From: Phocaeicola salanitronis DSM 18170
GTDB taxonomy: Bacteria > Bacteroidota > Bacteroidia > Bacteroidales > Bacteroidaceae
Direction: 5' to 3'
Assembly: GCF_000190575.1 (NCBI RefSeq)
Contig: NC_015164.1
Span: 2,551,001-2,615,000 of the forward strand
Length of the DNA stretch: 64,000 bases
Positions within the stretch are counted from its first letter, which is position 1. Each line of letters starts with the position of its first letter. The translations under genes were made by a program, and so were the position numbers. This document shows positions 1 to 64,000 of the stretch, piece after piece. The notes under the pieces are model-generated. The model did no database searches. It was not told where the DNA came from and saw nothing but the letters and a program-made list of their open reading frames with translations.

Positions 1-200
1 GAGTTGTTGACAATAAGAGCCACCCCGACCTCACCCGGACAGGCTGATACGATTCGGGAGATGCTGTCGGTCAGGACATTAGCCAATGACATGCCAGCAC
101 GACCGCCTTTCACCGGTTGGGAAAAGAATAAAGTCAAACCTGCAACGCAGGCCAAAGCCAAGCACAAAAGAACGATATGTTTTTTCCTGATTGTTGCCAT
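1..200 (-). CDS. CfxA-like class A beta-lactamase, 5' end only (runs off the window)
   Basis: Reading leftwards from an ATG at 200, the frame is open to the window edge for 66 codons. It begins with a basic N-terminus (MATIRKKH) and a hydrophobic signal segment, roughly residues 9-27. The segment LANVLTDSISRIVSACPGE, then VGVALIVNN, closely matches the mature N-terminus of CfxA-type subclass A2 serine beta-lactamases of Bacteroidales as I remember them. That family hydrolyses penicillins and cephalosporins in the periplasm. The catalytic SxxK and later motifs lie beyond the window, so activity cannot be judged. A -7 box sits 28 bases upstream of the ATG. The family call rests on about 30 aligned residues and could change with the full gene. 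Confidence 0.72.
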   Translation of the reverse strand, partial: MATIRKKHIVLLCLALACVAGLTLFFSQPVKGGRAGMSLANVLTDSISRIVSACPGEVGVALIVNN

Positions 201-227
201 CTTCTACTACAATTAATTAACCGCTTG

Positions 228-235
228 CAAAGATA
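228..235 (-). promoter_or_regulatory. -7 promoter element of the beta-lactamase gene
   Basis: On the minus strand the octamer TATCTTTG fits the Bacteroidales sigma-ABfr -7 consensus TAnnTTTG exactly. It lies 28 bases before the ATG at 200. No convincing TTTG -33 box is visible at the usual 19-21 base spacing. Confidence 0.5.
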
Positions 236-428
236 CATGATTTTACCGAAAAAAGATAAAGCCGGAAGCATTTGAGAATTTTGTTTCACTTTACAAGAAA
301 AGCAATATGCACAATGCGGCAAGCTCTAAATTCACGGTTACAAAGATAAGGCTTTTACCTGAAGAAGATACCTGTGCACTTGTACTTCATTATATAAGTT
401 TCCCTTCAATATTATCTGCCTCTCCAGC

Positions 429-489
429 ACGATTACTAATCGTGCAGCGTTACGATTACTAATCGTATCGGTTGACGATTACTAATCGT
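429..489. repeat. Triple-palindrome cluster A (3 x 15 bp, 23-bp period)
   Basis: Three perfect copies of ACGATTACTAATCGT occur at 429-443, 452-466 and 475-489. Each is a 7-bp inverted repeat around one central base. The copies are separated by two different 8-base spacers, giving an exact 23-bp period. The cluster lies between the 3' end of rpsO and the beta-lactamase promoter. Cluster C (26938-26998) has the same palindrome on the opposite strand. No function is known to me. Confidence 0.9.
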
Positions 490-561
490 ACAAGCTACGA
501 AGTTATGTTGCTCAGGCGGACAAGGCATGTATTACTTCCCGAGAACATACGTATCCTGACA

Positions 562-607
562 AAACAAAACCGGCATATAGCTGATTCACATCAGATATAT
601 GCCGGTT
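562..607 (-). terminator. rpsO terminator
   Basis: A 12-bp perfect stem pairs AACCGGCATATA (568-579) with TATATGCCGGTT (596-607), and an inner CTGAT/ATCAG pair extends it. On the minus strand it is followed by the T-rich run TTTTGTTTTG. It sits about 60 bases downstream of the rpsO stop codon. Confidence 0.8.
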
Positions 608-665
608 CATACGGTTAAGAGGGTCTTCCGATTGCCTCCCTGTACGTTTGCAGCAAGTAATGAAA

Positions 666-935
666 TTACTTACGCAGACCGAGTTCCTTCACAATGGCAC
701 GGTATCTTTCGATGTCGCGGTTCTTTAAGTAAAGCAACAAAGAACGGCGCTTTCCTACCAATGTAGTCAGAGCTCTTTCAGTGCTATAATCTTTTCTGTT
801 GAGCTTCATGTGCTCAGTCAGGTGAGAAATACGGTATGAAAACAATGCAATCTGAGATTCAGGCGATCCAGTATCAGTGTTAGACTTTCCGTACTTTTCA
901 AAGATTTCTTGTTTTTTAGCTGCGTCTAAATACAT
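666..935 (-). CDS. rpsO: 30S ribosomal protein S15
   Basis: This 89-residue protein has the length and sequence of bacterial S15: TGSPESQIALFSYRI in the first half, the LTEHMKLNRKDYS helix turn, and the C-terminal KRRSLLLYLKNRD region that contacts 16S rRNA. S15 is a primary binder of the small-subunit platform and also interacts with h20-h22 of 16S rRNA. The ATG at 935 follows a -7 box at 988-981, and a strong terminator lies downstream, so this is a single-gene unit. It is divergent from the rhamnosidase-sialidase gene at 1115. Nothing is unusual in the sequence. Confidence 0.97.
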   Translation of the reverse strand: MYLDAAKKQEIFEKYGKSNTDTGSPESQIALFSYRISHLTEHMKLNRKDYSTERALTTLVGKRRSLLLYLKNRDIERYRAIVKELGLRK

Positions 936-980
936 AGTTTTGACTGTTTGATTATTAGATAAAATTCGATTTGCGGGTGC

Positions 981-988
981 AAAGATAG
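981..988 (-). promoter_or_regulatory. -7 promoter element of rpsO
   Basis: TATCTTTG on the minus strand is a perfect TAnnTTTG match, 46 bases before the rpsO ATG. A TTGC about 18 bases further upstream can serve as the -33 element. The leader of about 40 bases is long enough for regulation but shows no clear fold. Confidence 0.6.
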
Positions 989-1114
989 GAATAATCTTTC
1001 AGATAGCAATACGTTTACAACATTTTTCTTATGGAAATAAAGCGTGAATCCGCATTTTTTTGTACCTTTAGCCCGATTAAAATAAAAAAGTTTCACACAA
1101 AACCTTAGTACAAC

Positions 1115-4100
1115 ATGAATACACATCTTCATGCCCGGTTCATCAGGCTCGCCTGCTGGCTCTGCCTCTTGCTTCCGCTCGGAAGCATGGCACAGGAGGT
1201 ATCTGTCTCACACTTAACCACCGAACACCTTGCCAACCCCATGGGAATCGATACGTCCACACCCCGGCTAAGCTGGCAATTGGAATCGGACCAAAAGAAC
1301 GTCCGGCAAGAAGCGTATCATATCCTGGTCGCTTCCACGCCGGAATTGCTGGCGCAAGACAAAGGCGACCTTTGGGATTCGGGGAAAACAGCATCCGCCG
1401 AGTCACAAAACATCGTATACGCCGGAAAAGCATTGAAAAGCGACACCCGGTGCTATTGGAAAGTGAAAAGCTATACATCGGCGGGCGAAACGGCTTGGAG
1501 CGAGACCAGCCGATGGAGCGTCGGGCTATTGGGAGAAGTGCATTGGAAAGGAAGATGGATTGGCTGGGACCAGCCCTCCGCATGGGACAGGGAAGATGCC
1601 CATAGCCGTCTGAGCGCGCGCTACCTGCGCAAAGAGTTCGAGGTAAAAAAGCCCGTCAAGCAAGCCACGGTCTACATCTGCGGGCTGGGCATGTACGAAC
1701 TGTTCATCAACGGCAAGCGGATAGGCGACCAAGTGCTTGCCCCTCTCCCTTCCGATTACCGCAAGACCTTATTCTACGACACATACGATGCAACGTCCTT
1801 GCTTACAGACAAGAATGCCATCGGTGTCACACTGGGGAACGGACGCTACTACACCATGCAGCAACACTACCGGACCTATAAAATCGTCAATTTCGGTTAT
1901 CCCAAGCTCCGCATGAACCTGCTCATCACGTATCAGGACGGAACCACCGAAACCATCAAGAGCGATACCGACTGGCGCATCACCACCGACGGCCCCATCC
2001 GGAGCAACAATGAATACGACGGGGAGACGTATGACGCACGCAAGGAACTGGGCGACTGGACCCTGCCCGGATATGACGATAGCCAATGGAAACCGGTGCA
2101 ACGTGTCGGAGCACCGGGAGGAACTCCGCGTGGAATGATTACTCCGCCGATGAAGGTCATCAAAACCATCCAGCCGGTGCATATACGTGCGAAGGGCGAC
2201 CGATATATAGTGGACATGGGGCAGAATATAGCCGGATGGCTCCGCGCACGTATATGTGGAAACGAGGGTGACACCATCCGCCTGCGCTTTGCCGAGACTT
2301 TGACACCCGAAGGAGAACTGTACACCGCCAACTTGCGCGAAGCACAATCCACCGATTATTATATATGCAACGGGAAGGAGAACGGAAAGACCTGGGCGCC
2401 CCGCTTCGTTTACCACGGCTTCCGCTATGTGGAAATATCCGGATACAAGGACGCGGAACTCTCCGACTTTACGGGTGAGGTGGTAAGCGATGAGGTAGAG
2501 CCTACCGGCACGTTCGAGTGTTCCGACGAGACCCTGAACCGTGTGTACAAGAATGCCTGGTGGGGTATTTTAGGAAACTATAAAGGCATGCCCGTCGATT
2601 GTCCGCAACGCGACGAACGCCAGCCTTGGCTGGGCGACCGCACCATGGGATGCTGGGGCGAAAGTTACCTGTTCGACATCAACACGCTTTATAGCAAATG
2701 GACGCGCGACATCTGCGAATCCCAGCGCGAGGACGGATGCTTCAGCAATGTCGCTCCGGCTTTCTGGATGTATTATGATGACAATGTCACCTGGCCTGCC
2801 GTGCTTCCTTTCGCCTGCGACATGCTTTACACCCAGTTCGGAAACCGGGAACCGATGGAACGGTGCTACCCTGCCATCCGCAAATGGATGCTTCACCTGC
2901 GCCGGGAATACATGCAAGACGGGCTGATTACCAAAGACAAATACGGAGACTGGTGCGTTCCGCCCGAATCGCTGGAACTGATTCATAGCAAAGACCCGGC
3001 ACGCATCACCGACGGGACATTGATTTCTACGGCTTATTACATCAAATTGCTCGATGTCATGCAACGCTTCGCCTCCCTGCAGAACCTGAAAGAAGACCAG
3101 GCGCAATGGGCTGCATGGGCAAAGGAGATGAAAGAAGCGTTCAACCGCAAATACCTGCATATCCGGCGGAGAACTTCCCAAAAGCCCGGGCATCCGCTTT
3201 ATCCCGACAGTGTCTACTATGGGAATAATACGGTGACTTCCAACGTATTGCCATTGGCATTCAACATCGTCCCCAACGATTGCAAGGAAGATGTTGCCAA
3301 ACAAATCGTTTCTACCACCATTCTGAAAAACGGAGGACACATCAGTTGCGGAGTCATCGGCGTACAATGGCTATTGCAGGAACTTTCCCGGAACGGCTTT
3401 GCCGATGTCGCCTTCCTGCTGGCTTCGAAAAAGACATATCCTTCGTGGGGGTACATGGCAGAGCAAGGAGCCACCACCACATGGGAACTCTGGAACGGGA
3501 ATACCGCCGACCCCAAGATGAACAGCGGGAATCATGTCATGCTGTTAGGCGGCCTCCTGCCCTGGTGCTACGAGCATGCGGCAGGCATCCGAAGCGACAG
3601 CACCCAGACCGGGTTCCGGCATATCATCTTGAAGCCGGACTTTGACATACAGAACTTATTCTGGGCAAAAGCCTCCTACCGTTGCCCGTACGGCACCATC
3701 AAAAGCGCATGGAAAAAGACACTGACCCACCTGGAGTGGGACATCACCATACCGTGCAACACCACGGCTGAAGTCCATCTTCCCGACGGGAGAGTAGAGC
3801 AAATCGGCTCGGGAGACTATCACTATTCGGCAGACATTCCCGCACTTCACCCAGCGGTACTCGAAAACCAGTTCCTCTATGAAAAAGCCTCATTCCCCGA
3901 ATGCCATGCCTCTACGATTGTAGAACTGGAAAACGGGGACTTAGTGGCTGCCTTTTTCGGCGGAACCAAAGAGCGCAATCCGGACGTATGCATCTGGGTA
4001 TGCCGCAAGCCGAAAGGAAGCGACACGTGGACGGAGCCGGTGAAAGTAGCCGACGGAGTATTCGACCTGAACGACCCGGATGCCAAGATAGCCGGCATCA

Positions 4101-4936
4101 CCGCCGATATCAAAGACCACCGGAAAGCTTGCTGGAACCCAGTACTGTTCCAAGTGCCCGGAGGAGACCTGTTGCTCTTCTTCAAAATCGGACTGAACGT
4201 GCCCGACTGGACAGGTTGGCTGGTACGCTCTAAAGACGGAGGAAAGACATGGAGCCGGCGCGAAGCACTTCCCCAAGGCTTTTTAGGGCCGATTAAAAAC
4301 AAGCCCGAATTTATCAACGGACGCATCCTCTGCCCTTCGAGCACCGAAGGAGAACAAGGCTGGCGCATCCACATCGAATATTCGGACGACATGGGCAAGA
4401 CGTGGAAAACAACAGGCCCGATACCCGCAGAGCTGGAATTCCCCAGCCAATACCGGAACATGAATGCGGACGAAAAGGAAAAACGCCCCATTCTGGTTAT
4501 CCAGCCCAGCATCCTGAAACACAAAGACGGTACCTTGCAAGTCATCTGCCGCACCCGCAACTCGCACCTTGCCACTTCGTGGAGCAAGGACAACGGAAGC
4601 ACCTGGAGCAAGGTGACACTCATTGAGGGTCTGCCCAACAACAATTCGGGAACCGATGCCGTCACGTTGCAAGACGGACGCCACGCACTGGTATACAACA
4701 ACTTCAGCCCGCTATTAGGCGACAAGAAGGGCGTGCGCACGCCTATCAACCTTGCCTTGTCGGACGATGGCATCCACTGGACTCCTGTGCTCACGCTGGA
4801 AGATTCGCCGGTACGCGAGTATTCATACCCTGCCATTATCCAAGGGAAAGACGGGAAATTACACATTACGTTCACTTGGAGACGCGAACTTATTAAATAC
4901 ATGGAGATTGATTTGAACAAATTGGAGAAAAAATAG
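1115..4936 (+). CDS. Secreted GH78 alpha-L-rhamnosidase fused to a BNR sialidase-like domain
   Basis: The protein has 1273 residues with a Sec signal peptide ending in GSMAQ (about residue 26). Residues ~30-900 carry the GH78 architecture: N-terminal beta-sandwich domains, then the (alpha/alpha)6 barrel. The family motif DCPQRDERQPWLGD begins at D495 and gives candidate acidic residues E501 and D508. WELWNG (W790, E791) supplies the second acidic position. GH78 enzymes remove terminal alpha-L-rhamnose from plant glycans such as pectin. From about residue 920 a second domain starts (ECHASTIVELENGDLVAAFFGG). It has Asp-box repeats (SKDGGKTW, SDDMGKTW, SKDNGSTW) typical of BNR sialidase-like propellers, but I see no canonical GH33 RIP motif, so its substrate is uncertain. 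The gene stands alone, divergent from rpsO, and the typA promoter overlaps its last codons. Confidence 0.88.
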   Translation: MNTHLHARFIRLACWLCLLLPLGSMAQEVSVSHLTTEHLANPMGIDTSTPRLSWQLESDQKNVRQEAYHILVASTPELLAQDKGDLWDSGKTASAESQNIVYAGKALKSDTRCYWKVKSYTSAGETAWSETSRWSVGLLGEVHWKGRWIGWDQPSAWDREDAHSRLSARYLRKEFEVKKPVKQATVYICGLGMYELFINGKRIGDQVLAPLPSDYRKTLFYDTYDATSLLTDKNAIGVTLGNGRYYTMQQHYRTYKIVNFGYPKLRMNLLITYQDGTTETIKSDTDWRITTDGPIRSNNEYDGETYDARKELGDWTLPGYDDSQWKPVQRVGAPGGTPRGMITPPMKVIKTIQPVHIRAKGDRYIVDMGQNIAGWLRARICGNEGDTIRLRFAETLTPEGELYTANLREAQSTDYYICNGKENGKTWAPRFVYHGFRYVEISGYKDAELSDFTGEVVSDEVEPTGTFECSDETLNRVYKNAWWGILGNYKGMPVDCPQRDERQPWLGDRTMGCWGESYLFDINTLYSKWTRDICESQREDGCFSNVAPAFWMYYDDNVTWPAVLPFACDMLYTQFGNREPMERCYPAIRKWMLHLRREYMQDGLITKDKYGDWCVPPESLELIHSKDPARITDGTLISTAYYIKLLDVMQRFASLQNLKEDQAQWAAWAKEMKEAFNRKYLHIRRRTSQKPGHPLYPDSVYYGNNTVTSNVLPLAFNIVPNDCKEDVAKQIVSTTILKNGGHISCGVIGVQWLLQELSRNGFADVAFLLASKKTYPSWGYMAEQGATTTWELWNGNTADPKMNSGNHVMLLGGLLPWCYEHAAGIRSDSTQTGFRHIILKPDFDIQNLFWAKASYRCPYGTIKSAWKKTLTHLEWDITIPCNTTAEVHLPDGRVEQIGSGDYHYSADIPALHPAVLENQFLYEKASFPECHASTIVELENGDLVAAFFGGTKERNPDVCIWVCRKPKGSDTWTEPVKVADGVFDLNDPDAKIAGITADIKDHRKACWNPVLFQVPGGDLLLFFKIGLNVPDWTGWLVRSKDGGKTWSRREALPQGFLGPIKNKPEFINGRILCPSSTEGEQGWRIHIEYSDDMGKTWKTTGPIPAELEFPSQYRNMNADEKEKRPILVIQPSILKHKDGTLQVICRTRNSHLATSWSKDNGSTWSKVTLIEGLPNNNSGTDAVTLQDGRHALVYNNFSPLLGDKKGVRTPINLALSDDGIHWTPVLTLEDSPVREYSYPAIIQGKDGKLHITFTWRRELIKYMEIDLNKLEKK

Positions 4937-4944
4937 TAACTTTG
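4912..4944 (+). promoter_or_regulatory. typA promoter, embedded in the 3' end of the rhamnosidase gene
   Basis: A -33 TTTG (4912-4915), a 21-base spacer and a -7 TAACTTTG (4937-4944) form a full Bacteroidales promoter. The -33 half lies inside the coding end of the upstream gene and its TAG stop (4934-4936) touches the -7 box. This supports the ATG at 4966 as the typA start, since an upstream TTG in the same frame lies inside the -7 box. Confidence 0.75.
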
Positions 4945-4965
4945 CGCCCAAATAATAGGTATAGT

Positions 4966-6771
4966 ATGCAAGACATTAGAAACATTGCCATCATTGCCCA
5001 CGTAGACCATGGAAAGACAACGCTGGTGGACAAGATGATGCTGGCGGGACATTTGTTCCGCAACGACCAGACCAATGGTGAACTGGTATTGGATAACAAC
5101 GACTTGGAACGTGAAAGAGGGATAACCATCCTTTCGAAGAATGTATCTATCAACTATAAGGGTACGAAAATCAACATCATCGATACGCCGGGACACGCCG
5201 ACTTCGGTGGTGAAGTGGAACGTGTATTGAATATGGCAGACGGATGCATCCTGCTGGTAGACGCTTTCGAAGGCCCGATGCCGCAGACACGTTTCGTGCT
5301 GCAGAAAGCATTGCAAATCGGCTTGAAACCCATCGTAGTAGTGAACAAGGTAGACAAGCCCAATTGCCGTCCCGAAGAAGTATATGAAATGGTGTTCGAC
5401 CTGATGTTCAGCCTCAACGCAACAGAAGACCAGCTGGATTTCCCCGTATTATACGGCTCGGCAAAAAACAACTGGATGGGCGAAGACTGGAAAACGCCTA
5501 CGGGCACTATCGAACCGTTGCTGGACGCTATCGTAAAATACATTCCTGCCCCCAAGCAACTGGAAGGCACCCCGCAAATGCTGATTACATCGCTCGACTA
5601 TTCATCGTACACGGGACGTATCGCCGTGGGGCGTGTTCACCGCGGCACCATTAGCGAAGGCATGAACATCACGCTGGCAAAACGCGACGGAAGTATGGTG
5701 AAATCCAAAATCAAGGAAGTACATACCTTCGAAGGATTGGGACGCAAGAAAGTGCAGTCGGTGTCTTCGGGCGATATCTGTGCGGTAATCGGTATAGAAG
5801 GATTTGAAATCGGCGACACCATCTGCGATTTCGAAAACCCGGAACCGCTTCCCCCTATCGCCATCGATGAGCCTACGATGAGCATGTTGTTTACCATCAA
5901 CGACTCTCCTTTCTTCGGGAAAGAGGGCAAATACGTAACTTCTCGCCACATACAAGACCGCCTGATGAAAGAGCTGGACAAGAACCTCGCCCTGCGCGTC
6001 CGCAAGACCGAGAATGAAGACGGCAAATGGATTGTATCGGGACGTGGTGTGCTGCACCTTTCGGTACTGATTGAAACCATGCGCCGCGAAGGCTATGAGT
6101 TGCAGGTAGGTCAGCCGCAGGTTATCTACAAAGAGATAGACGGGGTGCGTTGCGAGCCGATTGAAGAACTTACCATCAGCGTTCCCGAAGAATTTGCCAG
6201 CAAGATGATTGACATGGTGACCCGCCGTAAAGGCGAAATGGTTTCGATGGAAACGCAAGGCGACCGTGTGAACATCGAGTTCGATATGCCATCGCGCGGT
6301 ATCATCGGATTGCGTACCAACGTATTGACTGCATCGCAAGGAGAAGCCATCATGGCACACCGCTTCAAGGAATACCAACCCTACAAGGGAGATATTCCAC
6401 GCCGCACCAACGGGTCGATGATTGCCATGGAAAGCGGTACTGCCTTCGCGTATGCCATCGATAAGCTGCAGGACCGCGGACGCTTCTTCATCTATCCGCA
6501 AGAAGAAGTCTATGCCGGACAGGTAGTAGGCGAACACGTGCATGAGAACGATTTAGTGATAAACGTCACAAAGTCGAAAAAACTGACCAACATGCGTGCA
6601 TCGGGTTCGGACGACAAGGCACGCATCATCCCTCCGGTCGTATTCTCGCTGGAAGAAGCATTGGAATACATCAAGGAAGACGAATACGTAGAAGTAACAC
6701 CCAAGAGCATGCGTATGCGTAAGATTATCCTCGACGAGACCGAGCGCAAACGTGCGAACAAGAACAGCTGA
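4966..6771 (+). CDS. typA: Ribosome-associated GTPase TypA/BipA
   Basis: This 601-residue translational GTPase starts MQDIRNIAIIAHVDHGKTTL. The G1 loop is AHVDHGKT (residues 11-18), followed by DTPGHADF (G3) and NKVDKP (G4). The EF-G-like domains II, III and V and the BipA-specific C-terminal domain (GSDDKARIIPPVVFSLEEALEYI) are complete, and the length is normal for the family. BipA binds the ribosome and assists 50S assembly and translation under stress or cold. The frame extends upstream to a TTG at 4942, but that codon overlaps the promoter -7 box, so ATG 4966 is chosen. A hairpin terminator follows, making this a monocistronic unit. Confidence 0.97.
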   Translation: MQDIRNIAIIAHVDHGKTTLVDKMMLAGHLFRNDQTNGELVLDNNDLERERGITILSKNVSINYKGTKINIIDTPGHADFGGEVERVLNMADGCILLVDAFEGPMPQTRFVLQKALQIGLKPIVVVNKVDKPNCRPEEVYEMVFDLMFSLNATEDQLDFPVLYGSAKNNWMGEDWKTPTGTIEPLLDAIVKYIPAPKQLEGTPQMLITSLDYSSYTGRIAVGRVHRGTISEGMNITLAKRDGSMVKSKIKEVHTFEGLGRKKVQSVSSGDICAVIGIEGFEIGDTICDFENPEPLPPIAIDEPTMSMLFTINDSPFFGKEGKYVTSRHIQDRLMKELDKNLALRVRKTENEDGKWIVSGRGVLHLSVLIETMRREGYELQVGQPQVIYKEIDGVRCEPIEELTISVPEEFASKMIDMVTRRKGEMVSMETQGDRVNIEFDMPSRGIIGLRTNVLTASQGEAIMAHRFKEYQPYKGDIPRRTNGSMIAMESGTAFAYAIDKLQDRGRFFIYPQEEVYAGQVVGEHVHENDLVINVTKSKKLTNMRASGSDDKARIIPPVVFSLEEALEYIKEDEYVEVTPKSMRMRKIILDETERKRANKNS

Positions 6772-6794
6772 TACGTAATAACGGCATAAAAATA

Positions 6795-6851
6795 AAAAAG
6801 CACGGAAAAAGTTTTTTTTAATTCAATAAAGACCTTAATTCCGTGCTTTTT
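6795..6851 (+). terminator. typA terminator
   Basis: The stem AAAAAGCACGGAA (6795-6807) pairs with TTCCGTGCTTTTT (6839-6851) across a 31-base AT-rich loop. It is 24 bases past the typA stop codon and ends in a T run. Confidence 0.75.
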
Positions 6852-6857
6852 CTATTT

Positions 6858-7113
6858 TTACCGCTGGTTGATAATTTCAATAATACCAGGCAACTCTGTG
6901 ATAGAATCAATAACATAATGCGCACCAGCTTTCAGCATACGGAAACGGACGTCCGGACGGCAGATTATCAGAAGTTACACAATTATCCACCACATACCCT
7001 TTACAGGCTGCAGCCGGAATCACCACATCCATCATCTGCCGCGTATAACCCGAAGTAAAACCTATCTTAATGCCCACTTCGTGCAATCCTGACATTGTTT
7101 CCACACGGCAAGG
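6858..7113 (-). pseudogene. phnX: Relic of phnX (phosphonoacetaldehyde hydrolase)
   Basis: The minus strand encodes GIKIGFTSGYTRQMMDVVIPAA, then VVDNCVTSDNLPSGRPFPY, a good match to the central part of PhnX, which cleaves phosphonoacetaldehyde to acetaldehyde and phosphate in 2-aminoethylphosphonate use. At about 6940 the frame jumps, and a +1 frame continues as MLKAGAHYVIDSITELPGIIEIINQR with a stop at 6858, which is the PhnX C-terminal end. The segment between them (about 60-80 residues in the family) is deleted. The N-terminal half is absent too: the homology stops near 7113, where a recombinase relic on the other strand begins. This is therefore a doubly truncated, internally deleted remnant. 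Confidence 0.78.
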
Positions 7114-7281
7114 CATTCGATGGCTACGCTCTCATTGGCTGCCGGAGGCGACCTTTACACGGTTGGCAAGTTGCGCGGACATACCAGTATAAACTCTACA
7201 AAAGTCTATGCCGATGTGGTTATGGAGACTAAGATTGAAGCGGTAAAACGAATATCGGATTTCTTCTCAACCCAACATTGA
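7114..7281 (+). pseudogene. Relic of a tyrosine recombinase/integrase, C-terminal end only
   Basis: The frame reads HSMATLSLAAGGDLYTVGK, then LRGHTSINSTKVYADVVMETKIEAVKRI, to a TGA at 7279-7281. This is the C-terminal catalytic end of Bacteroidales tyrosine recombinases: the box II region with GHTS..., and the nucleophile tyrosine in KVYADV. No start codon or N-terminal domains remain. It abuts the phnX relic without a gap. Together they look like the scar of a lost mobile element at the left border of the accessory genes to the right. Confidence 0.75.
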
Positions 7282-7487
7282 AAAAGCCATTTTGAGCATT
7301 TAGTGTGGACTTCTGAAATTCAATACATTAAAACAAAAGAGCCGACTAACGTACCACCAGACTATAAAACTCATGAAGGAACAATTCACGTTCTATTATG
7401 CCATTCTTATTATATTACTATAGAATTATTTTTATTGATTATCAGTTAAATCTCTCCGCGTTTATTATCTAAATCAATTATTATTAG
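7282..7487. other. Gene-free stretch between recombinase relic and LuxR gene
   Basis: This AT-rich stretch carries no convincing reading frame, hairpin or repeat. It ends in the -7 box of the following gene. Confidence 0.6.
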
Positions 7488-7495
7488 TAATTTTG
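7488..7495 (+). promoter_or_regulatory. -7 promoter element of the LuxR-type regulator gene
   Basis: TAATTTTG matches TAnnTTTG. It lies 13 bases before an in-frame ATG at 7509 and 55 bases before the ATG at 7551. The short distance to 7509 favours the downstream start. Confidence 0.6.
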
Positions 7496-7550
7496 CAACA
7501 AAACTTAAATGGCACTACTCCGTAATGGTGGGAATAGGGATCAATTCAGA

Positions 7551-8315
7551 ATGAAGCAAGAAAATGAACTAAAATCGCTTTTGACAAATCAACAATTTGA
7601 AGCCTCGGATAATAGGGAACCATTACTCGCTCAAGCAAAAGCGTGTGCAAACGGCTATGCATTAGCAACAGAAGGCATAGCAGTTGTATCAGATTTTCAA
7701 AACAACGAATGCCATATTTATGCCGGAAAATTCGGTCAAACTATAATGAATCTTCCAGAATATATGGTAGACCGTAAATCTGCCTTTGAGGACATCGTAT
7801 TCAGTCATGCAAAAGAAGACGAACTTATTGAACGTCATGTACTGGAACTTCGTTTCTTCAACTTTACAAAAGAACTTTCAATAAAAGAAAAGACAAATTT
7901 TTCAGCTTCATGCATCCTTAGTTTTTACCGGACCGGAGACAATGAAAAAGTCAAAATACTCCATACAACGAGATATTTCAGCTGTAGTGCCAACGGAAGT
8001 GTTTCACTCGGTCTATGCACTTACATCCCGTACCCTATTTCCCATAACCGACAAGATGGAATAATTGTCAATCTATTGACCGGGGAAACGGTTGGACGAG
8101 ACATATACGAAGCGAGTGACCGTAAAATTCTTAGCCGCCGACAACTTGAAATACTGTCCTTGATAGCCAAAGGAGTGCCAAGCAAACAAATTGCCGACAA
8201 CTTAAACATATCCATTTATACGGTTAATCGCCATCGTCAGGATATTTTAGCGACATTAAAAGTTGCCAATACCGCAGCCGCAGTAGAAATTGCATTAAGA
8301 ATGAACCTTATTTAA
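7551..8315 (+). CDS. LuxR/NarL-type transcriptional regulator
   Basis: The product has 254 residues from ATG 7551. An in-frame ATG at 7509 would add 14 residues but would leave almost no leader after the -7 box at 7488. The C-terminal ~65 residues are a GerE/LuxR helix-turn-helix: ILSRRQLEILSLIAKGVPSK, then QIADNLNISIYTVNRHRQDIL. The N-terminal ~180 residues resemble the PAS-like sensor half of Bacteroidales one-component LuxR proteins. No phosphoacceptor receiver domain is visible, so it probably senses a ligand or partner directly. It is the first gene of the accessory island, and two downstream promoters share a 19-bp box (8338 and 8821). It is the obvious candidate to bind that box, although this is inference. 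Confidence 0.85.
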   Translation: MKQENELKSLLTNQQFEASDNREPLLAQAKACANGYALATEGIAVVSDFQNNECHIYAGKFGQTIMNLPEYMVDRKSAFEDIVFSHAKEDELIERHVLELRFFNFTKELSIKEKTNFSASCILSFYRTGDNEKVKILHTTRYFSCSANGSVSLGLCTYIPYPISHNRQDGIIVNLLTGETVGRDIYEASDRKILSRRQLEILSLIAKGVPSKQIADNLNISIYTVNRHRQDILATLKVANTAAAVEIALRMNLI

Positions 8316-8337
8316 TGTGCATGCCTGCTTCATGATT

Positions 8338-8383
8338 GGTTAGAAATCAGTGTTGCACCGGATATTATTGGTTCTTAATTTTG
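8338..8383 (+). promoter_or_regulatory. Island promoter P1 with shared upstream box
   Basis: GGTTAGAAATCAGTGTTGC (8338-8356) is followed by a -7 TAATTTTG at 8376-8383. The TTGC at the end of the box is placed as the -33 element. A box with one difference (GGTTAGAAATCAGTATTGC) lies at 8821 in exactly the same position relative to its -7 box (38 bases start to start). A conserved element next to -33 is typical of an activator site. Confidence 0.7.
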
Positions 8384-8412
8384 CATTCATATAACAAAAG
8401 CGAAATATCTGT

Positions 8413-8787
8413 ATGAACAAATCAGCTGGTATATTAGAAATTGAAGCAGGCATAACAGTAATGCACAATGGATTTGAACGTATTTTTAGTTCCGTTCCAA
8501 TTCACTTTGGCAAAGGTGTTTCTCTTGCAAACGGTGCTTATATTTATTGCACCGGAAAAGGTGATGACATCTATATAGGAGATTATAGTATTATAGGTGG
8601 GGAGCTTATTTTGTCTCCGGGAACAAGAATTGGCACTCATTGTTCTTTTGGTACTGGAACTATAATTGTTGCAGGTAGTTTTTGTATCGGAAATGGATGT
8701 GTCATGTCACATGGATGTACTATAACTCAGGATGTTCCTGACAATTCGCTTGTTATCGGCCGTAGAGGGTTGATATTCAATAAATAA
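8413..8787 (+). CDS. Small left-handed beta-helix (hexapeptide-repeat) protein
   Basis: The product is 124 residues with no signal peptide. From about residue 30 it is built of short hexapeptide-like turns rich in I/G/N: VSLANGAYIYC, DDIYIGDYSIIG, TRIGTHCSFGTGTIIVAG, FCIGNGCVMSHGCTI. It closes with DVPDNSLVIGRRGLIF. This resembles the C-terminal half of serine O-acetyltransferase or maltose O-acetyltransferase type beta-helix proteins (LbH superfamily). It is much shorter than catalytic members and lacks an N-terminal acceptor domain, so whether it is an acyltransferase or a binding scaffold is open. It is driven by promoter P1 and is the second gene of the island. Confidence 0.6.
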   Translation: MNKSAGILEIEAGITVMHNGFERIFSSVPIHFGKGVSLANGAYIYCTGKGDDIYIGDYSIIGGELILSPGTRIGTHCSFGTGTIIVAGSFCIGNGCVMSHGCTITQDVPDNSLVIGRRGLIFNK

Positions 8788-8820
8788 AACTGGCATCTAT
8801 ATTGAACAGATGCAAAAAGT

Positions 8821-8866
8821 GGTTAGAAATCAGTATTGCGCACATCTTATATTCTATCTAATTTTG
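8821..8866 (+). promoter_or_regulatory. Island promoter P2 with shared upstream box
   Basis: GGTTAGAAATCAGTATTGC (8821-8839) precedes the -7 TAATTTTG (8859-8866). It differs from the P1 box at 8338 by one base and has the same 38-base offset. It lies between the beta-helix gene and the first DUF1349 lipoprotein gene. Confidence 0.7.
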
Positions 8867-8924
8867 CAACCGCAAATAAATCACAAGGAAGTTGCAATTT
8901 GATAAAAATCAAATCAATATCACA

Positions 8925-9671
8925 ATGAAAAAATTGGTATTTATCGCAATCATTACAAGTCTTGCTATGACTGGATGCACCCAGAAAGAGTCAGAGAAAA
9001 AAGTAGGAAGTCCTGACAAGAAAGTTACAGCGGAAAACATTAAACTCGCTACATGCAATATCAATGTAGGAGGAATCCGTTTTACAAAGTCTAAAAACGG
9101 CGGAGAGAATGCTGTCACCCTTTTGGATGACACCCTCAAATTTGTGGCCGGTCCCCAAACGGATTATTTCCGTTCTCCGGACGGAAGCGTTGTAAATAGC
9201 TCTGCCGTCATCTTTACAGAGGTTGACAACACGAAGCCTTTCACTTTTACGGCTAAAGTACAGCCGGACTTCACCGAAACCGGAACATACTCGGCTGGTG
9301 TGCTATACGCATACGAGAATGATACGCATTGTCAAAAACTATGTTTCGAACAGGATGAATATGGTGTTCATCGTGTGGTGTCTGTTCGCACAATAGGCAC
9401 TTCCGATGACAATAACCATCAGGCAATTATCGGTCCGTGGGTTTATATGAGATTATCATCCGATGGCACTACTCTTGGCAGTTATTTCTCAGAGAATGGA
9501 GAAATATGGCACATGGCTCGTCTCTACAAGAATGATTTTCCGGAAAAGCTGCTTCTTGGCCTGAGTTCCCAAAGTCCTAAAGACGATGCACACACCTGCT
9601 ATTTCACAGAAATATCGCTTAAGCAAGAGGCTGTTGCCAATTTTCGCATAGGTAAACTCAACGAGGAATAA
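8925..9671 (+). CDS. DUF1349 lipoprotein 1
   Basis: This 248-residue protein starts at ATG 8925; the frame also opens at a TTG at 8892, but only 8925 gives a proper lipoprotein signal. The leader MKKLVFIAIITSLAMTGC ends in a lipobox with the acylated Cys at residue 18. The body (GGIRFTKSKNGG..., AGPQTDYFRSPDG, FTFTAKVQPDF, SAGVLYAYEND) has the concanavalin-like fold signature of DUF1349, a family related to B. subtilis YesU, which is often encoded near carbohydrate genes. Its ligand is unknown. The protein should be anchored in the outer membrane or periplasm. It is followed 57 bases later by a second DUF1349 gene, with no promoter between them, so they are probably co-transcribed from P2. 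Confidence 0.75.
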   Translation: MKKLVFIAIITSLAMTGCTQKESEKKVGSPDKKVTAENIKLATCNINVGGIRFTKSKNGGENAVTLLDDTLKFVAGPQTDYFRSPDGSVVNSSAVIFTEVDNTKPFTFTAKVQPDFTETGTYSAGVLYAYENDTHCQKLCFEQDEYGVHRVVSVRTIGTSDDNNHQAIIGPWVYMRLSSDGTTLGSYFSENGEIWHMARLYKNDFPEKLLLGLSSQSPKDDAHTCYFTEISLKQEAVANFRIGKLNEE

Positions 9672-9728
9672 ATTCCACACCTTAGTACTATTATCAGATT
9701 TTAACAAACATATTGAACATTTCAACAA

Positions 9729-10478
9729 ATGAAGAGAAATCAATTTTTCATAGCATTGTCGCTGCTTGCATGCACTCTGTTGTCATGTCAAAATGAGAAA
9801 CAACAACCGTCAACAGCAAACAAATCAAATATGGGAAAAAATGACACAATCTTAAAGCCATTTGTGGCGGAAAACTTGTTTTGGATCCGTGAGCCCCAAA
9901 AATATACAATCACGGACTCTTTGATTACAATCGTTTCAGAACCTCACACCGACCTGTGGCAGCGCACCTATTATGGGTTCAGCAACGACAATGCTCCAGT
10001 GCTGCAAATGAAAACCTCTAACATGTTCTTTTCTTTCACTGTAAAGACATCGTTCAACAGTTCGGCCTTGTTCGATCAGTGCGGAATCGCAATCTATCTT
10101 GACAGTGACAACTGGATGAAGGCGTCAATTGAATACGAGAACGAGGAATATCAGAGATTGGGTAGTGTTGTGACAAACAATGGATATTCCGATTGGGCCA
10201 CGCATGACATTCCCTCTTCCATAAAGGAAATGTGGTATCGTCTTAGCCGTCGGGGAAGCGATTATTATATAGAGACAAGTCTTGACGGTACCACTTTCCA
10301 CCAAATGCGTACATTCCATTTGGATAAGGGTGATGGAGAGATTTCGTTCGGAATATATGCGGCAAGCCCGGTTGACCATTCATTCACCGCACAGTTCTCT
10401 GAAATGAAAGTCGGCGAGTGTAAATGGCAGCCATGGTCAGCGGAAGATACAGGATTCAAACAGACTGCAAACAAGTAA
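9729..10478 (+). CDS. DUF1349 lipoprotein 2
   Basis: The product has 249 residues. The signal MKRNQFFIALSLLACTLLSC ends at a lipobox Cys at residue 20. After a ~25-residue linker the DUF1349 body begins (LFWIREPQKYTITDSLITIV, SEPHTDLWQRTYYGF). Recognisable family segments follow: DQCGIAIYLDSDNWMKASIE, MWYRLSRRGSDYYIETSLDG and FGIYAASPVDHSFTAQFSEM. It is a distant paralogue of the preceding gene rather than a recent copy, since the signal peptides and core segments differ widely. Two such lipoproteins beside an MFS permease suggest binding and uptake of a small carbohydrate-like compound, but no catalytic residues can be named. Confidence 0.75.
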   Translation: MKRNQFFIALSLLACTLLSCQNEKQQPSTANKSNMGKNDTILKPFVAENLFWIREPQKYTITDSLITIVSEPHTDLWQRTYYGFSNDNAPVLQMKTSNMFFSFTVKTSFNSSALFDQCGIAIYLDSDNWMKASIEYENEEYQRLGSVVTNNGYSDWATHDIPSSIKEMWYRLSRRGSDYYIETSLDGTTFHQMRTFHLDKGDGEISFGIYAASPVDHSFTAQFSEMKVGECKWQPWSAEDTGFKQTANK

Positions 10479-10525
10479 ACTGTAATCCAAAGAAAAATTA
10501 AGGTCATAATGTCCAAATAGAAAGA

Positions 10526-10561
10526 TTTACCCCTGTCACAGATAACTGTTACGGGGGTAAA
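10526..10561 (+). terminator. Hairpin after the DUF1349 genes
   Basis: TTTACCCC (10526-10533) pairs with GGGGTAAA (10554-10561), and the stem continues inwards with a G-T pair and an internal ACAG/CTGT. It lies 48 bases past the second DUF1349 stop. No strong T run follows, so it may be a weak terminator or a processing hairpin. Confidence 0.5.
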
Positions 10562-10633
10562 TTCTTCAAAAATGGAATTTTTATATTCATTTGCAATATG
10601 ATGTTGCAATATGTCTTTTTTAATTAGCTTAAG

Positions 10634-11827
10634 ATGAATATTCTTCATAACCAACATAAACATCTGCTTGTTTCCAATCGTGTTGCCTTTATGATAATAG
10701 GGGTTCTCGAGGCTGCGTGGGCACCGCTTGTACCATACGTCAAGAGTTCTTTTGCAATAGACGAGGGTACTCTTGGGGTACTTATGCTGTGCAGTGGTTT
10801 TGGCTCTATCTGCGCACTTCCGCTTTCTGGCTTTCTTGTAAATCATTTTGGTGCAAAGAAGGTGGTTTATGTGTCGGGATTGCTGATGGCTTTCGCATTG
10901 TTAGCAATAAGCCTACTTATAAATATATGGCTGACAGGTGTGATGCTTATATTTTTCGGAGGTTGTACCATCACCATTGATGTTGCGGCAAACATGAATG
11001 GTGTTACCGTCGAGCGCATGACGGGACGGCATCTTATGTCTGGTTTTCATGGCGGCTATTCGTTGGGTACACTGATTGGTGCCGGAGCGATGAGCGTGCT
11101 GTTTACTTTGGGACTCATACCTAAATGGGCTGTTGTTATTTGTATGGTGTTCATATTGCTTGCGCTGGTATTCGGATGTAAGGATTTGTTGCCGAAAGAA
11201 GAATTTGTGTTGTCTGACGCACCTGTTGAGAAGCTAAGAAAAAATAAATTATATATTCCTCCTATGGTTATCGTGGTTGGATTGTTGTGCTTTATCATGT
11301 ATGCCTCGGAGGGTGCTGTGATGGGTTGGTCGGCAATATTTGTCAATCAAGAGCGTGGCGTTGACATGTCCATGGCTGGTTTCTTCTATACGGCATTTGC
11401 TGTATCAATGACCATTATGAGGCTCTGTGGAGACAAAACCGTAAATCGATTGGGACAAAGATTTGTAGTGGCTGGAGGAGCGTTACTCATTGCTGTCGGT
11501 TTCATGATTGTAGTATTAGTTGATAGTTCCGTTGCTGCTGTCGCCGGCTTTGCGATTGTCGGTTGCGGTGCCGCCAATGTGGTTCCTCAATTGGTTTCCT
11601 TCGCGGCACATATCAAAGGAATGGCTGTACACAACATTATCAGTTTCATTAATGCCCTTGGATATTCGGGGATACTCCTCGGTCCAGTAATAATCGGATT
11701 CGTAGGGAAACAATATGGTTTACATATATCATTTGTCGGAATTGCTGTTTTTGCTTTAATTGTTGCGGTTGTTTCGTCTATAATATTGAAATCCAAACAG
11801 ACTATATCGCAAACAGATATAAGCTAA
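10634..11827 (+). CDS. Major facilitator superfamily transporter
   Basis: This 397-residue integral membrane protein has about 12 hydrophobic segments and the MFS loop signature GFGSICALPLSGFLVNHFGA, then KKVVYVSGLL, between TM2 and TM3. The second half repeats the pattern (LCGDKTVNRLGQRFVV). Overall it resembles the YbjJ/FucP-like sugar permease branch. It likely moves a small solute across the inner membrane, with the substrate unknown. It lies 155 bases downstream of the second DUF1349 gene, past a hairpin, and is the last gene of the accessory island. It may have its own weak promoter near 10580-10600. Confidence 0.85.
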   Translation: MNILHNQHKHLLVSNRVAFMIIGVLEAAWAPLVPYVKSSFAIDEGTLGVLMLCSGFGSICALPLSGFLVNHFGAKKVVYVSGLLMAFALLAISLLINIWLTGVMLIFFGGCTITIDVAANMNGVTVERMTGRHLMSGFHGGYSLGTLIGAGAMSVLFTLGLIPKWAVVICMVFILLALVFGCKDLLPKEEFVLSDAPVEKLRKNKLYIPPMVIVVGLLCFIMYASEGAVMGWSAIFVNQERGVDMSMAGFFYTAFAVSMTIMRLCGDKTVNRLGQRFVVAGGALLIAVGFMIVVLVDSSVAAVAGFAIVGCGAANVVPQLVSFAAHIKGMAVHNIISFINALGYSGILLGPVIIGFVGKQYGLHISFVGIAVFALIVAVVSSIILKSKQTISQTDIS

Positions 11828-11878
11828 ACTTTCGCGAGCCTGTGAAACTATATGTGTACATGCCTGCAACTAAAAAAA

Positions 11879-11998
11879 GTTTTTGAGGCATTTTCGCTTC
11901 TGTGATAAGGAAGATAGCGGGCTATCTGACGAAAAACAGGAGCGAAAAGGACAAAAAAATCGCCCAAATCATCGCACGATAAATTCAAAACAGCTTCT
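11879..11998. repeat. MITE-like repeat, copy 1 (partial)
   Basis: This segment holds the same ~95-bp imperfect hairpin as the copy at 56005: TTTTCGCTTCTGT pairs with ACAGGAGCGAAAA around GATAGCGGGCTATC. It ends in AAATTCAAAACAGCTTC, the terminal inverted repeat of copy 2. It lacks the opposite terminal repeat. Relative to the shared end, the hairpin is inverted compared with copy 2. Confidence 0.7.
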
Positions 11999-12099
11999 AA
12001 AAAAATGCGCTCATTATCTGCAAGAGCATAGCCTTAATCATCAAAACACCCCACTGCATACCTTCCGGCACAAGGATATATTCTATGTTCTCGATATGA

Positions 12100-12157
12100 A
12101 AACCGTACGGTTTCCATATCAAAACCATACGGTTTCCAATTCAAGGCCGTACGGTTT
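12100..12157. repeat. Triple-palindrome cluster B (3 x 14 bp, 22-bp period)
   Basis: AAACCGTACGGTTT (12100-12113), AAACCATACGGTTT (12122-12135) and AGGCCGTACGGTTT (12144-12157) are centred exactly 22 bases apart with 8-base spacers. The cluster lies between the MFS gene and the ABC exporter gene, both on the plus strand. Its architecture matches clusters A, C, D and E, but the sequence is unrelated. Confidence 0.88.
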
Positions 12158-12284
12158 TCATATCGAGAACATAAAATGAAGCCTATAGATTCACCAAACT
12201 GACAGAGGCAAAAACGAAAACCATTCTGCCTCCTGCCGAAAAGCCGTAAACGGGATTTTGCCCAACAATTTTGCTTCAAGGACA

Positions 12285-12313
12285 TTGAATTACGGGAAAT
12301 TGCACTATCTTTG
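12285..12313 (+). promoter_or_regulatory. Promoter of the ABC exporter gene
   Basis: The -7 TATCTTTG (12306-12313) is a perfect consensus match, with TTG at 12285-12287 as a possible -33. The leader to the ATG at 12339 is about 20 bases. Confidence 0.6.
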
Positions 12314-12338
12314 CACCTTATAAATCATCCGTTCCCTT

Positions 12339-14171
12339 ATGAAAGAATTTTTCCAACTCATGCGGCGATTCGTTTCGCCCTATAAAAGATATGTCATGGC
12401 GGCGGTTGTGCTGAACATCCTTTCCGCCATCTTTAACGTGTTTTCCTTCTCCCTGCTCATCCCGATACTGAACATTTTGTTCAAGACGGGCGACCCGGAC
12501 AAGGTTTATTCTTTCATGGAATGGGGAAGCGGAGACATTAAGGACGTGGCGGTCAATAATTTCTATTATTACGCTTCGCGGATGATTGAAGTGTTCGGCA
12601 CATCCACCACCCTCTTGTGGCTGGGGCTGTTTCTTGCCGGAATGACTTTATTGAAAACAGCATGCTATTTCGGTTCATCCGCAGTCATGATTCCGCTCCG
12701 TACGGGAGTGGTGCGCGACATCCGCATCATGGTCTACTCGAAGGTGATGCACCTGCCGCTCAGCTTCCTTTCCGATGAACGGAAAGGCGACATCATTGCC
12801 CGCATGAGCGGAGACGTAAGCGAAATCGAAAACTCCATTACCAGCTCGCTCGACATGCTGCTGAAAAACCCGATTCTCATCATCTCCTATTTTGCCACTC
12901 TGATTATTACCAGCTGGCAACTCACGCTCTTCACGATTGTCGTGCTTCCGGTAATGGGATGGATTATGGGAAGAGTGGGAAGAAAGCTGAAGCGCAAATC
13001 CCTCGCCGCACAAAACAAATGGAGCGAAACCATGTCGCAACTGGAAGAGACCCTGGGCGGAATGCGCATCATCAAAGCGTTTATTGCCGAAGACAAAATG
13101 ATAAGCCGCTTCGTAAAGTGCAGCAATGAGTTCCGCGATGCCACCAACCGTGTAGCCATGCGCCAAAGCCTTGCCCATCCGATGAGCGAATTCCTGGGCA
13201 CGGTCCTGATTGTACTGGTATTGTGGTTTGGCGGTTCGCTTATCCTAAGCGACGCCTCCCCGATTGACGCGCCCACCTTTATTTTCTATATGGTCATCCT
13301 GTACAGCATCATCAACCCGCTGAAAGACTTTTCGAAAGCAGGATATAGCATTCCGAAAGGGCTGGCTTCCATGGAACGCGTGGATAAAATCCTGAAAACA
13401 GAAAACCCCATAAAGGAACGCCCCGATGCCGAACACATCACCGAGATGAAAGAAGGGCTGGAGTTCCGCCATATTTCGTTCAGCTACGGAACACACGAAG
13501 TGCTTCACGACATCAGCCTGAGCATTCAGAAAGGCGAAACCATTGCCTTGGTAGGGCAAAGCGGCTCCGGGAAGTCTACCTTGGTCGACCTTGTCCCCCG
13601 TTTCCACGATGTGCAAAAAGGCGAGATACTTATCGACGGGAAAAACATCAAAGATTTAGCCGTAAAGGACCTGCGGAGCCTGATAGGGAACGTAAACCAG
13701 GAAGCGATTCTTTTCAACGACAGTTTCTACAACAACATCACTTTCGGGGTGGACAACGCAACGATGGAAGAAGTAGTAGCCGCCGCAAAAGTCGCCAATG
13801 CCCACGAATTTATCATGGAAAGCGAAGAGGGATACGACACCAACATCGGCGACAGGGGATGCAAGCTCTCCGGAGGCCAGCGCCAGCGCATCTCCATTGC
13901 CCGCGCCATCCTGAAGAACCCGGCTATCCTGATACTGGACGAAGCGACCTCCGCCCTCGACACCGAAAGCGAACGCCTGGTACAAGAAGCCTTGGAACGC
14001 CTCATGAAAACCCGTACTACGATAGCCATCGCGCACCGCCTCTCCACAATCAAGAATGCCGACCGCATCTATGTGCTTTATGAAGGCAGAATCGTAGAAT
14101 GCGGCAAACACGAAGAGCTGCTTCAGAAGAACGGATATTACAAACGGCTGAACGACATGCAGGCGTTGTAA
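12339..14171 (+). CDS. MsbA-like ABC exporter (fused membrane and ATPase domains)
   Basis: The protein has 610 residues. Residues ~1-330 form the six-helix ABC exporter membrane domain, with the ERKGDIIARMSGDVSEIE coupling segment. Residues ~365-610 form the ATPase: Walker A GQSGSGKS at 406-413, signature LSGGQRQR at 510-517, Walker B ILILDEATSALD just after, and the H-loop in AIAHRLSTIKNADRI. Half-transporters of this type dimerise and export lipids or hydrophobic compounds. In Bacteroidales such genes are usually annotated as lipid A/MsbA-like, but the substrate cannot be read from sequence. It has its own promoter and faces purN across a shared long inverted repeat. Confidence 0.9.
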   Translation: MKEFFQLMRRFVSPYKRYVMAAVVLNILSAIFNVFSFSLLIPILNILFKTGDPDKVYSFMEWGSGDIKDVAVNNFYYYASRMIEVFGTSTTLLWLGLFLAGMTLLKTACYFGSSAVMIPLRTGVVRDIRIMVYSKVMHLPLSFLSDERKGDIIARMSGDVSEIENSITSSLDMLLKNPILIISYFATLIITSWQLTLFTIVVLPVMGWIMGRVGRKLKRKSLAAQNKWSETMSQLEETLGGMRIIKAFIAEDKMISRFVKCSNEFRDATNRVAMRQSLAHPMSEFLGTVLIVLVLWFGGSLILSDASPIDAPTFIFYMVILYSIINPLKDFSKAGYSIPKGLASMERVDKILKTENPIKERPDAEHITEMKEGLEFRHISFSYGTHEVLHDISLSIQKGETIALVGQSGSGKSTLVDLVPRFHDVQKGEILIDGKNIKDLAVKDLRSLIGNVNQEAILFNDSFYNNITFGVDNATMEEVVAAAKVANAHEFIMESEEGYDTNIGDRGCKLSGGQRQRISIARAILKNPAILILDEATSALDTESERLVQEALERLMKTRTTIAIAHRLSTIKNADRIYVLYEGRIVECGKHEELLQKNGYYKRLNDMQAL

Positions 14172-14294
14172 ATATGCTAATAAATAATGTGCCAATGTGT
14201 TAATGTGCTAATGTGTCAATGAACAATGTGCTAATGTGAAAAACAGATTGGCATATTAACACATTGTTTATTAGCACATTATTTATCAGCACAT
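14171..14294. terminator. Long inverted repeat between convergent genes (bidirectional terminator)
   Basis: The left half (TGCTAATAAATAATGTGC, then AATGTGTTAATGTGC) is mirrored by the right half (ACACATTGTTTATTAGCACA, then TTATTTATCAGCAC). Internally it is built of near-direct repeats of AATGTGCTAATGTG. It lies between the convergent ABC exporter and purN genes. Confidence 0.6.
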
Positions 14295-14297
14295 GAA

Positions 14298-14858
14298 TTA
14301 ACGCACCAGACTTTCTATCACCTCGGGATAATATTGGTATTCCAACTGATGTACACGCTCTGCCAACGTTTCGGGGGTATCATCGGGCAATACCGGACAC
14401 TTTGCCTGAAAAATATAATCCCCCTCATCATACCGCTCATTAATATATTGAATGGTAATGCCGCTTTCTTTCTCGCCCGCATCCAATACCGCTTCGTGCA
14501 CATGGATGCCATACATGCCTTTCCCTCCGAACTTCGGGAGCAAAGACGGATGTATGTTTACTATCCGTTGCGGATAAGCATGCAAGATATCATCAGGAAT
14601 ACGCAATAAAAAACCTGCCAATACGACAAAGTCCGCCCTGTATTCCCGCAACACCAGCAATGCCTCTCCCGATGCGAATCCGGCAGAAGTAACTACCCTG
14701 CACGGGACATGCAACCGCCCGGCACGCTTAACCACTCCGGCAGTTGCGCGCGATGCGATAACCACCGATACATTTATCTCTTCTTTTTCTTCAAAATAAC
14801 GGATGAGCCGTTCGGCATTCGTACCTTCACCCGAAGCCAAAATTGCGATATTTTTCAT
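14298..14858 (-). CDS. purN: Phosphoribosylglycinamide formyltransferase (GART)
   Basis: The product has 186 residues from ATG 14858. The frame opens further upstream, but MKNIAILASGEGTNAERL is the family's usual N-terminus, with the SGxGTN substrate loop. NIHPSLLPKF provides the catalytic Asn and His (N101, H103), and YDEGDYIF provides the Asp. The enzyme formylates GAR using 10-formyl-THF in step 3 of purine synthesis. It is divergent from acpP and convergent with the ABC exporter. purD, the preceding enzyme of the same pathway, lies far away at 61959, so the purine genes are scattered here. Confidence 0.95.
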   Translation of the reverse strand: MKNIAILASGEGTNAERLIRYFEEKEEINVSVVIASRATAGVVKRAGRLHVPCRVVTSAGFASGEALLVLREYRADFVVLAGFLLRIPDDILHAYPQRIVNIHPSLLPKFGGKGMYGIHVHEAVLDAGEKESGITIQYINERYDEGDYIFQAKCPVLPDDTPETLAERVHQLEYQYYPEVIESLVR

Positions 14859-14927
14859 ATTTTTGTCCTTTTTCGTGCACATAATATATAAAAATGTGCA
14901 AAGAAAGTGCATTTATTTGCCCGAATA

Positions 14928-14959
14928 TTTGTATAGAACGAGAAATATTTATTCCTTTG
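14928..14959 (+). promoter_or_regulatory. Promoter of the acpP-fabF-rnc operon
   Basis: TTTG (14928-14931), a 20-base spacer and TTCCTTTG (14952-14959) match the -33/-7 pattern with one mismatch in the -7 box. The leader to acpP is about 45 bases. Confidence 0.6.
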
Positions 14960-15011
14960 CACCGAAAATTAAACAAAATTATTCTATTTATAAACTTAAA
15001 ACAAGAAAATT

Positions 15012-15248
15012 ATGTCTGAAATCGCATCAAAAGTACAGAAAATCATCGTTGATAAACTGGGTGTAGAAGAATCAGAAGTTACTCCGGCTGCTAGCTTCAC
15101 TAACGATTTGGGTGCAGACTCTTTGGATACTGTAGAACTGATCATGGAATTCGAAAAAGAATTCGGTATTTCTATTCCTGACGACCAGGCAGAAAAAATC
15201 CAAACTGTAGGCGACGCTATTTCTTATATCGAAGCTAACGCAAAATAA
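15012..15248 (+). CDS. acpP: Acyl carrier protein
   Basis: This 78-residue acidic protein carries the phosphopantetheine attachment motif [15 protein letters not shown], with the modified Ser at position 37. The length and four-helix pattern are standard. It carries growing acyl chains in type II fatty acid synthesis. The ketosynthase gene fabF begins 12 bases after its stop, followed by rnc, the classical acpP-fabF-rnc order seen in many Bacteroidota and Proteobacteria. Confidence 0.98.
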
Positions 15249-15260
15249 GTAATTCTGTAT

Positions 15261-16526
15261 ATGGAATTAAAAAGAGTTGTAGTAACAGGTCTTGGTGCGG
15301 TTACTCCGGTTGGCAATACGGTTCCCGAATTTTGGGAAAACCTGGTGAACGGAGTAAGCGGGGCAGGACCTATTACTCATTTTGATGCATCTAAGTTCAA
15401 GACCCAGTTCGCTTGCGAAGTAAAGAACTTCAATGCCACTGACTTCATCGACCGCAAAGAAGCCCGCAAAATGGACTTATATACCCAGTATGCGGTAGTA
15501 GCAGCCAAAGAAGCGGTAACCGATGCCGGTCTTGACACGGAAAAAGAAGACTTGAACAAAATCGGAGTCATTCTGGGCGTAGGTATCGGAGGTATACATA
15601 CGTTCGAAGAAGAAGTAGCCGGATACGAAAAGACCAAAGATACCATCGGTCCTAAATTCAATCCGTTCTTTATTCCTAAAATGATTGCCGACATCGCTTC
15701 CGGACAGATTTCCATCATGTACGGATTCCACGGACCGAACTTTACCACGACTTCTGCATGCGCTTCCTCTTCGAATGCCATTGCAGATGCGTTCAATTAT
15801 ATCCGCTTGGGCAAAGCCAACATCATCGTGACAGGCGGCGCCGAAGCTGCTATCTTCCCTGCAGGCGTTGGAGGTTTCAATGCCATGCATGCCCTTTCTA
15901 CCCGCAACGATGACCCGCAACGTGCCTCACGCCCGTTCAGCGGAAGCCGTGACGGTTTTGTAATGGGTGAAGGTGCAGGATGCCTGATTCTGGAAGAACT
16001 GGAACATGCCAAAGCACGCGGAGCCAAGATTTATGCGGAACTTGCCGGCGTAGGCGCTTCGGCAGATGCTTATCACCTGACAGCTTCCCATCCTGAAGGA
16101 TTAGGAGCCAAACTGGTGATGATGAACGCATTGGAAGATGCCGGTATGCAACCGGAAGATATCGACTATATCAATGTACACGGAACTTCTACCCCTGTAG
16201 GCGATGTTTCTGAAGTGAAAGCCATCAAAGACGTGTTCGGAGAACATGCCTACAAGCTGAACATCAGTTCTACCAAATCCATGACCGGACACCTGCTGGG
16301 CGCAACCGGAGGAGTAGAAGCCATCGCCTGCGTACTGTCTGTTAAGAATGACATTGTACCCCCGACCATCAACCACGAAGAAGGAGATAACGATGAAAAC
16401 ATCGACTATACCCTGAACTTTACTTTCAACAAGGCACAGGAACGCACTGTCCGTGCGGCGTTGAGCAATACATTTGGTTTCGGTGGACACAATGCATGTG
16501 TAATCATTAAAAAATACACTGAATAA
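15261..16526 (+). CDS. fabF: 3-oxoacyl-ACP synthase II
   Basis: This 421-residue KAS II condensing enzyme has the nucleophile C167 in TTTSACASSSNAI, H307 in NVHGTST and H344 in GHLLGATGGVEA, which form the Cys-His-His triad. It elongates acyl-ACP with malonyl-ACP and is the chain-length and temperature-responsive ketosynthase. It begins 12 bases after acpP, and rnc begins 3 bases after its TAA, so the three are one transcript with likely translational coupling. Length and motifs are all regular. Confidence 0.97.
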   Translation: MELKRVVVTGLGAVTPVGNTVPEFWENLVNGVSGAGPITHFDASKFKTQFACEVKNFNATDFIDRKEARKMDLYTQYAVVAAKEAVTDAGLDTEKEDLNKIGVILGVGIGGIHTFEEEVAGYEKTKDTIGPKFNPFFIPKMIADIASGQISIMYGFHGPNFTTTSACASSSNAIADAFNYIRLGKANIIVTGGAEAAIFPAGVGGFNAMHALSTRNDDPQRASRPFSGSRDGFVMGEGAGCLILEELEHAKARGAKIYAELAGVGASADAYHLTASHPEGLGAKLVMMNALEDAGMQPEDIDYINVHGTSTPVGDVSEVKAIKDVFGEHAYKLNISSTKSMTGHLLGATGGVEAIACVLSVKNDIVPPTINHEEGDNDENIDYTLNFTFNKAQERTVRAALSNTFGFGGHNACVIIKKYTE

Positions 16527-16529
16527 ACT

Positions 16530-17507
16530 GTGTTTGGCAATATAACAGATAAGATAAGACTCCTCTTCCGCAAGGACAAGGAGCCTTATCTTTGTTTTTA
16601 CCGGATGACCGGATTCTATCCGCGGAACATCGACATCTACAAACAGGCATTGCTCCACAAATCATCTTCAATCAAGAATGAAAAAGGCCGCTTGCTGAAC
16701 AATGAACGTCTGGAATTCTTAGGCGATGCGATATTGGACGCTGTCGTGGCAGATATCGTATACAAGAGATTTGAAAAAAAACGCGAAGGATTCCTTACCA
16801 ATACGCGTTCTAAAATCGTGCAACGAGAAACATTAAACCATATAGCCGTACAAATCGGACTGGATAAACTGGTGAAATTCACCACGCGCCAGTCTTCGCA
16901 CAACAGTTATATGGGCGGCAATGCTTTCGAAGCGCTTATCGGGGCACTTTACCTGGACAGAGGCTATCGGGCATGCAAGAAATTCATGGAAGAACGCATC
17001 ATCAGCCAATACCTTGACATCGATAAACTCTCGCGTAAAGAAGTCAACTTCAAGTCAAAGCTTATCGAATGGAGCCAGAAGAACAAGTTTCAAATAGCGT
17101 TCAATCTGGTTAACCAATCGCTTGACGATGAACTGAATCCGATTTTCAATACGCAAATTCTTGTGGAAAATGTTCCGGCAGGAACCGGGAAAGGATACTC
17201 GAAAAAAGAATCACAACAGGAAGCGGCACACGAGACTTTGAAAAAAATCAAGTCTGACCCTCAATTCATAGATGCGATTTTTGCATCAAAAGCCGAAAGA
17301 GAGAAAGACACGGAACCGGTGTATACAGAAGATTCTCCCAGCGTAATGGAGACCAACGAGGTTAAAACAACCGTTGATGTACGGGAAGAACTCATAACAG
17401 AACGCTATGATGATACGGAACGCATCATAGCAGAAGCGGAAGAAGCCGCATTCAAAGAAGAAATTCAAGAAAAGACATCAGCCGATTCCGAAGAGGAACG
17501 CATATAG
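16530..17507 (+). CDS. rnc: Ribonuclease III, with an acidic C-terminal extension
   Basis: The product has 325 residues. It starts at a GTG three bases after the fabF stop, and homologues as I recall them begin at this point (…DKIRLLFRKD…). The RNase III signature NERLEFLGD is at residues 58-66 and carries the metal-binding acidic residues. The catalytic region ends near residue 165, followed by a dsRBD with GTGKGYSKKESQQEAAHETL. RNase III cleaves dsRNA in rRNA precursors and structured mRNAs. After about residue 250 there is a ~75-residue Glu/Asp-rich tail (AEREKDTEPV... EEAAFKEEIQEK...) not found in the short bacterial enzymes. A convergent hairpin terminator follows. Confidence 0.95.
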   Translation: MFGNITDKIRLLFRKDKEPYLCFYRMTGFYPRNIDIYKQALLHKSSSIKNEKGRLLNNERLEFLGDAILDAVVADIVYKRFEKKREGFLTNTRSKIVQRETLNHIAVQIGLDKLVKFTTRQSSHNSYMGGNAFEALIGALYLDRGYRACKKFMEERIISQYLDIDKLSRKEVNFKSKLIEWSQKNKFQIAFNLVNQSLDDELNPIFNTQILVENVPAGTGKGYSKKESQQEAAHETLKKIKSDPQFIDAIFASKAEREKDTEPVYTEDSPSVMETNEVKTTVDVREELITERYDDTERIIAEAEEAAFKEEIQEKTSADSEEERI

Positions 17508-17510
17508 ATT

Positions 17511-17566
17511 CATCGGCTTACGAATATATCATCATCACTTCATGAAGATATATCCGTAAACCGATG
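17511..17566. terminator. Terminator between convergent rnc and the sulfatase fusion gene
   Basis: CATCGGCTTACG (17511-17522) pairs with CGTAAACCGATG (17555-17566) with one mismatch, and an inner ATAT/ATAT pair adds to it. It can serve both strands. Confidence 0.65.
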
Positions 17567-17587
17567 AAAGCCATATCAACCCAACCT

Positions 17588-20500
17588 CTACAAAGGCTTA
17601 TATTCTACAAACGCCTCCATCGCCTCGTAACAGGCAAGCCCTAATTTATCGTAAAGCGAAGCGGTGCCACGGTTGCGGTCCTCGCTGCGTTGCCAGAAGA
17701 GGCGCTCGTCATTGCCCAGGAACGGGGCACTCTCCATCTGAGACTGGTGCTTCAGGATGGAATTCCGTTTCGCACGAAGCTCTTCGGGACTGAACGGCAC
17801 AGCCATCTCGATGTTCTCGATTTCCCATTCCGCCCACGCCCCGCGGTACATCCAGATGCGGCAATCCTTCAACCATGCGGCACCGGCATTCTTTTCCTCG
17901 TCAATAGCTGCCAGTACGGCATCGGTGCATACACGGTGCGTGCCATGAGGGTCGGCAAGGTCGCCGGCTACATAAATCTGGTGGGGCTGCACCTCCTGCA
18001 ACAGCTTCTGGACGATTTGCACATCCGTCTCGCTAATGGGGTTCTTCTCGATGCGTCCGGTCTCGTAGAAAGGAAGGTCGAGAAAATGCACATGGTCCAG
18101 CGGAATGCGGTTATACGTGCATGCCGTGCGTGCCTCTCCCCTACGTATCAGCCCCTTTATGGTCAGGATGTCACGCGTGTCGATGTCGCCTTCCTTCTTC
18201 TGAAGCAGGAACTGCTTGATGTCGGCATACATCTTGCGGATGGTCTCGTTCTGATTCTCATCAAAAAGCTGGTTGAAACCGTTGATGAAGTGCATGAAGC
18301 GTACCACCTCCTCATCGCCTACGGCAATATTGCCCGAAGTCTCGTATGCCACATGCACGTCGTGACCCTGCTGCACCAGACGGCGGATGGTGCCGCCCAT
18401 GGATATCACATCGTCATCGGGATGCGGAGAGAAGACGACCACACGCTTGGGGAACGGCTTGGCACGCTCCGGACGGTACGTGTCATCCGCATTGGGCTTG
18501 CCGCCGGGCCAGCCGGTGATGGTATGCTGAAGGTCGTTGAATATCTTGATGTTCACATTATAGGCAGAGCCGTAAAGCACCAGCAGCTCGCTCAAGCCGT
18601 TCTCGTTATAATCCTTGTTGGTCAGCTTCAGAATCGGTTTTCCGGTCAAAAGGCAAAGCCACACGATGGCACTCCGGATCAGCTTGTCCGTCCATTCGCA
18701 GCTGGTCACAAGCCACGGGCGCTGGATGCGCGTCAGGTGTGAAGCTGCGGGCAAGTCGATGCAGACGGTCGCATTCTGGTGCATCTGGAGGTAAGAAGCG
18801 GGAAGCGTATCCGAAATCTTATCCTCTACCGCCTGCTTGATAATATCGGTCTTGTCATCGCCCCAGGCAAGCAGATAAACACGGCGGGCTTCCATAATCG
18901 TATTGATGCCCATCGTAATGGAACAAGGAGGCAGGTTGTCCACGCCCAGGTTATGCGCCGCTTCCGAGCGGGAAGTACTGTCCACAAATATCAGGCGCGT
19001 AATGGAAGCCGCCGTAGAGCCGGGCTCGTTCATGGCGACATTCCCTTCCCTGCCGATGCCCATAAGGACGATGTCCAGTCCGCCGTAGGTCTTGATGCGC
19101 TGTTCATACAGCAGGCAATGGTCTATGACCGCATCCTGAGGAATCGTGCCGTCCGGAGTAAACACGTTCTGCCGGTCGATGTCCACCTGGTTCAGGAAAA
19201 GCTCATTCAGCTGGCCGATGCTGCTGCTCCCCTGCTCTGATAAAGGATAGTATTCATACAGATTAAATATCACCGCATTACGGAAGCTGACGCCTTCTTC
19301 CTTATGGCGGCGCACCAGTTCGGCGTAAAGCGGACGGAGCGAAGCCCCCGTGCCCAAAGCCAACGTACAGAACTTGCCGTCATGCTGGCGTTCCTGTATC
19401 TTGCGGATAACCTCATCGGCTATGCACTTCACGCCCTCGTCTACCGTCTCATAGATGTTGGTCGGGATTTTCTCAAAACGGGTCAGCACGGAGCGGTCAA
19501 TCGTATTCTCCGGCTTGTAATATCGGGTAGACACCTCGCCTCGGTCGGTACGCATATCGTAAAGCTGCTCGCGGTTCTTTCCGGTATCATACAAGACGTA
19601 TTTATAATAAGGTGTACGAACCATCCAGCCCAACGTGCCTGCGGTCTCCCCGAAGAAGGTTTCGGTCACCACGTACGGACGGTGCGCCTTTGCCGTATCT
19701 CCCTCCTCCGCTACCTCGCGGAAGCTGACCCCTTGGCGTCCCGAAGGCACCTCCACTTCTGCCCAGTCGCATACGCTCGGCATCAGGTCTTCTCCATTAT
19801 TGATAAACTGGGGCAATACCTTTCCCGCATTCTTCCCGCCGGGAAGGCAAACGATGAAAGGCACGTTCACCACCTCTTCATACAGGGCGGTTTTCTGGTT
19901 CCATTGGTGTGCGCCGCATCCGTCTCCGTGGTCGCTGGTAAAGATAACCACGGTATTCTCCCACAAGCCCTGCCTGTCCACCTCATCCAGAATCTTCCCG
20001 ATTTCCTTGTCCACCGCTTCAATCAGGCGGTAATACGCATTGCGGTACCGACGCCAGTCGTCCGGCGTGAAAGTCACGGTCGGATAAAGCCGATGGTTCT
20101 GCCTGCGCTCGAAAGCCAGGGCATCGGCATCATACGGATTGACCGCAAAATTGGCAGGCAAGCCGGGACAATCTTCAAGCGCCGGCTCTTCGAACGAAGC
20201 ATAGGGCGGATTCTGATGACGCGCATACTCGCAAATGTTATGCGGATTATCGAAAGAGGCGACCAGGAAGAAAGGCTGTTCGGGATTGCGGCGCAAGAAG
20301 GCAACACATGCCTCGGCAAGACCGAAATCATTATGCCCGTGCAGGTTCTCGAAACCGAAAGCCTCCTTCGCCGGCAAGGAATTGGTATGCGCGTGCCATT
20401 TCCCGGCGTATGCGCATTCGTATCCGCTTTCTTCCAATAACGTGCCCAATGTCCGTGTGCGGATAGAGTCGGGCATCGGCGTCCCGTTCTCGGTCAGACC

Positions 20501-20755
20501 CACCTGACCGGGCGTGTATCCCGTAAACATGGACGAACGTGAGGGGCCGCTCAAGGGCATGCTGCAATAAGCGTTCGAGAAACGCACGCCCCTCTGGGCA
20601 AGCCGGTCCATATTGGGGGTATGCACCTCTTCATTTCCGGCACAGCTCATTGCCGTAGCAGTCTGCTGGTCGGTCATAATATAAAGGATATTCGGGCGTT
20701 CTTGCGCCCCCAATACGGCAGGCGAGAACAAGGCACAATAAAAAATAGGCTTCAT
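17588..20755 (-). CDS. Fusion: secreted sulfatase + NagB-like domain + PIG-L/LmbE-like deacetylase
   Basis: This single uninterrupted frame encodes 1055 residues from ATG 20755; a TTG two codons upstream is less likely. Residues 1-407 are an FGly sulfatase: a short signal ending in LGAQ, then RPNILYIMTDQQ, the serine-type FGly motif S69-G-P-S-R, AGKWH, and FTSDHGDGCGAHQW. From residue 408 (VSTRYYKPEN) it becomes a NagB-like protein, and from about residue 768 a PIG-L domain (RVVVFSPHPDDDVISMGG). Residues 408-1055 match, along their whole length, the ~660-residue Bacteroides protein annotated as glucosamine-6-phosphate deaminase. The sulfatase lacks its usual last ~60 residues and the NagB-like part its first ~14, which points to an in-frame fusion by deletion. 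The NagB active-site motifs are altered (NLYEYYP for NLDEYY; GREGNVAMNEP for GxxGHIAFNEP). A secretion signal on a normally cytosolic enzyme is odd. Confidence 0.85.
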   Translation of the reverse strand: MKPIFYCALFSPAVLGAQERPNILYIMTDQQTATAMSCAGNEEVHTPNMDRLAQRGVRFSNAYCSMPLSGPSRSSMFTGYTPGQVGLTENGTPMPDSIRTRTLGTLLEESGYECAYAGKWHAHTNSLPAKEAFGFENLHGHNDFGLAEACVAFLRRNPEQPFFLVASFDNPHNICEYARHQNPPYASFEEPALEDCPGLPANFAVNPYDADALAFERRQNHRLYPTVTFTPDDWRRYRNAYYRLIEAVDKEIGKILDEVDRQGLWENTVVIFTSDHGDGCGAHQWNQKTALYEEVVNVPFIVCLPGGKNAGKVLPQFINNGEDLMPSVCDWAEVEVPSGRQGVSFREVAEEGDTAKAHRPYVVTETFFGETAGTLGWMVRTPYYKYVLYDTGKNREQLYDMRTDRGEVSTRYYKPENTIDRSVLTRFEKIPTNIYETVDEGVKCIADEVIRKIQERQHDGKFCTLALGTGASLRPLYAELVRRHKEEGVSFRNAVIFNLYEYYPLSEQGSSSIGQLNELFLNQVDIDRQNVFTPDGTIPQDAVIDHCLLYEQRIKTYGGLDIVLMGIGREGNVAMNEPGSTAASITRLIFVDSTSRSEAAHNLGVDNLPPCSITMGINTIMEARRVYLLAWGDDKTDIIKQAVEDKISDTLPASYLQMHQNATVCIDLPAASHLTRIQRPWLVTSCEWTDKLIRSAIVWLCLLTGKPILKLTNKDYNENGLSELLVLYGSAYNVNIKIFNDLQHTITGWPGGKPNADDTYRPERAKPFPKRVVVFSPHPDDDVISMGGTIRRLVQQGHDVHVAYETSGNIAVGDEEVVRFMHFINGFNQLFDENQNETIRKMYADIKQFLLQKKEGDIDTRDILTIKGLIRRGEARTACTYNRIPLDHVHFLDLPFYETGRIEKNPISETDVQIVQKLLQEVQPHQIYVAGDLADPHGTHRVCTDAVLAAIDEEKNAGAAWLKDCRIWMYRGAWAEWEIENIEMAVPFSPEELRAKRNSILKHQSQMESAPFLGNDERLFWQRSEDRNRGTASLYDKLGLACYEAMEAFVEYKPL

Positions 20756-20954
20756 AGGCAATGTGTTTTTTCATTTTTCCGAAAGCAAAATTAAGCATTC
20801 TGCCCCGAAACCTGAATCACGCCTGATTCGTGTATGTGCAACCGCGTGCAAATGCTTTCAATTCCGGTTAAAAAACTATCAAATTTGTGCAATCCCTCCG
20901 GCATCCCCCACGGCAGGCATGAACGTCATGCCGGATTTGCTGAGTTATTTCTCT

Positions 20955-21175
20955 TGAAACGCAGATTGACACAGATTAACGCAGATAATTTTATTTTTTT
21001 TGAATATCCGCAAACATCCCATGTAGGGGCGTATCGCATACGCCCGAATGCGTCCACTTATCCATGCGGATGCCTTCAGGGCATATGCGATACGCCCCTA
21101 CAGTCAATTAGGTAAAATGCGGATATTCATTTTATTTTTTTATCCGCGTAAATCTGCGCTAATCTGCGTTTCGTC
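20955..21175. repeat. ACGCAGATT inverted repeat, copy 1, interrupted by a TIR element
   Basis: The left arm at 20955-20986 (GAAACGCAGATT, GACACAGATT, AACGCAGAT) is mirrored at 21142-21175 (AAATCTGCGCTAATCTGCG, then TTTCG). The loop holds a 129-bp element (21001-21129). The 450-bp gap between the sulfatase fusion and mksB contains nothing else I can recognise. Related repeats lie at 25204-25325 and 57673-57757. Confidence 0.8.
21001..21129. mobile_element. 129-bp TIR element (MITE-like), copy 1
   Basis: The terminal inverted repeats are TGAATATCCGCA (21001-21012) and TGCGGATATTCA (21118-21129). Inside is a second inverted repeat, GTAGGGGCGTATCGCATACG against GCATATGCGATACGCCCCTAC (first and last parts quoted), so the whole element can fold on itself. 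It is flanked on both sides by an identical 12-bp TTTTATTTTTTT (20989-21000 and 21130-21141), the pattern of a target-site duplication. Copy 2 is at 40695-40825. It encodes no protein. Confidence 0.75.
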
Positions 21176-21214
21176 ACGCCCAAACGTCACGAGAGCCAGA
21201 ACCCGCTATGCGGA

Positions 21215-24200
21215 CTACCCCCTCTCAACAGCTTCCGCCTTCCATTGCTCTATCGGCATGCTGTAGAGCCACGAAGTCTTTTCCTCCTTCCGCTCTACGA
21301 AATACACATACGAGATATCATTCTCCACGATGTGGATATTATCGTTCGGAGTCACCACCAGAAGCTGGAGGTGAAGCTGCTTGCAGAGCGTGATGAGGTA
21401 GCGCGCCTTGTCTTCATCCTGCGCCTTGAAAGCCTCGTCAATCGCCACAAAGCGGAACGAATCGCTTTGCATGCCGCTCTTGGTCAAGCCGAACTGGTAG
21501 GCAATGGCAGAGCCTAATATGGTGTAGGTCAGTTGGGCTTTCTCCCCTCCCGACAGGTGTCCCATGTTCTCGTACGTGGTTTCCTTGCGCCCATCCTGCC
21601 GGTTGTATTCCTCTGCCTTATACGTAAACCAGAAACGCACGTCCATCACCCGGTTGCGCCACTCCTCATCCTCCAGCCGGCGCATGAACGGTTCTACATG
21701 GTCGTAGAAATGCATCCTCCTGCCATCGGGAAGCGAATTGATTTTCTGCACATCCGGCACCGCCTCATCCATCAGCCGCTTAAACTCGCGTGCCTCCTCG
21801 CTTATCTGGGGCAGGGCGGAAAGCTGGATATACGTGACGGGGCGCGTCCGGTAATCGATGCCCTTGAGCGAATCATTCAGCATGTCGATATTGCTCTTGA
21901 TGGCGTGCATCCAATTGATGAAGAACATCCGGAACTCACCCACCTTATCGGTCAAGGTCTTTTGCAGATACCCGTCGAACTGGCTTTCGTACTTGGGCAG
22001 GTTCTCTTTCTCCAGCCTCTCCAACATCTGCCGGTACGCATCTATCAGCTCGATGTGCGCGGCATCGGGCAGAGCATCAACATCCGCACGCCAATCCTTG
22101 AAGCGTGCCAGTATCTCCTCTTCGGGATGCTTGAACTCCGTGATTTTCATCTTGGCTTCATCCTCACAAGCACGCTTCTCGGCATCCAGCTTCTTGCGGT
22201 CGCGCTCGTTCTTTGCCTGAAACTTCCCCCGCTCCTGCTTCAGCTGGTCGTACGAAAGCTCGCACAAATACGCGTAGCTTTTCTCAAAATCGGTGAAGAG
22301 CAACGACTTAATCGAAGAAACCACCCGCTGGTTCTCCTCGATTTCCTTCTGAAGCTGTTCGATACGGTATTCGGCATGAATCACCTTGCGGGTAGATTCC
22401 GGTATGTCTGTATTCCCCAAGCGATGCTGCTCCTCGCGTACCTTGTCCAGCTGAACCTGAAGTGTATGAAGGCGGTCGTTCCCTTTCTCCAACGCCTCTT
22501 TCTCGTCCTGCTTTTCCTGAAGCTGTGCGGCGTACGCCTGCCAGTTCACTTTCTCGAAATCAGCGAACACATCCGCCAGCTTCCGGTGCAGTCCGGCTTG
22601 TGCCTCACACTCCTTAGCCGCCTGCCCAATCCGTTCCGCCTCTTGCGAAAGCGCCTCGTCCCGCTCCTGAAGCTGGACCAACTCCTGCTGGAGAAGCTTG
22701 ATTTTCTCCTTGTTCTCCCATCCCAACACGAAGTTCTCCCGACGCAAGATATGCGGGCGGTCATCCTTCTCATGCCTTTCGCCGGGGAACTTGACCAGTC
22801 CTTCACGGGTAACGGCTTTCTCCTTATACCGCTCGAACGCTTTCAAATCCTCGGCACAGACATAATTGTATTTCTCGAAAATCATGTCACGCACCCATTC
22901 CTCGTACTCGCTGTCCGAGCGGATTTCTATCTTGTCAATCAATTGCTGTTCCTCCCCGCCGTTTCCATACGCCTGCAAATCCGACAAGGAGTTATAAGGC
23001 ACATACCGGTAAAACAAGATGCGCCCTTTCAGGTTTGTGGCATTCACATACTCGTTCACCTGATGATAGTATTTATCAGGCACAATCAGGTGAAGGGCAA
23101 AATGATGCAGAATCTTTTCCAACGCCGCTTCCCATGCTTCCTCGCCCTCTGCCACCCGGCACAGTTCTCCGACAAAAGGAATTTCCTCCTTCGATGCCCC
23201 GGTGTGCTTCAGGATAGCCTCGCGGATTTCGGTCTCGCGCAAGGGAATGTTATTCTTATTCTGGCGGAGCACCTCTACAGTACGCATCAGTTCCTCTATC
23301 TGCAGGGCAAGCTCTTTCCGTTCCTGCTCGGCATGAATCTGTTTCCGGATGTATGTCTCTTTCTCTTCCGCCAATGCCTCCGCCTTAGCACGTGCTTCCG
23401 TACGCCGAGCCTGAAACGTCTCTTCATCCGCCGGCAACGAAGGGAAGTTTATCTTTCCGGCAAGCCCGTTGTATTCCTCCATCCGCTTCACCCGCTCGTC
23501 ACGTTCCTTGGCAAGAAGCTCGATGTCGTTTTCCAGCTCCTTCAACTTACGCCCTACCTCGTCCTTCTCGATGGCAAGCGCCAAAGTGCGTTCCTCCTGC
23601 TTCAGCTTTTCCTCTTTCCGACGGAACTTAGCGGTTTCCGCCTCCAGGCGTTCTTTCTCCTTCAAGGCTTGGTCCAACTTCTCCTCCGCCATGCGGATGA
23701 TTTGCCTGGCGAACCAATATACGGCAGTATCCTTATCGGTAGACAACTGGCGAAGCCGCTCATCGGCTTGCCGGATTTTCTCTGCCAGCTCCGCTATCGG
23801 ATGCAAACGTTCAATCTGCATGCGTGCCTTCTCGATGTTCACCTTCGCTTCTATCAGGGTCGTGAAACTATCCTTCAACTGAAGGTATTGGCTCTCGGCA
23901 TCGTGCTCCTCCAGCATATTGGTACGGATAAATTCATCCAGGTCGTCCAAGACCTTCACCCCTACGATCTGGTTGAAAAGGCTCAATGCCTTTACCGAAC
24001 GCATGCCGAAAAGCTGGGTGATGCGTTCGGCATAGCCGGTCGGTCCCTCAAAGAATTCCACCAACGCGCGCGTACCTTTATAAGATGCCTCTAACCGGCG
24101 TCTCCAGATTCCCTTCCCGTCAAAAGGCTGGAAGTCCTTCTGTATCTCCAGCGGCACATGCGCCAACCCGAATGTACGGCGCAATTCTCCCCCCGAGAAC

Positions 24201-24610
24201 CAGCGTACCTGAAAGACCGTCACTACCCGCTCGCCGGCACTCGCAAACGATGCCAGCAAAATGGAATAGGCGCTTTTGTCGCGCAAGGCTTGTGTGGTCA
24301 CTCCCCGTTCACCTTCCTTCTGGATGTTTCCGTAATGCCCCAACACATAGGTCTCTTCCGTCCGGTTTCCTTTCTTTTCCACCCCGGAAGACTGGTTATA
24401 GAAACGGTCTTTCTTTGCCGGAACCAGCAAGGTGAGCAACGCATCAATGATGGTGCTCTTTCCCGAAGCGTTCGCTCCGGTAAGCAAGGCATTATTCCCT
24501 TGCGGAGCCAGACGGAAGATACGCTCGTGAAACGTTCCCCAATTATAGATTTCCATGTATTGCAAGCGGAACCCCGCCGTATCGGAAGATGTACTAAACA
24601 GATTCAACAT
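21215..24610 (-). CDS. mksB: MksB/JetC-like SMC ATPase
   Basis: This 1131-residue SMC-type protein starts at ATG 24610; a TTG at 24619 also opens the frame. Near the N-terminus FRLQYMEIYNWGTFHERIF leads to Walker A GANASGKST (around residue 45). Long Glu/Lys/Arg-rich coiled coils (~residues 260-480 and ~590-840) surround a hinge-like middle. The C-terminal ATPase half has the signature LSGGEKAQLTYTILG and Walker B FRFVAIDEAFKAQDEDKARY. It belongs to the MukB-like group that includes MksB and Wadjet JetC. It presumably extrudes DNA loops with its two partners encoded upstream. It overlaps the end of mksE by 17 bases, indicating coupling. No JetD-type nuclease gene follows. Confidence 0.87.
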   Translation of the reverse strand: MLNLFSTSSDTAGFRLQYMEIYNWGTFHERIFRLAPQGNNALLTGANASGKSTIIDALLTLLVPAKKDRFYNQSSGVEKKGNRTEETYVLGHYGNIQKEGERGVTTQALRDKSAYSILLASFASAGERVVTVFQVRWFSGGELRRTFGLAHVPLEIQKDFQPFDGKGIWRRRLEASYKGTRALVEFFEGPTGYAERITQLFGMRSVKALSLFNQIVGVKVLDDLDEFIRTNMLEEHDAESQYLQLKDSFTTLIEAKVNIEKARMQIERLHPIAELAEKIRQADERLRQLSTDKDTAVYWFARQIIRMAEEKLDQALKEKERLEAETAKFRRKEEKLKQEERTLALAIEKDEVGRKLKELENDIELLAKERDERVKRMEEYNGLAGKINFPSLPADEETFQARRTEARAKAEALAEEKETYIRKQIHAEQERKELALQIEELMRTVEVLRQNKNNIPLRETEIREAILKHTGASKEEIPFVGELCRVAEGEEAWEAALEKILHHFALHLIVPDKYYHQVNEYVNATNLKGRILFYRYVPYNSLSDLQAYGNGGEEQQLIDKIEIRSDSEYEEWVRDMIFEKYNYVCAEDLKAFERYKEKAVTREGLVKFPGERHEKDDRPHILRRENFVLGWENKEKIKLLQQELVQLQERDEALSQEAERIGQAAKECEAQAGLHRKLADVFADFEKVNWQAYAAQLQEKQDEKEALEKGNDRLHTLQVQLDKVREEQHRLGNTDIPESTRKVIHAEYRIEQLQKEIEENQRVVSSIKSLLFTDFEKSYAYLCELSYDQLKQERGKFQAKNERDRKKLDAEKRACEDEAKMKITEFKHPEEEILARFKDWRADVDALPDAAHIELIDAYRQMLERLEKENLPKYESQFDGYLQKTLTDKVGEFRMFFINWMHAIKSNIDMLNDSLKGIDYRTRPVTYIQLSALPQISEEAREFKRLMDEAVPDVQKINSLPDGRRMHFYDHVEPFMRRLEDEEWRNRVMDVRFWFTYKAEEYNRQDGRKETTYENMGHLSGGEKAQLTYTILGSAIAYQFGLTKSGMQSDSFRFVAIDEAFKAQDEDKARYLITLCKQLHLQLLVVTPNDNIHIVENDISYVYFVERKEEKTSWLYSMPIEQWKAEAVERG

Positions 24611-25169
24611 AGCTTTCAAGTTTCTTTTTAAATTCTACCAACTGGTCGAGCGTGACCTTCTCTTTGATGATGCGGTGTATCTGGTAACAGACCGCATTGT
24701 CCTGCCGCTTCTCTATCAAAAAGCCCAATTGCACCATCCGGGCAATGTAGGTGTCCAGCTCGTTCAATAGCTTTACCCGGTTGAAACGTTCGGGCAAGAA
24801 CAATTCGATGCGTTCCTTCAAGGCTTTATCCGTAACGTAACACTCCGCCGCATACAGTTCATCCAAATTGCTGTCGAATTCCTCCAGCATTTCCCGAAGA
24901 ACAATCGCCAGCACCGAACACTCAAACCCCAACGGCTTGCGCGGAATAAGCCCCAAGGTATTCCCGCCCTCATCGGTCATCTGCTTCAGGTAAGCAAAGC
25001 CTTCGTCGCGCTTTACAATCAATTCCAGTCCGATTTGGGCAACATACTTCTGTATTTCAGACTGGTAATGCAAAAGGTCGTTCCAGCAACGGTCGGATGC
25101 ATTGACCGCTCCTTTCAACAGGCAAACCACCGCCCTCGCATAAGGAGTTATATAAGATTCTAAGTTCAT
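24594..25169 (-). CDS. mksE: MksE/JetB-like condensin subunit (DUF4194)
   Basis: The product is 191 residues and predicted cytosolic. It begins MNLESYITPYARAVVCLLKG and has the winged-helix-like DUF4194 layout of JetB/MksE. Conserved-looking segments include GLELIVKRDEGFAYLKQ, PRKPLGFECSVLAIVLREML and the acidic/aromatic C-terminus. In the family it is the kite-like subunit bridging the kleisin (MksF/JetA) and the SMC ATPase. Its coding end overlaps the start of mksB. A 120-bp inverted repeat (25204-25325) separates it from mksF upstream. Confidence 0.82.
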   Translation of the reverse strand: MNLESYITPYARAVVCLLKGAVNASDRCWNDLLHYQSEIQKYVAQIGLELIVKRDEGFAYLKQMTDEGGNTLGLIPRKPLGFECSVLAIVLREMLEEFDSNLDELYAAECYVTDKALKERIELFLPERFNRVKLLNELDTYIARMVQLGFLIEKRQDNAVCYQIHRIIKEKVTLDQLVEFKKKLESYVESV

Positions 25170-25203
25170 TTGTTCTTGAATTTTTGAGTTCTTGAGTTTA
25201 TTT

Positions 25204-25325
25204 GTTTGAAACGCAGATTAACACAGATTTTCGCAAATTCTTATTTTGATTGAACGCAGGAAAATCCTTGTCTATTGCCAATTAAAACAATCTGCGTCAA
25301 TCTGCGTTAATCTGTGTTTCAAACA
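25204..25325. repeat. ACGCAGATT inverted repeat, copy 2, inside the mks operon
   Basis: TTTGAAACGCAGATTAACAC (first 20 bases of the left arm) is mirrored by a right arm ending AATCTGTGTTTCAAA, with an extra GTCAATCTGC unit. It fills the 164-base gap between mksF and mksE. Transcribed, it would form a long hairpin that could lower mksE and mksB expression relative to mksF or mark an RNase III site. Confidence 0.8.
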
Positions 25326-25333
25326 AGCATACG

Positions 25334-26800
25334 CTAAAAAAGCAAGATTTCGGGAATGACAATGGCTTTGTGCTGCTCTTCATCGAACACCACCGTCTGT
25401 GTCCGTTCGGCACTCACGGTATGATGAAAATCGCGCACTACGCCGATATAGCCGAACAACTCGGACAAGCCTTGGCTCAATCCCCCGTTTTCTTCTATCA
25501 CCGCTCCCAGCGAAACTTGCTTCTTCTTCCGCAATGCCTGCTGGACGCGTTGCTTCAGGATGCGCCGGTCTACCCGGTTCTGCACGAACAAGTTCCCAGC
25601 CGAACGGGCTTCGCTTATATCCGAGTTTGCCATCTCCAAAGCCTGGCTATAAGTCACTTCCATAGATTGTTCCAACGTAAGTTTGCGTTCCATCGGCATA
25701 GCAATCTCCGGCAAGGTCTCGACTTCCAACGTTATATCCGGCGTGATGCCCTTCTGCGCCAGCTGGAGCAAGGAAGCCTGAATGTCCCCTATCACTTGCT
25801 GTGCCAGTACCGCAGGCATGGCTCCGTTCTCGCAGATAATCCGGCTCAGCTTCTCCGCCATCTTGTCGTTCGCCTGATATACTTTCTTTCCCGCGGCATA
25901 CAGATATTGTTTCATGTTTTTCAGGAACGTATCGTTCACCTCCAAGCGCTTCTCGTCCAGCGTATCATACAGATGCTCCACCAATTCATCCCATGTATGC
26001 TGCAGGGAAGGAGTCAGCAAGAAGTCCCAAAAGGCATAAAAGCTCTTGCCTTGCGAGCTTTGTTGCAGATTTCCCAAGGCATCAAACGTAAAGCCTAAGA
26101 TATCGCCCTTGGAATATTCGCCTTCCGCATGTTTGCGGTAAATGTCTTTGGTAATGCGCTTGAAGTTCTCCTCCACTTCCTTAAAATCGGAAAGCAGTTC
26201 CTTTGCCGACTGGCTTATCTGCTTGAAGCGTGGCACTATCTGGTATTCTTCGAAAATCTCGGCATCGCCTCCCTCCTGAATCGCTTGGATTTGGCATTCT
26301 ATCTCACGTTTCTTCTCTTCCAGCATCCGGATGCGTTCTTCCTTGTCCTCGTTGGTAAACTCTACCAGTTCTTTCAATTGCCCGAACAAGTTCATAAACT
26401 TCGATTCCGTACCAACAAACTCTTCGCGTTTCAGGCTCAAAAGCCAATCTATGGTCTTGCTTGCATAAAGCGAAAGTTCGTAAAAAACCTCACCCGTTTC
26501 CTCCTGATAATTGCGCAAGAAACCCTTATCGGTCCACCGCTGGATATACTTGCTTGCCTTTTCCTCGAACGTATCGAAAGCCGTAATCCCGCTTTCCTCA
26601 TCCTGCTCCAAATGCACGGCATTCAGATAATCGGCAAGCTGCATCCGCAAAGACTCGAAAGGTACGGCGGTCTGCCGGTGATAGAACGTCTTAAAAAGGA
26701 ACAAGATAATCAGCTGACGATTGCGCAAGCGAAGCAATTCCACGCAAGGCGAAGTATGCAAGATTTCAGATAAAACTTCAGTTTGTGACGCCATTCTCAT
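25334..26800 (-). CDS. mksF: MksF/JetA-like kleisin subunit (DUF3375)
   Basis: This 488-residue protein starts at ATG 26800 (a TTG two codons upstream and an ATG two codons downstream are alternatives). The N-terminal winged-helix region LLRLRNRQLIILFLFKTFYH and ADYLNAVHLEQDEE...YIQRWTDKGFLRNYQEETGEVFYEL matches the DUF3375 pattern of JetA/MksF. A coiled coil (DKEERIRMLEEKKREIECQI) follows at ~150-200, and a C-terminal winged helix ends the protein. It acts as the kleisin closing the SMC ring. It is the first gene of the operon mksF-mksE-mksB. No promoter with a clear -7 box is visible just upstream. Confidence 0.83.
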   Translation of the reverse strand: MRMASQTEVLSEILHTSPCVELLRLRNRQLIILFLFKTFYHRQTAVPFESLRMQLADYLNAVHLEQDEESGITAFDTFEEKASKYIQRWTDKGFLRNYQEETGEVFYELSLYASKTIDWLLSLKREEFVGTESKFMNLFGQLKELVEFTNEDKEERIRMLEEKKREIECQIQAIQEGGDAEIFEEYQIVPRFKQISQSAKELLSDFKEVEENFKRITKDIYRKHAEGEYSKGDILGFTFDALGNLQQSSQGKSFYAFWDFLLTPSLQHTWDELVEHLYDTLDEKRLEVNDTFLKNMKQYLYAAGKKVYQANDKMAEKLSRIICENGAMPAVLAQQVIGDIQASLLQLAQKGITPDITLEVETLPEIAMPMERKLTLEQSMEVTYSQALEMANSDISEARSAGNLFVQNRVDRRILKQRVQQALRKKKQVSLGAVIEENGGLSQGLSELFGYIGVVRDFHHTVSAERTQTVVFDEEQHKAIVIPEILLF

Positions 26801-26937
26801 TTTCAATTAACGTGCAAAAATACAAACTTCTTGCGGAAATAAAAAATGAATTATCCAAAGGCATTTATTTTTCTACACGTCCGACATCCGTCCGGAAGCC
26901 TGTTTCATTTATCGCCGCATATAGCCGCGTTGCTTGT

Positions 26938-26998
26938 ACGATTAGTAATCGTCACGCCGCACGATTAATAATTGTCATGCTGTACGATTAGTAATCGT
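26938..26998. repeat. Triple-palindrome cluster C (3 x 15 bp, 23-bp period)
   Basis: ACGATTAGTAATCGT occurs at 26938-26952 and 26984-26998, with a variant ACGATTAATAATTGT at 26961-26975. The period is exactly 23 with 8-base spacers. This is the cluster A palindrome read on the other strand. It lies between mksF and the beta-helix lipoprotein gene. Confidence 0.9.
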
Positions 26999-27022
26999 AC
27001 CGGCTGCGCGGCTATAAAACAA

Positions 27023-27060
27023 TTTGCCCGGACCTGTATCCAATTACAAGTCCGGGCAAA
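27023..27060 (-). terminator. Terminator of the beta-helix lipoprotein gene
   Basis: TTTGCCCGGAC (27023-27033) pairs perfectly with GTCCGGGCAAA (27050-27060), with a short loop. It lies 36 bases past the stop codon of the minus-strand gene. Confidence 0.75.
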
Positions 27061-27095
27061 CAAAATTCTCTTTGCTCTTAATTCTTCCTATAGAA

Positions 27096-29342
27096 TCAGA
27101 ACTGATATCCTGTCCAATCGAAGTCTGCGGCAGAAGCTCCGGTATTGCCATCGGCTACGGTAACCTCACCTGTTCCGTGTATTTCATCGCCTGTAAGCGT
27201 CGAAGTCAATTCATTGGTTACAGAAATAACTGTAGTTGCTTGTGCATCGCCTTTGCTATCTGTCAGGTCTACCAAGTCGTCTACCGTACCTGTACCGATA
27301 ACCAATGCATTGGTAATGGTAGCTTTCGCACCACGGCGAATCTTGATAGCGTCTACCATTTCGGCTGCTTCAGACAAGTTTTCGATAGTCATGTTCTCGA
27401 TGGTGAAGTCGGATTGCGGAGCGTGGTCAGCACCGTTTCCGTCCAGATTTCCGTCAGCTTCTACACCACGCGGGTCTTCTTCGGTGCTGGTGAATCCGGC
27501 TTCCCAACGTCCGTAGCAGTCCTTCAGCGTACCGCAATAGCCTTGAGTGAAGTCGAACATATCGTCATCGCAGTTTACGGCAAGCAGTCCGGTTACGTTT
27601 ACCGAGCCTCCGAAGAATTCGATGGCATCATCGGCACCTTCTGCAATATAAATGTTTTCAATCACCGTTCCGTTTCCTACTGCATTCAGTGTAAGTCCGT
27701 TGTGTTCGACATCGGCATTCGAACGTGCTCCGGTATAAAGCAGCTTGACATAACGCAATACGCCCGAATTGTCGGCATTGTCATCGCCTCCGTAGGGTTG
27801 GTTGTTATCAATCTCGGTAGCACCTTCGGTTACAGTTCCCTCTACGCCTGAGATGCGGGCATAACCGTTGATAATCAATCCGCCCCAGTAACCCGGTCCG
27901 GCATTGGCTTCATCTTCTGCCGTAAAGGTAATGGGAGCCTCAGCAGTTCCTTCTGCCATAATCTTACCGCCACGTTCTACCAGCAAGTAATTGCCAAAAC
28001 CTTCTTTTGCCTTGATGGTCAACCCGGCAGGGATGGTCAGCGTAGCACCTTCTTTCACTACTACAGCACCTTCGAGTGTATATCCAGTATTCGCATCGAG
28101 AGTCATATCCGAAGCGATATCGCCTGAAAGGGTTGCCGTAGCAGGTTCCGGAGCTTCGGTTTCGCCCGGGAACTGATAGCCTGTCCATGACAGTGCACTG
28201 GTATTGGCACCCGTATTTCCTGCCTCCATCACGATGCCTTCGTAAGTGCCTTCTGCGTTCAAGTCGCCATCGGTAGTAGCCGAAGCCAACTGATTGCTTA
28301 CACTCATTTCAGTACCTTCACCTGCTCCGCCTTTTCCATCGGTCACGTCAATCAGGTTTTCTACAGGACCTGTACCCATTACCAAAGCGTTGGTGATGTG
28401 TGCTGTAGCACCGCGGCGTACCTTGATAGCATCGTTCATCGAATAATCAGAGAAATTAGCGATAGTCATGTTCTCTATACGGAAGTCTGATTGCGGGGTA
28501 TGGTCAGGACCATTCCCGTCCAAGTTTCCATCCGCTTCAATGCCGCGCGGGTCTTCTTCGGTGCTGGTGAAACCTTCTTCCCAAATGCCGTAGCAGTTAG
28601 ACAAGGTACCAGAATAACCCTGAGTAAAGTCGAACATATCGTCATCACAGTTTACAGCAAGCAAATTGCTTACATTTGCTGTACCTCCGAAGAACTCGAT
28701 AGCATCGTCGGCACCTTCTACAATATATACATTGTTAATGGTAGTACCATTACCTACACCGTTTAAGGTCAAACCGTTGTGCTCGATGTCTGCACTTGAG
28801 CGCGCTCCGGTGTACCACAATTCGATGTATTGCAATGTTCCGCTATTGTCGGCAGCATCGCTTCCTCCGTAAGCCATGTTGTTGTCCACCTCGGTAGCAC
28901 CGGTAGCGGTACTTCCTGCAGGACCTGAAATAGGAGCCTTACCATTGATAATCAAACCGCCCCAATAGCCCGGCTCAGCCTTGCTTTCATCGTCTACCGT
29001 AAACACGATGGGAGCCTGTGCCGTACCTTGGGCATTGATGCGTCCGCCCTGTGCCACAATGATGTATTTGTCGAAGCCCTGTTGCGCCTTGATGGTAGTT
29101 CCGGCAGGAATTTCAAGAACAGCGCCATCGGGTACAGTCAGCGTACCAGTCAAAAGATATTCCGTATTGGCATCCAAGGTCATCGTTCCTTCCACATTAC
29201 CCGAAAGCTCAACGGTTTCTGTAGGTTCTTCACCTCCGCCTTGGTCTCCGCCTTGAGGATCGTCATCGTCACTACAAGAAGTCAGTGATACACTGCTTGC
29301 CAATGCGGCAAACAACATCGCATTTAAGAAAAACTTTTTCAT
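27096..29342 (-). CDS. Surface lipoprotein of two tandem beta-helix-like halves
   Basis: The product has 748 residues. The signal MKKFFLNAMLFAALASSVSL is followed by a TSC lipobox and a DDDDPQGGDQGGGEE stretch (first residues quoted), typical of surface-exported Bacteroidales lipoproteins with acidic residues after the acylated Cys. The mature part consists of two homologous halves (about residues 45-390 and 400-748). Each runs from SG(N/D)..TMTLDANT through PGYWGGLIING, EHNGLTLN.VGNGT, EGADDAIEFFGG, NCDDDMFDFTQGY, GFTSTEEDPRG and EADGNLDGNG to ALVIGTG and WTGYQF. Repeated Asp/Asn/Gly-rich turns suggest right-handed parallel beta-helices, perhaps metal binding. It sits directly downstream of a TonB-dependent receptor gene (65-base gap), as the likely surface partner. 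No SusD is present and the substrate is unknown. Confidence 0.8.
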   Translation of the reverse strand: MKKFFLNAMLFAALASSVSLTSCSDDDDPQGGDQGGGEEPTETVELSGNVEGTMTLDANTEYLLTGTLTVPDGAVLEIPAGTTIKAQQGFDKYIIVAQGGRINAQGTAQAPIVFTVDDESKAEPGYWGGLIINGKAPISGPAGSTATGATEVDNNMAYGGSDAADNSGTLQYIELWYTGARSSADIEHNGLTLNGVGNGTTINNVYIVEGADDAIEFFGGTANVSNLLAVNCDDDMFDFTQGYSGTLSNCYGIWEEGFTSTEEDPRGIEADGNLDGNGPDHTPQSDFRIENMTIANFSDYSMNDAIKVRRGATAHITNALVMGTGPVENLIDVTDGKGGAGEGTEMSVSNQLASATTDGDLNAEGTYEGIVMEAGNTGANTSALSWTGYQFPGETEAPEPATATLSGDIASDMTLDANTGYTLEGAVVVKEGATLTIPAGLTIKAKEGFGNYLLVERGGKIMAEGTAEAPITFTAEDEANAGPGYWGGLIINGYARISGVEGTVTEGATEIDNNQPYGGDDNADNSGVLRYVKLLYTGARSNADVEHNGLTLNAVGNGTVIENIYIAEGADDAIEFFGGSVNVTGLLAVNCDDDMFDFTQGYCGTLKDCYGRWEAGFTSTEEDPRGVEADGNLDGNGADHAPQSDFTIENMTIENLSEAAEMVDAIKIRRGAKATITNALVIGTGTVDDLVDLTDSKGDAQATTVISVTNELTSTLTGDEIHGTGEVTVADGNTGASAADFDWTGYQF

Positions 29343-29407
29343 TGTTCGATAATTTGGTTAAAATTATAGTTTGGTTTATTGTTCTGATTATATTTTTCCA
29401 AGCAGAC

Positions 29408-32107
29408 TTAGAACGTGCATGCCACCCCAAGGCTGAAATCGATTCCTCTGCGGTACTTGCTTAACACCACCTCTTCATTCGTTGCATTTCCTTTACGTGT
29501 CAGCTGGTGAACGGAGTTCAACAAGTTTTGCGCTTTCAGGCTGATGGTAAAGTGCTCGCCAATCTTAGCCGAAGATACAAAGTCAAGCGTCGGAATCCCG
29601 TTTTCTACAATGTCCTGGTATCCTTGTGTGCCGATGGTGTACAGACGGTCGCTGAAATAATTGAACACCAATGCATTGGTAAACGAGTTGCTTCCTTTAC
29701 GCACCAAGTAAGTCAGGTCGGCATTGACAAGCCAGGGAGCCGCGCCTTCCAACTGGGAACCGGTCGGGTCGGTAGCCAAAGGCACTTTCGCACACGTATA
29801 TGTATAAGCGCCGTTCACACCGAGACTCAGCTTATGCAGACCTCCGTCTTGCATCGGATGAGAAAACAAGTCTTTCCGTATCTCGATTTCCGCACCGGCT
29901 ACAGTAGCATGGTCGGCTATGTTTTCATACGAAAGGAATCCGCCGGCACTGGCAATCTCGATACGTGAAATCGGATTTTTGATGTATTTATAGAATCCGG
30001 TCACCGAAATCAGTTCGCCGGACGAAAGATACCAGTCCCATTTCAAATCCACGTTATAGTTATCCGACGGTTGCAAATCAGGATTACCCTGGCTATTGAA
30101 TGTAACGTTTACATAACGGAACGGAGATATTTCCTTTGCCTGAGGCAAGGTATAAGTCTTGCTGGCTGCAAACCGGAGCGAATGCTTGTCATTGAAATTA
30201 TAACGCAAGTTGATGCTGGGCAGCACATAGTCTTTGTTGATGGACTGGCTTCCCTGCGTTCCGCCACGGTTCACATTATAATCTACATCCATATTCACTT
30301 TATCATACTTCACACCCACGTTGGCAATGAACCCTTCGGTAAACTGGTAGGTAGCCTCTGCGTATGCCGAATGGATTTTCTTATCCACGGTGTACTCGTC
30401 TACGTTCTTGTCGAGGACAAAGTAGTTATTATCCAGATTCTCTTGTGTATAATAATTATCAAACCGTACATTATTGATATCAAACTCTTCCTGACGCACT
30501 ACCGACATATCATACTCGGTAGCTGTAAAATTATCGTCCACAATGCGTCCGGCATAGCCCAACTGGATGTTGGATTCCTGTGAAAAGTCATCGGGAAGTT
30601 TATAAGTAAAACCTGCACGGATATTCAAGTCGTCTTCGTTCAGCTCCGAAAAATACCGCTGCTGGATACCGGTACCTCTCATCGGCACATAACCCTCATC
30701 GCGTTTCACCAGGTTGTTGATGCGCCGGTCAGGTTCCAGTCCTTTGATAATGTTATAAGCGGCACCTACATTAAAGTCGAGCTTATCCGCCAACGCCCAT
30801 TTGGTATCCAGCTGATTGACGAAAAGCAAGTTGTCATTGGTCTGCTGGCGGCGCATGAAACCTTCGTAGGTGTCCGAAGACTGGTAATCGGCATCCATAC
30901 CCAAGTAGTCGCCCACCGATTCGCGCGAAGCGTGCAACATGATGAAATTGTATGTCAATTCATGCTTGTTATTATGCAGATAGTTCAGATTTGCCATCAC
31001 GACTTGCGAAGTCTCCACATTCGACTTCTTCCCGAGCATATCCTGCGAAAGCTCACCCGTGGTAATCGAATTGCGCACTTCTTCTTCATAATAAGAATAA
31101 TCGCGGTTATGACTGGCAATCAGGTAGAACGAAAGCGGATTGTCGTGGATATCAAATTTCTTTCCGCCCGAAATGCTATAACTTTGGTTTACCAGCCCGT
31201 TCTTCTTCGAAGGATCCAAGCGGTTCTGGAAGTTGTATACAGAAAGATCATCGCCCGGCTGCTTGCTATTGGCGAAACCAAAGGCATTCGCTCCGTCCAT
31301 TTTCAAGAAATCGGACGAAAGCGATTGCGTATTGAAGCCGCCCGAAACGCTGGCGTTCACTTCACCATAGCCCGTCAGCTCTTTCGAAGAAATGTTGATG
31401 TTGGCTCCCGCCACATCGGCGTATGTATTGCCATAAAAAGCTTTGTTGACATCTACCGACTGGATAATGTCAGTAGAAAAGAAATCGAGCGCAATGTTCT
31501 TGTATTCCGGATCTTCCGAAGGAATCGGATAACGGTTCAATGTGGTCAGATTATACCGGTCGCCCAATCCACGTACAAATACGTTCTTTACACCGTCTTG
31601 CTTCGAGATTCCTGATATCTTTGTAACGGCTCCTTCGGCATCCCCTACCCCCTTACGGGATAATTCCTGAGCACCCACCGACTGAATTGCCACCACCGAT
31701 TTCTTTTGCTCCAATAAAGTAACGTTCTCCGACTCGCGGTTCGCCTTAGCCACAACCACCACATCCGACAACATTTGTGTATCGGGCTCCAACTCGAAAT
31801 CGAGTGTGGTCACTTTGTTATCCTCTACCTTTACTTGGCGTTTGACCGTCGTTTTATAACCAACATATTTGATTTCAATATCATAGATACCGTCTTCCAC
31901 CCCTTTCAGCTGGAAGTTTCCGTCTATATCCGTTACAGCTCCGATATTGCTTCCCATAATCCGGATAGTAGCACCAATAAGAGGCTCCTTGGATTGGTGG
32001 TCCTTGATGCTCCCTTTTACGTTTACATTCACCTCAACTGCAAATACACTGGCGGCAAACATCGGTAAGAATGCAGCCGTCATCATCCATCGTTTAACTC
32101 TTTTCAT
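29408..32107 (-). CDS. TonB-dependent outer-membrane receptor (SusC-like N-terminal extension)
   Basis: The protein has 899 residues. A signal peptide ends near ASVFA. It is followed by a carboxypeptidase-regulatory-like domain (GSIKDHQSKEPLIGATIRIM, then GAVTDIDGNFQLKGV; ~30-115) and a plug domain (~120-240, with GVGDAEGAVTKISGIS and VFVRGLGDRYN). A ~22-strand barrel ends in the aromatic C-terminus FSLGVACTF. It should import a ligand with TonB-ExbBD energy. It is the first gene of a two-gene unit with the beta-helix lipoprotein, in place of the usual SusD. A TTTCTTTG box at 32146-32139, one mismatch from the -7 consensus, may drive it. Confidence 0.9.
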   Translation of the reverse strand: MKRVKRWMMTAAFLPMFAASVFAVEVNVNVKGSIKDHQSKEPLIGATIRIMGSNIGAVTDIDGNFQLKGVEDGIYDIEIKYVGYKTTVKRQVKVEDNKVTTLDFELEPDTQMLSDVVVVAKANRESENVTLLEQKKSVVAIQSVGAQELSRKGVGDAEGAVTKISGISKQDGVKNVFVRGLGDRYNLTTLNRYPIPSEDPEYKNIALDFFSTDIIQSVDVNKAFYGNTYADVAGANINISSKELTGYGEVNASVSGGFNTQSLSSDFLKMDGANAFGFANSKQPGDDLSVYNFQNRLDPSKKNGLVNQSYSISGGKKFDIHDNPLSFYLIASHNRDYSYYEEEVRNSITTGELSQDMLGKKSNVETSQVVMANLNYLHNNKHELTYNFIMLHASRESVGDYLGMDADYQSSDTYEGFMRRQQTNDNLLFVNQLDTKWALADKLDFNVGAAYNIIKGLEPDRRINNLVKRDEGYVPMRGTGIQQRYFSELNEDDLNIRAGFTYKLPDDFSQESNIQLGYAGRIVDDNFTATEYDMSVVRQEEFDINNVRFDNYYTQENLDNNYFVLDKNVDEYTVDKKIHSAYAEATYQFTEGFIANVGVKYDKVNMDVDYNVNRGGTQGSQSINKDYVLPSINLRYNFNDKHSLRFAASKTYTLPQAKEISPFRYVNVTFNSQGNPDLQPSDNYNVDLKWDWYLSSGELISVTGFYKYIKNPISRIEIASAGGFLSYENIADHATVAGAEIEIRKDLFSHPMQDGGLHKLSLGVNGAYTYTCAKVPLATDPTGSQLEGAAPWLVNADLTYLVRKGSNSFTNALVFNYFSDRLYTIGTQGYQDIVENGIPTLDFVSSAKIGEHFTISLKAQNLLNSVHQLTRKGNATNEEVVLSKYRRGIDFSLGVACTF

Positions 32108-32286
32108 TACCTTCTTTTTACTAAACTTTTACCGAGTGCAAAGAAAGAGCTTCCCTTTTACAGGTATACGACAATCGGATAACTTTCCGTTTACAAGTCC
32201 GTTGCAATAAGATTACAATATTGAAGAAGTTGTATGCCCCTGCATACCGAATAAGGCAGAATGCCGGAAACGGACATGTAAGCGTT

Positions 32287-32657
32287 TTACTTCTTTACTC
32301 TTTTCCTGTCTTCAATAATGGCATCCTTGTTCTCCAACGCCCAACTTATCAGCGCATTGATGTGCGGAAGCAACGAATGGGTACGCGGTGTCAGGGCATA
32401 CTCCACCCTCGGAGGCACTTCCGGATAGACGGTACGGGTAATATAGCCGTCCTCCTCTAACGTCCGCAAGGTTACGGTCAGCATCTTCTGCGATATGTCC
32501 GGGATTTCGCGCTGCAACTCCTTGAAGCGCATGACTTCCTTACCCGCCTTGTTAGCGTATATATAACCAGAAGCGACCATTTGTCACAGAGCCTTGCCAA
32601 GATGTTCCGTATCGGGCAATCCGGAAACATCATATCTTCTATCATTGTCCTATCCAT
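32287..32657 (-). pseudogene. HxlR-family regulator with a frameshift
   Basis: From ATG 32657 the minus strand reads MDRTMIEDMMFPDCPIRNIL, then [15 protein letters not shown], a proper HxlR N-terminus with the CP...DKWSLLV motif. That frame then leaves the family. From about 32553 another frame continues [20 protein letters not shown], then [17 protein letters not shown] and the hallmark [13 protein letters not shown], to the stop at 32287. Restoring one A in CTAAC (32551-32555) gives one continuous ~123-residue protein. The 97-residue downstream frame lacks the N-terminal helix and redox-type Cys. It is divergent from the gene at 33200, which it would normally regulate. A sequencing error or genuine loss are both possible. 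Confidence 0.8.
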
Positions 32658-32842
32658 ATTATATTGCTTTTCAATTCACTCTACAAAAGTAATCAAATTC
32701 CTTTTATGTAGCAAGCTTTTATCGGATGGGCGGCAATCAGCCCTTATCCTCCACATTATTTATTATAAAAGACAAGCCAATTTCATTGAACCGATAACTG
32801 AAAATCTTCATGCACTTAGCTACATTCTATATTCCACCAGCC

Positions 32843-32898
32843 GGAATATACATTCCACGGGCTGGAATGTACGTTCCATGGGCTGGAATATACATTCC
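32843..32898. repeat. Triple-palindrome cluster D (3 x 14 bp, 21-bp period)
   Basis: GGAATATACATTCC (32843-32856), GGAATGTACGTTCC (32864-32877) and GGAATATACATTCC (32885-32898) are centred 21 bases apart. Half units flank the array (TATTCC at about 32830, GGAATG at about 32906). It lies in the divergent gap between the HxlR relic and the MBL-like gene. Confidence 0.88.
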
Positions 32899-33075
32899 AC
32901 GCCGTGGAATGTAGAATGGAACTAACTGCATACAAGAAACAAGCTCGTTGAAAACACATAGTGAGCACACGCAATCTGCCAAATATAGAAGCTGATGAAA
33001 CTACGGACATTCACTCATTTTTTTCAAAAAATATGGGTCTGTAACTAACTTGTATACAGCAATGGTTACTTCCTC

Positions 33076-33133
33076 GTAAGTATCTGACGCACAAGTGCTT
33101 ACTTGCAAAAGTGGATTTCCCTTGATAACTTTG
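33076..33133 (+). promoter_or_regulatory. Promoter and candidate HxlR operator of the MBL-like gene
   Basis: The -7 TAACTTTG (33126-33133) is a perfect match, with TTGC at 33103-33106 placed 19 bases upstream. An inverted repeat, GTAAG (33076-33080) and CTTAC (33098-33102), abuts the -33 element, as expected for a binding site of the divergent HxlR protein. The operator assignment is inference. Confidence 0.5.
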
Positions 33134-33199
33134 CAATACCAAAGGAAACAAAGACACTTTTGGTAAGTAATCAAATTAACCTATTAAACAAGCAAGAGT

Positions 33200-34042
33200 A
33201 TGAAAAATGTAACATTGAAATTATTTATTCTGTTCAACCTTTTAACAATTACAGCTATGGCACAGACAAAAGGACGTTTCGAGGTACACGACCTCGGCAA
33301 TTTCACACTGCACGTGTATTATACCAACGATGCGTTGGGCGATGCAAGCTACATCATCGAGGGCAAGGATGCGCTCGTGACCATGGAACAACCGCTGTTC
33401 AAGGACAACGTAGCGGAATTTGACGCTTATCTTTCCAAACTGGGCAAAACGGTAGAGACACGCATCACGGACTATCATGTGGGCGGAACCGGAAATCATG
33501 AGGTGGTGATGGCGGAAGGTATGCCCGAATTTACGAAGGGGGAAATCTATGGCGGCATGATGAAAGGATTCGCGCAGGTTTTCGGCGATGCCCTGACCAA
33601 CATGCCTACAGGCAAGGCTTCGGAAGTGGCATTCGGCACTACGCAGACTTGGGCAGGAGTTCCGTTCGAGTTCCGCCACGGAGCGACATCCGATTTTCCG
33701 GGCGCAAGCATCCTGATAGGAGGCAAGGTTTATTATACGCACTGGACTCCGGCAAAGGCACACGTAAGCCATTTGCAGGTTTCTTCTCCGGCTGCCATTG
33801 ATGCGGAAATAGCAGAAGCGAAAAAGTCACTGGCATCGGGAGCGGAACTGTTCATCGGCGGACACGGAGGTGCGGCAAAGCGCGATGCGGTAGAGTTCAA
33901 AATCGACTATCTGAAAAAGATGAAAGAAGTGCTCGGCAATAACCAGACGGCACAAGCTTTTATGGACGACATGAAGAAAGCTTTCCCCGGACTGCCGGGA
34001 GAAGCCGGACTGGAAGAATTGAGTAAGGCACTCTACAAATAA
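33200..34042 (+). CDS. Secreted metallo-beta-lactamase-fold-like protein
   Basis: The product has 280 residues with a Sec signal ending TITAMAQ (~residue 22). FTLHVYYTNDALGDASYIIE, then GKDALVTMEQPL, resembles the opening strands of MBL-fold proteins. At the place of the HxHxDH metal motif it has TDYHVGGTGNH, so the canonical zinc site is incomplete. Later His residues (YYTHWTPAKAHVSH, FIGGHGG) could still contribute ligands. Activity is therefore uncertain. Its position divergent from an HxlR-type gene suggests induction by reactive or electrophilic compounds, but with that regulator frameshifted the gene may be deregulated. Confidence 0.6.
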   Translation: MKNVTLKLFILFNLLTITAMAQTKGRFEVHDLGNFTLHVYYTNDALGDASYIIEGKDALVTMEQPLFKDNVAEFDAYLSKLGKTVETRITDYHVGGTGNHEVVMAEGMPEFTKGEIYGGMMKGFAQVFGDALTNMPTGKASEVAFGTTQTWAGVPFEFRHGATSDFPGASILIGGKVYYTHWTPAKAHVSHLQVSSPAAIDAEIAEAKKSLASGAELFIGGHGGAAKRDAVEFKIDYLKKMKEVLGNNQTAQAFMDDMKKAFPGLPGEAGLEELSKALYK

Positions 34043-34060
34043 TTATCGAATAAAACCAAT

Positions 34061-34182
34061 CAGGAGTTAAAAGGGAGTTATAAGGAGTTATCGTCCGCCT
34101 GGCGGACTGGGAGTTAGACGCCAATACTTTTTGCATCGTTTTCAGAAGCAAGACTATTGACCTTTAACTCCTATAACTCCTG
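34061..34182. repeat. AGGAGTTA direct and inverted repeats
   Basis: CAGGAGTTA, GGGAGTTAT and AGGAGTTAT stand in tandem at 34061-34091, and an inverted copy (TTTAACTCCTATAACTCCTG) is at 34163-34182. Between them is a palindrome GTCCGCCTGGCGGAC (34093-34107). The gap lies between convergent genes (MBL-like and mutS), so this may act as a terminator. Confidence 0.55.
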
Positions 34183-34254
34183 TGAAACATAACTACGTTT
34201 ATACTATGCATGGTATAAATTTGTGCATTTCCTTGAACATCTCGTACCGTTTCT

Positions 34255-34282
34255 GTAGAGACGATGTGCACATCGTCTCTAC
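34255..34282. repeat. 28-bp perfect palindrome
   Basis: GTAGAGACGATGTG is followed immediately by its exact reverse complement CACATCGTCTCTAC. It lies 75 bases past the mutS stop on the minus strand. Its role is not clear; it could contribute to termination. Confidence 0.8.
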
Positions 34283-34357
34283 TACGTGGCATATACAAAA
34301 TACATATTTTAATGCCGTTTAAAGTATAATCCTGATTCGCATAAATAGTAAATACCC

Positions 34358-36979
34358 TCACTTTCCTGTCACGATACGTTTAATGTCATTCAGTTTGTTC
34401 AACGCTTCTATCGGTGTCAAGTTGTTCACATCCAGATGCAGGATTTCATCCCGTATCTGGCACAACACGGGGTCATCAAGCTGGAAGAAGCTGAGCTGGA
34501 CGCCGTCTTTAGGAGCAGAAGCCTGTACCTTCGGACGCGACACCATACCCTCCTGCCGGTTCTCTTGCTCCAGACGATGCAGGATTTCATCGGCACGCTT
34601 CACGATGCTTTGAGGCATGCCCGCCATTTTTGCCACATGAATACCAAACGAATGCTCGCTCCCTCCGCGCTCCAGCTTGCGAAGGAAAATCACCTTATTG
34701 TTGACCTCCTTAACCGTTACATTATAATTCTTGATACGCGGGAAGAGTGCTTCCATATCGTTCAACTCGTGATAGTGCGTGGCAAAAAGCGTACGGGCAT
34801 GAGCCTTCTTGTTCTCGTGGATATGCTCCACGATAGCCCATGCAATGGAGATGCCGTCATACGTGGAAGTGCCGCGCCCCAGCTCATCGAAGAGCACCAG
34901 GCTTCGGGGAGAGAGGTTGTTCAGGATATTGGCGGCTTCATTCATCTCGACCATGAACGTTGATTCGCCCACCGATATGTTGTCACTTGCTCCGACACGG
35001 GTGAATATTTTGTCCACCAGCCCGATATGCGCACTTTCGGCTGGCACGAAGCAGCCTATCTGAGCCAAGAGCGTGATAAGCGCCGTCTGGCGGAGCAAGG
35101 CAGACTTACCCGCCATATTGGGACCGGTGATAATGATAATCTGTTGTGATTCCGTATCGAGATAGACATCGTTGGCAATGTATTTCTCGCCCACGGGCAA
35201 TTGCTTCTCGATGACCGGATGGCGCCCTTGCTTGATGTCGAGCACATCATCGTCGGCTACCACCGGACGGATATACTTGTTCTCGCGCGCCACATCGGCA
35301 AAGGAGAGCAGGCAATCCAGACGTGCGATTTGCGTGGCATTGATCTGGATAGCCGGAATAAACTCGGCAAGGTCTGCCACCAAGTCATTATAAAGCTTGG
35401 TTTCCAGTACCAGGATTTTATCTTCCGCCCCCAATATCTTCTCTTCGTATTCTTTCAGTTCCTGCGTGATATACCGCTCGGCGTTCACCAGCGTCTGCTT
35501 GCGTATCCACTCGGCAGGCACTTTCTCCTTGTGTGCGTTCCGCACTTCGATGTAATAGCCAAACACATTGTTATAGGCAATCTTCAGGCTGGGGATGCCG
35601 GTCTGCTCGATTTCGCGTTGCTGGATTTGAAGCAGGTAATCCTTTCCCGAATAGGAAATGCGGCGCAGCTCATCCAGCTCGGCATTCACTCCGTCGGCTA
35701 TCACTCCGCCCTTGTTCACCAGCAGAGGCGGGTCGTTCACTATCTCCTTCGCTATTTTATCCCGAATCGAGACGCAGAGGTTCAATTGTTCCCCGATGCG
35801 CCGGAGGCTTTCGTTATCTGCGTTCAGACAAGCATTCTTGATAGGCTCAATGGCTTGGAGCGCCACCTTCAGTTGCACCACTTCACGGGGCGAGATACGT
35901 CCCACCGCGGCTTTTGATACGATGCGTTCCAAGTCGCCTATACGGTGCAGCTTCTCTTCGATAAAGTCCTTGAAGTCGGGCTCGCGGAAGAAATACTCCA
36001 CTACATCCAGCCGGGCGTTAATCGGTTTTACTTCCTTCAGGGGAAACACCATCCAGCGTTTCAGCAGGCGGGCACCCATGGGGCTGATGGTATGGTCTAT
36101 CACGTCCAGCAGGCTGGTGCCTCCCTCGTTCATGCTGCTTATCAGCTCCAGGCTGTGCACCGTAAACTTGTCCAGCCGCACGTAGCGTTCCTCCTCGATG
36201 CGTGCCAGCGAAGTGATATGCCCTATCTGATAATGCTGGGTCATGTCGAGGTATTGCAGGATGGCTCCAGCCGCGATGATGCCGTTCTTCAGATGCTCTA
36301 CGCCGAAGCCTTTCAGGTTCTTGGTCTCGAAATGCTTCAAGAGCTTCTCGCGTGCCGAAGCTTCGGTAAACACCCAGTCATCCAGCTCGAAGGTGAAAAA
36401 CTTGCTTCCGAAATTGCCTTCGAACATGGGTTTCTTGCCCCGCTCGAACAACACTTCCTTGGGAGCGAAATTATTCAGAAGCTTGTCGATGTAGTCAAAA
36501 GGCCCCTCGGCGGTCAGGAACTCGCCGGTAGAGATGTCCAGAAAAGCGATGCCGCACGCGGTTTTCCCGAAATGGATGGCGGCAAGGAAATTGTTCTCCT
36601 TATACGACAACACATTGTCGCTGATGGCAACGCCCGGCGTCACCAGTTCGGTAATGCCCCGCTTCACCAGCTTCTTCGTGGTTTTCGGGTCTTCCAGCTG
36701 GTCGCAGATAGCCACACGCCTTCCGGCACGTATCAGCTTGGGCAGATACGTATCGAGGGCATGGTGCGGAAATCCTGCCATTTCCACCGTCTTCGCCTGC
36801 CCGTTGGCACGCCTGGTCAAGGTTATTCCCAGTATTTGCGAAGCGGTCACGGCATCTTCGGAATAGGTTTCGTAAAAGTCGCCGCACCGGAAAAGCATCA
36901 GCGCGTCGGGATGCTTCGCCTTCAGGTCGAAATACTGTTTCATCATGGGGGTCAATACCACGTCGTTATCTTTAGCCAC
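34358..36979 (-). CDS. mutS: DNA mismatch repair protein MutS
   Basis: The product has 873 residues from a GTG at 36979 ([19 protein letters not shown]). The frame continues 67 codons upstream, but that part overlaps a perfect -7 box (37027-37020), so the GTG is preferred. The mismatch-recognition domain I has the Phe-x-Glu-type segment [11 protein letters not shown]. The clamp and lever regions follow. The ATPase has Walker A GPNMAGKS at 619-626 and [13 protein letters not shown] as Walker B/signature. MutS recognises mismatches and recruits MutL. Length and domains are complete. tRNA-Gln lies upstream on the same strand with its own terminator between them. Confidence 0.95.
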
Positions 36980-37019
36980 TGTGTTGTCCTTTCTTTTATT
37001 AATGTGTTGTCCGTACCTG

Positions 37020-37027
37020 CAAAGGTA
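37020..37027 (-). promoter_or_regulatory. -7 promoter element of mutS
   Basis: TACCTTTG on the minus strand matches TAnnTTTG and lies 40 bases before the GTG at 36979. It excludes longer mutS starts, since those would begin upstream of the transcription start. Confidence 0.6.
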
Positions 37028-37167
37028 CGAAAATTTCCCAAATATCTGCCTTCCGTGACGCAAGTATCTGCAACGCCCGGCGCAAGCACCTGCATGAACG
37101 GATGCATGTATATGCGCAGGCGGAAGAAGGCAGGCACCTTTTCCGGGACATGCAACTCCGGAAAAAG

Positions 37168-37203
37168 GAAAACCCCGCAAAAACGACGTTTTTACGGGGT
37201 TTT
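37168..37203 (-). terminator. tRNA-Gln terminator
   Basis: ACCCCGCAAAAACG pairs with CGTTTTTACGGGGT around an AC loop region, with one C-A mismatch, and is followed on the minus strand by TTTTCC. It lies 24 bases after the tRNA 3' end. Confidence 0.75.
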
Positions 37204-37226
37204 ACCTTAAATGACTGTGATTTGCG

Positions 37227-37297
37227 TTGGACTACCTGGATTCGAACCAAGACAAACAGAACCAAAACCTGTTGTGCTGCCATTACACCATAGTCCA
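37227..37297 (-). tRNA. tRNA-Gln (anticodon TTG)
   Basis: On the minus strand the acceptor strands TGGACTA and TAGTCCA pair fully. The anticodon stem ACAGG/TCTGT encloses the loop TTTTGGT with anticodon TTG, and the T arm CTTGG-TTCGAAT-CCAGG is regular. The discriminator is A and CCA is not encoded. A -7 box TATCTTTG lies at 37335-37328 and a terminator at 37168-37203, so it is transcribed alone. Confidence 0.93.
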
Positions 37298-37327
37298 AAC
37301 TTCGTGTGCCTCTCTCAAGAAGCGGTG

Positions 37328-37335
37328 CAAAGATA
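37328..37335 (-). promoter_or_regulatory. -7 promoter element of tRNA-Gln
   Basis: TATCTTTG on the minus strand is a perfect -7 match, 30 bases before the tRNA 5' end. Confidence 0.55.
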
Positions 37336-37376
37336 AGTGTTTTTTGCAATATCTTCCAAATTATTTTGCACTTTTT

Positions 37377-37406
37377 TTTGTTCCTGCCCAATATTCTGTA
37401 TCTTTG
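37377..37406 (+). promoter_or_regulatory. Promoter of the tricorn-like protease gene
   Basis: TTTG (37377-37380) and TATCTTTG (37399-37406) are 18 bases apart. The leader to the ATG at 37429 is about 17 bases. Confidence 0.6.
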
Positions 37407-37428
37407 TCACATAAAAAAAGAGAAGTTT

Positions 37429-40400
37429 ATGAAAAAATTAGCATTAGGACTCCTGTTAGGAGCAAGTTGCGCGTCCCTTTCGGCGGTAACTCCGCTTTGG
37501 ATGCGTGATGCCGTCATTTCTCCGGACGGAAACGAAATCGCCTTTTGCTATAAAGGCGACATCTATAAAGTGAAGGCTTCGGGAGGCGAAGCCGTGCGGC
37601 TGACCACCCAGCCCTCGTATGAATCAACCCCCGTATGGTCTCCCGACGGGAAGCAAATCGCTTTCGCCAGCGACCGGTTCGGCAATATGGACGTGTTTAT
37701 CATGCCTTCCCAGGGCGGGGAAGCCCGGAGGCTGACCTTCAACTCGGCTTCGGAAATCCCTTCCGCCTTTACTCCGGACGGGAAACAAGTGGTGTTCTCG
37801 GCATCGATTCAAGACCCTGCGGGCAGTGCCCTCTTCCCTAAAAGCGCCATGACAGAGCTGTATCAGGTGCCCGCCGAAGGAGGCCGCACCGCCCAAATCA
37901 TCGGCACGCCGGCGGAGATGGTCTGCTATGAGCCTTCGGGCAAGTTTTTCCTCTATCAAGACCAGAAAGGTGTAGAAAGCGAATGGCGCAAGCACCATAC
38001 CTCGTCCATTACCCGTGACGTATGGATGTATGACGTAGCGGCGGGGAAACACACCAACCTGACCAACCGTGCCGGAGAAGACCGTAATCCGGTATTAAGC
38101 CCCGACGGGACGCAAGTGTATTTCCTGAGCGAGCGCGACGGAGGCTCGTTCAACGTCTACCGTTTCCCGCTCGACCGGCCCCAGGACGTGCAAGCGGTCA
38201 CCTCGTTCAAAGGCAATCCGGTGCGTTTCCTCTCGGTAAGCCGGAACGGCACGCTCTGCTATACTTATGACGGAGAACTGTACACCCAATCCCTGCAAGC
38301 GGGACAAGCGAAGAAGGTACCCGTCTCGCTGACCTCAGACGAAGAAAATATTCCTGTAAGCTATACGTTTACGCGGGGCGCTTCGGAAGCTACGGTATCG
38401 CCCGACGGCAAACAGGTGGCGTTCGTGGTGCGGGGTGAAGTGTTCGTGACATCCGTCGAATACGGCACCACCAAGCAAATCACCCATACGCCCGAAGCCG
38501 AAGAAGGCGTTTCGTTCGGTGCGGACAACCGCACCTTGGTCTATGCCAGCGAGCGCGATGGAATAAGCGGACTTTACACCGCAAAAATCTCACGCGAGGA
38601 AGAAAAGAATTTCCCCAATGCCACGCTGATAGAAGAAGAAGCCCTGCTTCCCTCGAAAACCGTAGAGCGGAGCTATCCGAAGTTCTCGCCCGACGGGAAA
38701 GAAATCGCCTTCATCGAAGGGCGTACCCGCCTCATGGTGCTGAACCTGAAGAGCAAGAAGGTGCGTCAGGTGACCGACGGGTCTACGTGGTACTCGCTTT
38801 CGGGAGGCTTTGACTATCAGTGGTCGCCCGACGGGAAATGGTTTGCACTGGAATTCATCGCCCACAAGCACGAGCCTTATTCGGACATCGGACTGGTTTG
38901 CGCCGACGGGAAAAGCCCGATTATCAACCTGACCAACAGCGGTTATACGAGCGGCATGCCCCGCTGGACCATGGACGGAAACGCCCTGCTCTTCACTACC
39001 GAACGGTATGGTATGCGCAATCATGCCTCGTGGGGCTCGCTGGACGATGTGATGATGGTCTTCCTGAACCAGGACGCATACGACAAGTTCCGCCTGAGCA
39101 AAGAGGATTACGAATTGCAAAAGGAACTGGAGAAAGAGCAGGAAAAAGCGGGTGAAACCGCTTCGAAAGACAAGAAAAAGGATAAAAAAGCGGATGCAAA
39201 AACAGATAGCGTGAAATTAATCACGGTTGAACCGGACGGCATAGAAGACCGCATCGTACGCCTCACGCCCAACTCATCGCGCTTGTCCTCAGCCGCTATC
39301 TCGAAAGACGGAGAAACCCTGTACTATTTATCTGCGTTCGAAGGCGGATTCGACATGTGGAAAATGGACTTGCGCAAGCATGAGACCAAGCTTCTGCACA
39401 AAATGGACGCGCGCTGGGCAAACATGGAAACCGACCGCGATGGGAATTTCTTCGTACTGGGAGGCGGAACCATGCAGAAGATGGACGGGAAATCGGAAAA
39501 GCTGGAACCGATTACCTACCGTGCCGAAGTGAAGATGAATCCCTACGAAGAACGCGAATACATCTTCGACAACATCTACCGCGAGGAAAAGGCACGCTTC
39601 TACAACGTGAACATGCACGGCGTGGACTGGGATGCCTTGACGGAGACCTACCGCAAGTTCCTGCCTCATATCAATAACAATTATGATTTCGCCGAAATGC
39701 TGAGCGAATGGCTGGGCGAACTGAACGTATCTCATACCGGCGGACGCTTCTATCCCGAACTGGATACCGAAAGCACTGCCCAGCTGGGGCTATTGTATGA
39801 CTGGGACTATACGGGCAACGGATTGCGCATCGCCGAAATCATCGAGAAAGGACCTTTCGACCGCAAGAGCACCCGTGCCAAATCCGGTGTGATTATCGAG
39901 AAAATCAACGGCCAGGCTCTCGAAGCCGATAAAGACTATACTCCTTTATTAAATGGGCAGGCAGGCAAGAAAACCTTGGTATCGCTTTACGACCCTGAAA
40001 CAAAGGAACGCTGGGAAGAAGTGGTGAAGCCCATAAGCAGCAGGACGATGAGCGGCTTGCTCTATACGCGCTGGGTAAAACAACGTGCGGAGGACGTAAA
40101 ACGCTGGTCGAACGGACGTTTGGGCTATGTGCACATCGAATCGATGGATGATTCCAGTTTCCGTTCGGTTTACTCGGACATCTTGGGCAAGTACAACCAA
40201 TGCGAAGGCATCGTGATAGACACCCGCTTCAATGGAGGCGGACGCTTGCACGAGGACATCGAAGTATTGTTCAGCGGAAAGAAATACTTTACCCAAGTCA
40301 TTCGCGGACGCGAGACCTGCGATATGCCCAGCCGACGTTGGAACAAACCTTCCATCATGGTGCAATGTGAAGCAAACTACTCGAACGCACACGGCACCCC

Positions 40401-40671
40401 GTGGGTATACAAGCATCGCGGACTGGGCAAGCTGGTAGGTGCGCCCGTTCCCGGAACCATGACCAGCGTAAACTGGGTAACCACGCAAGACCCGACCCTC
40501 GTATTCGGCATTCCGGTGGTAGGCTATCGCCTCCCCGACGGAAGCTATCTGGAAAACACCCAGCTTGACCCCGACATCTATGTGCTGAACGCTCCCGAAA
40601 CGATTGTGAAAGGAGAAGACACACAATTGAAAGCAGCCGTAGATGAATTGCTGAAGGAAATCGGAGAATAA
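37429..40671 (+). CDS. Tricorn-like secreted S41 protease with WD40-like propeller
   Basis: The protein has 1080 residues. The ATG at 37429 follows a promoter directly; the longer upstream frame has no signal peptide. A signal peptide ends near CASLSA. Residues ~25-600 hold PD40/WD40-like repeats (VISPDGNEIAFCYKGD, PVWSPDGKQIAFASDR, PVLSPDGTQVYFLSERDGG). A Lys-rich insert follows at ~570-590. The C-terminal third has a PDZ-like part and the S41 core with VIDTRFNGGGRLHED and the catalytic-Ser region CEANYSNAHG (S985). Tricorn homologues degrade peptides; this one should act in the periplasm. The gene is monocistronic, with a TIR element beyond its stop. Confidence 0.88.
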   Translation: MKKLALGLLLGASCASLSAVTPLWMRDAVISPDGNEIAFCYKGDIYKVKASGGEAVRLTTQPSYESTPVWSPDGKQIAFASDRFGNMDVFIMPSQGGEARRLTFNSASEIPSAFTPDGKQVVFSASIQDPAGSALFPKSAMTELYQVPAEGGRTAQIIGTPAEMVCYEPSGKFFLYQDQKGVESEWRKHHTSSITRDVWMYDVAAGKHTNLTNRAGEDRNPVLSPDGTQVYFLSERDGGSFNVYRFPLDRPQDVQAVTSFKGNPVRFLSVSRNGTLCYTYDGELYTQSLQAGQAKKVPVSLTSDEENIPVSYTFTRGASEATVSPDGKQVAFVVRGEVFVTSVEYGTTKQITHTPEAEEGVSFGADNRTLVYASERDGISGLYTAKISREEEKNFPNATLIEEEALLPSKTVERSYPKFSPDGKEIAFIEGRTRLMVLNLKSKKVRQVTDGSTWYSLSGGFDYQWSPDGKWFALEFIAHKHEPYSDIGLVCADGKSPIINLTNSGYTSGMPRWTMDGNALLFTTERYGMRNHASWGSLDDVMMVFLNQDAYDKFRLSKEDYELQKELEKEQEKAGETASKDKKKDKKADAKTDSVKLITVEPDGIEDRIVRLTPNSSRLSSAAISKDGETLYYLSAFEGGFDMWKMDLRKHETKLLHKMDARWANMETDRDGNFFVLGGGTMQKMDGKSEKLEPITYRAEVKMNPYEEREYIFDNIYREEKARFYNVNMHGVDWDALTETYRKFLPHINNNYDFAEMLSEWLGELNVSHTGGRFYPELDTESTAQLGLLYDWDYTGNGLRIAEIIEKGPFDRKSTRAKSGVIIEKINGQALEADKDYTPLLNGQAGKKTLVSLYDPETKERWEEVVKPISSRTMSGLLYTRWVKQRAEDVKRWSNGRLGYVHIESMDDSSFRSVYSDILGKYNQCEGIVIDTRFNGGGRLHEDIEVLFSGKKYFTQVIRGRETCDMPSRRWNKPSIMVQCEANYSNAHGTPWVYKHRGLGKLVGAPVPGTMTSVNWVTTQDPTLVFGIPVVGYRLPDGSYLENTQLDPDIYVLNAPETIVKGEDTQLKAAVDELLKEIGE

Positions 40672-40694
40672 AAAGCATGAATAAAAATAATTGA

Positions 40695-40825
40695 TGAATA
40701 TCCGCAAACAGCCCCTGTAGGGGCGTATTGCATACGCCCGAATACGCCAACTTATCCATGTGGATGCTTTTAGGGGCGTATGCGATACGCCCCTACAGTT
40801 TATTGGGCGGAAATGCGGATATTCA
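40695..40825. mobile_element. 131-bp TIR element (MITE-like), copy 2
   Basis: The termini are TGAATATCCGCA (40695-40706) and TGCGGATATTCA (40814-40825). The interior shows the same TAGGGGCGTAT...ATACGCCCCTA inverted repeat as copy 1 at 21001. The right terminus supplies the TGA stop codon of the minus-strand gene at 40823. No clean target-site duplication is visible. It fills the 150-base gap between two convergent genes. Confidence 0.75.
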
Positions 40826-42211
40826 ATAAAATGAACCCCAGCATGCATCTTTCCCGCTCAACCAATCCTTCAATGAAGTTCGTACAAGAAAATCGGGCAA
40901 TAAACTCGTGTCCTGATTCCGTTCATCGGGCCGTACAAAATACGAATGGCTGATGTAAGCTTGGGTTTGGGTATAAGGAAGCTCTACGCAAAGCACATCG
41001 CCGAAACAGGTCGGCTTTTGGGAGGTAGGAGTCCCGATAATCGGGAAAAGCGCATTGTCTTTGATGAGCGTCAACAGATAATTGGCACTGCTGAAGGTAT
41101 TCTGCCCTTGAATAAACGCCACTTCTCCATGAAAACGATTGGAAGGCTTCGGCATATCACCGGTAAAATCATTCATTACTTGATGTTGTTCCGCCAACTC
41201 CCCTTTCATTGATTCATACTTGTCACGGATAAAAAGCGTAGGATAACACGTTTGCAAGAAATCAGACACACGGATGTAGGAATGAAACGGACAAATATCC
41301 CGAAGGGAGACACCCAGAAATTCAAGCAACACATCGCCCAATACACTATTTCCTCCTCCATTATAACGCATGTCTATCACCAGCCGATTCACGTTATGCA
41401 CCGCCATTGCACGTGCCATTTCATCCAGGAAATCCGCAAACAACGGAAGACTATCCTCCACGGCTTTATCTGGAGAGACCTGCATCAAACGGCATCCTTG
41501 CCAATAAGTAAACCGGTCTATCATCGCATTGAACTGAAAATAACACGTATCGCCGATTATCTGATAATGAAAAGGCTCGTTTCTCCTTGCCGTAACCGGA
41601 TGCGGAACCTGCTTCACCTGATACAAGCCTGATGCACCTTCATTTAAGGACGAAGGCAAACACACTTCACTTCCATCCGCAAACATAAAGCGGACACCCC
41701 TGTCCGTATCTATCCCCAAAGCGTTCAGAAACGCTTTATTGTTCATAAAAAAGCTTCCCGTAATACAAGCCTTTATCTGATTCTCCGAAGGAACATAAAC
41801 CTTTAATTTTTGTATCAATGAAGCAATCGGACACGCATTAATAGCTATAAGTTCCTTTCCCGTGCAATTCGGAACCGAATCCGGAAGACTTCGAAAATAA
41901 AAACTCCCCTCATAATAACGTAACGTGAAAGGATAAAGCGATGTATCGTCAAGCATCACAAATGTATGCGCATCTTGAAGCAAAGCCAGCCAACGGTTCA
42001 GTTCTACCTGAAACGCCGGACGTTCCATCCGCTCGTCCAACTTATCGCATAAAGATTCGGCATACTTCTCGAAACGTGCAAAAGCCGCTTCATCCACCAG
42101 CGGAAGCGGATGAAACGCCTTGATGAAAGCCAACAGATTCATCACTTCATGCTGATACGGATTGCCGGCTTTCTCCTTATATAATATAGGTATAGGAAAA
42201 ACGTTATCCAT
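40823..42211 (-). CDS. S41-like peptidase-fold protein without a signal peptide
   Basis: The product has 462 residues from ATG 42211, which overlaps the end of the upstream small gene by 8 bases. A TTG two codons upstream is less likely. The C-terminal half has the S41 core: LVIDMRYNGGGNSVLGDVLL and FIQGQNTFSSANYLLTLI, where the Ser-Ser pair matches the catalytic Ser position. The N-terminal half (AFIKAFHPLPLVDEAAFARF, LLQDAHTFVML) is the usual helical lead-in of tail-specific-protease-like proteins. It lacks a signal peptide, which is unusual for this family. It is probably the last gene of a three-gene set with the membrane protein and the retropepsin-like protein. Its stop codon is contributed by a TIR element. 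Confidence 0.72.
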   Translation of the reverse strand: MDNVFPIPILYKEKAGNPYQHEVMNLLAFIKAFHPLPLVDEAAFARFEKYAESLCDKLDERMERPAFQVELNRWLALLQDAHTFVMLDDTSLYPFTLRYYEGSFYFRSLPDSVPNCTGKELIAINACPIASLIQKLKVYVPSENQIKACITGSFFMNNKAFLNALGIDTDRGVRFMFADGSEVCLPSSLNEGASGLYQVKQVPHPVTARRNEPFHYQIIGDTCYFQFNAMIDRFTYWQGCRLMQVSPDKAVEDSLPLFADFLDEMARAMAVHNVNRLVIDMRYNGGGNSVLGDVLLEFLGVSLRDICPFHSYIRVSDFLQTCYPTLFIRDKYESMKGELAEQHQVMNDFTGDMPKPSNRFHGEVAFIQGQNTFSSANYLLTLIKDNALFPIIGTPTSQKPTCFGDVLCVELPYTQTQAYISHSYFVRPDERNQDTSLLPDFLVRTSLKDWLSGKDACWGSFY

Positions 42212-42482
42212 TTTCAATCAAATAAAATGCCATACCCACGATGCCTGCCACGACTCCTATCACACATCCGCACCAGAAATAGAATGCTAATTTCTTCTTA
42301 TCCATATTGCTTTTCCGACTCATCTGTTTGATCAGGCCCGCCATACTTCCGCCAAACACGCCCAAACCAATACCGATAACAAGTCCGGCTGAAGAGTCTA
42401 ACACCATTTTCAATATAAAACCAAGAACTACCCCGACACCTGTTCCGATGCCGATATAGCGGTCTGTAATGCTTTCTTTCAT
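42204..42482 (-). CDS. Small membrane protein, unknown function
   Basis: This 92-residue protein has three hydrophobic stretches: GIGTGVGVVLGFILKMVL, AGLVIGIGLGVFGGSMAGLI and FYFWCGCVIGVVAGIVGMAF. The first two are Gly-rich, glycine-zipper-like, and separated by a short Lys/Arg/Ser loop (KQMSRKSNMDKKK). I do not recognise a family. It lies upstream of, and overlaps, the S41-like gene (8 bases), so the two are translationally coupled, and it may anchor or assist that protein. Confidence 0.7.
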   Translation of the reverse strand: MKESITDRYIGIGTGVGVVLGFILKMVLDSSAGLVIGIGLGVFGGSMAGLIKQMSRKSNMDKKKLAFYFWCGCVIGVVAGIVGMAFYLIENG

Positions 42483-42584
42483 TTTATTGCTTTCCTTCCT
42501 GTTTTATGTTTCTTTCTTCTTAATCACAATCGCAAAGATAACGATTTACTTCAAACCAGCTACAATTACTATCTATTTTCCTTG

Positions 42585-43418
42585 TTACTCTTTCAAACAA
42601 TAACACTTTATCTCCTGCTGGCGAGTATCCAATACGACTTGCGAGAAGCGTTTGAAAAACGAAAGCCCCATTGTTCTTCGAGATGCCAATGTTGCCAACG
42701 TCACGTTTTTAAACTGCATTTTATTTACTTTCCCTTGCGCCACTTCATAAACCGTTATCACACTTCCTGCATCCGTAAAGCCATAACAAGTATCTTTTTT
42801 CAAAAAGCAAGCGTCAGACATTTGTTCTATATCTTGCTTTGACAAAAAGAAATCACTCCGGTCATACCCCGTATCTATCAAGACATGAGAGCATTTGACG
42901 CCATTCAGTTCCATTTCCTCCACATAATACAAGCCTCGTTCCTTCTTATAGCGCAAGACCATATCCGGAGTTCCGGAAACAAACGGATGAACATTAGAGA
43001 TTGTACCTTCTTCAAAATCAAGCAACCAATTACAACGGTCTATCATGTCTGTACCTATAACCCCATGGATATGTTGCCATTGAAAACGCCGCGGCAATAA
43101 GACGACTGTCCACAAATTCCCTTCGATATTCCCCAAACACGTATAAAACGAAAAATATTTCTTCACCGAAAAACCATTGCCGGCTATATCTTTCGCGTAC
43201 GCCTGCATAAAAGGATGAAAAGATTCCGGCACGGTATCAGCATAAAGCAAGGTAATATTCGCTCCCGTATCAAAAAGAAAATTCATCCCGTTCCCGGAGA
43301 ATGTTACATAACCGTCCTTGTCAAACGCAGAGACAAAAGGATTTATCTTCGGCTTCATTCCGATAAGGAACAACCCGACCGTTGCTATGGATACGATTAT
43401 GAAAAGAAGTTTTTTCAT
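42585..43418 (-). CDS. Membrane-anchored retropepsin-like aspartic protease, two DTG motifs
   Basis: The product has 277 residues. The N-terminal hydrophobic segment LLFIIVSIATVGLFLIGM may be an uncleaved anchor or signal. Two aspartic-protease motifs are visible: FLFDTGANITLL near residue 50 and VLIDTGYDRSDFFL near residue 185. Each lies in a similar ~100-residue half with downstream IGTDMI and GLSFFK segments typical of the hydrophobic-Gly part of the retropepsin fold. A single chain with two DTG half-sites is like a pepsin arrangement. It is divergent from sodB and lies 102 bases upstream of the small membrane protein gene on the same strand. Confidence 0.72.
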   Translation of the reverse strand: MKKLLFIIVSIATVGLFLIGMKPKINPFVSAFDKDGYVTFSGNGMNFLFDTGANITLLYADTVPESFHPFMQAYAKDIAGNGFSVKKYFSFYTCLGNIEGNLWTVVLLPRRFQWQHIHGVIGTDMIDRCNWLLDFEEGTISNVHPFVSGTPDMVLRYKKERGLYYVEEMELNGVKCSHVLIDTGYDRSDFFLSKQDIEQMSDACFLKKDTCYGFTDAGSVITVYEVAQGKVNKMQFKNVTLATLASRRTMGLSFFKRFSQVVLDTRQQEIKCYCLKE

Positions 43419-43594
43419 CTGGACGAACTTATTCTATTCATTGATAAAGGCTCTGCGTCAGTTCATGTTTTTACCAATGCAAAGGTAATGATTTCTATTT
43501 ATTTTTTATTATTCTCCAAATAACGCCCTGTTTCTCAAAACTTTTCTGTATCTTTCGGTGTTGATTATATATAAACCCTTTAAAAGCAAAAAAC

Positions 43595-44170
43595 ATGAAA
43601 CATTCAATGCCCCAGCTTCCTTACACCATGGAAGCACTGGCTCCTTACATGAGCCAGGAAACACTGGAATACCACTACGGAAAACACCTGCAAACCTACG
43701 TGGATAACCTGAACAAACTGATAGCCGGCACGCCCTTCGAAAACATGACACTGGAAGACATCATCCGCAAAGCCGATGGAGGCATCTTCAACAACGCCGC
43801 ACAGACATGGAACCATACGTTCTTCTTCGAGACGCTTACCCCCCGGCAAACCGCCATGCCCGACAAACTGGTACAGAAACTGACGGAAGACTTCGGCTCG
43901 CCCGAGGCGTTCAAACAAGAATTTACACAGAAAGCGACAACGCTGTTCGGCTCAGGATGGGTATGGCTGACAGAGGACACACAAGGCAAACTCTCCATTC
44001 AGACAGAGCCCAATGCCGGCAATCCGCTGACCAAAGGCATGAAGCCGATTCTCGTCCTCGATGTATGGGAACATGCTTATTACATTGATTACCGCAACCG
44101 GCGGGCAGCCTTCATCGAAGCATTCTGGAACTTAACAGACTGGGAAAAAGTTGCCTTACGCATCACCTAA
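43595..44170 (+). CDS. sodB: Superoxide dismutase (Fe/Mn)
   Basis: This 191-residue cytosolic SOD has the metal ligands in recognisable places: His in LEYHYGKH, His in QTWNHTFFF, and Asp plus His in DVWEHAYY. The GSGWVWL core segment is intact. Bacteroides SOD is cambialistic (Fe or Mn), converts superoxide to peroxide and helps aerotolerance. No signal peptide is present. A TATCTTTC box about 40 bases upstream is one mismatch from the -7 consensus. It is convergent with the Rhs remnant. Confidence 0.96.
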   Translation: MKHSMPQLPYTMEALAPYMSQETLEYHYGKHLQTYVDNLNKLIAGTPFENMTLEDIIRKADGGIFNNAAQTWNHTFFFETLTPRQTAMPDKLVQKLTEDFGSPEAFKQEFTQKATTLFGSGWVWLTEDTQGKLSIQTEPNAGNPLTKGMKPILVLDVWEHAYYIDYRNRRAAFIEAFWNLTDWEKVALRIT

Positions 44171-44196
44171 GTGAAATTGGTTAATAAAATAAAAAT

Positions 44197-44910
44197 TCAC
44201 CACCGAGGCACAGAGGCACACAGAGTTTTAAATTTTTCCCTCTGTGATACCCTGTGTCCTCTGTAATTCAAAAATCCAACCGTATCAAACTCCTTACCAT
44301 TATACTTGTATGGCTGCACATTGTTCGTTGCCGCGAACACCCCGCCGAAAGGATAGTAATGGTTCGTTTCCTCAACCGTCCCCGTTGAGCTGATGACCAC
44401 ACGGTTGTTGCCTTGATGGTCCTTCAGGTAGTAATAGTACTTGCTGTCAGCCAAGGTGACATAACCCTCTTCCGTCAACAACAGCTTCTGCGTGCCGTTT
44501 TCATAGACCACATTGCCGCAATAGTCCGTCGTGGTGGTCGTACTTCCTGTCTTATGCACCGTGCGCAGCTTTGTGCCGTCAGCAGCATACGTGTAGGTTA
44601 TCGTATTCCCGTTCCCGAACGTGACCTTGCTTGGCAAATTTAAACAATTATATTGAATACCTGTAATGTTCTTGTTCAAATCTTTCGTCAAGTTGCCGTT
44701 TTTGTCATACGCATACTCATTTGCCTGCTTTACAGCATCTTTGAACTCGAAGCCGTTGTTGTAAGCCGTGGCGGTTGTGGCATCATCCATCCGTGTTACC
44801 TGATTGCCGCTTAACGTATAAGTCAAATTATCTATCAAGCCATAACCGCTTGAAGAGGTTTGACCGTAACGCTGTAAGCCCTTGATATTCCCGTTCAGGT
44901 CATAAAAAGG
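44197..44910 (-). pseudogene. Truncated Rhs core cassette 3 (no start, no tip)
   Basis: From about 44910 the minus strand reads DLNGNIKGLQRYGQTSSSGY and continues through LIDNLTYTLSGNQVTR to PYKYNGKEFD, nearly the same as the Rhs cores at 45240-47618 and 48358-51480. It has no upstream start. After GKEFD (about 44287) homology stops abruptly, and ~30 unrelated residues lead to a stop at 44197, inside an inverted repeat next to sodB. The core ends exactly where the variable tip should begin. It is the last, decayed member of the cassette array and can still serve as recombination substrate. Confidence 0.85.
44209..44265. terminator. Inverted repeat after sodB
   Basis: CACAGAGGCACACAGAG is mirrored imperfectly by CTCTGTG...CCTGTGTCCTCTGT. 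It lies about 40 bases beyond the sodB stop and overlaps the tail of the Rhs fragment on the other strand. Confidence 0.5.
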
Positions 44911-44948
44911 AGAAGATGATTACAAAAAGTTGTCATCCTCTCCTTCTT
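44907..44948 (-). terminator. Terminator after putative immunity gene 2
   Basis: AAGGAGAAGATGA pairs with TCATCCTCTCCTT with one mismatch and a ~16-base loop. It lies about 35 bases past the stop of the 85-aa gene on the minus strand. Confidence 0.7.
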
Positions 44949-44980
44949 TTAAAAATCAATCCAATTCTTTATCAACATAT

Positions 44981-45238
44981 TTATGAATCAATCTTTTTTT
45001 TCACCACATGAAATCCTATTATGACCGAAATAGTTACAATAACATAAATCAAAAATTCTTTTAATGTCAATATATATTGTAACATATAGAATCTAGCTAA
45101 TTCATAAGGTACAACACCTTCTCCTCGCCATTCATCTATTTCATATTTTAAACTGACATACATATTTATAATGCTGTACCCTAATAAAAGGGATAAGACT
45201 ATAGATATAATTAAAAAGATGATTCTTACAATTTTCAT
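44981..45238 (-). CDS. Two-helix membrane protein, putative immunity to Rhs tip 2
   Basis: This 85-residue protein has hydrophobic segments IIFLIISIVLSLLLGYSII and FLIYVIVTISVIIGFHVV flanking a ~35-residue loop (YVSLKYEIDEWRGEGVVPYE). Its ATG begins one base after the stop codon of the orphan Rhs-tip gene, the placement expected for an immunity gene. A membrane location would suit protection against a toxin acting in or from the periplasm. I do not recognise a family. The immunity role is inferred from position alone. A terminator follows. Confidence 0.65.
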   Translation of the reverse strand: MKIVRIIFLIISIVLSLLLGYSIINMYVSLKYEIDEWRGEGVVPYELARFYMLQYILTLKEFLIYVIVTISVIIGFHVVKKKIDS

Positions 45239-45239
45239 A

Positions 45240-47618
45240 TTATCGAATTTTATGAATTACTCCATTACCTTTTAAATTTTGATTTAAATGTTGTTGTAAT
45301 GAAAAAGGAAGAATGAATCTTTCTTTTACAGGAATCGTATAAAAATCGTTTACTCCGATTGGATAAACCTTAACAGTCTCCAAAGCATTAGAGTTCAGTT
45401 GATTCAATACATCAGAAACAAAAGTTGTGTAATTGTTATCCAACAATTTATAACTGTCTATAATATGTGCATATGGTGCATTATAATATATGCTCTTAGG
45501 ATTATCGGGCAATTTATCAGATGAATAAAATTTTGCATCCAACATTTCATTCACTTCTTTGTCAGACACATCTGTTATTACGAAAGCATCCATATCTAAA
45601 GATTCTTTATCTGACATATATTCTTCTGCCTCAAGTCCTGTCATCCTTAACAAGACACCGTCACCATTACCAAGACCATTAGCAAAATTAATACCTTTTT
45701 GTCCCTTATAAGTCCCATTAAAACGACCATAACTATACACAACCATATCTTCGCCCTCACCTGTGCTTAGCCATGAATGGCCATAAGAATCTGTTTCAGT
45801 ATACACCCTGACACTGTCACCATTCACATCCACATTCACTACCGGATTATTAGCTGCATACTGATAAGGAGACAGCAACGGATATTTCTCTGCAAATCGG
45901 TCAATACTTACAAACCTTCCCAAAGCCGCATCATAGTGCCGTGCACCGTAATCGTACCAGTTCAAGCCGTTCTTGTTATCGAACTCCTTACCATTATACT
46001 TATAAGGCTGCACATTGTTCGCTGCCGCGAATACCCCGCCGAAAGGATAGTAATGGTTCGTTTCCTCCACCGTCCCCGTTGAGCTGATAACCACACGGTT
46101 ATTCCCTTGATGGTCTTTCAGGTAATAATGGTACTTGCTGTCAGCCAAGGTGACATAACCCTCTTCCGTCAACAACAGCTTCTGCGTGCCGTTTTCATAG
46201 ACCACATTGCCGCAATAGTCCGTCGTGGTGGTCGTACTACCTGCCTTATGCACCGTGCGAAGCTTTGTGCCGTCGGCTGCATACGTATAGGTTATCGTAT
46301 TCCCGTTCCCGAACGTGACCTTGCTCGGCAAATTTAAACAATTGTATTGAATAGACGTAATATTCTTATTCAAATCTTTCGTCAGGTTGCCGTTTTTATC
46401 GTATGCGTACTCGTTCGCCTGCTTTACGGCATCTTTGAACTCGAAACCGTTGTTGTAGGCTGCGGCAGTCGTAGCATCATCCACCCGTGTTACCTGATTG
46501 CCGCTCAGCGTATAAGTCAGGTTGTCTATCAAGCCGTATGCACTCGATGAAGTCTGGCCATAACGCTGCAAGCCCGTGATGTTGCCGTTCTTGTCATAAC
46601 CCGTAACCTTTTCCGTAAAGCGGTTCGCATTGCTGCTGATGCTTGTACCCTCACCGTAAGTGGCGGTGGTCAGACGGTTCAGGTTATCATACGAGAACTT
46701 ATACCCCCTTGTCACGCTTTCATTACCGGCCTTCCAAGTCAGGCTGCTGATATTGCCGTTATAGCAGAACGTACCGGAACCGTCCGTATAATGGATTGAC
46801 TGGGTGAACTGACTGCCGCTGATGCCCGTCAGCCAGTTGCGGATGTTATAAGCATATGTCACCTTATTCGATGTGCTGCCGTGGAGGCTTTTCGTCTCCA
46901 AACGCTCCAAGCCGTCATACGTATAGCCGGCAAGCGTGACCTGAGTGCTGCCCAATTTATGGGCAACCTTGGTCAGGCGGTCTGCGTTGTCGTAAGTATA
47001 GGTGTACACCTCAGTACGCCCCGTCTTCCCGCTTGCCGTATGCGTACGGGTCACTGTTGAGGGATGGCTTGTAAACGTATAGCTCGTGCCCGTCACGTCA
47101 TAACCCCCAAGCAGGTTGCTCCGCACTTCTTTCACCACCCTGCCACGGTAGTCATAGTAGTAAGCCGCATATTGCTTGTCCATGCTGCCCAGTACCGCCG
47201 TAACCGTAGCCGTCAGCAGCCCTTTCGCGTTCACCGTACCGGCAGGGAAGTTGCTGTTGTTGAAACCGCTTTGGCTGCGGAAGCTGTAGTCGTCGTAATA
47301 GTGCTGCAACAACACCGTCTTCCCCGAAGATACGTTCTTGTTCGTGCATTCGCCCTGTTCAGTCAGACGGTCAAGGTCGTCATACAGGTAATACGTCCAT
47401 CTGTTCGATGCACGCTGCACCCCGTCCTGCGAAAATGTCAGGCGGTCGTCATTGTCGTACACATAAGTCACGGCATCAGCACCCGGAACTTTCTTCTCCA
47501 CGCAACGACCACGGCTGTCATACTTATAACGGAAAGCGTACTTGTCCGCATCTGCCGTGCTTTGGTACATCGGCTGGAGCACGAAGGCAAGACGGTCCAT
47601 CGGATCATAAACATACAA
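45240..47618 (-). CDS. Orphan Rhs core with tip 2 (no signal peptide, no clear start)
   Basis: The open frame is 792 codons. It matches the full Rhs protein (48358-51480) from YVYDPMDRLAFVLQ (about its residue 235) to GARHYDAALGR, then carries a different ~190-residue tip beginning VDVNGDSVRVYTETDS. The DNA homology begins only at 47610, and the only in-frame start is a TTG, so the signal peptide and DUF6443 part are missing. It is probably a silent cassette or expressed only after recombination. The tip has GHSWLS (H614), VYSYGRF and LDNNYTTFVSDVL. In relatives I remember, the last motif reads NNCTT. That would make it a permuted NlpC/P60-like (His...Cys) hydrolase whose Cys is Tyr730 here. 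Confidence 0.8.
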   Translation of the reverse strand: MYVYDPMDRLAFVLQPMYQSTADADKYAFRYKYDSRGRCVEKKVPGADAVTYVYDNDDRLTFSQDGVQRASNRWTYYLYDDLDRLTEQGECTNKNVSSGKTVLLQHYYDDYSFRSQSGFNNSNFPAGTVNAKGLLTATVTAVLGSMDKQYAAYYYDYRGRVVKEVRSNLLGGYDVTGTSYTFTSHPSTVTRTHTASGKTGRTEVYTYTYDNADRLTKVAHKLGSTQVTLAGYTYDGLERLETKSLHGSTSNKVTYAYNIRNWLTGISGSQFTQSIHYTDGSGTFCYNGNISSLTWKAGNESVTRGYKFSYDNLNRLTTATYGEGTSISSNANRFTEKVTGYDKNGNITGLQRYGQTSSSAYGLIDNLTYTLSGNQVTRVDDATTAAAYNNGFEFKDAVKQANEYAYDKNGNLTKDLNKNITSIQYNCLNLPSKVTFGNGNTITYTYAADGTKLRTVHKAGSTTTTTDYCGNVVYENGTQKLLLTEEGYVTLADSKYHYYLKDHQGNNRVVISSTGTVEETNHYYPFGGVFAAANNVQPYKYNGKEFDNKNGLNWYDYGARHYDAALGRFVSIDRFAEKYPLLSPYQYAANNPVVNVDVNGDSVRVYTETDSYGHSWLSTGEGEDMVVYSYGRFNGTYKGQKGINFANGLGNGDGVLLRMTGLEAEEYMSDKESLDMDAFVITDVSDKEVNEMLDAKFYSSDKLPDNPKSIYYNAPYAHIIDSYKLLDNNYTTFVSDVLNQLNSNALETVKVYPIGVNDFYTIPVKERFILPFSLQQHLNQNLKGNGVIHKIR

Positions 47619-47670
47619 TAGGCATTAGAAATGTAGACATCTGACAATCTGACATTTAACACATTGGTTT

Positions 47671-47716
47671 AAAAAGAATAGAGACTGACTCAACTTAATG
47701 AAACCGCCTCTATTCT
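47671..47716 (-). terminator. Terminator after putative immunity gene 1
   Basis: AGAATAGAG (47675-47683) pairs with CTCTATTCT (47708-47716), followed on the minus strand by TTTTT. It separates the first toxin-immunity pair from the orphan cassette, so the orphan is not simply read through. Confidence 0.8.
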
Positions 47717-47746
47717 AATCTAAATTGAAAAATCAAATCAAATTTT

Positions 47747-48361
47747 TCACCAAACCTCTAACCAATATACTATTCCCTTTTTCATTATCGTCACTCCTCT
47801 TGTATATCCATGATTCCAATCCTTACTTAAACCAACACCATATCGAGACAAACAAGAATCAGGCAAAAAATATCCTTTTCTCGCATCAAGAAGATAAATA
47901 GTCCCTTCATAAAATTCAGGAACAAATTGATAATGCCATCTACGAAAATTAGGTACCGGATATTTCCCATTCAATCGTCTATTCTTTACAGAATCCTCTT
48001 TTATAATCTCAAAAGTTCTATAATCATAAGGAATAAATAAGCAAGTATCTTTAAAATTCAATATTTCTTTTGAGTCAATAGACAATCGCTTTTCTAAAGA
48101 ATCTACATAGAGTTGATCATCACACACTATTGCCAAATGAATATAACTTAAATATCTCCCACGAGGGAACAACAAATCCGAAAATCCCCAATGCAAACCT
48201 TGAGGTAAATCTAAATCTTGCGGGAAATGGGCTACTAAGGAATTTGGATATAAACTTAATATTTCTTTATAATTCCTTTTGTGCTCTTCCGTTGGCGATT
48301 TATTTTCTTGACAACTTGTCAAAAATAATAGTATAATTAATAATATCAAAGATTTCATCAT
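47747..48361 (-). CDS. Lipoprotein, putative immunity to Rhs tip 1
   Basis: The product has 204 residues from ATG 48361; an ATG at 48358 is equally possible. The signal MMKSLILLIILLFLTSC ends in a lipobox. The body is rich in aromatic residues (GLHWGFSDLLFPRGRYLSYI, FRRWHYQFVPEFYEGTIYLL) and I do not recognise it. Its start overlaps the Rhs stop as ATGA (48361-48358), so the two are translationally coupled in the classic toxin-immunity arrangement. Exposure in the periplasm implies that tip 1 acts in the envelope, if the immunity role holds. A strong terminator follows. Confidence 0.68.
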   Translation of the reverse strand: MMKSLILLIILLFLTSCQENKSPTEEHKRNYKEILSLYPNSLVAHFPQDLDLPQGLHWGFSDLLFPRGRYLSYIHLAIVCDDQLYVDSLEKRLSIDSKEILNFKDTCLFIPYDYRTFEIIKEDSVKNRRLNGKYPVPNFRRWHYQFVPEFYEGTIYLLDARKGYFLPDSCLSRYGVGLSKDWNHGYTRGVTIMKKGIVYWLEVW

Positions 48362-51300
48362 TTTTTATATTTTAAAAGTCTACCATTGTTATTTGTAGCG
48401 GTTGAATACTTTTCCCAACTTTTATATTCTATCACATTACGATAATCTTGTTTCCCTGTTAAAACAGGTTCCATGATACCATAAATATTTTTCATTACAC
48501 GCATTAACTTGTTTCCCAATGTAGGAGACGAATAAGTATAATAATTCCGAACTACTTTATCGGTTCTTTTACCACCTGTTACAAAGTAATCAAAATAGTT
48601 TAAAGGAGAATTTTCCGGATTAGCCAAAACATCAGTTCTTGTATTTATCTTCTGAGTTTTACTCAAAGAAAAGACATCATACATCTCATTTACTATTTCC
48701 GTTTCTCCGGTGGTCACAGTTGTCTTATTCTTTCCTGTTGAATAAGGCTGTTCTCTGGATATTTCCGAACTTATCTGTTGGACTGGATTAATGGAATATC
48801 CATTTTGACGGGCTTTAAGCTGGGATGCTTGATAATCATAAGATTGTTCTATTATATCCTTCATATCACCCAGCATATTATTGTTACCTATCCTTTCATA
48901 AGTCCTATCATTAAATGATATTGTCCGACTATTCAAATTCCTATTAAAATACAATTCACCGGTTTCATGGTAGATATACCAATCAGCACCATCCAAGTCA
49001 ACATTACATATCGGATTATTGACACAATAAGAATAAGGAGTAAAAGTACAATACTTTTCCGCCATCGGGTCAACAGCATGCCAACGCCCCAAAGCAGCAT
49101 CATAATGGCGCGCACCATAATCATACCAGTTCAGACCGTTCTTATTATCGAACTCCTTACCATTATACTTATAAGGCTGCACATTGTTCGCTGCCGCGAA
49201 TACCCCGCCGAAAGGATAGTAATGGTTCGTTTCCTCTACCGTCCCCGTTGAGCTGATAACCACACGGTTATTCCCTTGATGGTCTTTCAGGTAATAATGG
49301 TACTTGCTGTCAGCCAAGGTGACATAACCCTCTTCCGTCAACAACAGCTTCTGCGTGCCGTTTTCATAGACCACATTGCCGCAATAGTCAGTCGTGGTGG
49401 TCGTACTTCCTGTCTTATGCACCGTGCGTAGCTTTGTGCCATCCGCTGCATACAGATAGGTTATCGTGTTTCCGTTCCCGAACGTGACCTTGCTTGGCAA
49501 ATTTAAACAATTATATTGAATACCTGTAATGTTCTTGTTCAAATCTTTCGTCAGGTTGCCGTTTTTATCGTATGCATACTCGTTCGCCTGCTTTACGGCA
49601 TCTTTGAACTCGAAGCCGTTGTTGTAAGCGGTGGTGCTGGTGGCATCGTCCACCCTCGTTACCTGATTACCGCTCAGCATGTAAGTCAGGTTGTCTATCA
49701 AGCCGTATGCACTCGATGAAGTCTGGCCATAACGCTGCAAGCCCGTGATGTTGCCGTTCTTGTCATAACCCGTAACCTTTTCCGTAAAGCGGTTCGCGTT
49801 GCAGCTGATGTTTGTACCCTCACCGTAAGTGGCGGTGGTCAGACGGTTCAGGTTATCATACGAGAACTTATACCCCCTTGTCACGCTTTCATTACCAGCC
49901 TTCCAAGTCAGGCTGCTGATATTGCCGTTATAGCAGAACGTACCGGAACCGTCCGTATAATGAACCGATTGAGTGAACTGGCTGCCGCTGATGCCCGTCA
50001 GCCAGTTGCGGATGTTATAAGCGTAGGTCACCTTATTCGATGTGCTGCCGTGGAGGCTTTTCGTCTCCAAACGCTCCAAGCCGTCATACGTATAGCCGGC
50101 AAGCGTGACCTGAGTGCTGCCCAATTTATGGGCAACCTTGGTCAGGCGGTCTGCGTTGTCGTAAGTATAGGTGTACACCTCAGTACGCCCCGTCTTCCCG
50201 CTTGCCGTATGCGTACGGGTCACTGTTGAGGGATGGCTTGTAAACGTATAGCTCGTGCCCGTCACGTCATAACCCCCAAGCAGGTTGCTCCGCACTTCTT
50301 TCACCACCCTGCCACGGTAGTCATAGTAGTAAGCCGCATATTGCTTGTCCATGCTGCCCAGTACCGCCGTAACCGTAGCCGTCAGCAGCCCTTTCGCGTT
50401 CACCGTGCCGGCAGGGAAGTTGCTGTTGTTGAAACCGCTTTGGCTGCGGAAACTGTAGTCGTCGTAATAGTGCTGCAACAACACCGTCTTCCCCGAAGAT
50501 ACGTTCTTGTTCGTGCATTCGCCCTGTTCAGTCAGGCGGTCAAGGTCGTCATACAGGTAATACGTCCATTTGTTCGATGCACGCTGGACGCCGTCCTGCG
50601 AAAATGTCAGGCGGTCGTCATTGTCGTACACATAAGTCACGGCATCAGCACCCGGAACTTTCTTCTCCACAATACGACCGCGGCTGTCATACTTATAACG
50701 GAAAGCGTACTTGTCCGCATCTGCCGTGCTTTGGTACATCGGCTGAAGCACAAAAGCAAGGCGGTCCATCGGGTCATAGACATAATAGGTGTCGGAATAT
50801 TCGCTGCCCGATACACGGCGGAGTAAGATCAGGCGGTCTTTCACATCCTTAAACGTATAAACCGTATGCCCGTCTTCGTCCGTCTCGCCGGTCACACGGA
50901 ACGTACCTGCCGGGTAAGTGCCGTCCGCGCTCAGCGTACCCGAAGAACTTACCACATAACGCGTGCACTTCAGTTTCGCATCGCCCGTGCTGTTCACATA
51001 ATAGCTCCACCCTTTCGGATTGTCCGTAAACTCCCAGCCCAAAGCATAACGCTGGTCAGGATAAGAAAGCAGGCTTCGCTTGTAATTGGTCTGCTCGTAA
51101 GGCGCGTCATCATTAAAATAAGATGTGCTTGCGTTACGCAATGTGCTAAGAGATACATACGCTCCGTTATTGCCTGACTTCGGAAACAACGTCCACTGGT
51201 TTGTCGGACGGTCCATGTCATCATATTCGGTATAGCTCACCAAATCGGCGGAAGAAGGGCTGCGTCCCTGAAGTACCGTTTCTTCCAATCTACCTAAGTT

Positions 51301-51480
51301 ATCGAAATACTGCACCGTACGCAAACTGTTCGATGAGCTTAGGCTCGAAGCGGAGGATACACCTGTCAGTGAGGTACGTATCCGGATATAATTATGGCTT
51401 GTGCTCTGCCCCATAAGCGGAAGGAAGCAAGCCAACTGAAGGGCAAGGATGCCCGCTAATGTCATCTTCTTGTGTCTCAT
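48358..51480 (-). CDS. Full-length Sec-exported Rhs protein (DUF6443 + Rhs core + tip 1)
   Basis: The product has 1040 residues. A signal peptide (ILALQLACFLPLMGQ) ends near residue 25. It is followed by a DUF6443-like region (NYIRIRTSL, VQYFDNLGRLEETVLQGRSP, VSYTEYDDMDRPTNQW; ~28-125) and YD/Rhs repeats (~200-800) such as YKYDSRGRIVEKKVPG and YDYRGRVVKEVRS. The Rhs-associated core (KDHQGNNRVVIS, NGKEFDNKNGLNWYDYGARH, GRWHAVDPMAEKY) ends near residue 815 with VDLDG. The ~215-residue tip 1 (ADWYIYHETGELYFNRNLN...) is unlike tip 2 and not recognised. Rhs shells encase a C-terminal toxin. Here export would be by Sec rather than T6SS, since no PAAR or VgrG is present. It follows the partner gene after 26 bases. 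Confidence 0.87.
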   Translation of the reverse strand: MRHKKMTLAGILALQLACFLPLMGQSTSHNYIRIRTSLTGVSSASSLSSSNSLRTVQYFDNLGRLEETVLQGRSPSSADLVSYTEYDDMDRPTNQWTLFPKSGNNGAYVSLSTLRNASTSYFNDDAPYEQTNYKRSLLSYPDQRYALGWEFTDNPKGWSYYVNSTGDAKLKCTRYVVSSSGTLSADGTYPAGTFRVTGETDEDGHTVYTFKDVKDRLILLRRVSGSEYSDTYYVYDPMDRLAFVLQPMYQSTADADKYAFRYKYDSRGRIVEKKVPGADAVTYVYDNDDRLTFSQDGVQRASNKWTYYLYDDLDRLTEQGECTNKNVSSGKTVLLQHYYDDYSFRSQSGFNNSNFPAGTVNAKGLLTATVTAVLGSMDKQYAAYYYDYRGRVVKEVRSNLLGGYDVTGTSYTFTSHPSTVTRTHTASGKTGRTEVYTYTYDNADRLTKVAHKLGSTQVTLAGYTYDGLERLETKSLHGSTSNKVTYAYNIRNWLTGISGSQFTQSVHYTDGSGTFCYNGNISSLTWKAGNESVTRGYKFSYDNLNRLTTATYGEGTNISCNANRFTEKVTGYDKNGNITGLQRYGQTSSSAYGLIDNLTYMLSGNQVTRVDDATSTTAYNNGFEFKDAVKQANEYAYDKNGNLTKDLNKNITGIQYNCLNLPSKVTFGNGNTITYLYAADGTKLRTVHKTGSTTTTTDYCGNVVYENGTQKLLLTEEGYVTLADSKYHYYLKDHQGNNRVVISSTGTVEETNHYYPFGGVFAAANNVQPYKYNGKEFDNKNGLNWYDYGARHYDAALGRWHAVDPMAEKYCTFTPYSYCVNNPICNVDLDGADWYIYHETGELYFNRNLNSRTISFNDRTYERIGNNNMLGDMKDIIEQSYDYQASQLKARQNGYSINPVQQISSEISREQPYSTGKNKTTVTTGETEIVNEMYDVFSLSKTQKINTRTDVLANPENSPLNYFDYFVTGGKRTDKVVRNYYTYSSPTLGNKLMRVMKNIYGIMEPVLTGKQDYRNVIEYKSWEKYSTATNNNGRLLKYKK

Positions 51481-51506
51481 ACTAGTAATTTCTTTATTTT
51501 ATTGTT

Positions 51507-54500
51507 TTATCGGTTATAATGATAATCATAGCATTCTACAAGCTGCTTCGTGCTGCCGTTCTTGATGAACACCTCCGAAAGCCTTCCGCCCGTGTCATAC
51601 GTATATCCTGTAACAAAACCTTTAGGGTCGGTCACTTGGGTTACGCCTACCAGCGGACTATAGACGTATGTCGTCACTTCGGCATCCGGAAGGCTGCTAC
51701 GAAGTCCGTCCACTTTTGTCCAGTCTGACGATGACGGAGCATTCTTCGTGCAAAGGCTTTTGATAAAACTTTCGCCCAACTTCGACTTTACCTCTGCATA
51801 GCTTGCGTTCCGTATCTCTGCAACTAAGTGTTGCCCGTTATAGCTCCATAAGTAAACTGTTTCCTGACCGCGCGACACTGCTGACATCGGTTTGCCATTG
51901 TCCGTCAGATTACCCAACCAAGTATGGGGCTTGAAGCTACTCTGATACGATGAAGAAGTCAATGGAGCAGTGGCTTCCAACGTATATAAAGCTTTCGGCA
52001 CGACAACACCCAATGTGTCCGTGTATTCCAACCGGGCACCTTCCGTCACCTTGCCATCCTTCAGCAGGAGTGTTTCCAAAGGAACGCCGATGAGATGCAA
52101 ATTCTGCATCTTGCGGGATACTGCATCCGACTTATCGCCCGCATACACATACTTCTTGCCGTAGCTGTCCGCACTTGTAGAAGAAGACGAAACCAGCGTT
52201 TCTTCTTCAGCCAGTTGCTTATCGCCGTTATATTCGAAACGGCTGTCTGTATACACCGAAGCACCGTTCCGGTAATCTTTGATAACTTCACCCGTCTTAT
52301 AATACTGCTTTACCGTATACGAATAAGGATGTACGGCGGAAGCCCCGCTGTCGAACATAAAACCATATACCGCTTGCGAACTTTGGTTTCCATAACTATA
52401 CGTTACCTCTTTATCCAACGAACCGCTGCCATTATAGGTCTCCACAGAAGACGGAAGCCCGTTCATATAATTAACAGATGTTGGCATGAACGGATAATCG
52501 CCCAATGAAGACTCTTGCGAGTTAAAGTAACGGTACAATGTCTTGCCATAAGAGCCTACAGTTTCCGTCACGTTATCATAGCCTACCATGTAACCGTGTT
52601 TCAAAGTAGAAAGCGGAATGCACGACTCGGACAATTGAACCAGATAACTGGTCCGGCTTGTAGAAGACGTTCCGTCCAGGCATACATAATCTTTCAGGTA
52701 ATACAACGACGGTTCTATCAACAATTTGCCTGTAGGATAACTGAACGTGCGTGTCCGGGCATCCGTACGGATTTGCTTGATGCGCAAGCCTCCGCCTTCC
52801 TTTACGCTTCCGGTTTGCGTAACCGTGCTTTCATACTGAGCCGTAAAGCCATAAAGCACGTCTGCAGCCTGGGCAATCAGTTCCAGCTTATATGTACCTG
52901 CGGTCAGGTAAAGCGTCTTCACCGGATAATCATACGAACCTCCGCCGCTTTGCAGTTCACCGGGCATACCATAGGCTAACAATACTTCGCCTTTACTATT
53001 TGTCAAGCGAAACACAGGATAATTGTCCGCATCATCGTACCGGATACTCGTATCCCCCTGCGAAGTCATGCAATCCGCCCAACCGGTAATGCGCACATTG
53101 GTGCTTTTCCCCAACGTAATGGTTTCCGTATCTGTACGCGGATAATCCTCGTAGAAATCATCGTTCACATACTTGTATGCCATTAAGTTGCGGGTTTCCT
53201 GAGTAACGGTAGTCCCCGTACTGCTTCCGGACGTGTACGTATTCGATTCGTAGGTAAAATCCGTCTCGTTACCTGTAGGACCGGTTATCTTGCCAAGCAT
53301 ATACGTATCCGCAAATTCCGATACGGCATCTTTGCTCACGCCACTATAAACCCTACCGCCGTAATTGGCTGCCGAATAATAGGTGTCGCCATAGACCTTT
53401 CCATTCCAATACCCCCAATAATCTGTATTTCGCGAGTTCTTGGCAGGCATCGTCTTATCCTCCAAATAAGAGAAGTCATATCCGTAATCCGGAACGGTTA
53501 CATCCGTCAAACTGTTCAACTTCAACCGTTTGAACACATGAGGATAATCACCGGTATAGCTCGAATTAAAATACCCGTAACCGAAAGAATATTCTTTTAT
53601 CCGGTTACCCGACGAATCAGAAACTTTCAAACTATTGAGCTTCTGTGGAGCACCGGCAGTTCCGCTTCCACGCACATCTTCCCTGCTTCCGCAAGTGAAT
53701 GAAATACTGCCTCCATCCCAAGAAATGCCAGACAAACGAAGACTTTCTACCACCGTCTTATCACATGTAAACTGCACCGAAGCACCCGGACCGCAACCTG
53801 TCGCACCGCTTGAGTCCAAAGTCTCGTATGCTTTACACTGCTCTTGGGCAGGAGACTGGTAAGATTCCTTTGCATAAGTAAAACGAATTGTCCGGTTAGT
53901 AGGCGTAATGATTTGACTCAAATACCAACTGGAAGTAAACCTGACCGGGCTTTCATACAAATTCAGATTACTTTCATCGTATTTGCCACCCGAATTCCGG
54001 TTCAACGAACCGTTGCGGTGATAAGACGAAGTGACTTCATAATCCTGAAAAACATACTGGCACCCGTCCGGAGCAGTCAACTTGAAATATTTCTTGCTTC
54101 CATCGGCAAGCACTTCTATCTTTACATTCGGATCCCAGTCCAGCAATACTGCTCCTCTGGATTTATCAAGCAGGAATTTGCCCGAAGCACCCGGATAAGT
54201 AAAACTGAACACATCCGGTTCAGAATCAACCACCAACACTTTCTTTACCGCCGAACCTTCCATTGTTGTGGCATACAAACTGGATAGTTCCGGATTGCTA
54301 ACTTCCGGACCTGTGTAATAACCCGATTTCACGGAAATTCCCGGATAGGTGTATTCATTAAAATCATCGTAACACTTCAGGGTGCGCGAAATGACACCGC
54401 CCACATTCAGCGACCATCCCAATCCGACCCAAGAAGCTTCTTGAGCAACCCGAATGCCGGAAGCATGGTAATTTAACGAAATAGGAAACTTATAACCGTC

Positions 54501-54719
54501 CACTTCTATTTCATATAATGGGATGGAAATCTCAGGAACGCCTGTATAATAAGATACCGGATAATCGGCATATGCAATCAGAGAACTGACGGTAGGAGAA
54601 GCCGGTACATACGTAGGCAACTCACTTTGACCGTTTACTGGAGACACAACAGTCAGCATCGCCGCAAATAACGATGCCCAACCGGCACGTTTCTTATTTT
54701 TATTCTTATCTTTCATCAT
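51507..54719 (-). CDS. Rhs partner protein (YD repeats, Sec-exported)
   Basis: The product has 1070 residues from ATG 54719 (a second ATG is next to it). A Lys-rich N-terminus (MMKDKNKNKKRAGWASLFAA) leads into a signal peptide ending near SPVNGQ. The early segment PVSYYTGVPEISIPLYEIEV, then SLNYHASGIRV and VGLGWSLNVGGVISR, is typical of the N-terminal shell part of Bacteroidota Rhs/SpvB-like proteins. Scattered YD-like repeats follow, and the end is VTGYTYDTGGRLSEVFIKNG, then QLVECYDYHYN. It has no associated-core motif and no toxin tip. It probably forms the other part of a two-protein shell with the next gene. It lies 68 bases downstream of the 31-aa gene, under the same promoter. Confidence 0.8.
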   Translation of the reverse strand: MMKDKNKNKKRAGWASLFAAMLTVVSPVNGQSELPTYVPASPTVSSLIAYADYPVSYYTGVPEISIPLYEIEVDGYKFPISLNYHASGIRVAQEASWVGLGWSLNVGGVISRTLKCYDDFNEYTYPGISVKSGYYTGPEVSNPELSSLYATTMEGSAVKKVLVVDSEPDVFSFTYPGASGKFLLDKSRGAVLLDWDPNVKIEVLADGSKKYFKLTAPDGCQYVFQDYEVTSSYHRNGSLNRNSGGKYDESNLNLYESPVRFTSSWYLSQIITPTNRTIRFTYAKESYQSPAQEQCKAYETLDSSGATGCGPGASVQFTCDKTVVESLRLSGISWDGGSISFTCGSREDVRGSGTAGAPQKLNSLKVSDSSGNRIKEYSFGYGYFNSSYTGDYPHVFKRLKLNSLTDVTVPDYGYDFSYLEDKTMPAKNSRNTDYWGYWNGKVYGDTYYSAANYGGRVYSGVSKDAVSEFADTYMLGKITGPTGNETDFTYESNTYTSGSSTGTTVTQETRNLMAYKYVNDDFYEDYPRTDTETITLGKSTNVRITGWADCMTSQGDTSIRYDDADNYPVFRLTNSKGEVLLAYGMPGELQSGGGSYDYPVKTLYLTAGTYKLELIAQAADVLYGFTAQYESTVTQTGSVKEGGGLRIKQIRTDARTRTFSYPTGKLLIEPSLYYLKDYVCLDGTSSTSRTSYLVQLSESCIPLSTLKHGYMVGYDNVTETVGSYGKTLYRYFNSQESSLGDYPFMPTSVNYMNGLPSSVETYNGSGSLDKEVTYSYGNQSSQAVYGFMFDSGASAVHPYSYTVKQYYKTGEVIKDYRNGASVYTDSRFEYNGDKQLAEEETLVSSSSTSADSYGKKYVYAGDKSDAVSRKMQNLHLIGVPLETLLLKDGKVTEGARLEYTDTLGVVVPKALYTLEATAPLTSSSYQSSFKPHTWLGNLTDNGKPMSAVSRGQETVYLWSYNGQHLVAEIRNASYAEVKSKLGESFIKSLCTKNAPSSSDWTKVDGLRSSLPDAEVTTYVYSPLVGVTQVTDPKGFVTGYTYDTGGRLSEVFIKNGSTKQLVECYDYHYNR

Positions 54720-54787
54720 AAATCTATGTTGTTTCGTTCATTTATGCGGAAGTGCGCTTTCACACTCCCGCTTTTTAATATCACTAA

Positions 54788-54883
54788 CTAGTTCATCGCA
54801 TTCGCGCCCAAAGCGCCGGCTATGGCAGATGCCACGGCAATGATTACCTTCAACACCAAATCCCAAACTCCTTTTTTCGTCAT
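54788..54883 (-). CDS. 31-residue 'smalltalk'-like small protein
   Basis: An ATG at 54883 opens 31 codons to TAG at 54788: MTKKGVWDLVLKVIIAV followed by ASAIAGALGANAMN. It has a charged N-terminus, then one hydrophobic segment (~residues 9-28). This fits the small Bacteroidales proteins annotated as smalltalk, as I remember them. A strong Shine-Dalgarno GGAGG precedes it, which is rare in this window and supports translation. It is the first gene of the Rhs transcription unit. Its function is unknown; a holin-like, signalling or leader role is possible. Confidence 0.7.
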   Translation of the reverse strand: MTKKGVWDLVLKVIIAVASAIAGALGANAMN

Positions 54884-54890
54884 ACGCTAT

Positions 54891-54899
54891 TCCTCCTTT
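54891..54899 (-). promoter_or_regulatory. Unusually strong Shine-Dalgarno of the small protein
   Basis: AAAGGAGGA on the minus strand ends 7 bases before the ATG at 54883. Genes around it have no such site, as usual in Bacteroidota, so it marks the small frame as real. Confidence 0.75.
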
Positions 54900-54973
54900 A
54901 ATTAAATTGTTAGTAAAATTCGTTATTATTCCGTACGCGTACTTGCAAGAGTTAATATTTATTCGTTTCTTTG

Positions 54974-55073
54974 CACTAACTAACTCTTACACGATGCAAA
55001 TATACTAACTATTATTGATAAAACAAGAGCTTTCGATTAAAATAGTTAGTATTTAGCAGAAGTTAACTAACTA
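54974..55073. promoter_or_regulatory. Promoter of the Rhs unit bracketed by repressor-type operators
   Basis: On the minus strand TATATTTG (55004-54997) is a perfect -7 box, with TTGT (55026-55023) 18 bases upstream. An 11-bp inverted repeat, TACTAACTATT (55003-55013) and AATAGTTAGTA (55041-55051), covers the -7 edge and the region upstream of -33. Further ACTAAC/GTTAGT half-sites lie at 54975-54984 and 55062-55072. This is the layout of an operator cluster for the divergent HTH-S24 repressor. Confidence 0.65.
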
Positions 55074-55102
55074 CACACAAACTTACATTAGTATATAAGC
55101 GT

Positions 55103-55864
55103 ATGGAAGGATGGGAAAGAATCAAATTCATTATGGAAAAGGAAGGGTATAATAAGAACTCGTTCAGCTACGCCATCGGGATGAGCAACAACGTGACGAT
55201 AACCCGGCTGATTAACGAAAAGCGGAAACCCTCGCCAAACACCTGCGCCAAAATAGCGCAACGGTTCCCTCAGTACAATCCGGAATGGATACTGAACGGA
55301 ACAGGAAACATGTACCGGACAGAAACAGGAACGCATATAGAAGATCCAAATACAGCAACAGAAAAAGCTGTACATCAACTAATCGCAAGAAATGAAGGCA
55401 GACAAATAGAAAACGCATTATTCATGAATGTGCCGCTCATACACGTCCGGGCACAATGCGGATACCTGAACGGATACGGCGATAAAGAATACATCGAATC
55501 CTTGCCCACGCTTCCCGTAATTGTAGACAAGACTTATCACGGCAATTATCGTCTGTTCGAAGCAGAAGGAGACAGCATGGATGACGGAAGCCGGCACTCT
55601 ATCTGCGACGGGGATATCGTGTTGGGACGGGAGGTACAACGCCCGCTGTGGCAATACAAACTCCACATCAACGACTGGTATTTCATCATTGTACACCGCA
55701 CGGAAGGTATTTCCATCAAGAAAATCATCGACCACGATGTGGAGCACGGCATAATTACCTGCCATTCGCTGAACAATATGTTCCAAGATTATAAAGTACC
55801 TCTGGACGAGGTGGCAGAACTGTTCAATCTGATTAAAATCGTAGACCGGAGCGCAAGACTATAA
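55103..55864 (+). CDS. HTH-S24 (LexA/CI-like) autoproteolytic repressor
   Basis: This 253-residue cytosolic protein has an N-terminal XRE-type helix-turn-helix (~residues 1-65: FSYAIGMSNNVTITRLINEK, then CAKIAQRFPQYNPEWILNGTG). The C-terminal S24 peptidase domain carries the cleavage-site-like AQCGYLNG near residue 118, the catalytic Ser in EAEGDSMDDG and a Lys in GISIKKIID. Such proteins repress phage or SOS-type genes until RecA-ssDNA triggers self-cleavage. It is divergent from the Rhs unit, whose promoter is bracketed by inverted repeats, so it is the likely regulator. No prophage genes accompany it. The product may instead respond to another signal. Confidence 0.88.
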   Translation: MEGWERIKFIMEKEGYNKNSFSYAIGMSNNVTITRLINEKRKPSPNTCAKIAQRFPQYNPEWILNGTGNMYRTETGTHIEDPNTATEKAVHQLIARNEGRQIENALFMNVPLIHVRAQCGYLNGYGDKEYIESLPTLPVIVDKTYHGNYRLFEAEGDSMDDGSRHSICDGDIVLGREVQRPLWQYKLHINDWYFIIVHRTEGISIKKIIDHDVEHGIITCHSLNNMFQDYKVPLDEVAELFNLIKIVDRSARL

Positions 55865-55912
55865 GCCTGCTTTAAAAAAGGAGACAACATTCTCATCCGG
55901 TTTAGATATACT

Positions 55913-55970
55913 AAAACTACAGTTTCAGTGCATTGAAACCATAGTTTCAGCCTACCAAAACTATAGTTTC
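55913..55970. repeat. Triple-palindrome cluster E (3 x 14 bp, 22-bp period)
   Basis: AAAACTACAGTTTC (55913-55926), GAAACCATAGTTTC (55935-55948) and AAAACTATAGTTTC (55957-55970) are centred 22 bases apart with 8-base spacers. They are degenerate versions of GAAACTATAGTTTC. A possible decayed fourth unit lies near 55986. The cluster follows the repressor gene, between convergent genes. Confidence 0.85.
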
Positions 55971-56004
55971 AGCATATCTAAACATACATGAAACTACATC
56001 TTGC

Positions 56005-56204
56005 CTTAGAAGCTGTTTTGAATTTATCGTGCGATGATTTGGGATGAGTTTTTGAGGCATTTTCGCTTTTGTGATGAGGAAGATAGCGGGCTATCTGACG
56101 AAGAACAGGAGCGGAAAGGACCAAAAAATCGCCCAAAGCACACACGAAAACGGATACATCAAGCCAAGAAAAACTTTTTGGAGAAATTCAAAACAGCTTC
56201 TTAA
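56005..56204. mobile_element. ~195-bp MITE with IS5-like ends, copy 2
   Basis: GAAGCTGTTTTGAATTT at the left (from 56009) and AAATTCAAAACAGCTTC at the right (to 56200) are perfect terminal inverted repeats. Both are flanked by TTA, a TNA-type duplication as made by some IS5-family elements. Inside is a ~75-base imperfect hairpin around GATAGCGGGCTATC. No transposase is encoded. The partial copy at 11879 shares one end and the hairpin. Confidence 0.72.
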
Positions 56205-56244
56205 ACAAGCTGATAACCTGATTATTGAACCGAACTGTCTTAAA

Positions 56245-56280
56245 GCATCGGATGACCTGCATTGCCTGGCCATCCGATGC
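56245..56280 (-). terminator. nhaA terminator
   Basis: GCATCGGATG (56245-56254) pairs perfectly with CATCCGATGC (56271-56280), 10 bases after the nhaA stop on the minus strand. Confidence 0.75.
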
Positions 56281-56289
56281 CTTATCCGT

Positions 56290-57645
56290 TTATGAATCTG
56301 CCCGCGAAAGCACGCTTTTCTTCGAAGGCAATACAACGTGCAAGACGATATAGCCCAAGATACCGGCTAAGACCGTTCCGGCAAGCACGCCCAATTTGGC
56401 TTGATTCAAGAGGATTTCATCTGACGCTCCAAACGAAAGGTTAGCGATAAAAAGCGAGACGGTAAAGCCGATACCGCCCAAAAGAGAGACTCCGGCAACG
56501 TTTTTCCAATCCATCCCCTGCGGAAGCGAAGTGACCCGCATGCGGACCGCCAGCCACGTAAAGAGGTAAATCCCCACAAACTTGCCCAGCACCAAGCCCA
56601 GCACCACGGCATACGTCACCATGCCGGCTATCTCTCCGCCCCCGCCCGAAAGCGTAATGCCCGCATTGGCAAAGGCGAAAAGCGGCATAATCAAGTAGTT
56701 CACCATTCCGTGCATACGGTCTTCCATAAACTGGAGAGGCGAAATCACCTTATCGGAAGCCGACTCGATGCTCTTCAACACATCTATCTGATTCGGAGTC
56801 AGAAGAATGCTGCTCTTGTCGAAATGCGGGAATTCGGTAATGTTCTCACGGATGCGCGTGATGTATTTCTTCACGTTCAGGCACGGGATGGAAGGAATCG
56901 TGAACGCCACCAGTACACCTGCAATCGTAGCATGCACGCCCGACTGAAGGAAAAGATACCACACCACGATGCCCGACACACAATAGAACGTGCGCGACAT
57001 AACCTGCATCCGGTTGGCTATCAGCAGGATGGCAAGAATCACGAATGCAGCCAGCAGATAGCCGCCAGCCAAATGAGACGTATAGCAAAAGGCGATAACC
57101 AGAATGCCTCCGATGTCATCGACCACGGCAAAGGCGGTCAGGAAAATCTTCAGGCTCAGGGGTACACGCTTACCGAACAGGCTCAACACGCCCAGGGAAA
57201 ATGCGATATCAGTCGCCATGGGTATCGCCAGGCCTCCTTCGGCAGGCGTTCCGGCGGTCATCGCAAAGTAAATCGCCACGGGAACAATCATCCCTCCCAC
57301 CGCTGCGATGATGGGAAGCAACGCCTGGCGCAGGCTGGAAAGTTCGCCTACCAGCACTTCACGCTTGATTTCCAGTCCCACGGAAAAGAAGAATACCGCC
57401 ATCAAGGCATCGTTGATGAACGCCATCAGCGTCAGAGGCTCGCCGTGATGGCTGAACAGATTGAATCCGCCTACCTGCAACGATACAGGATGGCTCCAAA
57501 AAGCGTGATAGGCTTCAGCCCAAGGCGAGTTAGCTATAGCCATTGCCAGCACAGCCACAATCATCAGCACCATACCTCCATTGACACGGTGCTTTAAGAA
57601 ACTCCGGAACGAGTAATCGAAGGTTTTCAAAATCGGATTGCCCAT
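56290..57645 (-). CDS. nhaA: Na+/H+ antiporter NhaA
   Basis: The product has 451 residues from ATG 57645 (MGNPILKTFDYSFRSFLKH); the frame opens further upstream without a better start. It has about 12 membrane segments. MATDIAFSLGVLSLFGKRVP and FLTAFAVVDDIGGILVIAF contain the conserved acidic residues (the DD pair binds Na+/H+ in E. coli NhaA). FSVGLEIKREVLVGEL is also diagnostic. The protein exports Na+ in exchange for H+ at alkaline pH. It is a few tens of residues longer than E. coli NhaA, mostly from a hydrophilic loop around ITRIRENITEFPHF. It is divergent from the RNA methyltransferase gene, with an inverted repeat between them. Confidence 0.95.
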   Translation of the reverse strand: MGNPILKTFDYSFRSFLKHRVNGGMVLMIVAVLAMAIANSPWAEAYHAFWSHPVSLQVGGFNLFSHHGEPLTLMAFINDALMAVFFFSVGLEIKREVLVGELSSLRQALLPIIAAVGGMIVPVAIYFAMTAGTPAEGGLAIPMATDIAFSLGVLSLFGKRVPLSLKIFLTAFAVVDDIGGILVIAFCYTSHLAGGYLLAAFVILAILLIANRMQVMSRTFYCVSGIVVWYLFLQSGVHATIAGVLVAFTIPSIPCLNVKKYITRIRENITEFPHFDKSSILLTPNQIDVLKSIESASDKVISPLQFMEDRMHGMVNYLIMPLFAFANAGITLSGGGGEIAGMVTYAVVLGLVLGKFVGIYLFTWLAVRMRVTSLPQGMDWKNVAGVSLLGGIGFTVSLFIANLSFGASDEILLNQAKLGVLAGTVLAGILGYIVLHVVLPSKKSVLSRADS

Positions 57646-57672
57646 AGTTCTATCTGTTTTTAATGTAAAAAT

Positions 57673-57757
57673 AAAGAAACACAGATTCACGCGGATTCAC
57701 GCAGATATTCTTTCTCTTTATTAATTCGCGGAAATCTGCGTGAATCTGCGTTTCTTA
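57673..57757. repeat. ACGCAGATT inverted repeat, copy 3
   Basis: AAGAAACACAGATTCACGCG, GATTCACGCAGAT on the left mirrors AAATCTGCGTGAATCTGCG, TTTCTT on the right with a ~25-base loop. It lies between the divergent nhaA and methyltransferase genes. It is related to the copies at 20955 and 25204. Confidence 0.75.
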
Positions 57758-57860
57758 TTATCACCACCTATACAGAACAAATATACGCTTTTTTTGTTCA
57801 TTTGCAAACAAAGATTCGTGCAAACATCGGACGAAAGGAATAAGAAACACGCGCAAACGC

Positions 57861-57891
57861 TTGATTGACTGAATGGAAATTGCTAATTTTG
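57861..57891 (+). promoter_or_regulatory. Promoter of the RNA methyltransferase gene
   Basis: TTG (57861-57863), a 20-base spacer and TAATTTTG (57884-57891) form a good -33/-7 pair. The leader is about 28 bases. Confidence 0.65.
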
Positions 57892-57925
57892 CACAATTAT
57901 TTTAAATTACGTAATTACATCAAGA

Positions 57926-59482
57926 ATGAACCAAGAATTTGAGCTGATCGCCAAGACTTTCCAAGGGCTGGAAGAAGTATTGGCACAAGAACTCACCGAA
58001 CTGGGAGCCGCGAACGTCGAAATCGGACGGCGCATGGTATCGTTTACCGGAGACAAAGCCATGATGTACCGCGCCAATTTCTGCCTGCGCACCGCTATCC
58101 GTGTATTGAAACCTATCAAACATTTTCAGGCAACCAACCCCGATGAAGTATATGATGCCGTAAAAAGCATCGAATGGGAAAACTACCTGGACAATATGAG
58201 CAGCTTTGCCGTAGATGCCGTGGTATTCTCGGAAGTATTCCGCCATTCGAAGTTTGTGGCTTACAAAGTAAAGGATGCCATTGTAGACTATTTCCGTGAC
58301 AAGACCGGAAACCGCCCCTCGGTACGCATCAACAACCCCGACCTGACACTGAACATCCACATCGCCGAAGACCAATGCACACTTTCGCTTGACAGCTCGG
58401 GCGAGTCGCTTCACCGCCGCGGATACCGTCAGGAGCAAGTGGAAGCGCCGTTGAATGAAGTGCTTGCCGCAGGCATGATTCTGATGACAGGCTGGCGCGG
58501 GGAATGCGACCTGATAGACCCGATGTGCGGTTCGGGCACCATCCCTATCGAAGCGGCACTGATTGCCAGAAACATCGCTCCGGGCGTGTTCCGCAAAGAA
58601 TTCGGATTCGAAAAATGGAAAGATTTCGACCAGGAACTTTTCGACTCGATTTATAACGACGATTCGCAAGAACGCGAATTTACCCATAAAATATATGGAT
58701 ACGACAATAGCCTAAAAGCCAATACCATAGCCACAAATAACGTAAAGGCGGCAGGAGTGACAAAGGACATCGTATTGAAGGTGCAGCCTTTCCAGCAATT
58801 CGAGCAGCCTGCGGAAAAGAGCATCATCATCATGAACCCTCCGTACGGCGAACGAATCTCATCGGACGACTTGTTGGGGCTGTATCAAATGATAGGCGAA
58901 CGGCTGAAACACGCATTCGTAGGTAATGACGCTTGGATATTGAGCTACCGGGACGAATGTTTCGACCAAATCGGGCTGAAGGCATCGGTCAAGATTCCGC
59001 TCTTCAACGGCGCGCTGGAATGCCAGTTCCGCAAATATCAGCTCTTCGACGGGAAATACAAAGAATTCCTTACCGAAAATCCGGATGTAGAGTTTAAGCC
59101 GAAACGGGAAGAAAGACCTGCCCGCTCGCGCCACCATGGAGAAAGAGTGGAATACGGACGGAAAGAAGGCAGAGACCGGTTCCGTAGCGAACGCCGCCGG
59201 GAAAACGACCGTCCTGCATTCCGCACCCGTGACGATTTCCGCCAGGAAGAGAATAAGACGGAATCCCGCCCCCGCCGCGCCGGTGAAGGCAAAGAATTCA
59301 CCCGTGAACGCAAGCGGGATTTTAACCGTGACGAACCCAAACGCTTTCCGCGCAAAGAAGAAGGTTTTGACCGCGAAAAGCCTCGCCGTTCCTCACGGAA
59401 TGAAGAAAGTGACAAACGCGCACAAAACTCGATAGGCATGCGTTATATTCATCGGCGCAGAAAGCCGGAAGAAGAAAATTAA
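57926..59482 (+). CDS. THUMP-domain class I RNA methyltransferase (RlmL-like) with a basic tail
   Basis: The product has 518 residues. The N-terminal THUMP region (~residues 1-165: FELIAKTFQGLEEVLAQELT...) binds RNA. The Rossmann MTase domain has LIDPMCGSGTIPIEAALIAR as the SAM motif and IIMNPPYGERI as the NPPY catalytic motif. This is the pattern of 23S rRNA G2445 m2G methyltransferases (RlmL N-terminal half, YcbY family). After ~residue 395 there is a ~120-residue Arg/Glu-rich disordered tail (KREERPARSRHHGERVEYG..., ERRRENDRPAFRTR...), which probably binds RNA. Length without the tail fits the family. A monocistronic promoter is visible. The exact target nucleotide is inferred. Confidence 0.87.
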   Translation: MNQEFELIAKTFQGLEEVLAQELTELGAANVEIGRRMVSFTGDKAMMYRANFCLRTAIRVLKPIKHFQATNPDEVYDAVKSIEWENYLDNMSSFAVDAVVFSEVFRHSKFVAYKVKDAIVDYFRDKTGNRPSVRINNPDLTLNIHIAEDQCTLSLDSSGESLHRRGYRQEQVEAPLNEVLAAGMILMTGWRGECDLIDPMCGSGTIPIEAALIARNIAPGVFRKEFGFEKWKDFDQELFDSIYNDDSQEREFTHKIYGYDNSLKANTIATNNVKAAGVTKDIVLKVQPFQQFEQPAEKSIIIMNPPYGERISSDDLLGLYQMIGERLKHAFVGNDAWILSYRDECFDQIGLKASVKIPLFNGALECQFRKYQLFDGKYKEFLTENPDVEFKPKREERPARSRHHGERVEYGRKEGRDRFRSERRRENDRPAFRTRDDFRQEENKTESRPRRAGEGKEFTRERKRDFNRDEPKRFPRKEEGFDREKPRRSSRNEESDKRAQNSIGMRYIHRRRKPEEEN

Positions 59483-59565
59483 GTTTGTAAGTTCTCGGGC
59501 TTAAAGTTTCAAAAAACCTAAAACTTACAAACGAAAGGACTCAAAAAGCTAAAATCCCAAGCTAT

Positions 59566-61848
59566 ATGAAACAGATTTTATCATTTATCGCGATACTCTG
59601 TATGACAGTTACCTTATCCGCCCAAGAGAAAAAGGCTTTCACCCTGAACGATGTGATTCCGGGAGGAAGCAACTATTTCAACCTGACCCCGAAAACCATG
59701 CCGGGCTTGCAATGGTGGGAAGATGTATGCGTGCGTGCAGACGTGGAAGCAATCAAACGCATCAATAACCGTACCGGCGAAGAAAGCGTGGTGGTGACAC
59801 TGAAAGAAGTGAACGAAGCCTTGCAAAACGGAGAAAAGCCATACAAACTTTTAGCTCCCATCAAGCCGCTTCACACCCTGCAAGGCGCTTCCCTGCCTTG
59901 GGGAAACCGGAACCTCCTGATGTTTTCGGGCTATGTGGGAGATGAAGAAAAAAGTGAAAGCTATGTCTTCTTCTATGACTTTGTCCAGAAGAAGTTAACC
60001 AACATGTTCCGCATCCAAGAAGCAAACGCCGCCAACTTTGATTTCTGCAAAGAGAACGGCTATCTTGCTTATACGGCAGGCGACCATTTATATATTGCCA
60101 ACCACGGAGATTTCTCCACCGCGGTAAGCCCGCACCTAACGGGTGGAAAGGAAATAGATAACGACATCGTTTACGGCCAAGCGGTTCACCGCAACGAGTT
60201 CGGCATCATGAAAGGTACGTTCTGGAGCCCGAAAGGCACGTATCTGGCCTTCTACCGGATGGACCAAAGCATGGTGACCGATTATCCGCAGGTGAACACC
60301 ACCACCCGCATCGCAACCCTCGTGCCCGACAAATATCCGATGGCAGGCATGACCAGCCACAAGGTGACCGTCGGCATCTATCATGTAAAGACGGGAAAAA
60401 CCATTTACCTGCAGGCAGGTGACCCAACCGACCGTTACTTTACCAACATCAGCTGGTCGCCCGACGAGAAAGACATCTATGTCATCGAACTGAACCGCGA
60501 CCAGAACCACGCACAACTGGTGCAATACAATGCCGAAACCGGCGAGAAGAAAGGCGTGCTTTACGAAGAGAAGCATGCCCGTTACGTAGAGCCGCAACAC
60601 CCCTTGGCTTTCTTGCCCTGGGACGAAACCAAGTTCATCTACTGGAGCCAACGCGACGGGTATCACCACCTTTATCTAATGGATACCCAAAAGCCTCAGG
60701 CAGGCGAATGGAAAACCGGAAAGGATGCGGACGACACGTATTGCGAATACCTGCAGACCACCCCGCTCACCCAAGGCGACTGGCTGGTGCAGGAAATCTT
60801 AGGCTTTAACAAGAAGATGAAGACCGTCATCATCGGAAGCACGGAAATCTCTCCGCTCCAGACCAATGTCTTCAGCCTCGATGTAAAGACCGGGAAACGT
60901 ACCTTGATAGGCAAACGGGACGGAATGCACCGCGCGCAACTCTCGGAAAACGGAACATTCCTGATAGACAATTTCACGTCGAACGATGTTCCACGTGAAA
61001 TCAGCATCCTGCCTACCGACGGGAAAAAAGGCGTTACATTGCTTACTGCCACCGACCCGATGAAAGAACAATACAACTTGCCCGAAATCAGCATCGGCAC
61101 CATCAAAGCCGCCGACGGAAAGACCGACCTGTATTATCGCCTGATTAAGCCGGTGGGCTTCGACCTGAACAAGAAATACCCTGCCATTATCTACGTATAT
61201 GGCGGTCCGCATGCACAGATGATTCACAACACACGCTTCTATGATGCACGCGGATGGGACCTGTATATGGCACAACAAGGCTATGTAATGCTCACGGTAG
61301 ACAACCGGGGAAGTGATAACCGGGGCATTCAGTTCGAAAACTGCACCTTCCGCCAATTAGGCGCAGAAGAAGCCAAAGACCAAGTGGAAGGAGTCAAGTT
61401 CCTGCAATCACTTCCGTATGTGGATGCCGGAAAGATAGGCGTACACGGCTGGAGTTTCGGCGGCTATATGACCACCAACCTGATGCTGACTTACCCTGAC
61501 CTCTTCAAGGTAGGCGTGGCTGGAGGTCCGGTCATCGACTGGAAATATTACGAAGTGATGTACGGCGAACGCTATATGGACACGCCGCAAACCAATCCCG
61601 AAGGATATAAAAGCCGGGATTTGAAAGCCAAAGCCGGCAATCTGAAAGGAAGGTTGGAAATCATCATCGGCGGAATGGACCCCACGTGCGTTCCCCAACA
61701 TACGATAACTTTCCTGCGTGCATGCATCGATGCCGGAACGCATCCCGACCTCTTCATCTATCCCGAAGACGGGCATAACATGATGGGACGTGACCGCGTT
61801 CACCTGCATGAACACATCACGCGTTATTTCCTTGATTATTTAAAATAA
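59566..61848 (+). CDS. S9B dipeptidyl peptidase IV-like protein
   Basis: The protein has 760 residues with a Sec signal ending LSAQ (~residue 20). Residues ~40-500 form the DPP-IV N-terminal propeller (GIMKGTFWSPKGTYLAFYRM, FTNISWSPDEKDIYVIEL). The C-terminal hydrolase has S630 in GVHGWSFGGYM, D705 in IGGMDPT and H737 in EDGHNMM, a complete Ser-Asp-His triad. Such enzymes remove X-Pro or X-Ala dipeptides in the periplasm. It begins 84 bases after the methyltransferase gene. An inverted repeat separates it from purD. Confidence 0.9.
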   Translation: MKQILSFIAILCMTVTLSAQEKKAFTLNDVIPGGSNYFNLTPKTMPGLQWWEDVCVRADVEAIKRINNRTGEESVVVTLKEVNEALQNGEKPYKLLAPIKPLHTLQGASLPWGNRNLLMFSGYVGDEEKSESYVFFYDFVQKKLTNMFRIQEANAANFDFCKENGYLAYTAGDHLYIANHGDFSTAVSPHLTGGKEIDNDIVYGQAVHRNEFGIMKGTFWSPKGTYLAFYRMDQSMVTDYPQVNTTTRIATLVPDKYPMAGMTSHKVTVGIYHVKTGKTIYLQAGDPTDRYFTNISWSPDEKDIYVIELNRDQNHAQLVQYNAETGEKKGVLYEEKHARYVEPQHPLAFLPWDETKFIYWSQRDGYHHLYLMDTQKPQAGEWKTGKDADDTYCEYLQTTPLTQGDWLVQEILGFNKKMKTVIIGSTEISPLQTNVFSLDVKTGKRTLIGKRDGMHRAQLSENGTFLIDNFTSNDVPREISILPTDGKKGVTLLTATDPMKEQYNLPEISIGTIKAADGKTDLYYRLIKPVGFDLNKKYPAIIYVYGGPHAQMIHNTRFYDARGWDLYMAQQGYVMLTVDNRGSDNRGIQFENCTFRQLGAEEAKDQVEGVKFLQSLPYVDAGKIGVHGWSFGGYMTTNLMLTYPDLFKVGVAGGPVIDWKYYEVMYGERYMDTPQTNPEGYKSRDLKAKAGNLKGRLEIIIGGMDPTCVPQHTITFLRACIDAGTHPDLFIYPEDGHNMMGRDRVHLHEHITRYFLDYLK

Positions 61849-61864
61849 CCCGATATGACCCGAT

Positions 61865-61920
61865 TTCACCACAGAGGAAATAATAAAAACGCAGTGTGCT
61901 TCTGTGTCCTCTGTGGTGAA
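61865..61920. terminator. Inverted repeat between the DPP-like gene and purD
   Basis: TTCACCACAGAGGA (61865-61878) is mirrored perfectly by TCCTCTGTGGTGAA (61907-61920). It resembles the CACAGAGG repeat after sodB at 44209. It could end the DPP transcript. Confidence 0.65.
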
Positions 61921-61958
61921 TAAATATAATAAAAGACATCAACTTAAATCGAACGGAT

Positions 61959-63233
61959 ATGAAACTACTGTTATTAGGTTCAGGCGGACGCGAACATGCA
62001 TTGGCATGGAAAATCGCACAAAGTCCGAAAATAGAAAAGCTGTATATCGCTCCGGGCAACGCCGGAACGCAAGAGGTAGGCGAAAACGTAGCCATCAAAG
62101 CCGATGACTTCGAAGCCATCAAACGTTTTGTCCTTGAAAACGGCATCGACATGCTGGTAGTGGGTCCTGAAGACCCGCTGGTAAAAGGCATCTACGACTT
62201 CTTCCGCAACGATGAAGCCTTGAAAAATATTCCAGTTATCGGTCCGTCGAAAGCCGGAGCAACCTTGGAGGGAAGCAAGGAATTCGCTAAAGGGTTCATG
62301 CAACGTCACGGCATCCCTACGGCAGGCTATAAAAGCATAACTTCTGCCAACCTGGAAGAAGGACTGGCATTCCTCGAAACCCTGCAGGCACCTTACGTGC
62401 TGAAAGCCGACGGCTTGTGTGCCGGCAAAGGCGTGCTTATCCTTCCCACTCTGGAAGAAGCTAAGAAAGAACTGAAGGAAATGCTGGGAGGAATGTTCGG
62501 AAACGCTTCGGCAACCGTTGTCATCGAAGAATTCCTGAGCGGCATCGAATGTTCGGTATTTGTACTGACCGATGGAAAACATTATAAGATTCTGCCCGAA
62601 GCCAAAGACTACAAACGCATCGGCGAAGGCGACAAAGGACTGAATACTGGCGGTATGGGTTCGGTATCTCCCGTTCCGTTTGCCGACAAAGTATGGATGC
62701 AAAAGGTAGAAGACCGCATTATCCGTCCCACGGTAGAAGGGTTGGCTGCTGAAGGATTGGACTACAAAGGATTCATCTTCTTTGGACTTATCAACGTAAA
62801 AGGAGACCCGATGGTCATCGAATACAACGTGCGTATGGGCGACCCCGAGACGGAAAGCGTCATGCTTCGCATCAAGAGCGACCTGGTAGACCTCTTCGAA
62901 GGCGTGGTAAACGGAAACCTCCATGAAAAGACCTTGGAAATCGATTCGCGCTCAGCCGTATGTGTCATGCTGGTATCCGGCGGTTATCCCGAAGCCTATC
63001 AGAAAGGATTCCCCATCAGCGGCATTGAAGAAGCCAAAGCAGGCGGAAGCATCGTGTTCCATGCTGGAACGGCAATAAAAGACAGGCAAGTGGTAACAAA
63101 CGGCGGACGTGTCATTGCCGTCAGCTCGTATGGAACCAATAAAGAAGAAGCCTTAAGACAATCGTTCACCAATGCCGGAAAGATTCATTTCGAAAAGAAA
63201 TATTTCCGTTCCGACATCGGATTTGACTTATAA
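61959..63233 (+). CDS. purD: Phosphoribosylamine-glycine ligase (GARS)
   Basis: This 424-residue enzyme has [20 protein letters not shown] at the N-terminus. The ATP-grasp domain includes [45 protein letters not shown] and [11 protein letters not shown]. It joins phosphoribosylamine and glycine with ATP to give GAR, the substrate of PurN (14298). Length and motifs are regular. The next gene starts 3 bases after its stop, so the two are probably co-transcribed. Confidence 0.96.
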
Positions 63234-63236
63234 TCC

Positions 63237-64000
63237 ATGCTATCCGCAAGAAACAGATTCCAATACCATATAGCCACAGGAAGAGGTACGCTTCCTGTGG
63301 CTGTAGTTCTTACGCTGCTCATTTGGGCAGCAACCTCGGTACACGACTGGCTTAACATCGGTTCACTACTGGCATTTGGGTTCGCCTCATACCTGCTCCT
63401 TGAAACAGAAACCCAATTTGCCTTGATACGCACACGTACCACGCTCCCTGCCGCTTCCTTCCTGCTGTTTTATGCAGCAACGGTATTCCTGCACGAGGCT
63501 TCTATAAGCTGTATCTTACCTATCTTTTTCATCCTGATGCTGCTGAACCTTTTCCACAGCTACGAATCCTATCATGCGCCGGGATACTTGTTTCAAAGTT
63601 TCCTTTTCTTAGGCTTAGGCAGCCTCATACTTCCACCCTTGGCGTGGATTACACCTTTATTATATATACACACCATCAGTTTGCGCTCGCTTAATGCCCG
63701 CAGCTTTTTTGCCGGCATTATGGGATTTACATTACCTTACTGGCTCTTGTTCGGCTACTTTGTATGGACGGACAACCTAAGCGGCATATCTCCTTACCTG
63801 ATGCGCTTGGCACAGTTCCAACCGATAAATTATAGCATCCTTACCCTCACTCACTATGTCACATGGGGAATTACGCTGTTATCCTCTATCCTTTTTAGCA
63901 TACTCTATCTCCAGTCTGCCTATAAAGACAAGGTGCAGACCCGCATCTTATTGCGTATCTTTATCTGGATGAGCCTTTGGCTCAATATTCTGATTGCTTT
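63237..64000 (+). CDS. Polytopic membrane protein downstream of purD (partial, runs off the window)
   Basis: From ATG 63237, 254 codons are open to the window edge: MLSARNRFQYHIATGRGTLP, then VAVVLTLLIWAA. Hydrophobic segments near residues 19-35, 45-55, 75-95, 97-112, 125-150, 168-185 and 218-235 alternate with short loops (HSYESYHAPGYLF, RTRTTLPAAS). I do not recognise a family. Proteins of this type next to purD in Bacteroides are, as far as I recall, annotated only as hypothetical. It begins 3 bases after the purD stop. Confidence 0.75.
   Translation, partial: MLSARNRFQYHIATGRGTLPVAVVLTLLIWAATSVHDWLNIGSLLAFGFASYLLLETETQFALIRTRTTLPAASFLLFYAATVFLHEASISCILPIFFILMLLNLFHSYESYHAPGYLFQSFLFLGLGSLILPPLAWITPLLYIHTISLRSLNARSFFAGIMGFTLPYWLLFGYFVWTDNLSGISPYLMRLAQFQPINYSILTLTHYVTWGITLLSSILFSILYLQSAYKDKVQTRILLRIFIWMSLWLNILIA

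Follow-up and report, generated by a model that had tools for sequence, protein, structure and literature searches.

In a 64,000-nt stretch of the Phocaeicola salanitronis DSM 18170 genome (the window), five intergenic gaps each carry three short palindromes at a regular period. What are these clusters, and do they have partner genes elsewhere in the genome?

Palindrome arrays in the window and the genome

All five clusters were recovered where the preliminary description had placed them, with three units each and periods of 23, 22, 23, 21 and 22 bp (arrays A to E), and its notion of a single architecture carried by several sequences was upheld. Their extent had been understated: the three units stand, but the true array is larger, with an outer half-palindrome one spacer beyond the outer units on each side and an outer inverted repeat, which is weak in A. 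The full layout is half-site, spacer, three palindromes, spacer, half-site, at a period of 21-23 bp, with no strand assigned. Array A (411..507), a putative solo copy of the HigA type (types are named after the HU-HIG genes described below), carries ACGATTACTAATCGT three times at 429-489 (period 23) and has degenerate outer arms, its ends being placed by eye. Array B (12084..12173), a putative HigB-type solo copy, has three AAACCGTACGGTTT-type units at 12100-12157 (period 22), the third of them imperfect (GGCCGTACGGTTTT), and outer half-sites TATGTTCT and AGAACATA. Array C (26920..27016) is the second candidate HigA-type copy, with units at 26938-26998 (period 23), an imperfect middle unit (ACGATTAATAATTGT) and an outer inverted repeat formed by TATAGCCGCG and CGCGGCTATA. 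Array D (32825..32917), putatively of the HigD type, contains GGAAYRTAYRTTCC three times at 32843-32898 (period 21) between outer half-sites. Array E (55900..55983) belongs to the GAAACTATAGTTTC family as a solo copy, with units at 55913-55970 (period 22) and outer half-sites GTTTA and TAAAC; no partner gene was found for it. Mismatches occur inside the palindrome units of D and E. The spacers had been called non-conserved, which is incorrect for B and D, where they are drawn from few sequences: mostly NNATATNN or NNAATTNN in B, and a small set (AGCCCAT, ATGGGCT, ACGGCGT and similar) in D. The DNA folding z-scores are -4.2 (A), -10.4 (B), -6.5 (C), -8.1 (D) and -5.5 (E).

A strict scan of the window (arm 6, exact) recovered array A alone because the units of the other arrays are imperfect, and a relaxed scan (arm 7, one mismatch) found A, C and D. 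The concern that shuffled sequence might yield such clusters proved unfounded, as 40 Markov-shuffled versions of the window contained no strict cluster. In 464 kb of the genome, comprising the window and stretches picked for containing arrays, the strict detector found 10 clusters vs 0 in five shuffled sets; the 10 are a lower bound, since the detector misses the imperfect, even-centred families (B, D, E). Two-unit patterns of four families gave 19-29 matches per strand genome-wide, and reversed-pattern controls gave 0. The dispersed families occupy 57 places in the 4.3-Mb genome; family E is found at 21 places. Other mobile repeats adjoin the arrays.

The anticipated genome-wide bias to three units was confirmed in 48 of the 56 copies scored in this genome, with window array B entered as two units owing to its degenerate third unit. 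Three is thus the commonest number, as had been proposed, but not a fixed rule, because other copies have two, four or five: among 101 arrays of other genomes with the ACGATTA unit of family A, 61 have three units, 23 have two, 16 have four and one has five. An exact 23-bp unit indel distinguishes two species at one locus (L068 vs L197). The earlier idea of copying within the cluster explains such changes in unit number but not copies that share one HU-HIG upstream sequence. The genes around the 56 copies are arranged in tandem (19), divergently (15) or convergently (14), the remaining copies lying within crude ORF calls (7) or at an edge (1). This mixed orientation rules out terminators and promoters, in agreement with the preliminary description, and CRISPR is ruled out by the layout of three units with 7-8 bp spacers.

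HU-HIG genes and their upstream arrays

The preliminary description overlooked both the clusters' membership in dispersed families and the presence, for all types except E, of arrays upstream of HU-HIG genes. Burroughs and colleagues reportedly described, in 2017, the HIG clade of the HU/IHF superfamily as expanded in Bacteroidetes; we know of no cognate DNA arrays described there for this clade. The genome contains 14 matches to PF18291, the model of the HU-HIG proteins, which are DNA-binding and have the HU fold; four of the matches are short and HU-like (L233-L236). Four HU-HIG paralogues possess a three-unit palindromic array 5' of the start codon, each of a different family: HigA (ACGATTANTAATCGT), HigA' (AAGATTATTAATCTT), HigB (AGAACGTACGGTTT) and HigD (GGAAYRTAYRTTCC). 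Two further HU-HIG genes (L229, L230) are preceded by 3-4 repeats of the CTCGTCGGGGACAAACGAG type. A promoter-like TAnnTTTG box lies ahead of the array in HigB and HigA', and a one-mismatch version (TATCTTTA) in HigD; none was seen ahead of the HigA array. PF18291 scores are 60.6 bits for HigA and 81.1 bits for its relative in the metagenome-assembled genome (MAG) CALUIR (cut-off 26.2), and HigA', HigB and HigD exceeded the cut-off in the genome search. The NCBIfam model HU_rel also matches, its cut-off being exceeded by HigD only. Ordinary HU is matched by PF18291 too: 9 of 14 control genomes, among them E. coli, contain a match. Searched against solved structures (PDB, E 0.01), HigA gave no match and HigD one weak HU match. 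An HU-HIG gene was first reached by clustering the genes that flank A arrays.

Alignment of the window arrays with these upstream arrays gave 86% identity over 66 bp for A with HigA, 81% over 90 bp for C with HigA (73% over 86 bp, a weaker match, with the HigA' leader), 81% over 68 bp and 75% over 97 bp for B with the HigB leader, and 80% over 96 bp for D with the HigD leader. When each leader was searched against the window, HigA matched A and C only, HigB matched B only (plus one stray of 24 bp), HigD matched D only, and HigA' matched C only and more weakly. These alignments assign arrays A and C to HigA, array B to HigB and array D to HigD. In several B copies, the array is still surrounded by degraded remnants of the HigB promoter and leader. 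For family E, no partner was found among the 14 PF18291 matches, and no HU-like protein was recognized by reading the start-facing neighbour genes. An E-like pair is present in two viral contigs, with no HU-HIG coding sequence in the parts examined; the ACGATTA pattern had no match in viral contigs.

Array-protein pairing in other Bacteroidales

The leader-array arrangement recurs in other Bacteroidales. We scored 40 upstream regions taken from 57 distinct PF18291 or HigA-like loci, excluding 14 short, partial or ordinary-HU matches (L233-L236, L267...L281) with contig-edge cases of the L267 type, as well as L242 (array seen by eye, contig edge) and L247 (array absent by eye). Among these 40, which are non-independent as they include orthologues and near-identical pairs, 23 scored above the maximum of 400 shuffles. 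The same cut-off was passed by 1 of 49 and 2 of 33 control upstreams, the latter two sharing an HU-HIG array, and by 13 of 283 upstreams within array-chosen stretches. The 17 HU-HIG upstreams under the cut-off include L232, where an insert displaces the array beyond 300 bp, and four that appear array-bearing by eye (L246, L250, L251, L252).

Ten leader arrays had 10, 9, 7, 6, 5, 4, 3, 2 (weak), 0 and 0 further copies in their own genomes (3-10 copies in seven of the ten), and only one of them clearly matched another of the ten genomes. HU-HIG coding sequence is present at 10/10 leader loci vs 0/20 further-copy loci examined (of 46 copies); some further copies adjoin the end of a contig, so that a gene there might have been missed. 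Protein similarity correlated with unit similarity (Mantel r 0.67, p 2e-4, n=21; r 0.45, p 0.002 for 16 non-redundant members), a correlation that common descent of gene and leader would equally give.

Across 251 genomes, ACGATTA pairs were found in six and a HigA-clade protein (>=63% identity) in five, all five being among the six; this co-occurrence, calculated for family A only, gave a Fisher p of 7.5e-10. Seven further genomes have only HigA relatives of 33-45% identity. The pairing is not strict because one genome (G103) has a single ACGATTA match and lacks the HigA-clade protein, and another (G168) has ACGATTA copies, yet its HU-HIG bears the A' leader (L239). In three other genomes (L062, L099, L129), 67-69 bp separate an ACGATTA array from the HU-HIG ORF; in G000 the distance is 263 bp, with a repeat of ~195 bp inserted between the two.

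The leader and the dispersed copies differ in concert between two related MAGs: the centre base is A/T in 63/63 units of CASFPE vs 6/111 of CALUIR, and the palindrome centre of the dispersed copies resembles that of the genome's own HU-HIG leader (L241 and L240, respectively). In a comparison of array-bearing loci only, blocks of >300 bp are common to 16 of the 30 CASFPE loci and array-bearing loci of CALUIR. In nine aligned pairs the arrays stand beside the same common block, with gap DNA that is often unalignable; therefore, the arrays are either kept or renewed at their positions. CASENS was rejected as a near strain (one contig is 98% identical, L101, but G000 contains no genuine counterpart of the L060 flank). 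The gap near window array B holds a B array in G000 and a D array in G140, the two lying at similar distances from the gene. An empty-site search at this position among 61 genomes of the genus gave no clean empty site, since the best match, G140, has a neighbouring gene only 83% identical.

Proposed role and comparison with known systems

The window clusters are probably solo copies of HU-HIG upstream arrays; from the sequence comparisons, each protein is predicted to recognize its own array, to regulate its own gene and to occupy the solo sites. The suggestion that the clusters are DNA-protein elements is likewise judged probable. HU-HIG dimers would bind the array, where half-sites share one helix face because dyads alternate every 10.5-11.5 bp. 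Binding to the leader copy would repress the protein's own gene, and the solo copies may serve as extra binding platforms that titrate the protein and bend or bridge DNA, with a separate network for each paralogue. The broader proposal, which we hold to be evenly balanced, is that Bacteroidales may run parallel orthogonal nucleoid networks, each with a sequence-specific HU-HIG and its own array; the leader array would serve as the protein's autoregulatory switch and also as the source from which solo arrays spread, co-evolving with the protein, in a REPIN/RAYT-like system where an architectural protein stands in for the transposase.

Several observations might instead reflect selfish MITE-like repeats moved in trans, with HU-HIG as a captured or exploited host factor and solo copies without function. 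The patchy spread (6/251 genomes), the mixed orientation of flanking genes, the promoter and leader sequence that travels with the array in B copies, the adjoining mobile repeats and the gap occupied by either a B or a D array all favour this reading. It remains rather unlikely: no target-site duplication was recognized by eye, and the >300-bp blocks common to CASFPE and CALUIR array loci speak against it. Outer inverted repeats are present. The sole Y1 transposase (one PF01797 match, L052) is flanked, on reading, by other inverted repeats, not by these arrays, which rules out a RAYT partner here. It is improbable that the arrays are ordinary operators scattered for some transcription factor distinct from HU-HIG, with the HU-HIG genes as mere targets. 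Triple operators of the lambda type, spaced by ~23 bp, provide a known layout, and no HU-HIG neighbour was found for family E; however, entire arrays recur with their spacers and half-sites (in B, with promoter sequence too), four families are each paired with a different HU-HIG paralogue, and the arrangement is also present in other families of the order.

Alternatively, the elements could act as RNA: the leader array as a row of hairpins in the mRNA of the HU-HIG gene, and the solo copies as sources of small RNAs or of mRNA hairpins to which the HU-HIG protein binds. The TAnnTTTG box stands 29-47 bp ahead of the first palindrome in 9 of 22 scored leaders and 86-95 bp ahead in three (in 10 it was not seen), and many arrays are thus probably transcribed. 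RNA hairpin potential is strong, and naRNA4 from REP325 of E. coli, an RNA that binds HU, is a reviewed precedent (PMC6907758). Mismatches on the sense strand of leaders are G.T rather than A.C at 33:18 (p 0.049), a weak hint of an RNA role, as the excess is marginal and several triples are misplaced. Nevertheless, we consider an RNA element unlikely given the mixed gene orientation around solo copies, and a known Rfam family is rejected, since the window's only match at the gathering threshold is one tRNA.

Textbooks present HU proteins as bending DNA without sequence specificity. The expanded branch considered here appears to be paired, one paralogue to one array, with dispersed palindromic sites. 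This pairing suggests a function for a large uncharacterized protein family of gut Bacteroidales and would account for a group of intergenic repeats that had no name, BrickBuilt perhaps among them. The paired protein and site sets offer a ready test of how the specificity of nucleoid proteins evolves, and of whether bacteria operate several independent chromosome-organizing networks simultaneously.

No description of the pairing was found in the open-licence literature on HU-HIG, Bacteroidetes REP, Bacteroides palindromic repeats, MITEs and HU leaders. Its closest counterparts include the REP/BIME/REPIN and RAYT systems, in which, as here, dispersed intergenic palindromes have a partner gene beside one copy, are patchily amplified and have mobile elements inserted nearby. 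The partner here is an HU-fold protein rather than a Y1 transposase (TnpA-REP), the units come in threes at 21-23 bp, and the cognate copy is a leader array upstream of the gene. REP/RAYT palindromes are characterized by a GTAG or CGTC tag at one end (PMC3733652). In E. coli, HU and the repetitive palindrome REP325, through naRNA4, condense the nucleoid together; that system involves a general HU and a repeat-encoded RNA, with no paralogue-specific arrays in the accessible text (PMC6907758). The HU protein PG0121 of Porphyromonas gingivalis prefers a 77-bp inverted repeat to a non-specific 77-mer and regulates a neighbouring locus, and thus also favours a large inverted repeat; it differs as a single-locus case with an HU of ~10 kDa and no dispersed cognate copies described in the accessible sections (PMC3969353). 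BrickBuilt of P. gingivalis, a minisatellite classed as a MITE, forms arrays of a 23-nt repeat (AGAYCATARTATCCTCTCRTRTG, a partial dyad on reading) at 19 intergenic places; it has many more repeats (up to 22.8) and long leader and tail segments, and no link with HU is drawn in the portion available (PMC4596501). Compared by description, it resembles the present arrays in its intergenic 23-nt periodicity and in one member, the 84-nt BrickBuilt_14, which lies in a divergent gap 5' of PGN_0872, annotated as 'DNA-binding protein (PF00216)' (PMC4596501).

Array architecture and dispersed families

All five triple-palindrome clusters (A to E) described in the window (bases 2,551,001-2,615,000 of a 4.24-Mb contig; whole genome, 4.31 Mb) were borne out. 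Each array is laid out as half, P, P, P, half, a half-palindrome sitting one spacer beyond each outer palindrome, with dyad axes spaced every 10.5-11.5 bp. The preliminary description held that a similar rate of clusters in shuffled sequence would speak against it; no strict cluster appeared in 40 shuffles of the window, and 10 were found in 464 kb of real DNA versus none in five shuffled sets. Reversed-pattern controls gave no matches genome-wide. Its proposed bias to three units also held (48 of 56 copies scored), as did the mixed orientation of neighboring genes among these 56 copies. Unit number differs by exact periods (locus L068 versus locus L197).

The arrays occupy 57 distinct places in the Phocaeicola salanitronis genome, summed over four families, two of these places being HU-HIG upstream arrays themselves. 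The ACGATTA family has 12 places (11 by pattern search and window cluster C) besides four weaker ones; genome pattern searches gave 13 places for the AAACCGTACGGTTT family, 11 for GGAATRTACRTTCC and 21 for GAAACTATAGTTTC. A AAGATTATTAATCTT version (L196:4756) retains the ACGATTA family's outer arms. The ACGATTA array is also present in records named Phocaeicola intestinalis, Bacteroides sp. An322 and several uncultured Bacteroides or Bacteroidaceae MAGs.

HU-HIG genes as probable partners of the arrays

The partner gene was traced by clustering proteins that adjoin ACGATTA arrays across genomes. This yielded one group of four proteins, each from a different genome, encoded by ORFs of roughly 150 aa whose starts face the array at 67-69 bp; in P. 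salanitronis a repeat of roughly 195 bp has inserted in between, which widens the spacing to 263 bp. The partner is an HU-HIG protein (PF18291 match). The P. salanitronis genome has 14 PF18291 matches, the weakest of which are ordinary HU-like proteins, since the model also matches in 9 of 14 control genomes, including E. coli.

Upstream arrays were found by reading the regions upstream of these matches. HigA (3,566,856-3,567,308, minus strand) carries array A, HigA' (2,287,438-2,287,884, minus) three copies of AAGATTATTAATCTT, HigB (match at 959,870-960,235, minus) array B, and HigD (match at 1,746,410-1,746,775, plus) array D. L229 and L230, a pair of almost identical HU-HIG genes separated by about 26 kb, are preceded by 3-4 copies of a 22-bp CTCGTCGGGGACAAACGAG-type repeat. 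No array was seen by eye upstream of L225 to L228 or of the short HU-like matches L233 to L236. Searched against the window, the HigA leader found A and C, the HigB leader B plus one 24-bp stray match, the HigD leader D, and the HigA' leader, weakly, C.

Among 57 distinct loci matching PF18291 or resembling HigA, we scored 40 and left out 17: short, partial or ordinary-HU matches (L233-L236, L267, L272-L281), L242 (at a contig edge, with an array in view) and L247 (without one). In 23 of the 40 upstream regions, which include orthologues and near-identical pairs, a three-unit array (period 20-25) scored above the maximum of 400 shuffles. Among controls, the same was true of 13 of 283 upstreams from stretches selected because they contain arrays, of 1 of 49 from loci retrieved on account of a different gene and, within HU-HIG loci, of 2 of 33 genes other than HU-HIG, both sharing an HU-HIG array.

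The units vary widely among leaders (e.g. GTGGTAYGATCRTACCAC, GTCGGACAGCTGTCCGAC, GCTGTCAGCTGACAGC and TACGAACATGATCGTA). Ten leader arrays searched against their ten genomes gave 46 further own-genome copies, some at contig ends (G360, 10; G131, 9; G322, 7; G380, 6; G359, 5; G315, 4; G221, 3; G207, 2, weak; G249 and G219, none). Apart from one 25-bp match, only the G380 array matched across genomes, at 8 places in G221. HU-HIG coding sequence accompanies none of the 20 copies examined of these 46 versus all ten leader loci. Protein and palindrome similarity are correlated (Mantel r 0.67, p 2e-4, n=21; r 0.45, p 0.002 on 16 non-redundant), a correlation to which common descent contributes.

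Co-occurrence, concerted change and possible origin of solo copies

The ACGATTA pair is present in 6 of 251 genomes; five of these six, and none of the others, have a HigA-clade protein of ≥63% identity (Fisher p 7.5e-10, family A); relatives at 33-45% identity occur in seven further genomes. Two genomes argue against strict pairing: G168 is ACGATTA-positive, yet its HU-HIG protein has an A' leader, and G103 has one ACGATTA match and no HigA-clade protein. Counting only the four genomes with ACGATTA as the upstream array gives p 9e-8.

In two related MAGs the palindrome centre base is A/T in 63 of 63 units (CASFPE, G025) versus 6 of 111 (CALUIR, G051), in each case resembling the MAG's own HU-HIG leader (L241 and L240, respectively). 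Blocks >300 bp are common to 16 of 30 CASFPE array loci and array-bearing CALUIR loci, a comparison covering array-bearing loci only. In nine aligned pairs the arrays adjoin the same shared block and the surrounding gap DNA is often unalignable, except in the near-identical pair L067/L086.

Several B copies (L006, L007, L009, L010, L012, L013 and L015) run on, in an alignment, into HigB/HigD promoter-like sequence on one side and, on the other, into leader-like sequence that stops at the start codon or close to it; these copies look like a promoter-array-leader unit copied without its gene. One gap, preceding an ABC transporter gene, holds a B array in P. salanitronis and a D array in An322 (G140) at a similar distance.

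We infer that HU-HIG dimers would bind cooperatively at consecutive dyads, spaced by two helical turns, and that the protein bound to the leader array would repress its own leader. Solo arrays would be extra platforms that titrate the protein and bend or bridge DNA. As precedents, the HU protein PG0121 binds a 77-bp inverted repeat preferentially (PMC3969353), and E. coli HU acts with REP-encoded RNA (PMC6907758); the arrays, too, may have an RNA role.

Neighboring mobile DNA and comparison with known repeats

A second dispersed repeat of about 105-200 bp, with inverted ends about GAAGCTGTTTTGAATTT, lies at window 11878-11984, window about 56006-56205 and L198 about 9324-9520, and in at least five more places in the genome, with 87-96% identical copies in same-genus genomes. 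It behaves as a MITE, because its site beside the HU-HIG array is empty in An322 (L062), with a junction resembling a TAA duplication. Six D and E arrays have, 50-72 bp away from their centre, an insertion sequence that by eye encodes an IS3-type integrase (L210 8753-10187, L021 and L031; ends also in L019, L025 and L208); insertion may favour such arrays. A 2.3-kb segment terminating in an E array occurs at two places in the P. salanitronis genome, with 97% identity between the copies (L208 10201-12501 and L210 10101-12413). Stretches 98-99% identical between P. salanitronis and P. intestinalis or MAG CASENS (L068 1958-8000 and L197 10513-16551; L101 and L194) are probably due to recent transfer or, for the MAG, to contamination; the neighboring array region is only 91% identical between L068 and L197. 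Array flanks in CASFPE and CALUIR (L066, L110 and L117) show, by eye, further quasi-periodic AAAACCTTGGAAGG-type units (about 22 bp) that may represent an additional array family.

The genome's sole Y1 transposase match (L052; 3112897-3113244, minus) has inverted repeats of its own (CGACCTCGAAGGGGTCG type) on its flanks, and the two could be an ordinary RAYT/REP set. As an identity for the arrays, REP/RAYT does not fit, on account of the transposase. The nearest published repeat is BrickBuilt; Table 1 of PMC4596501 places one copy, BrickBuilt_14 (84 nt), upstream of a gene for a PF00216 protein, in a divergent gap, and we read this element as a putative leader array that has gone unrecognised.
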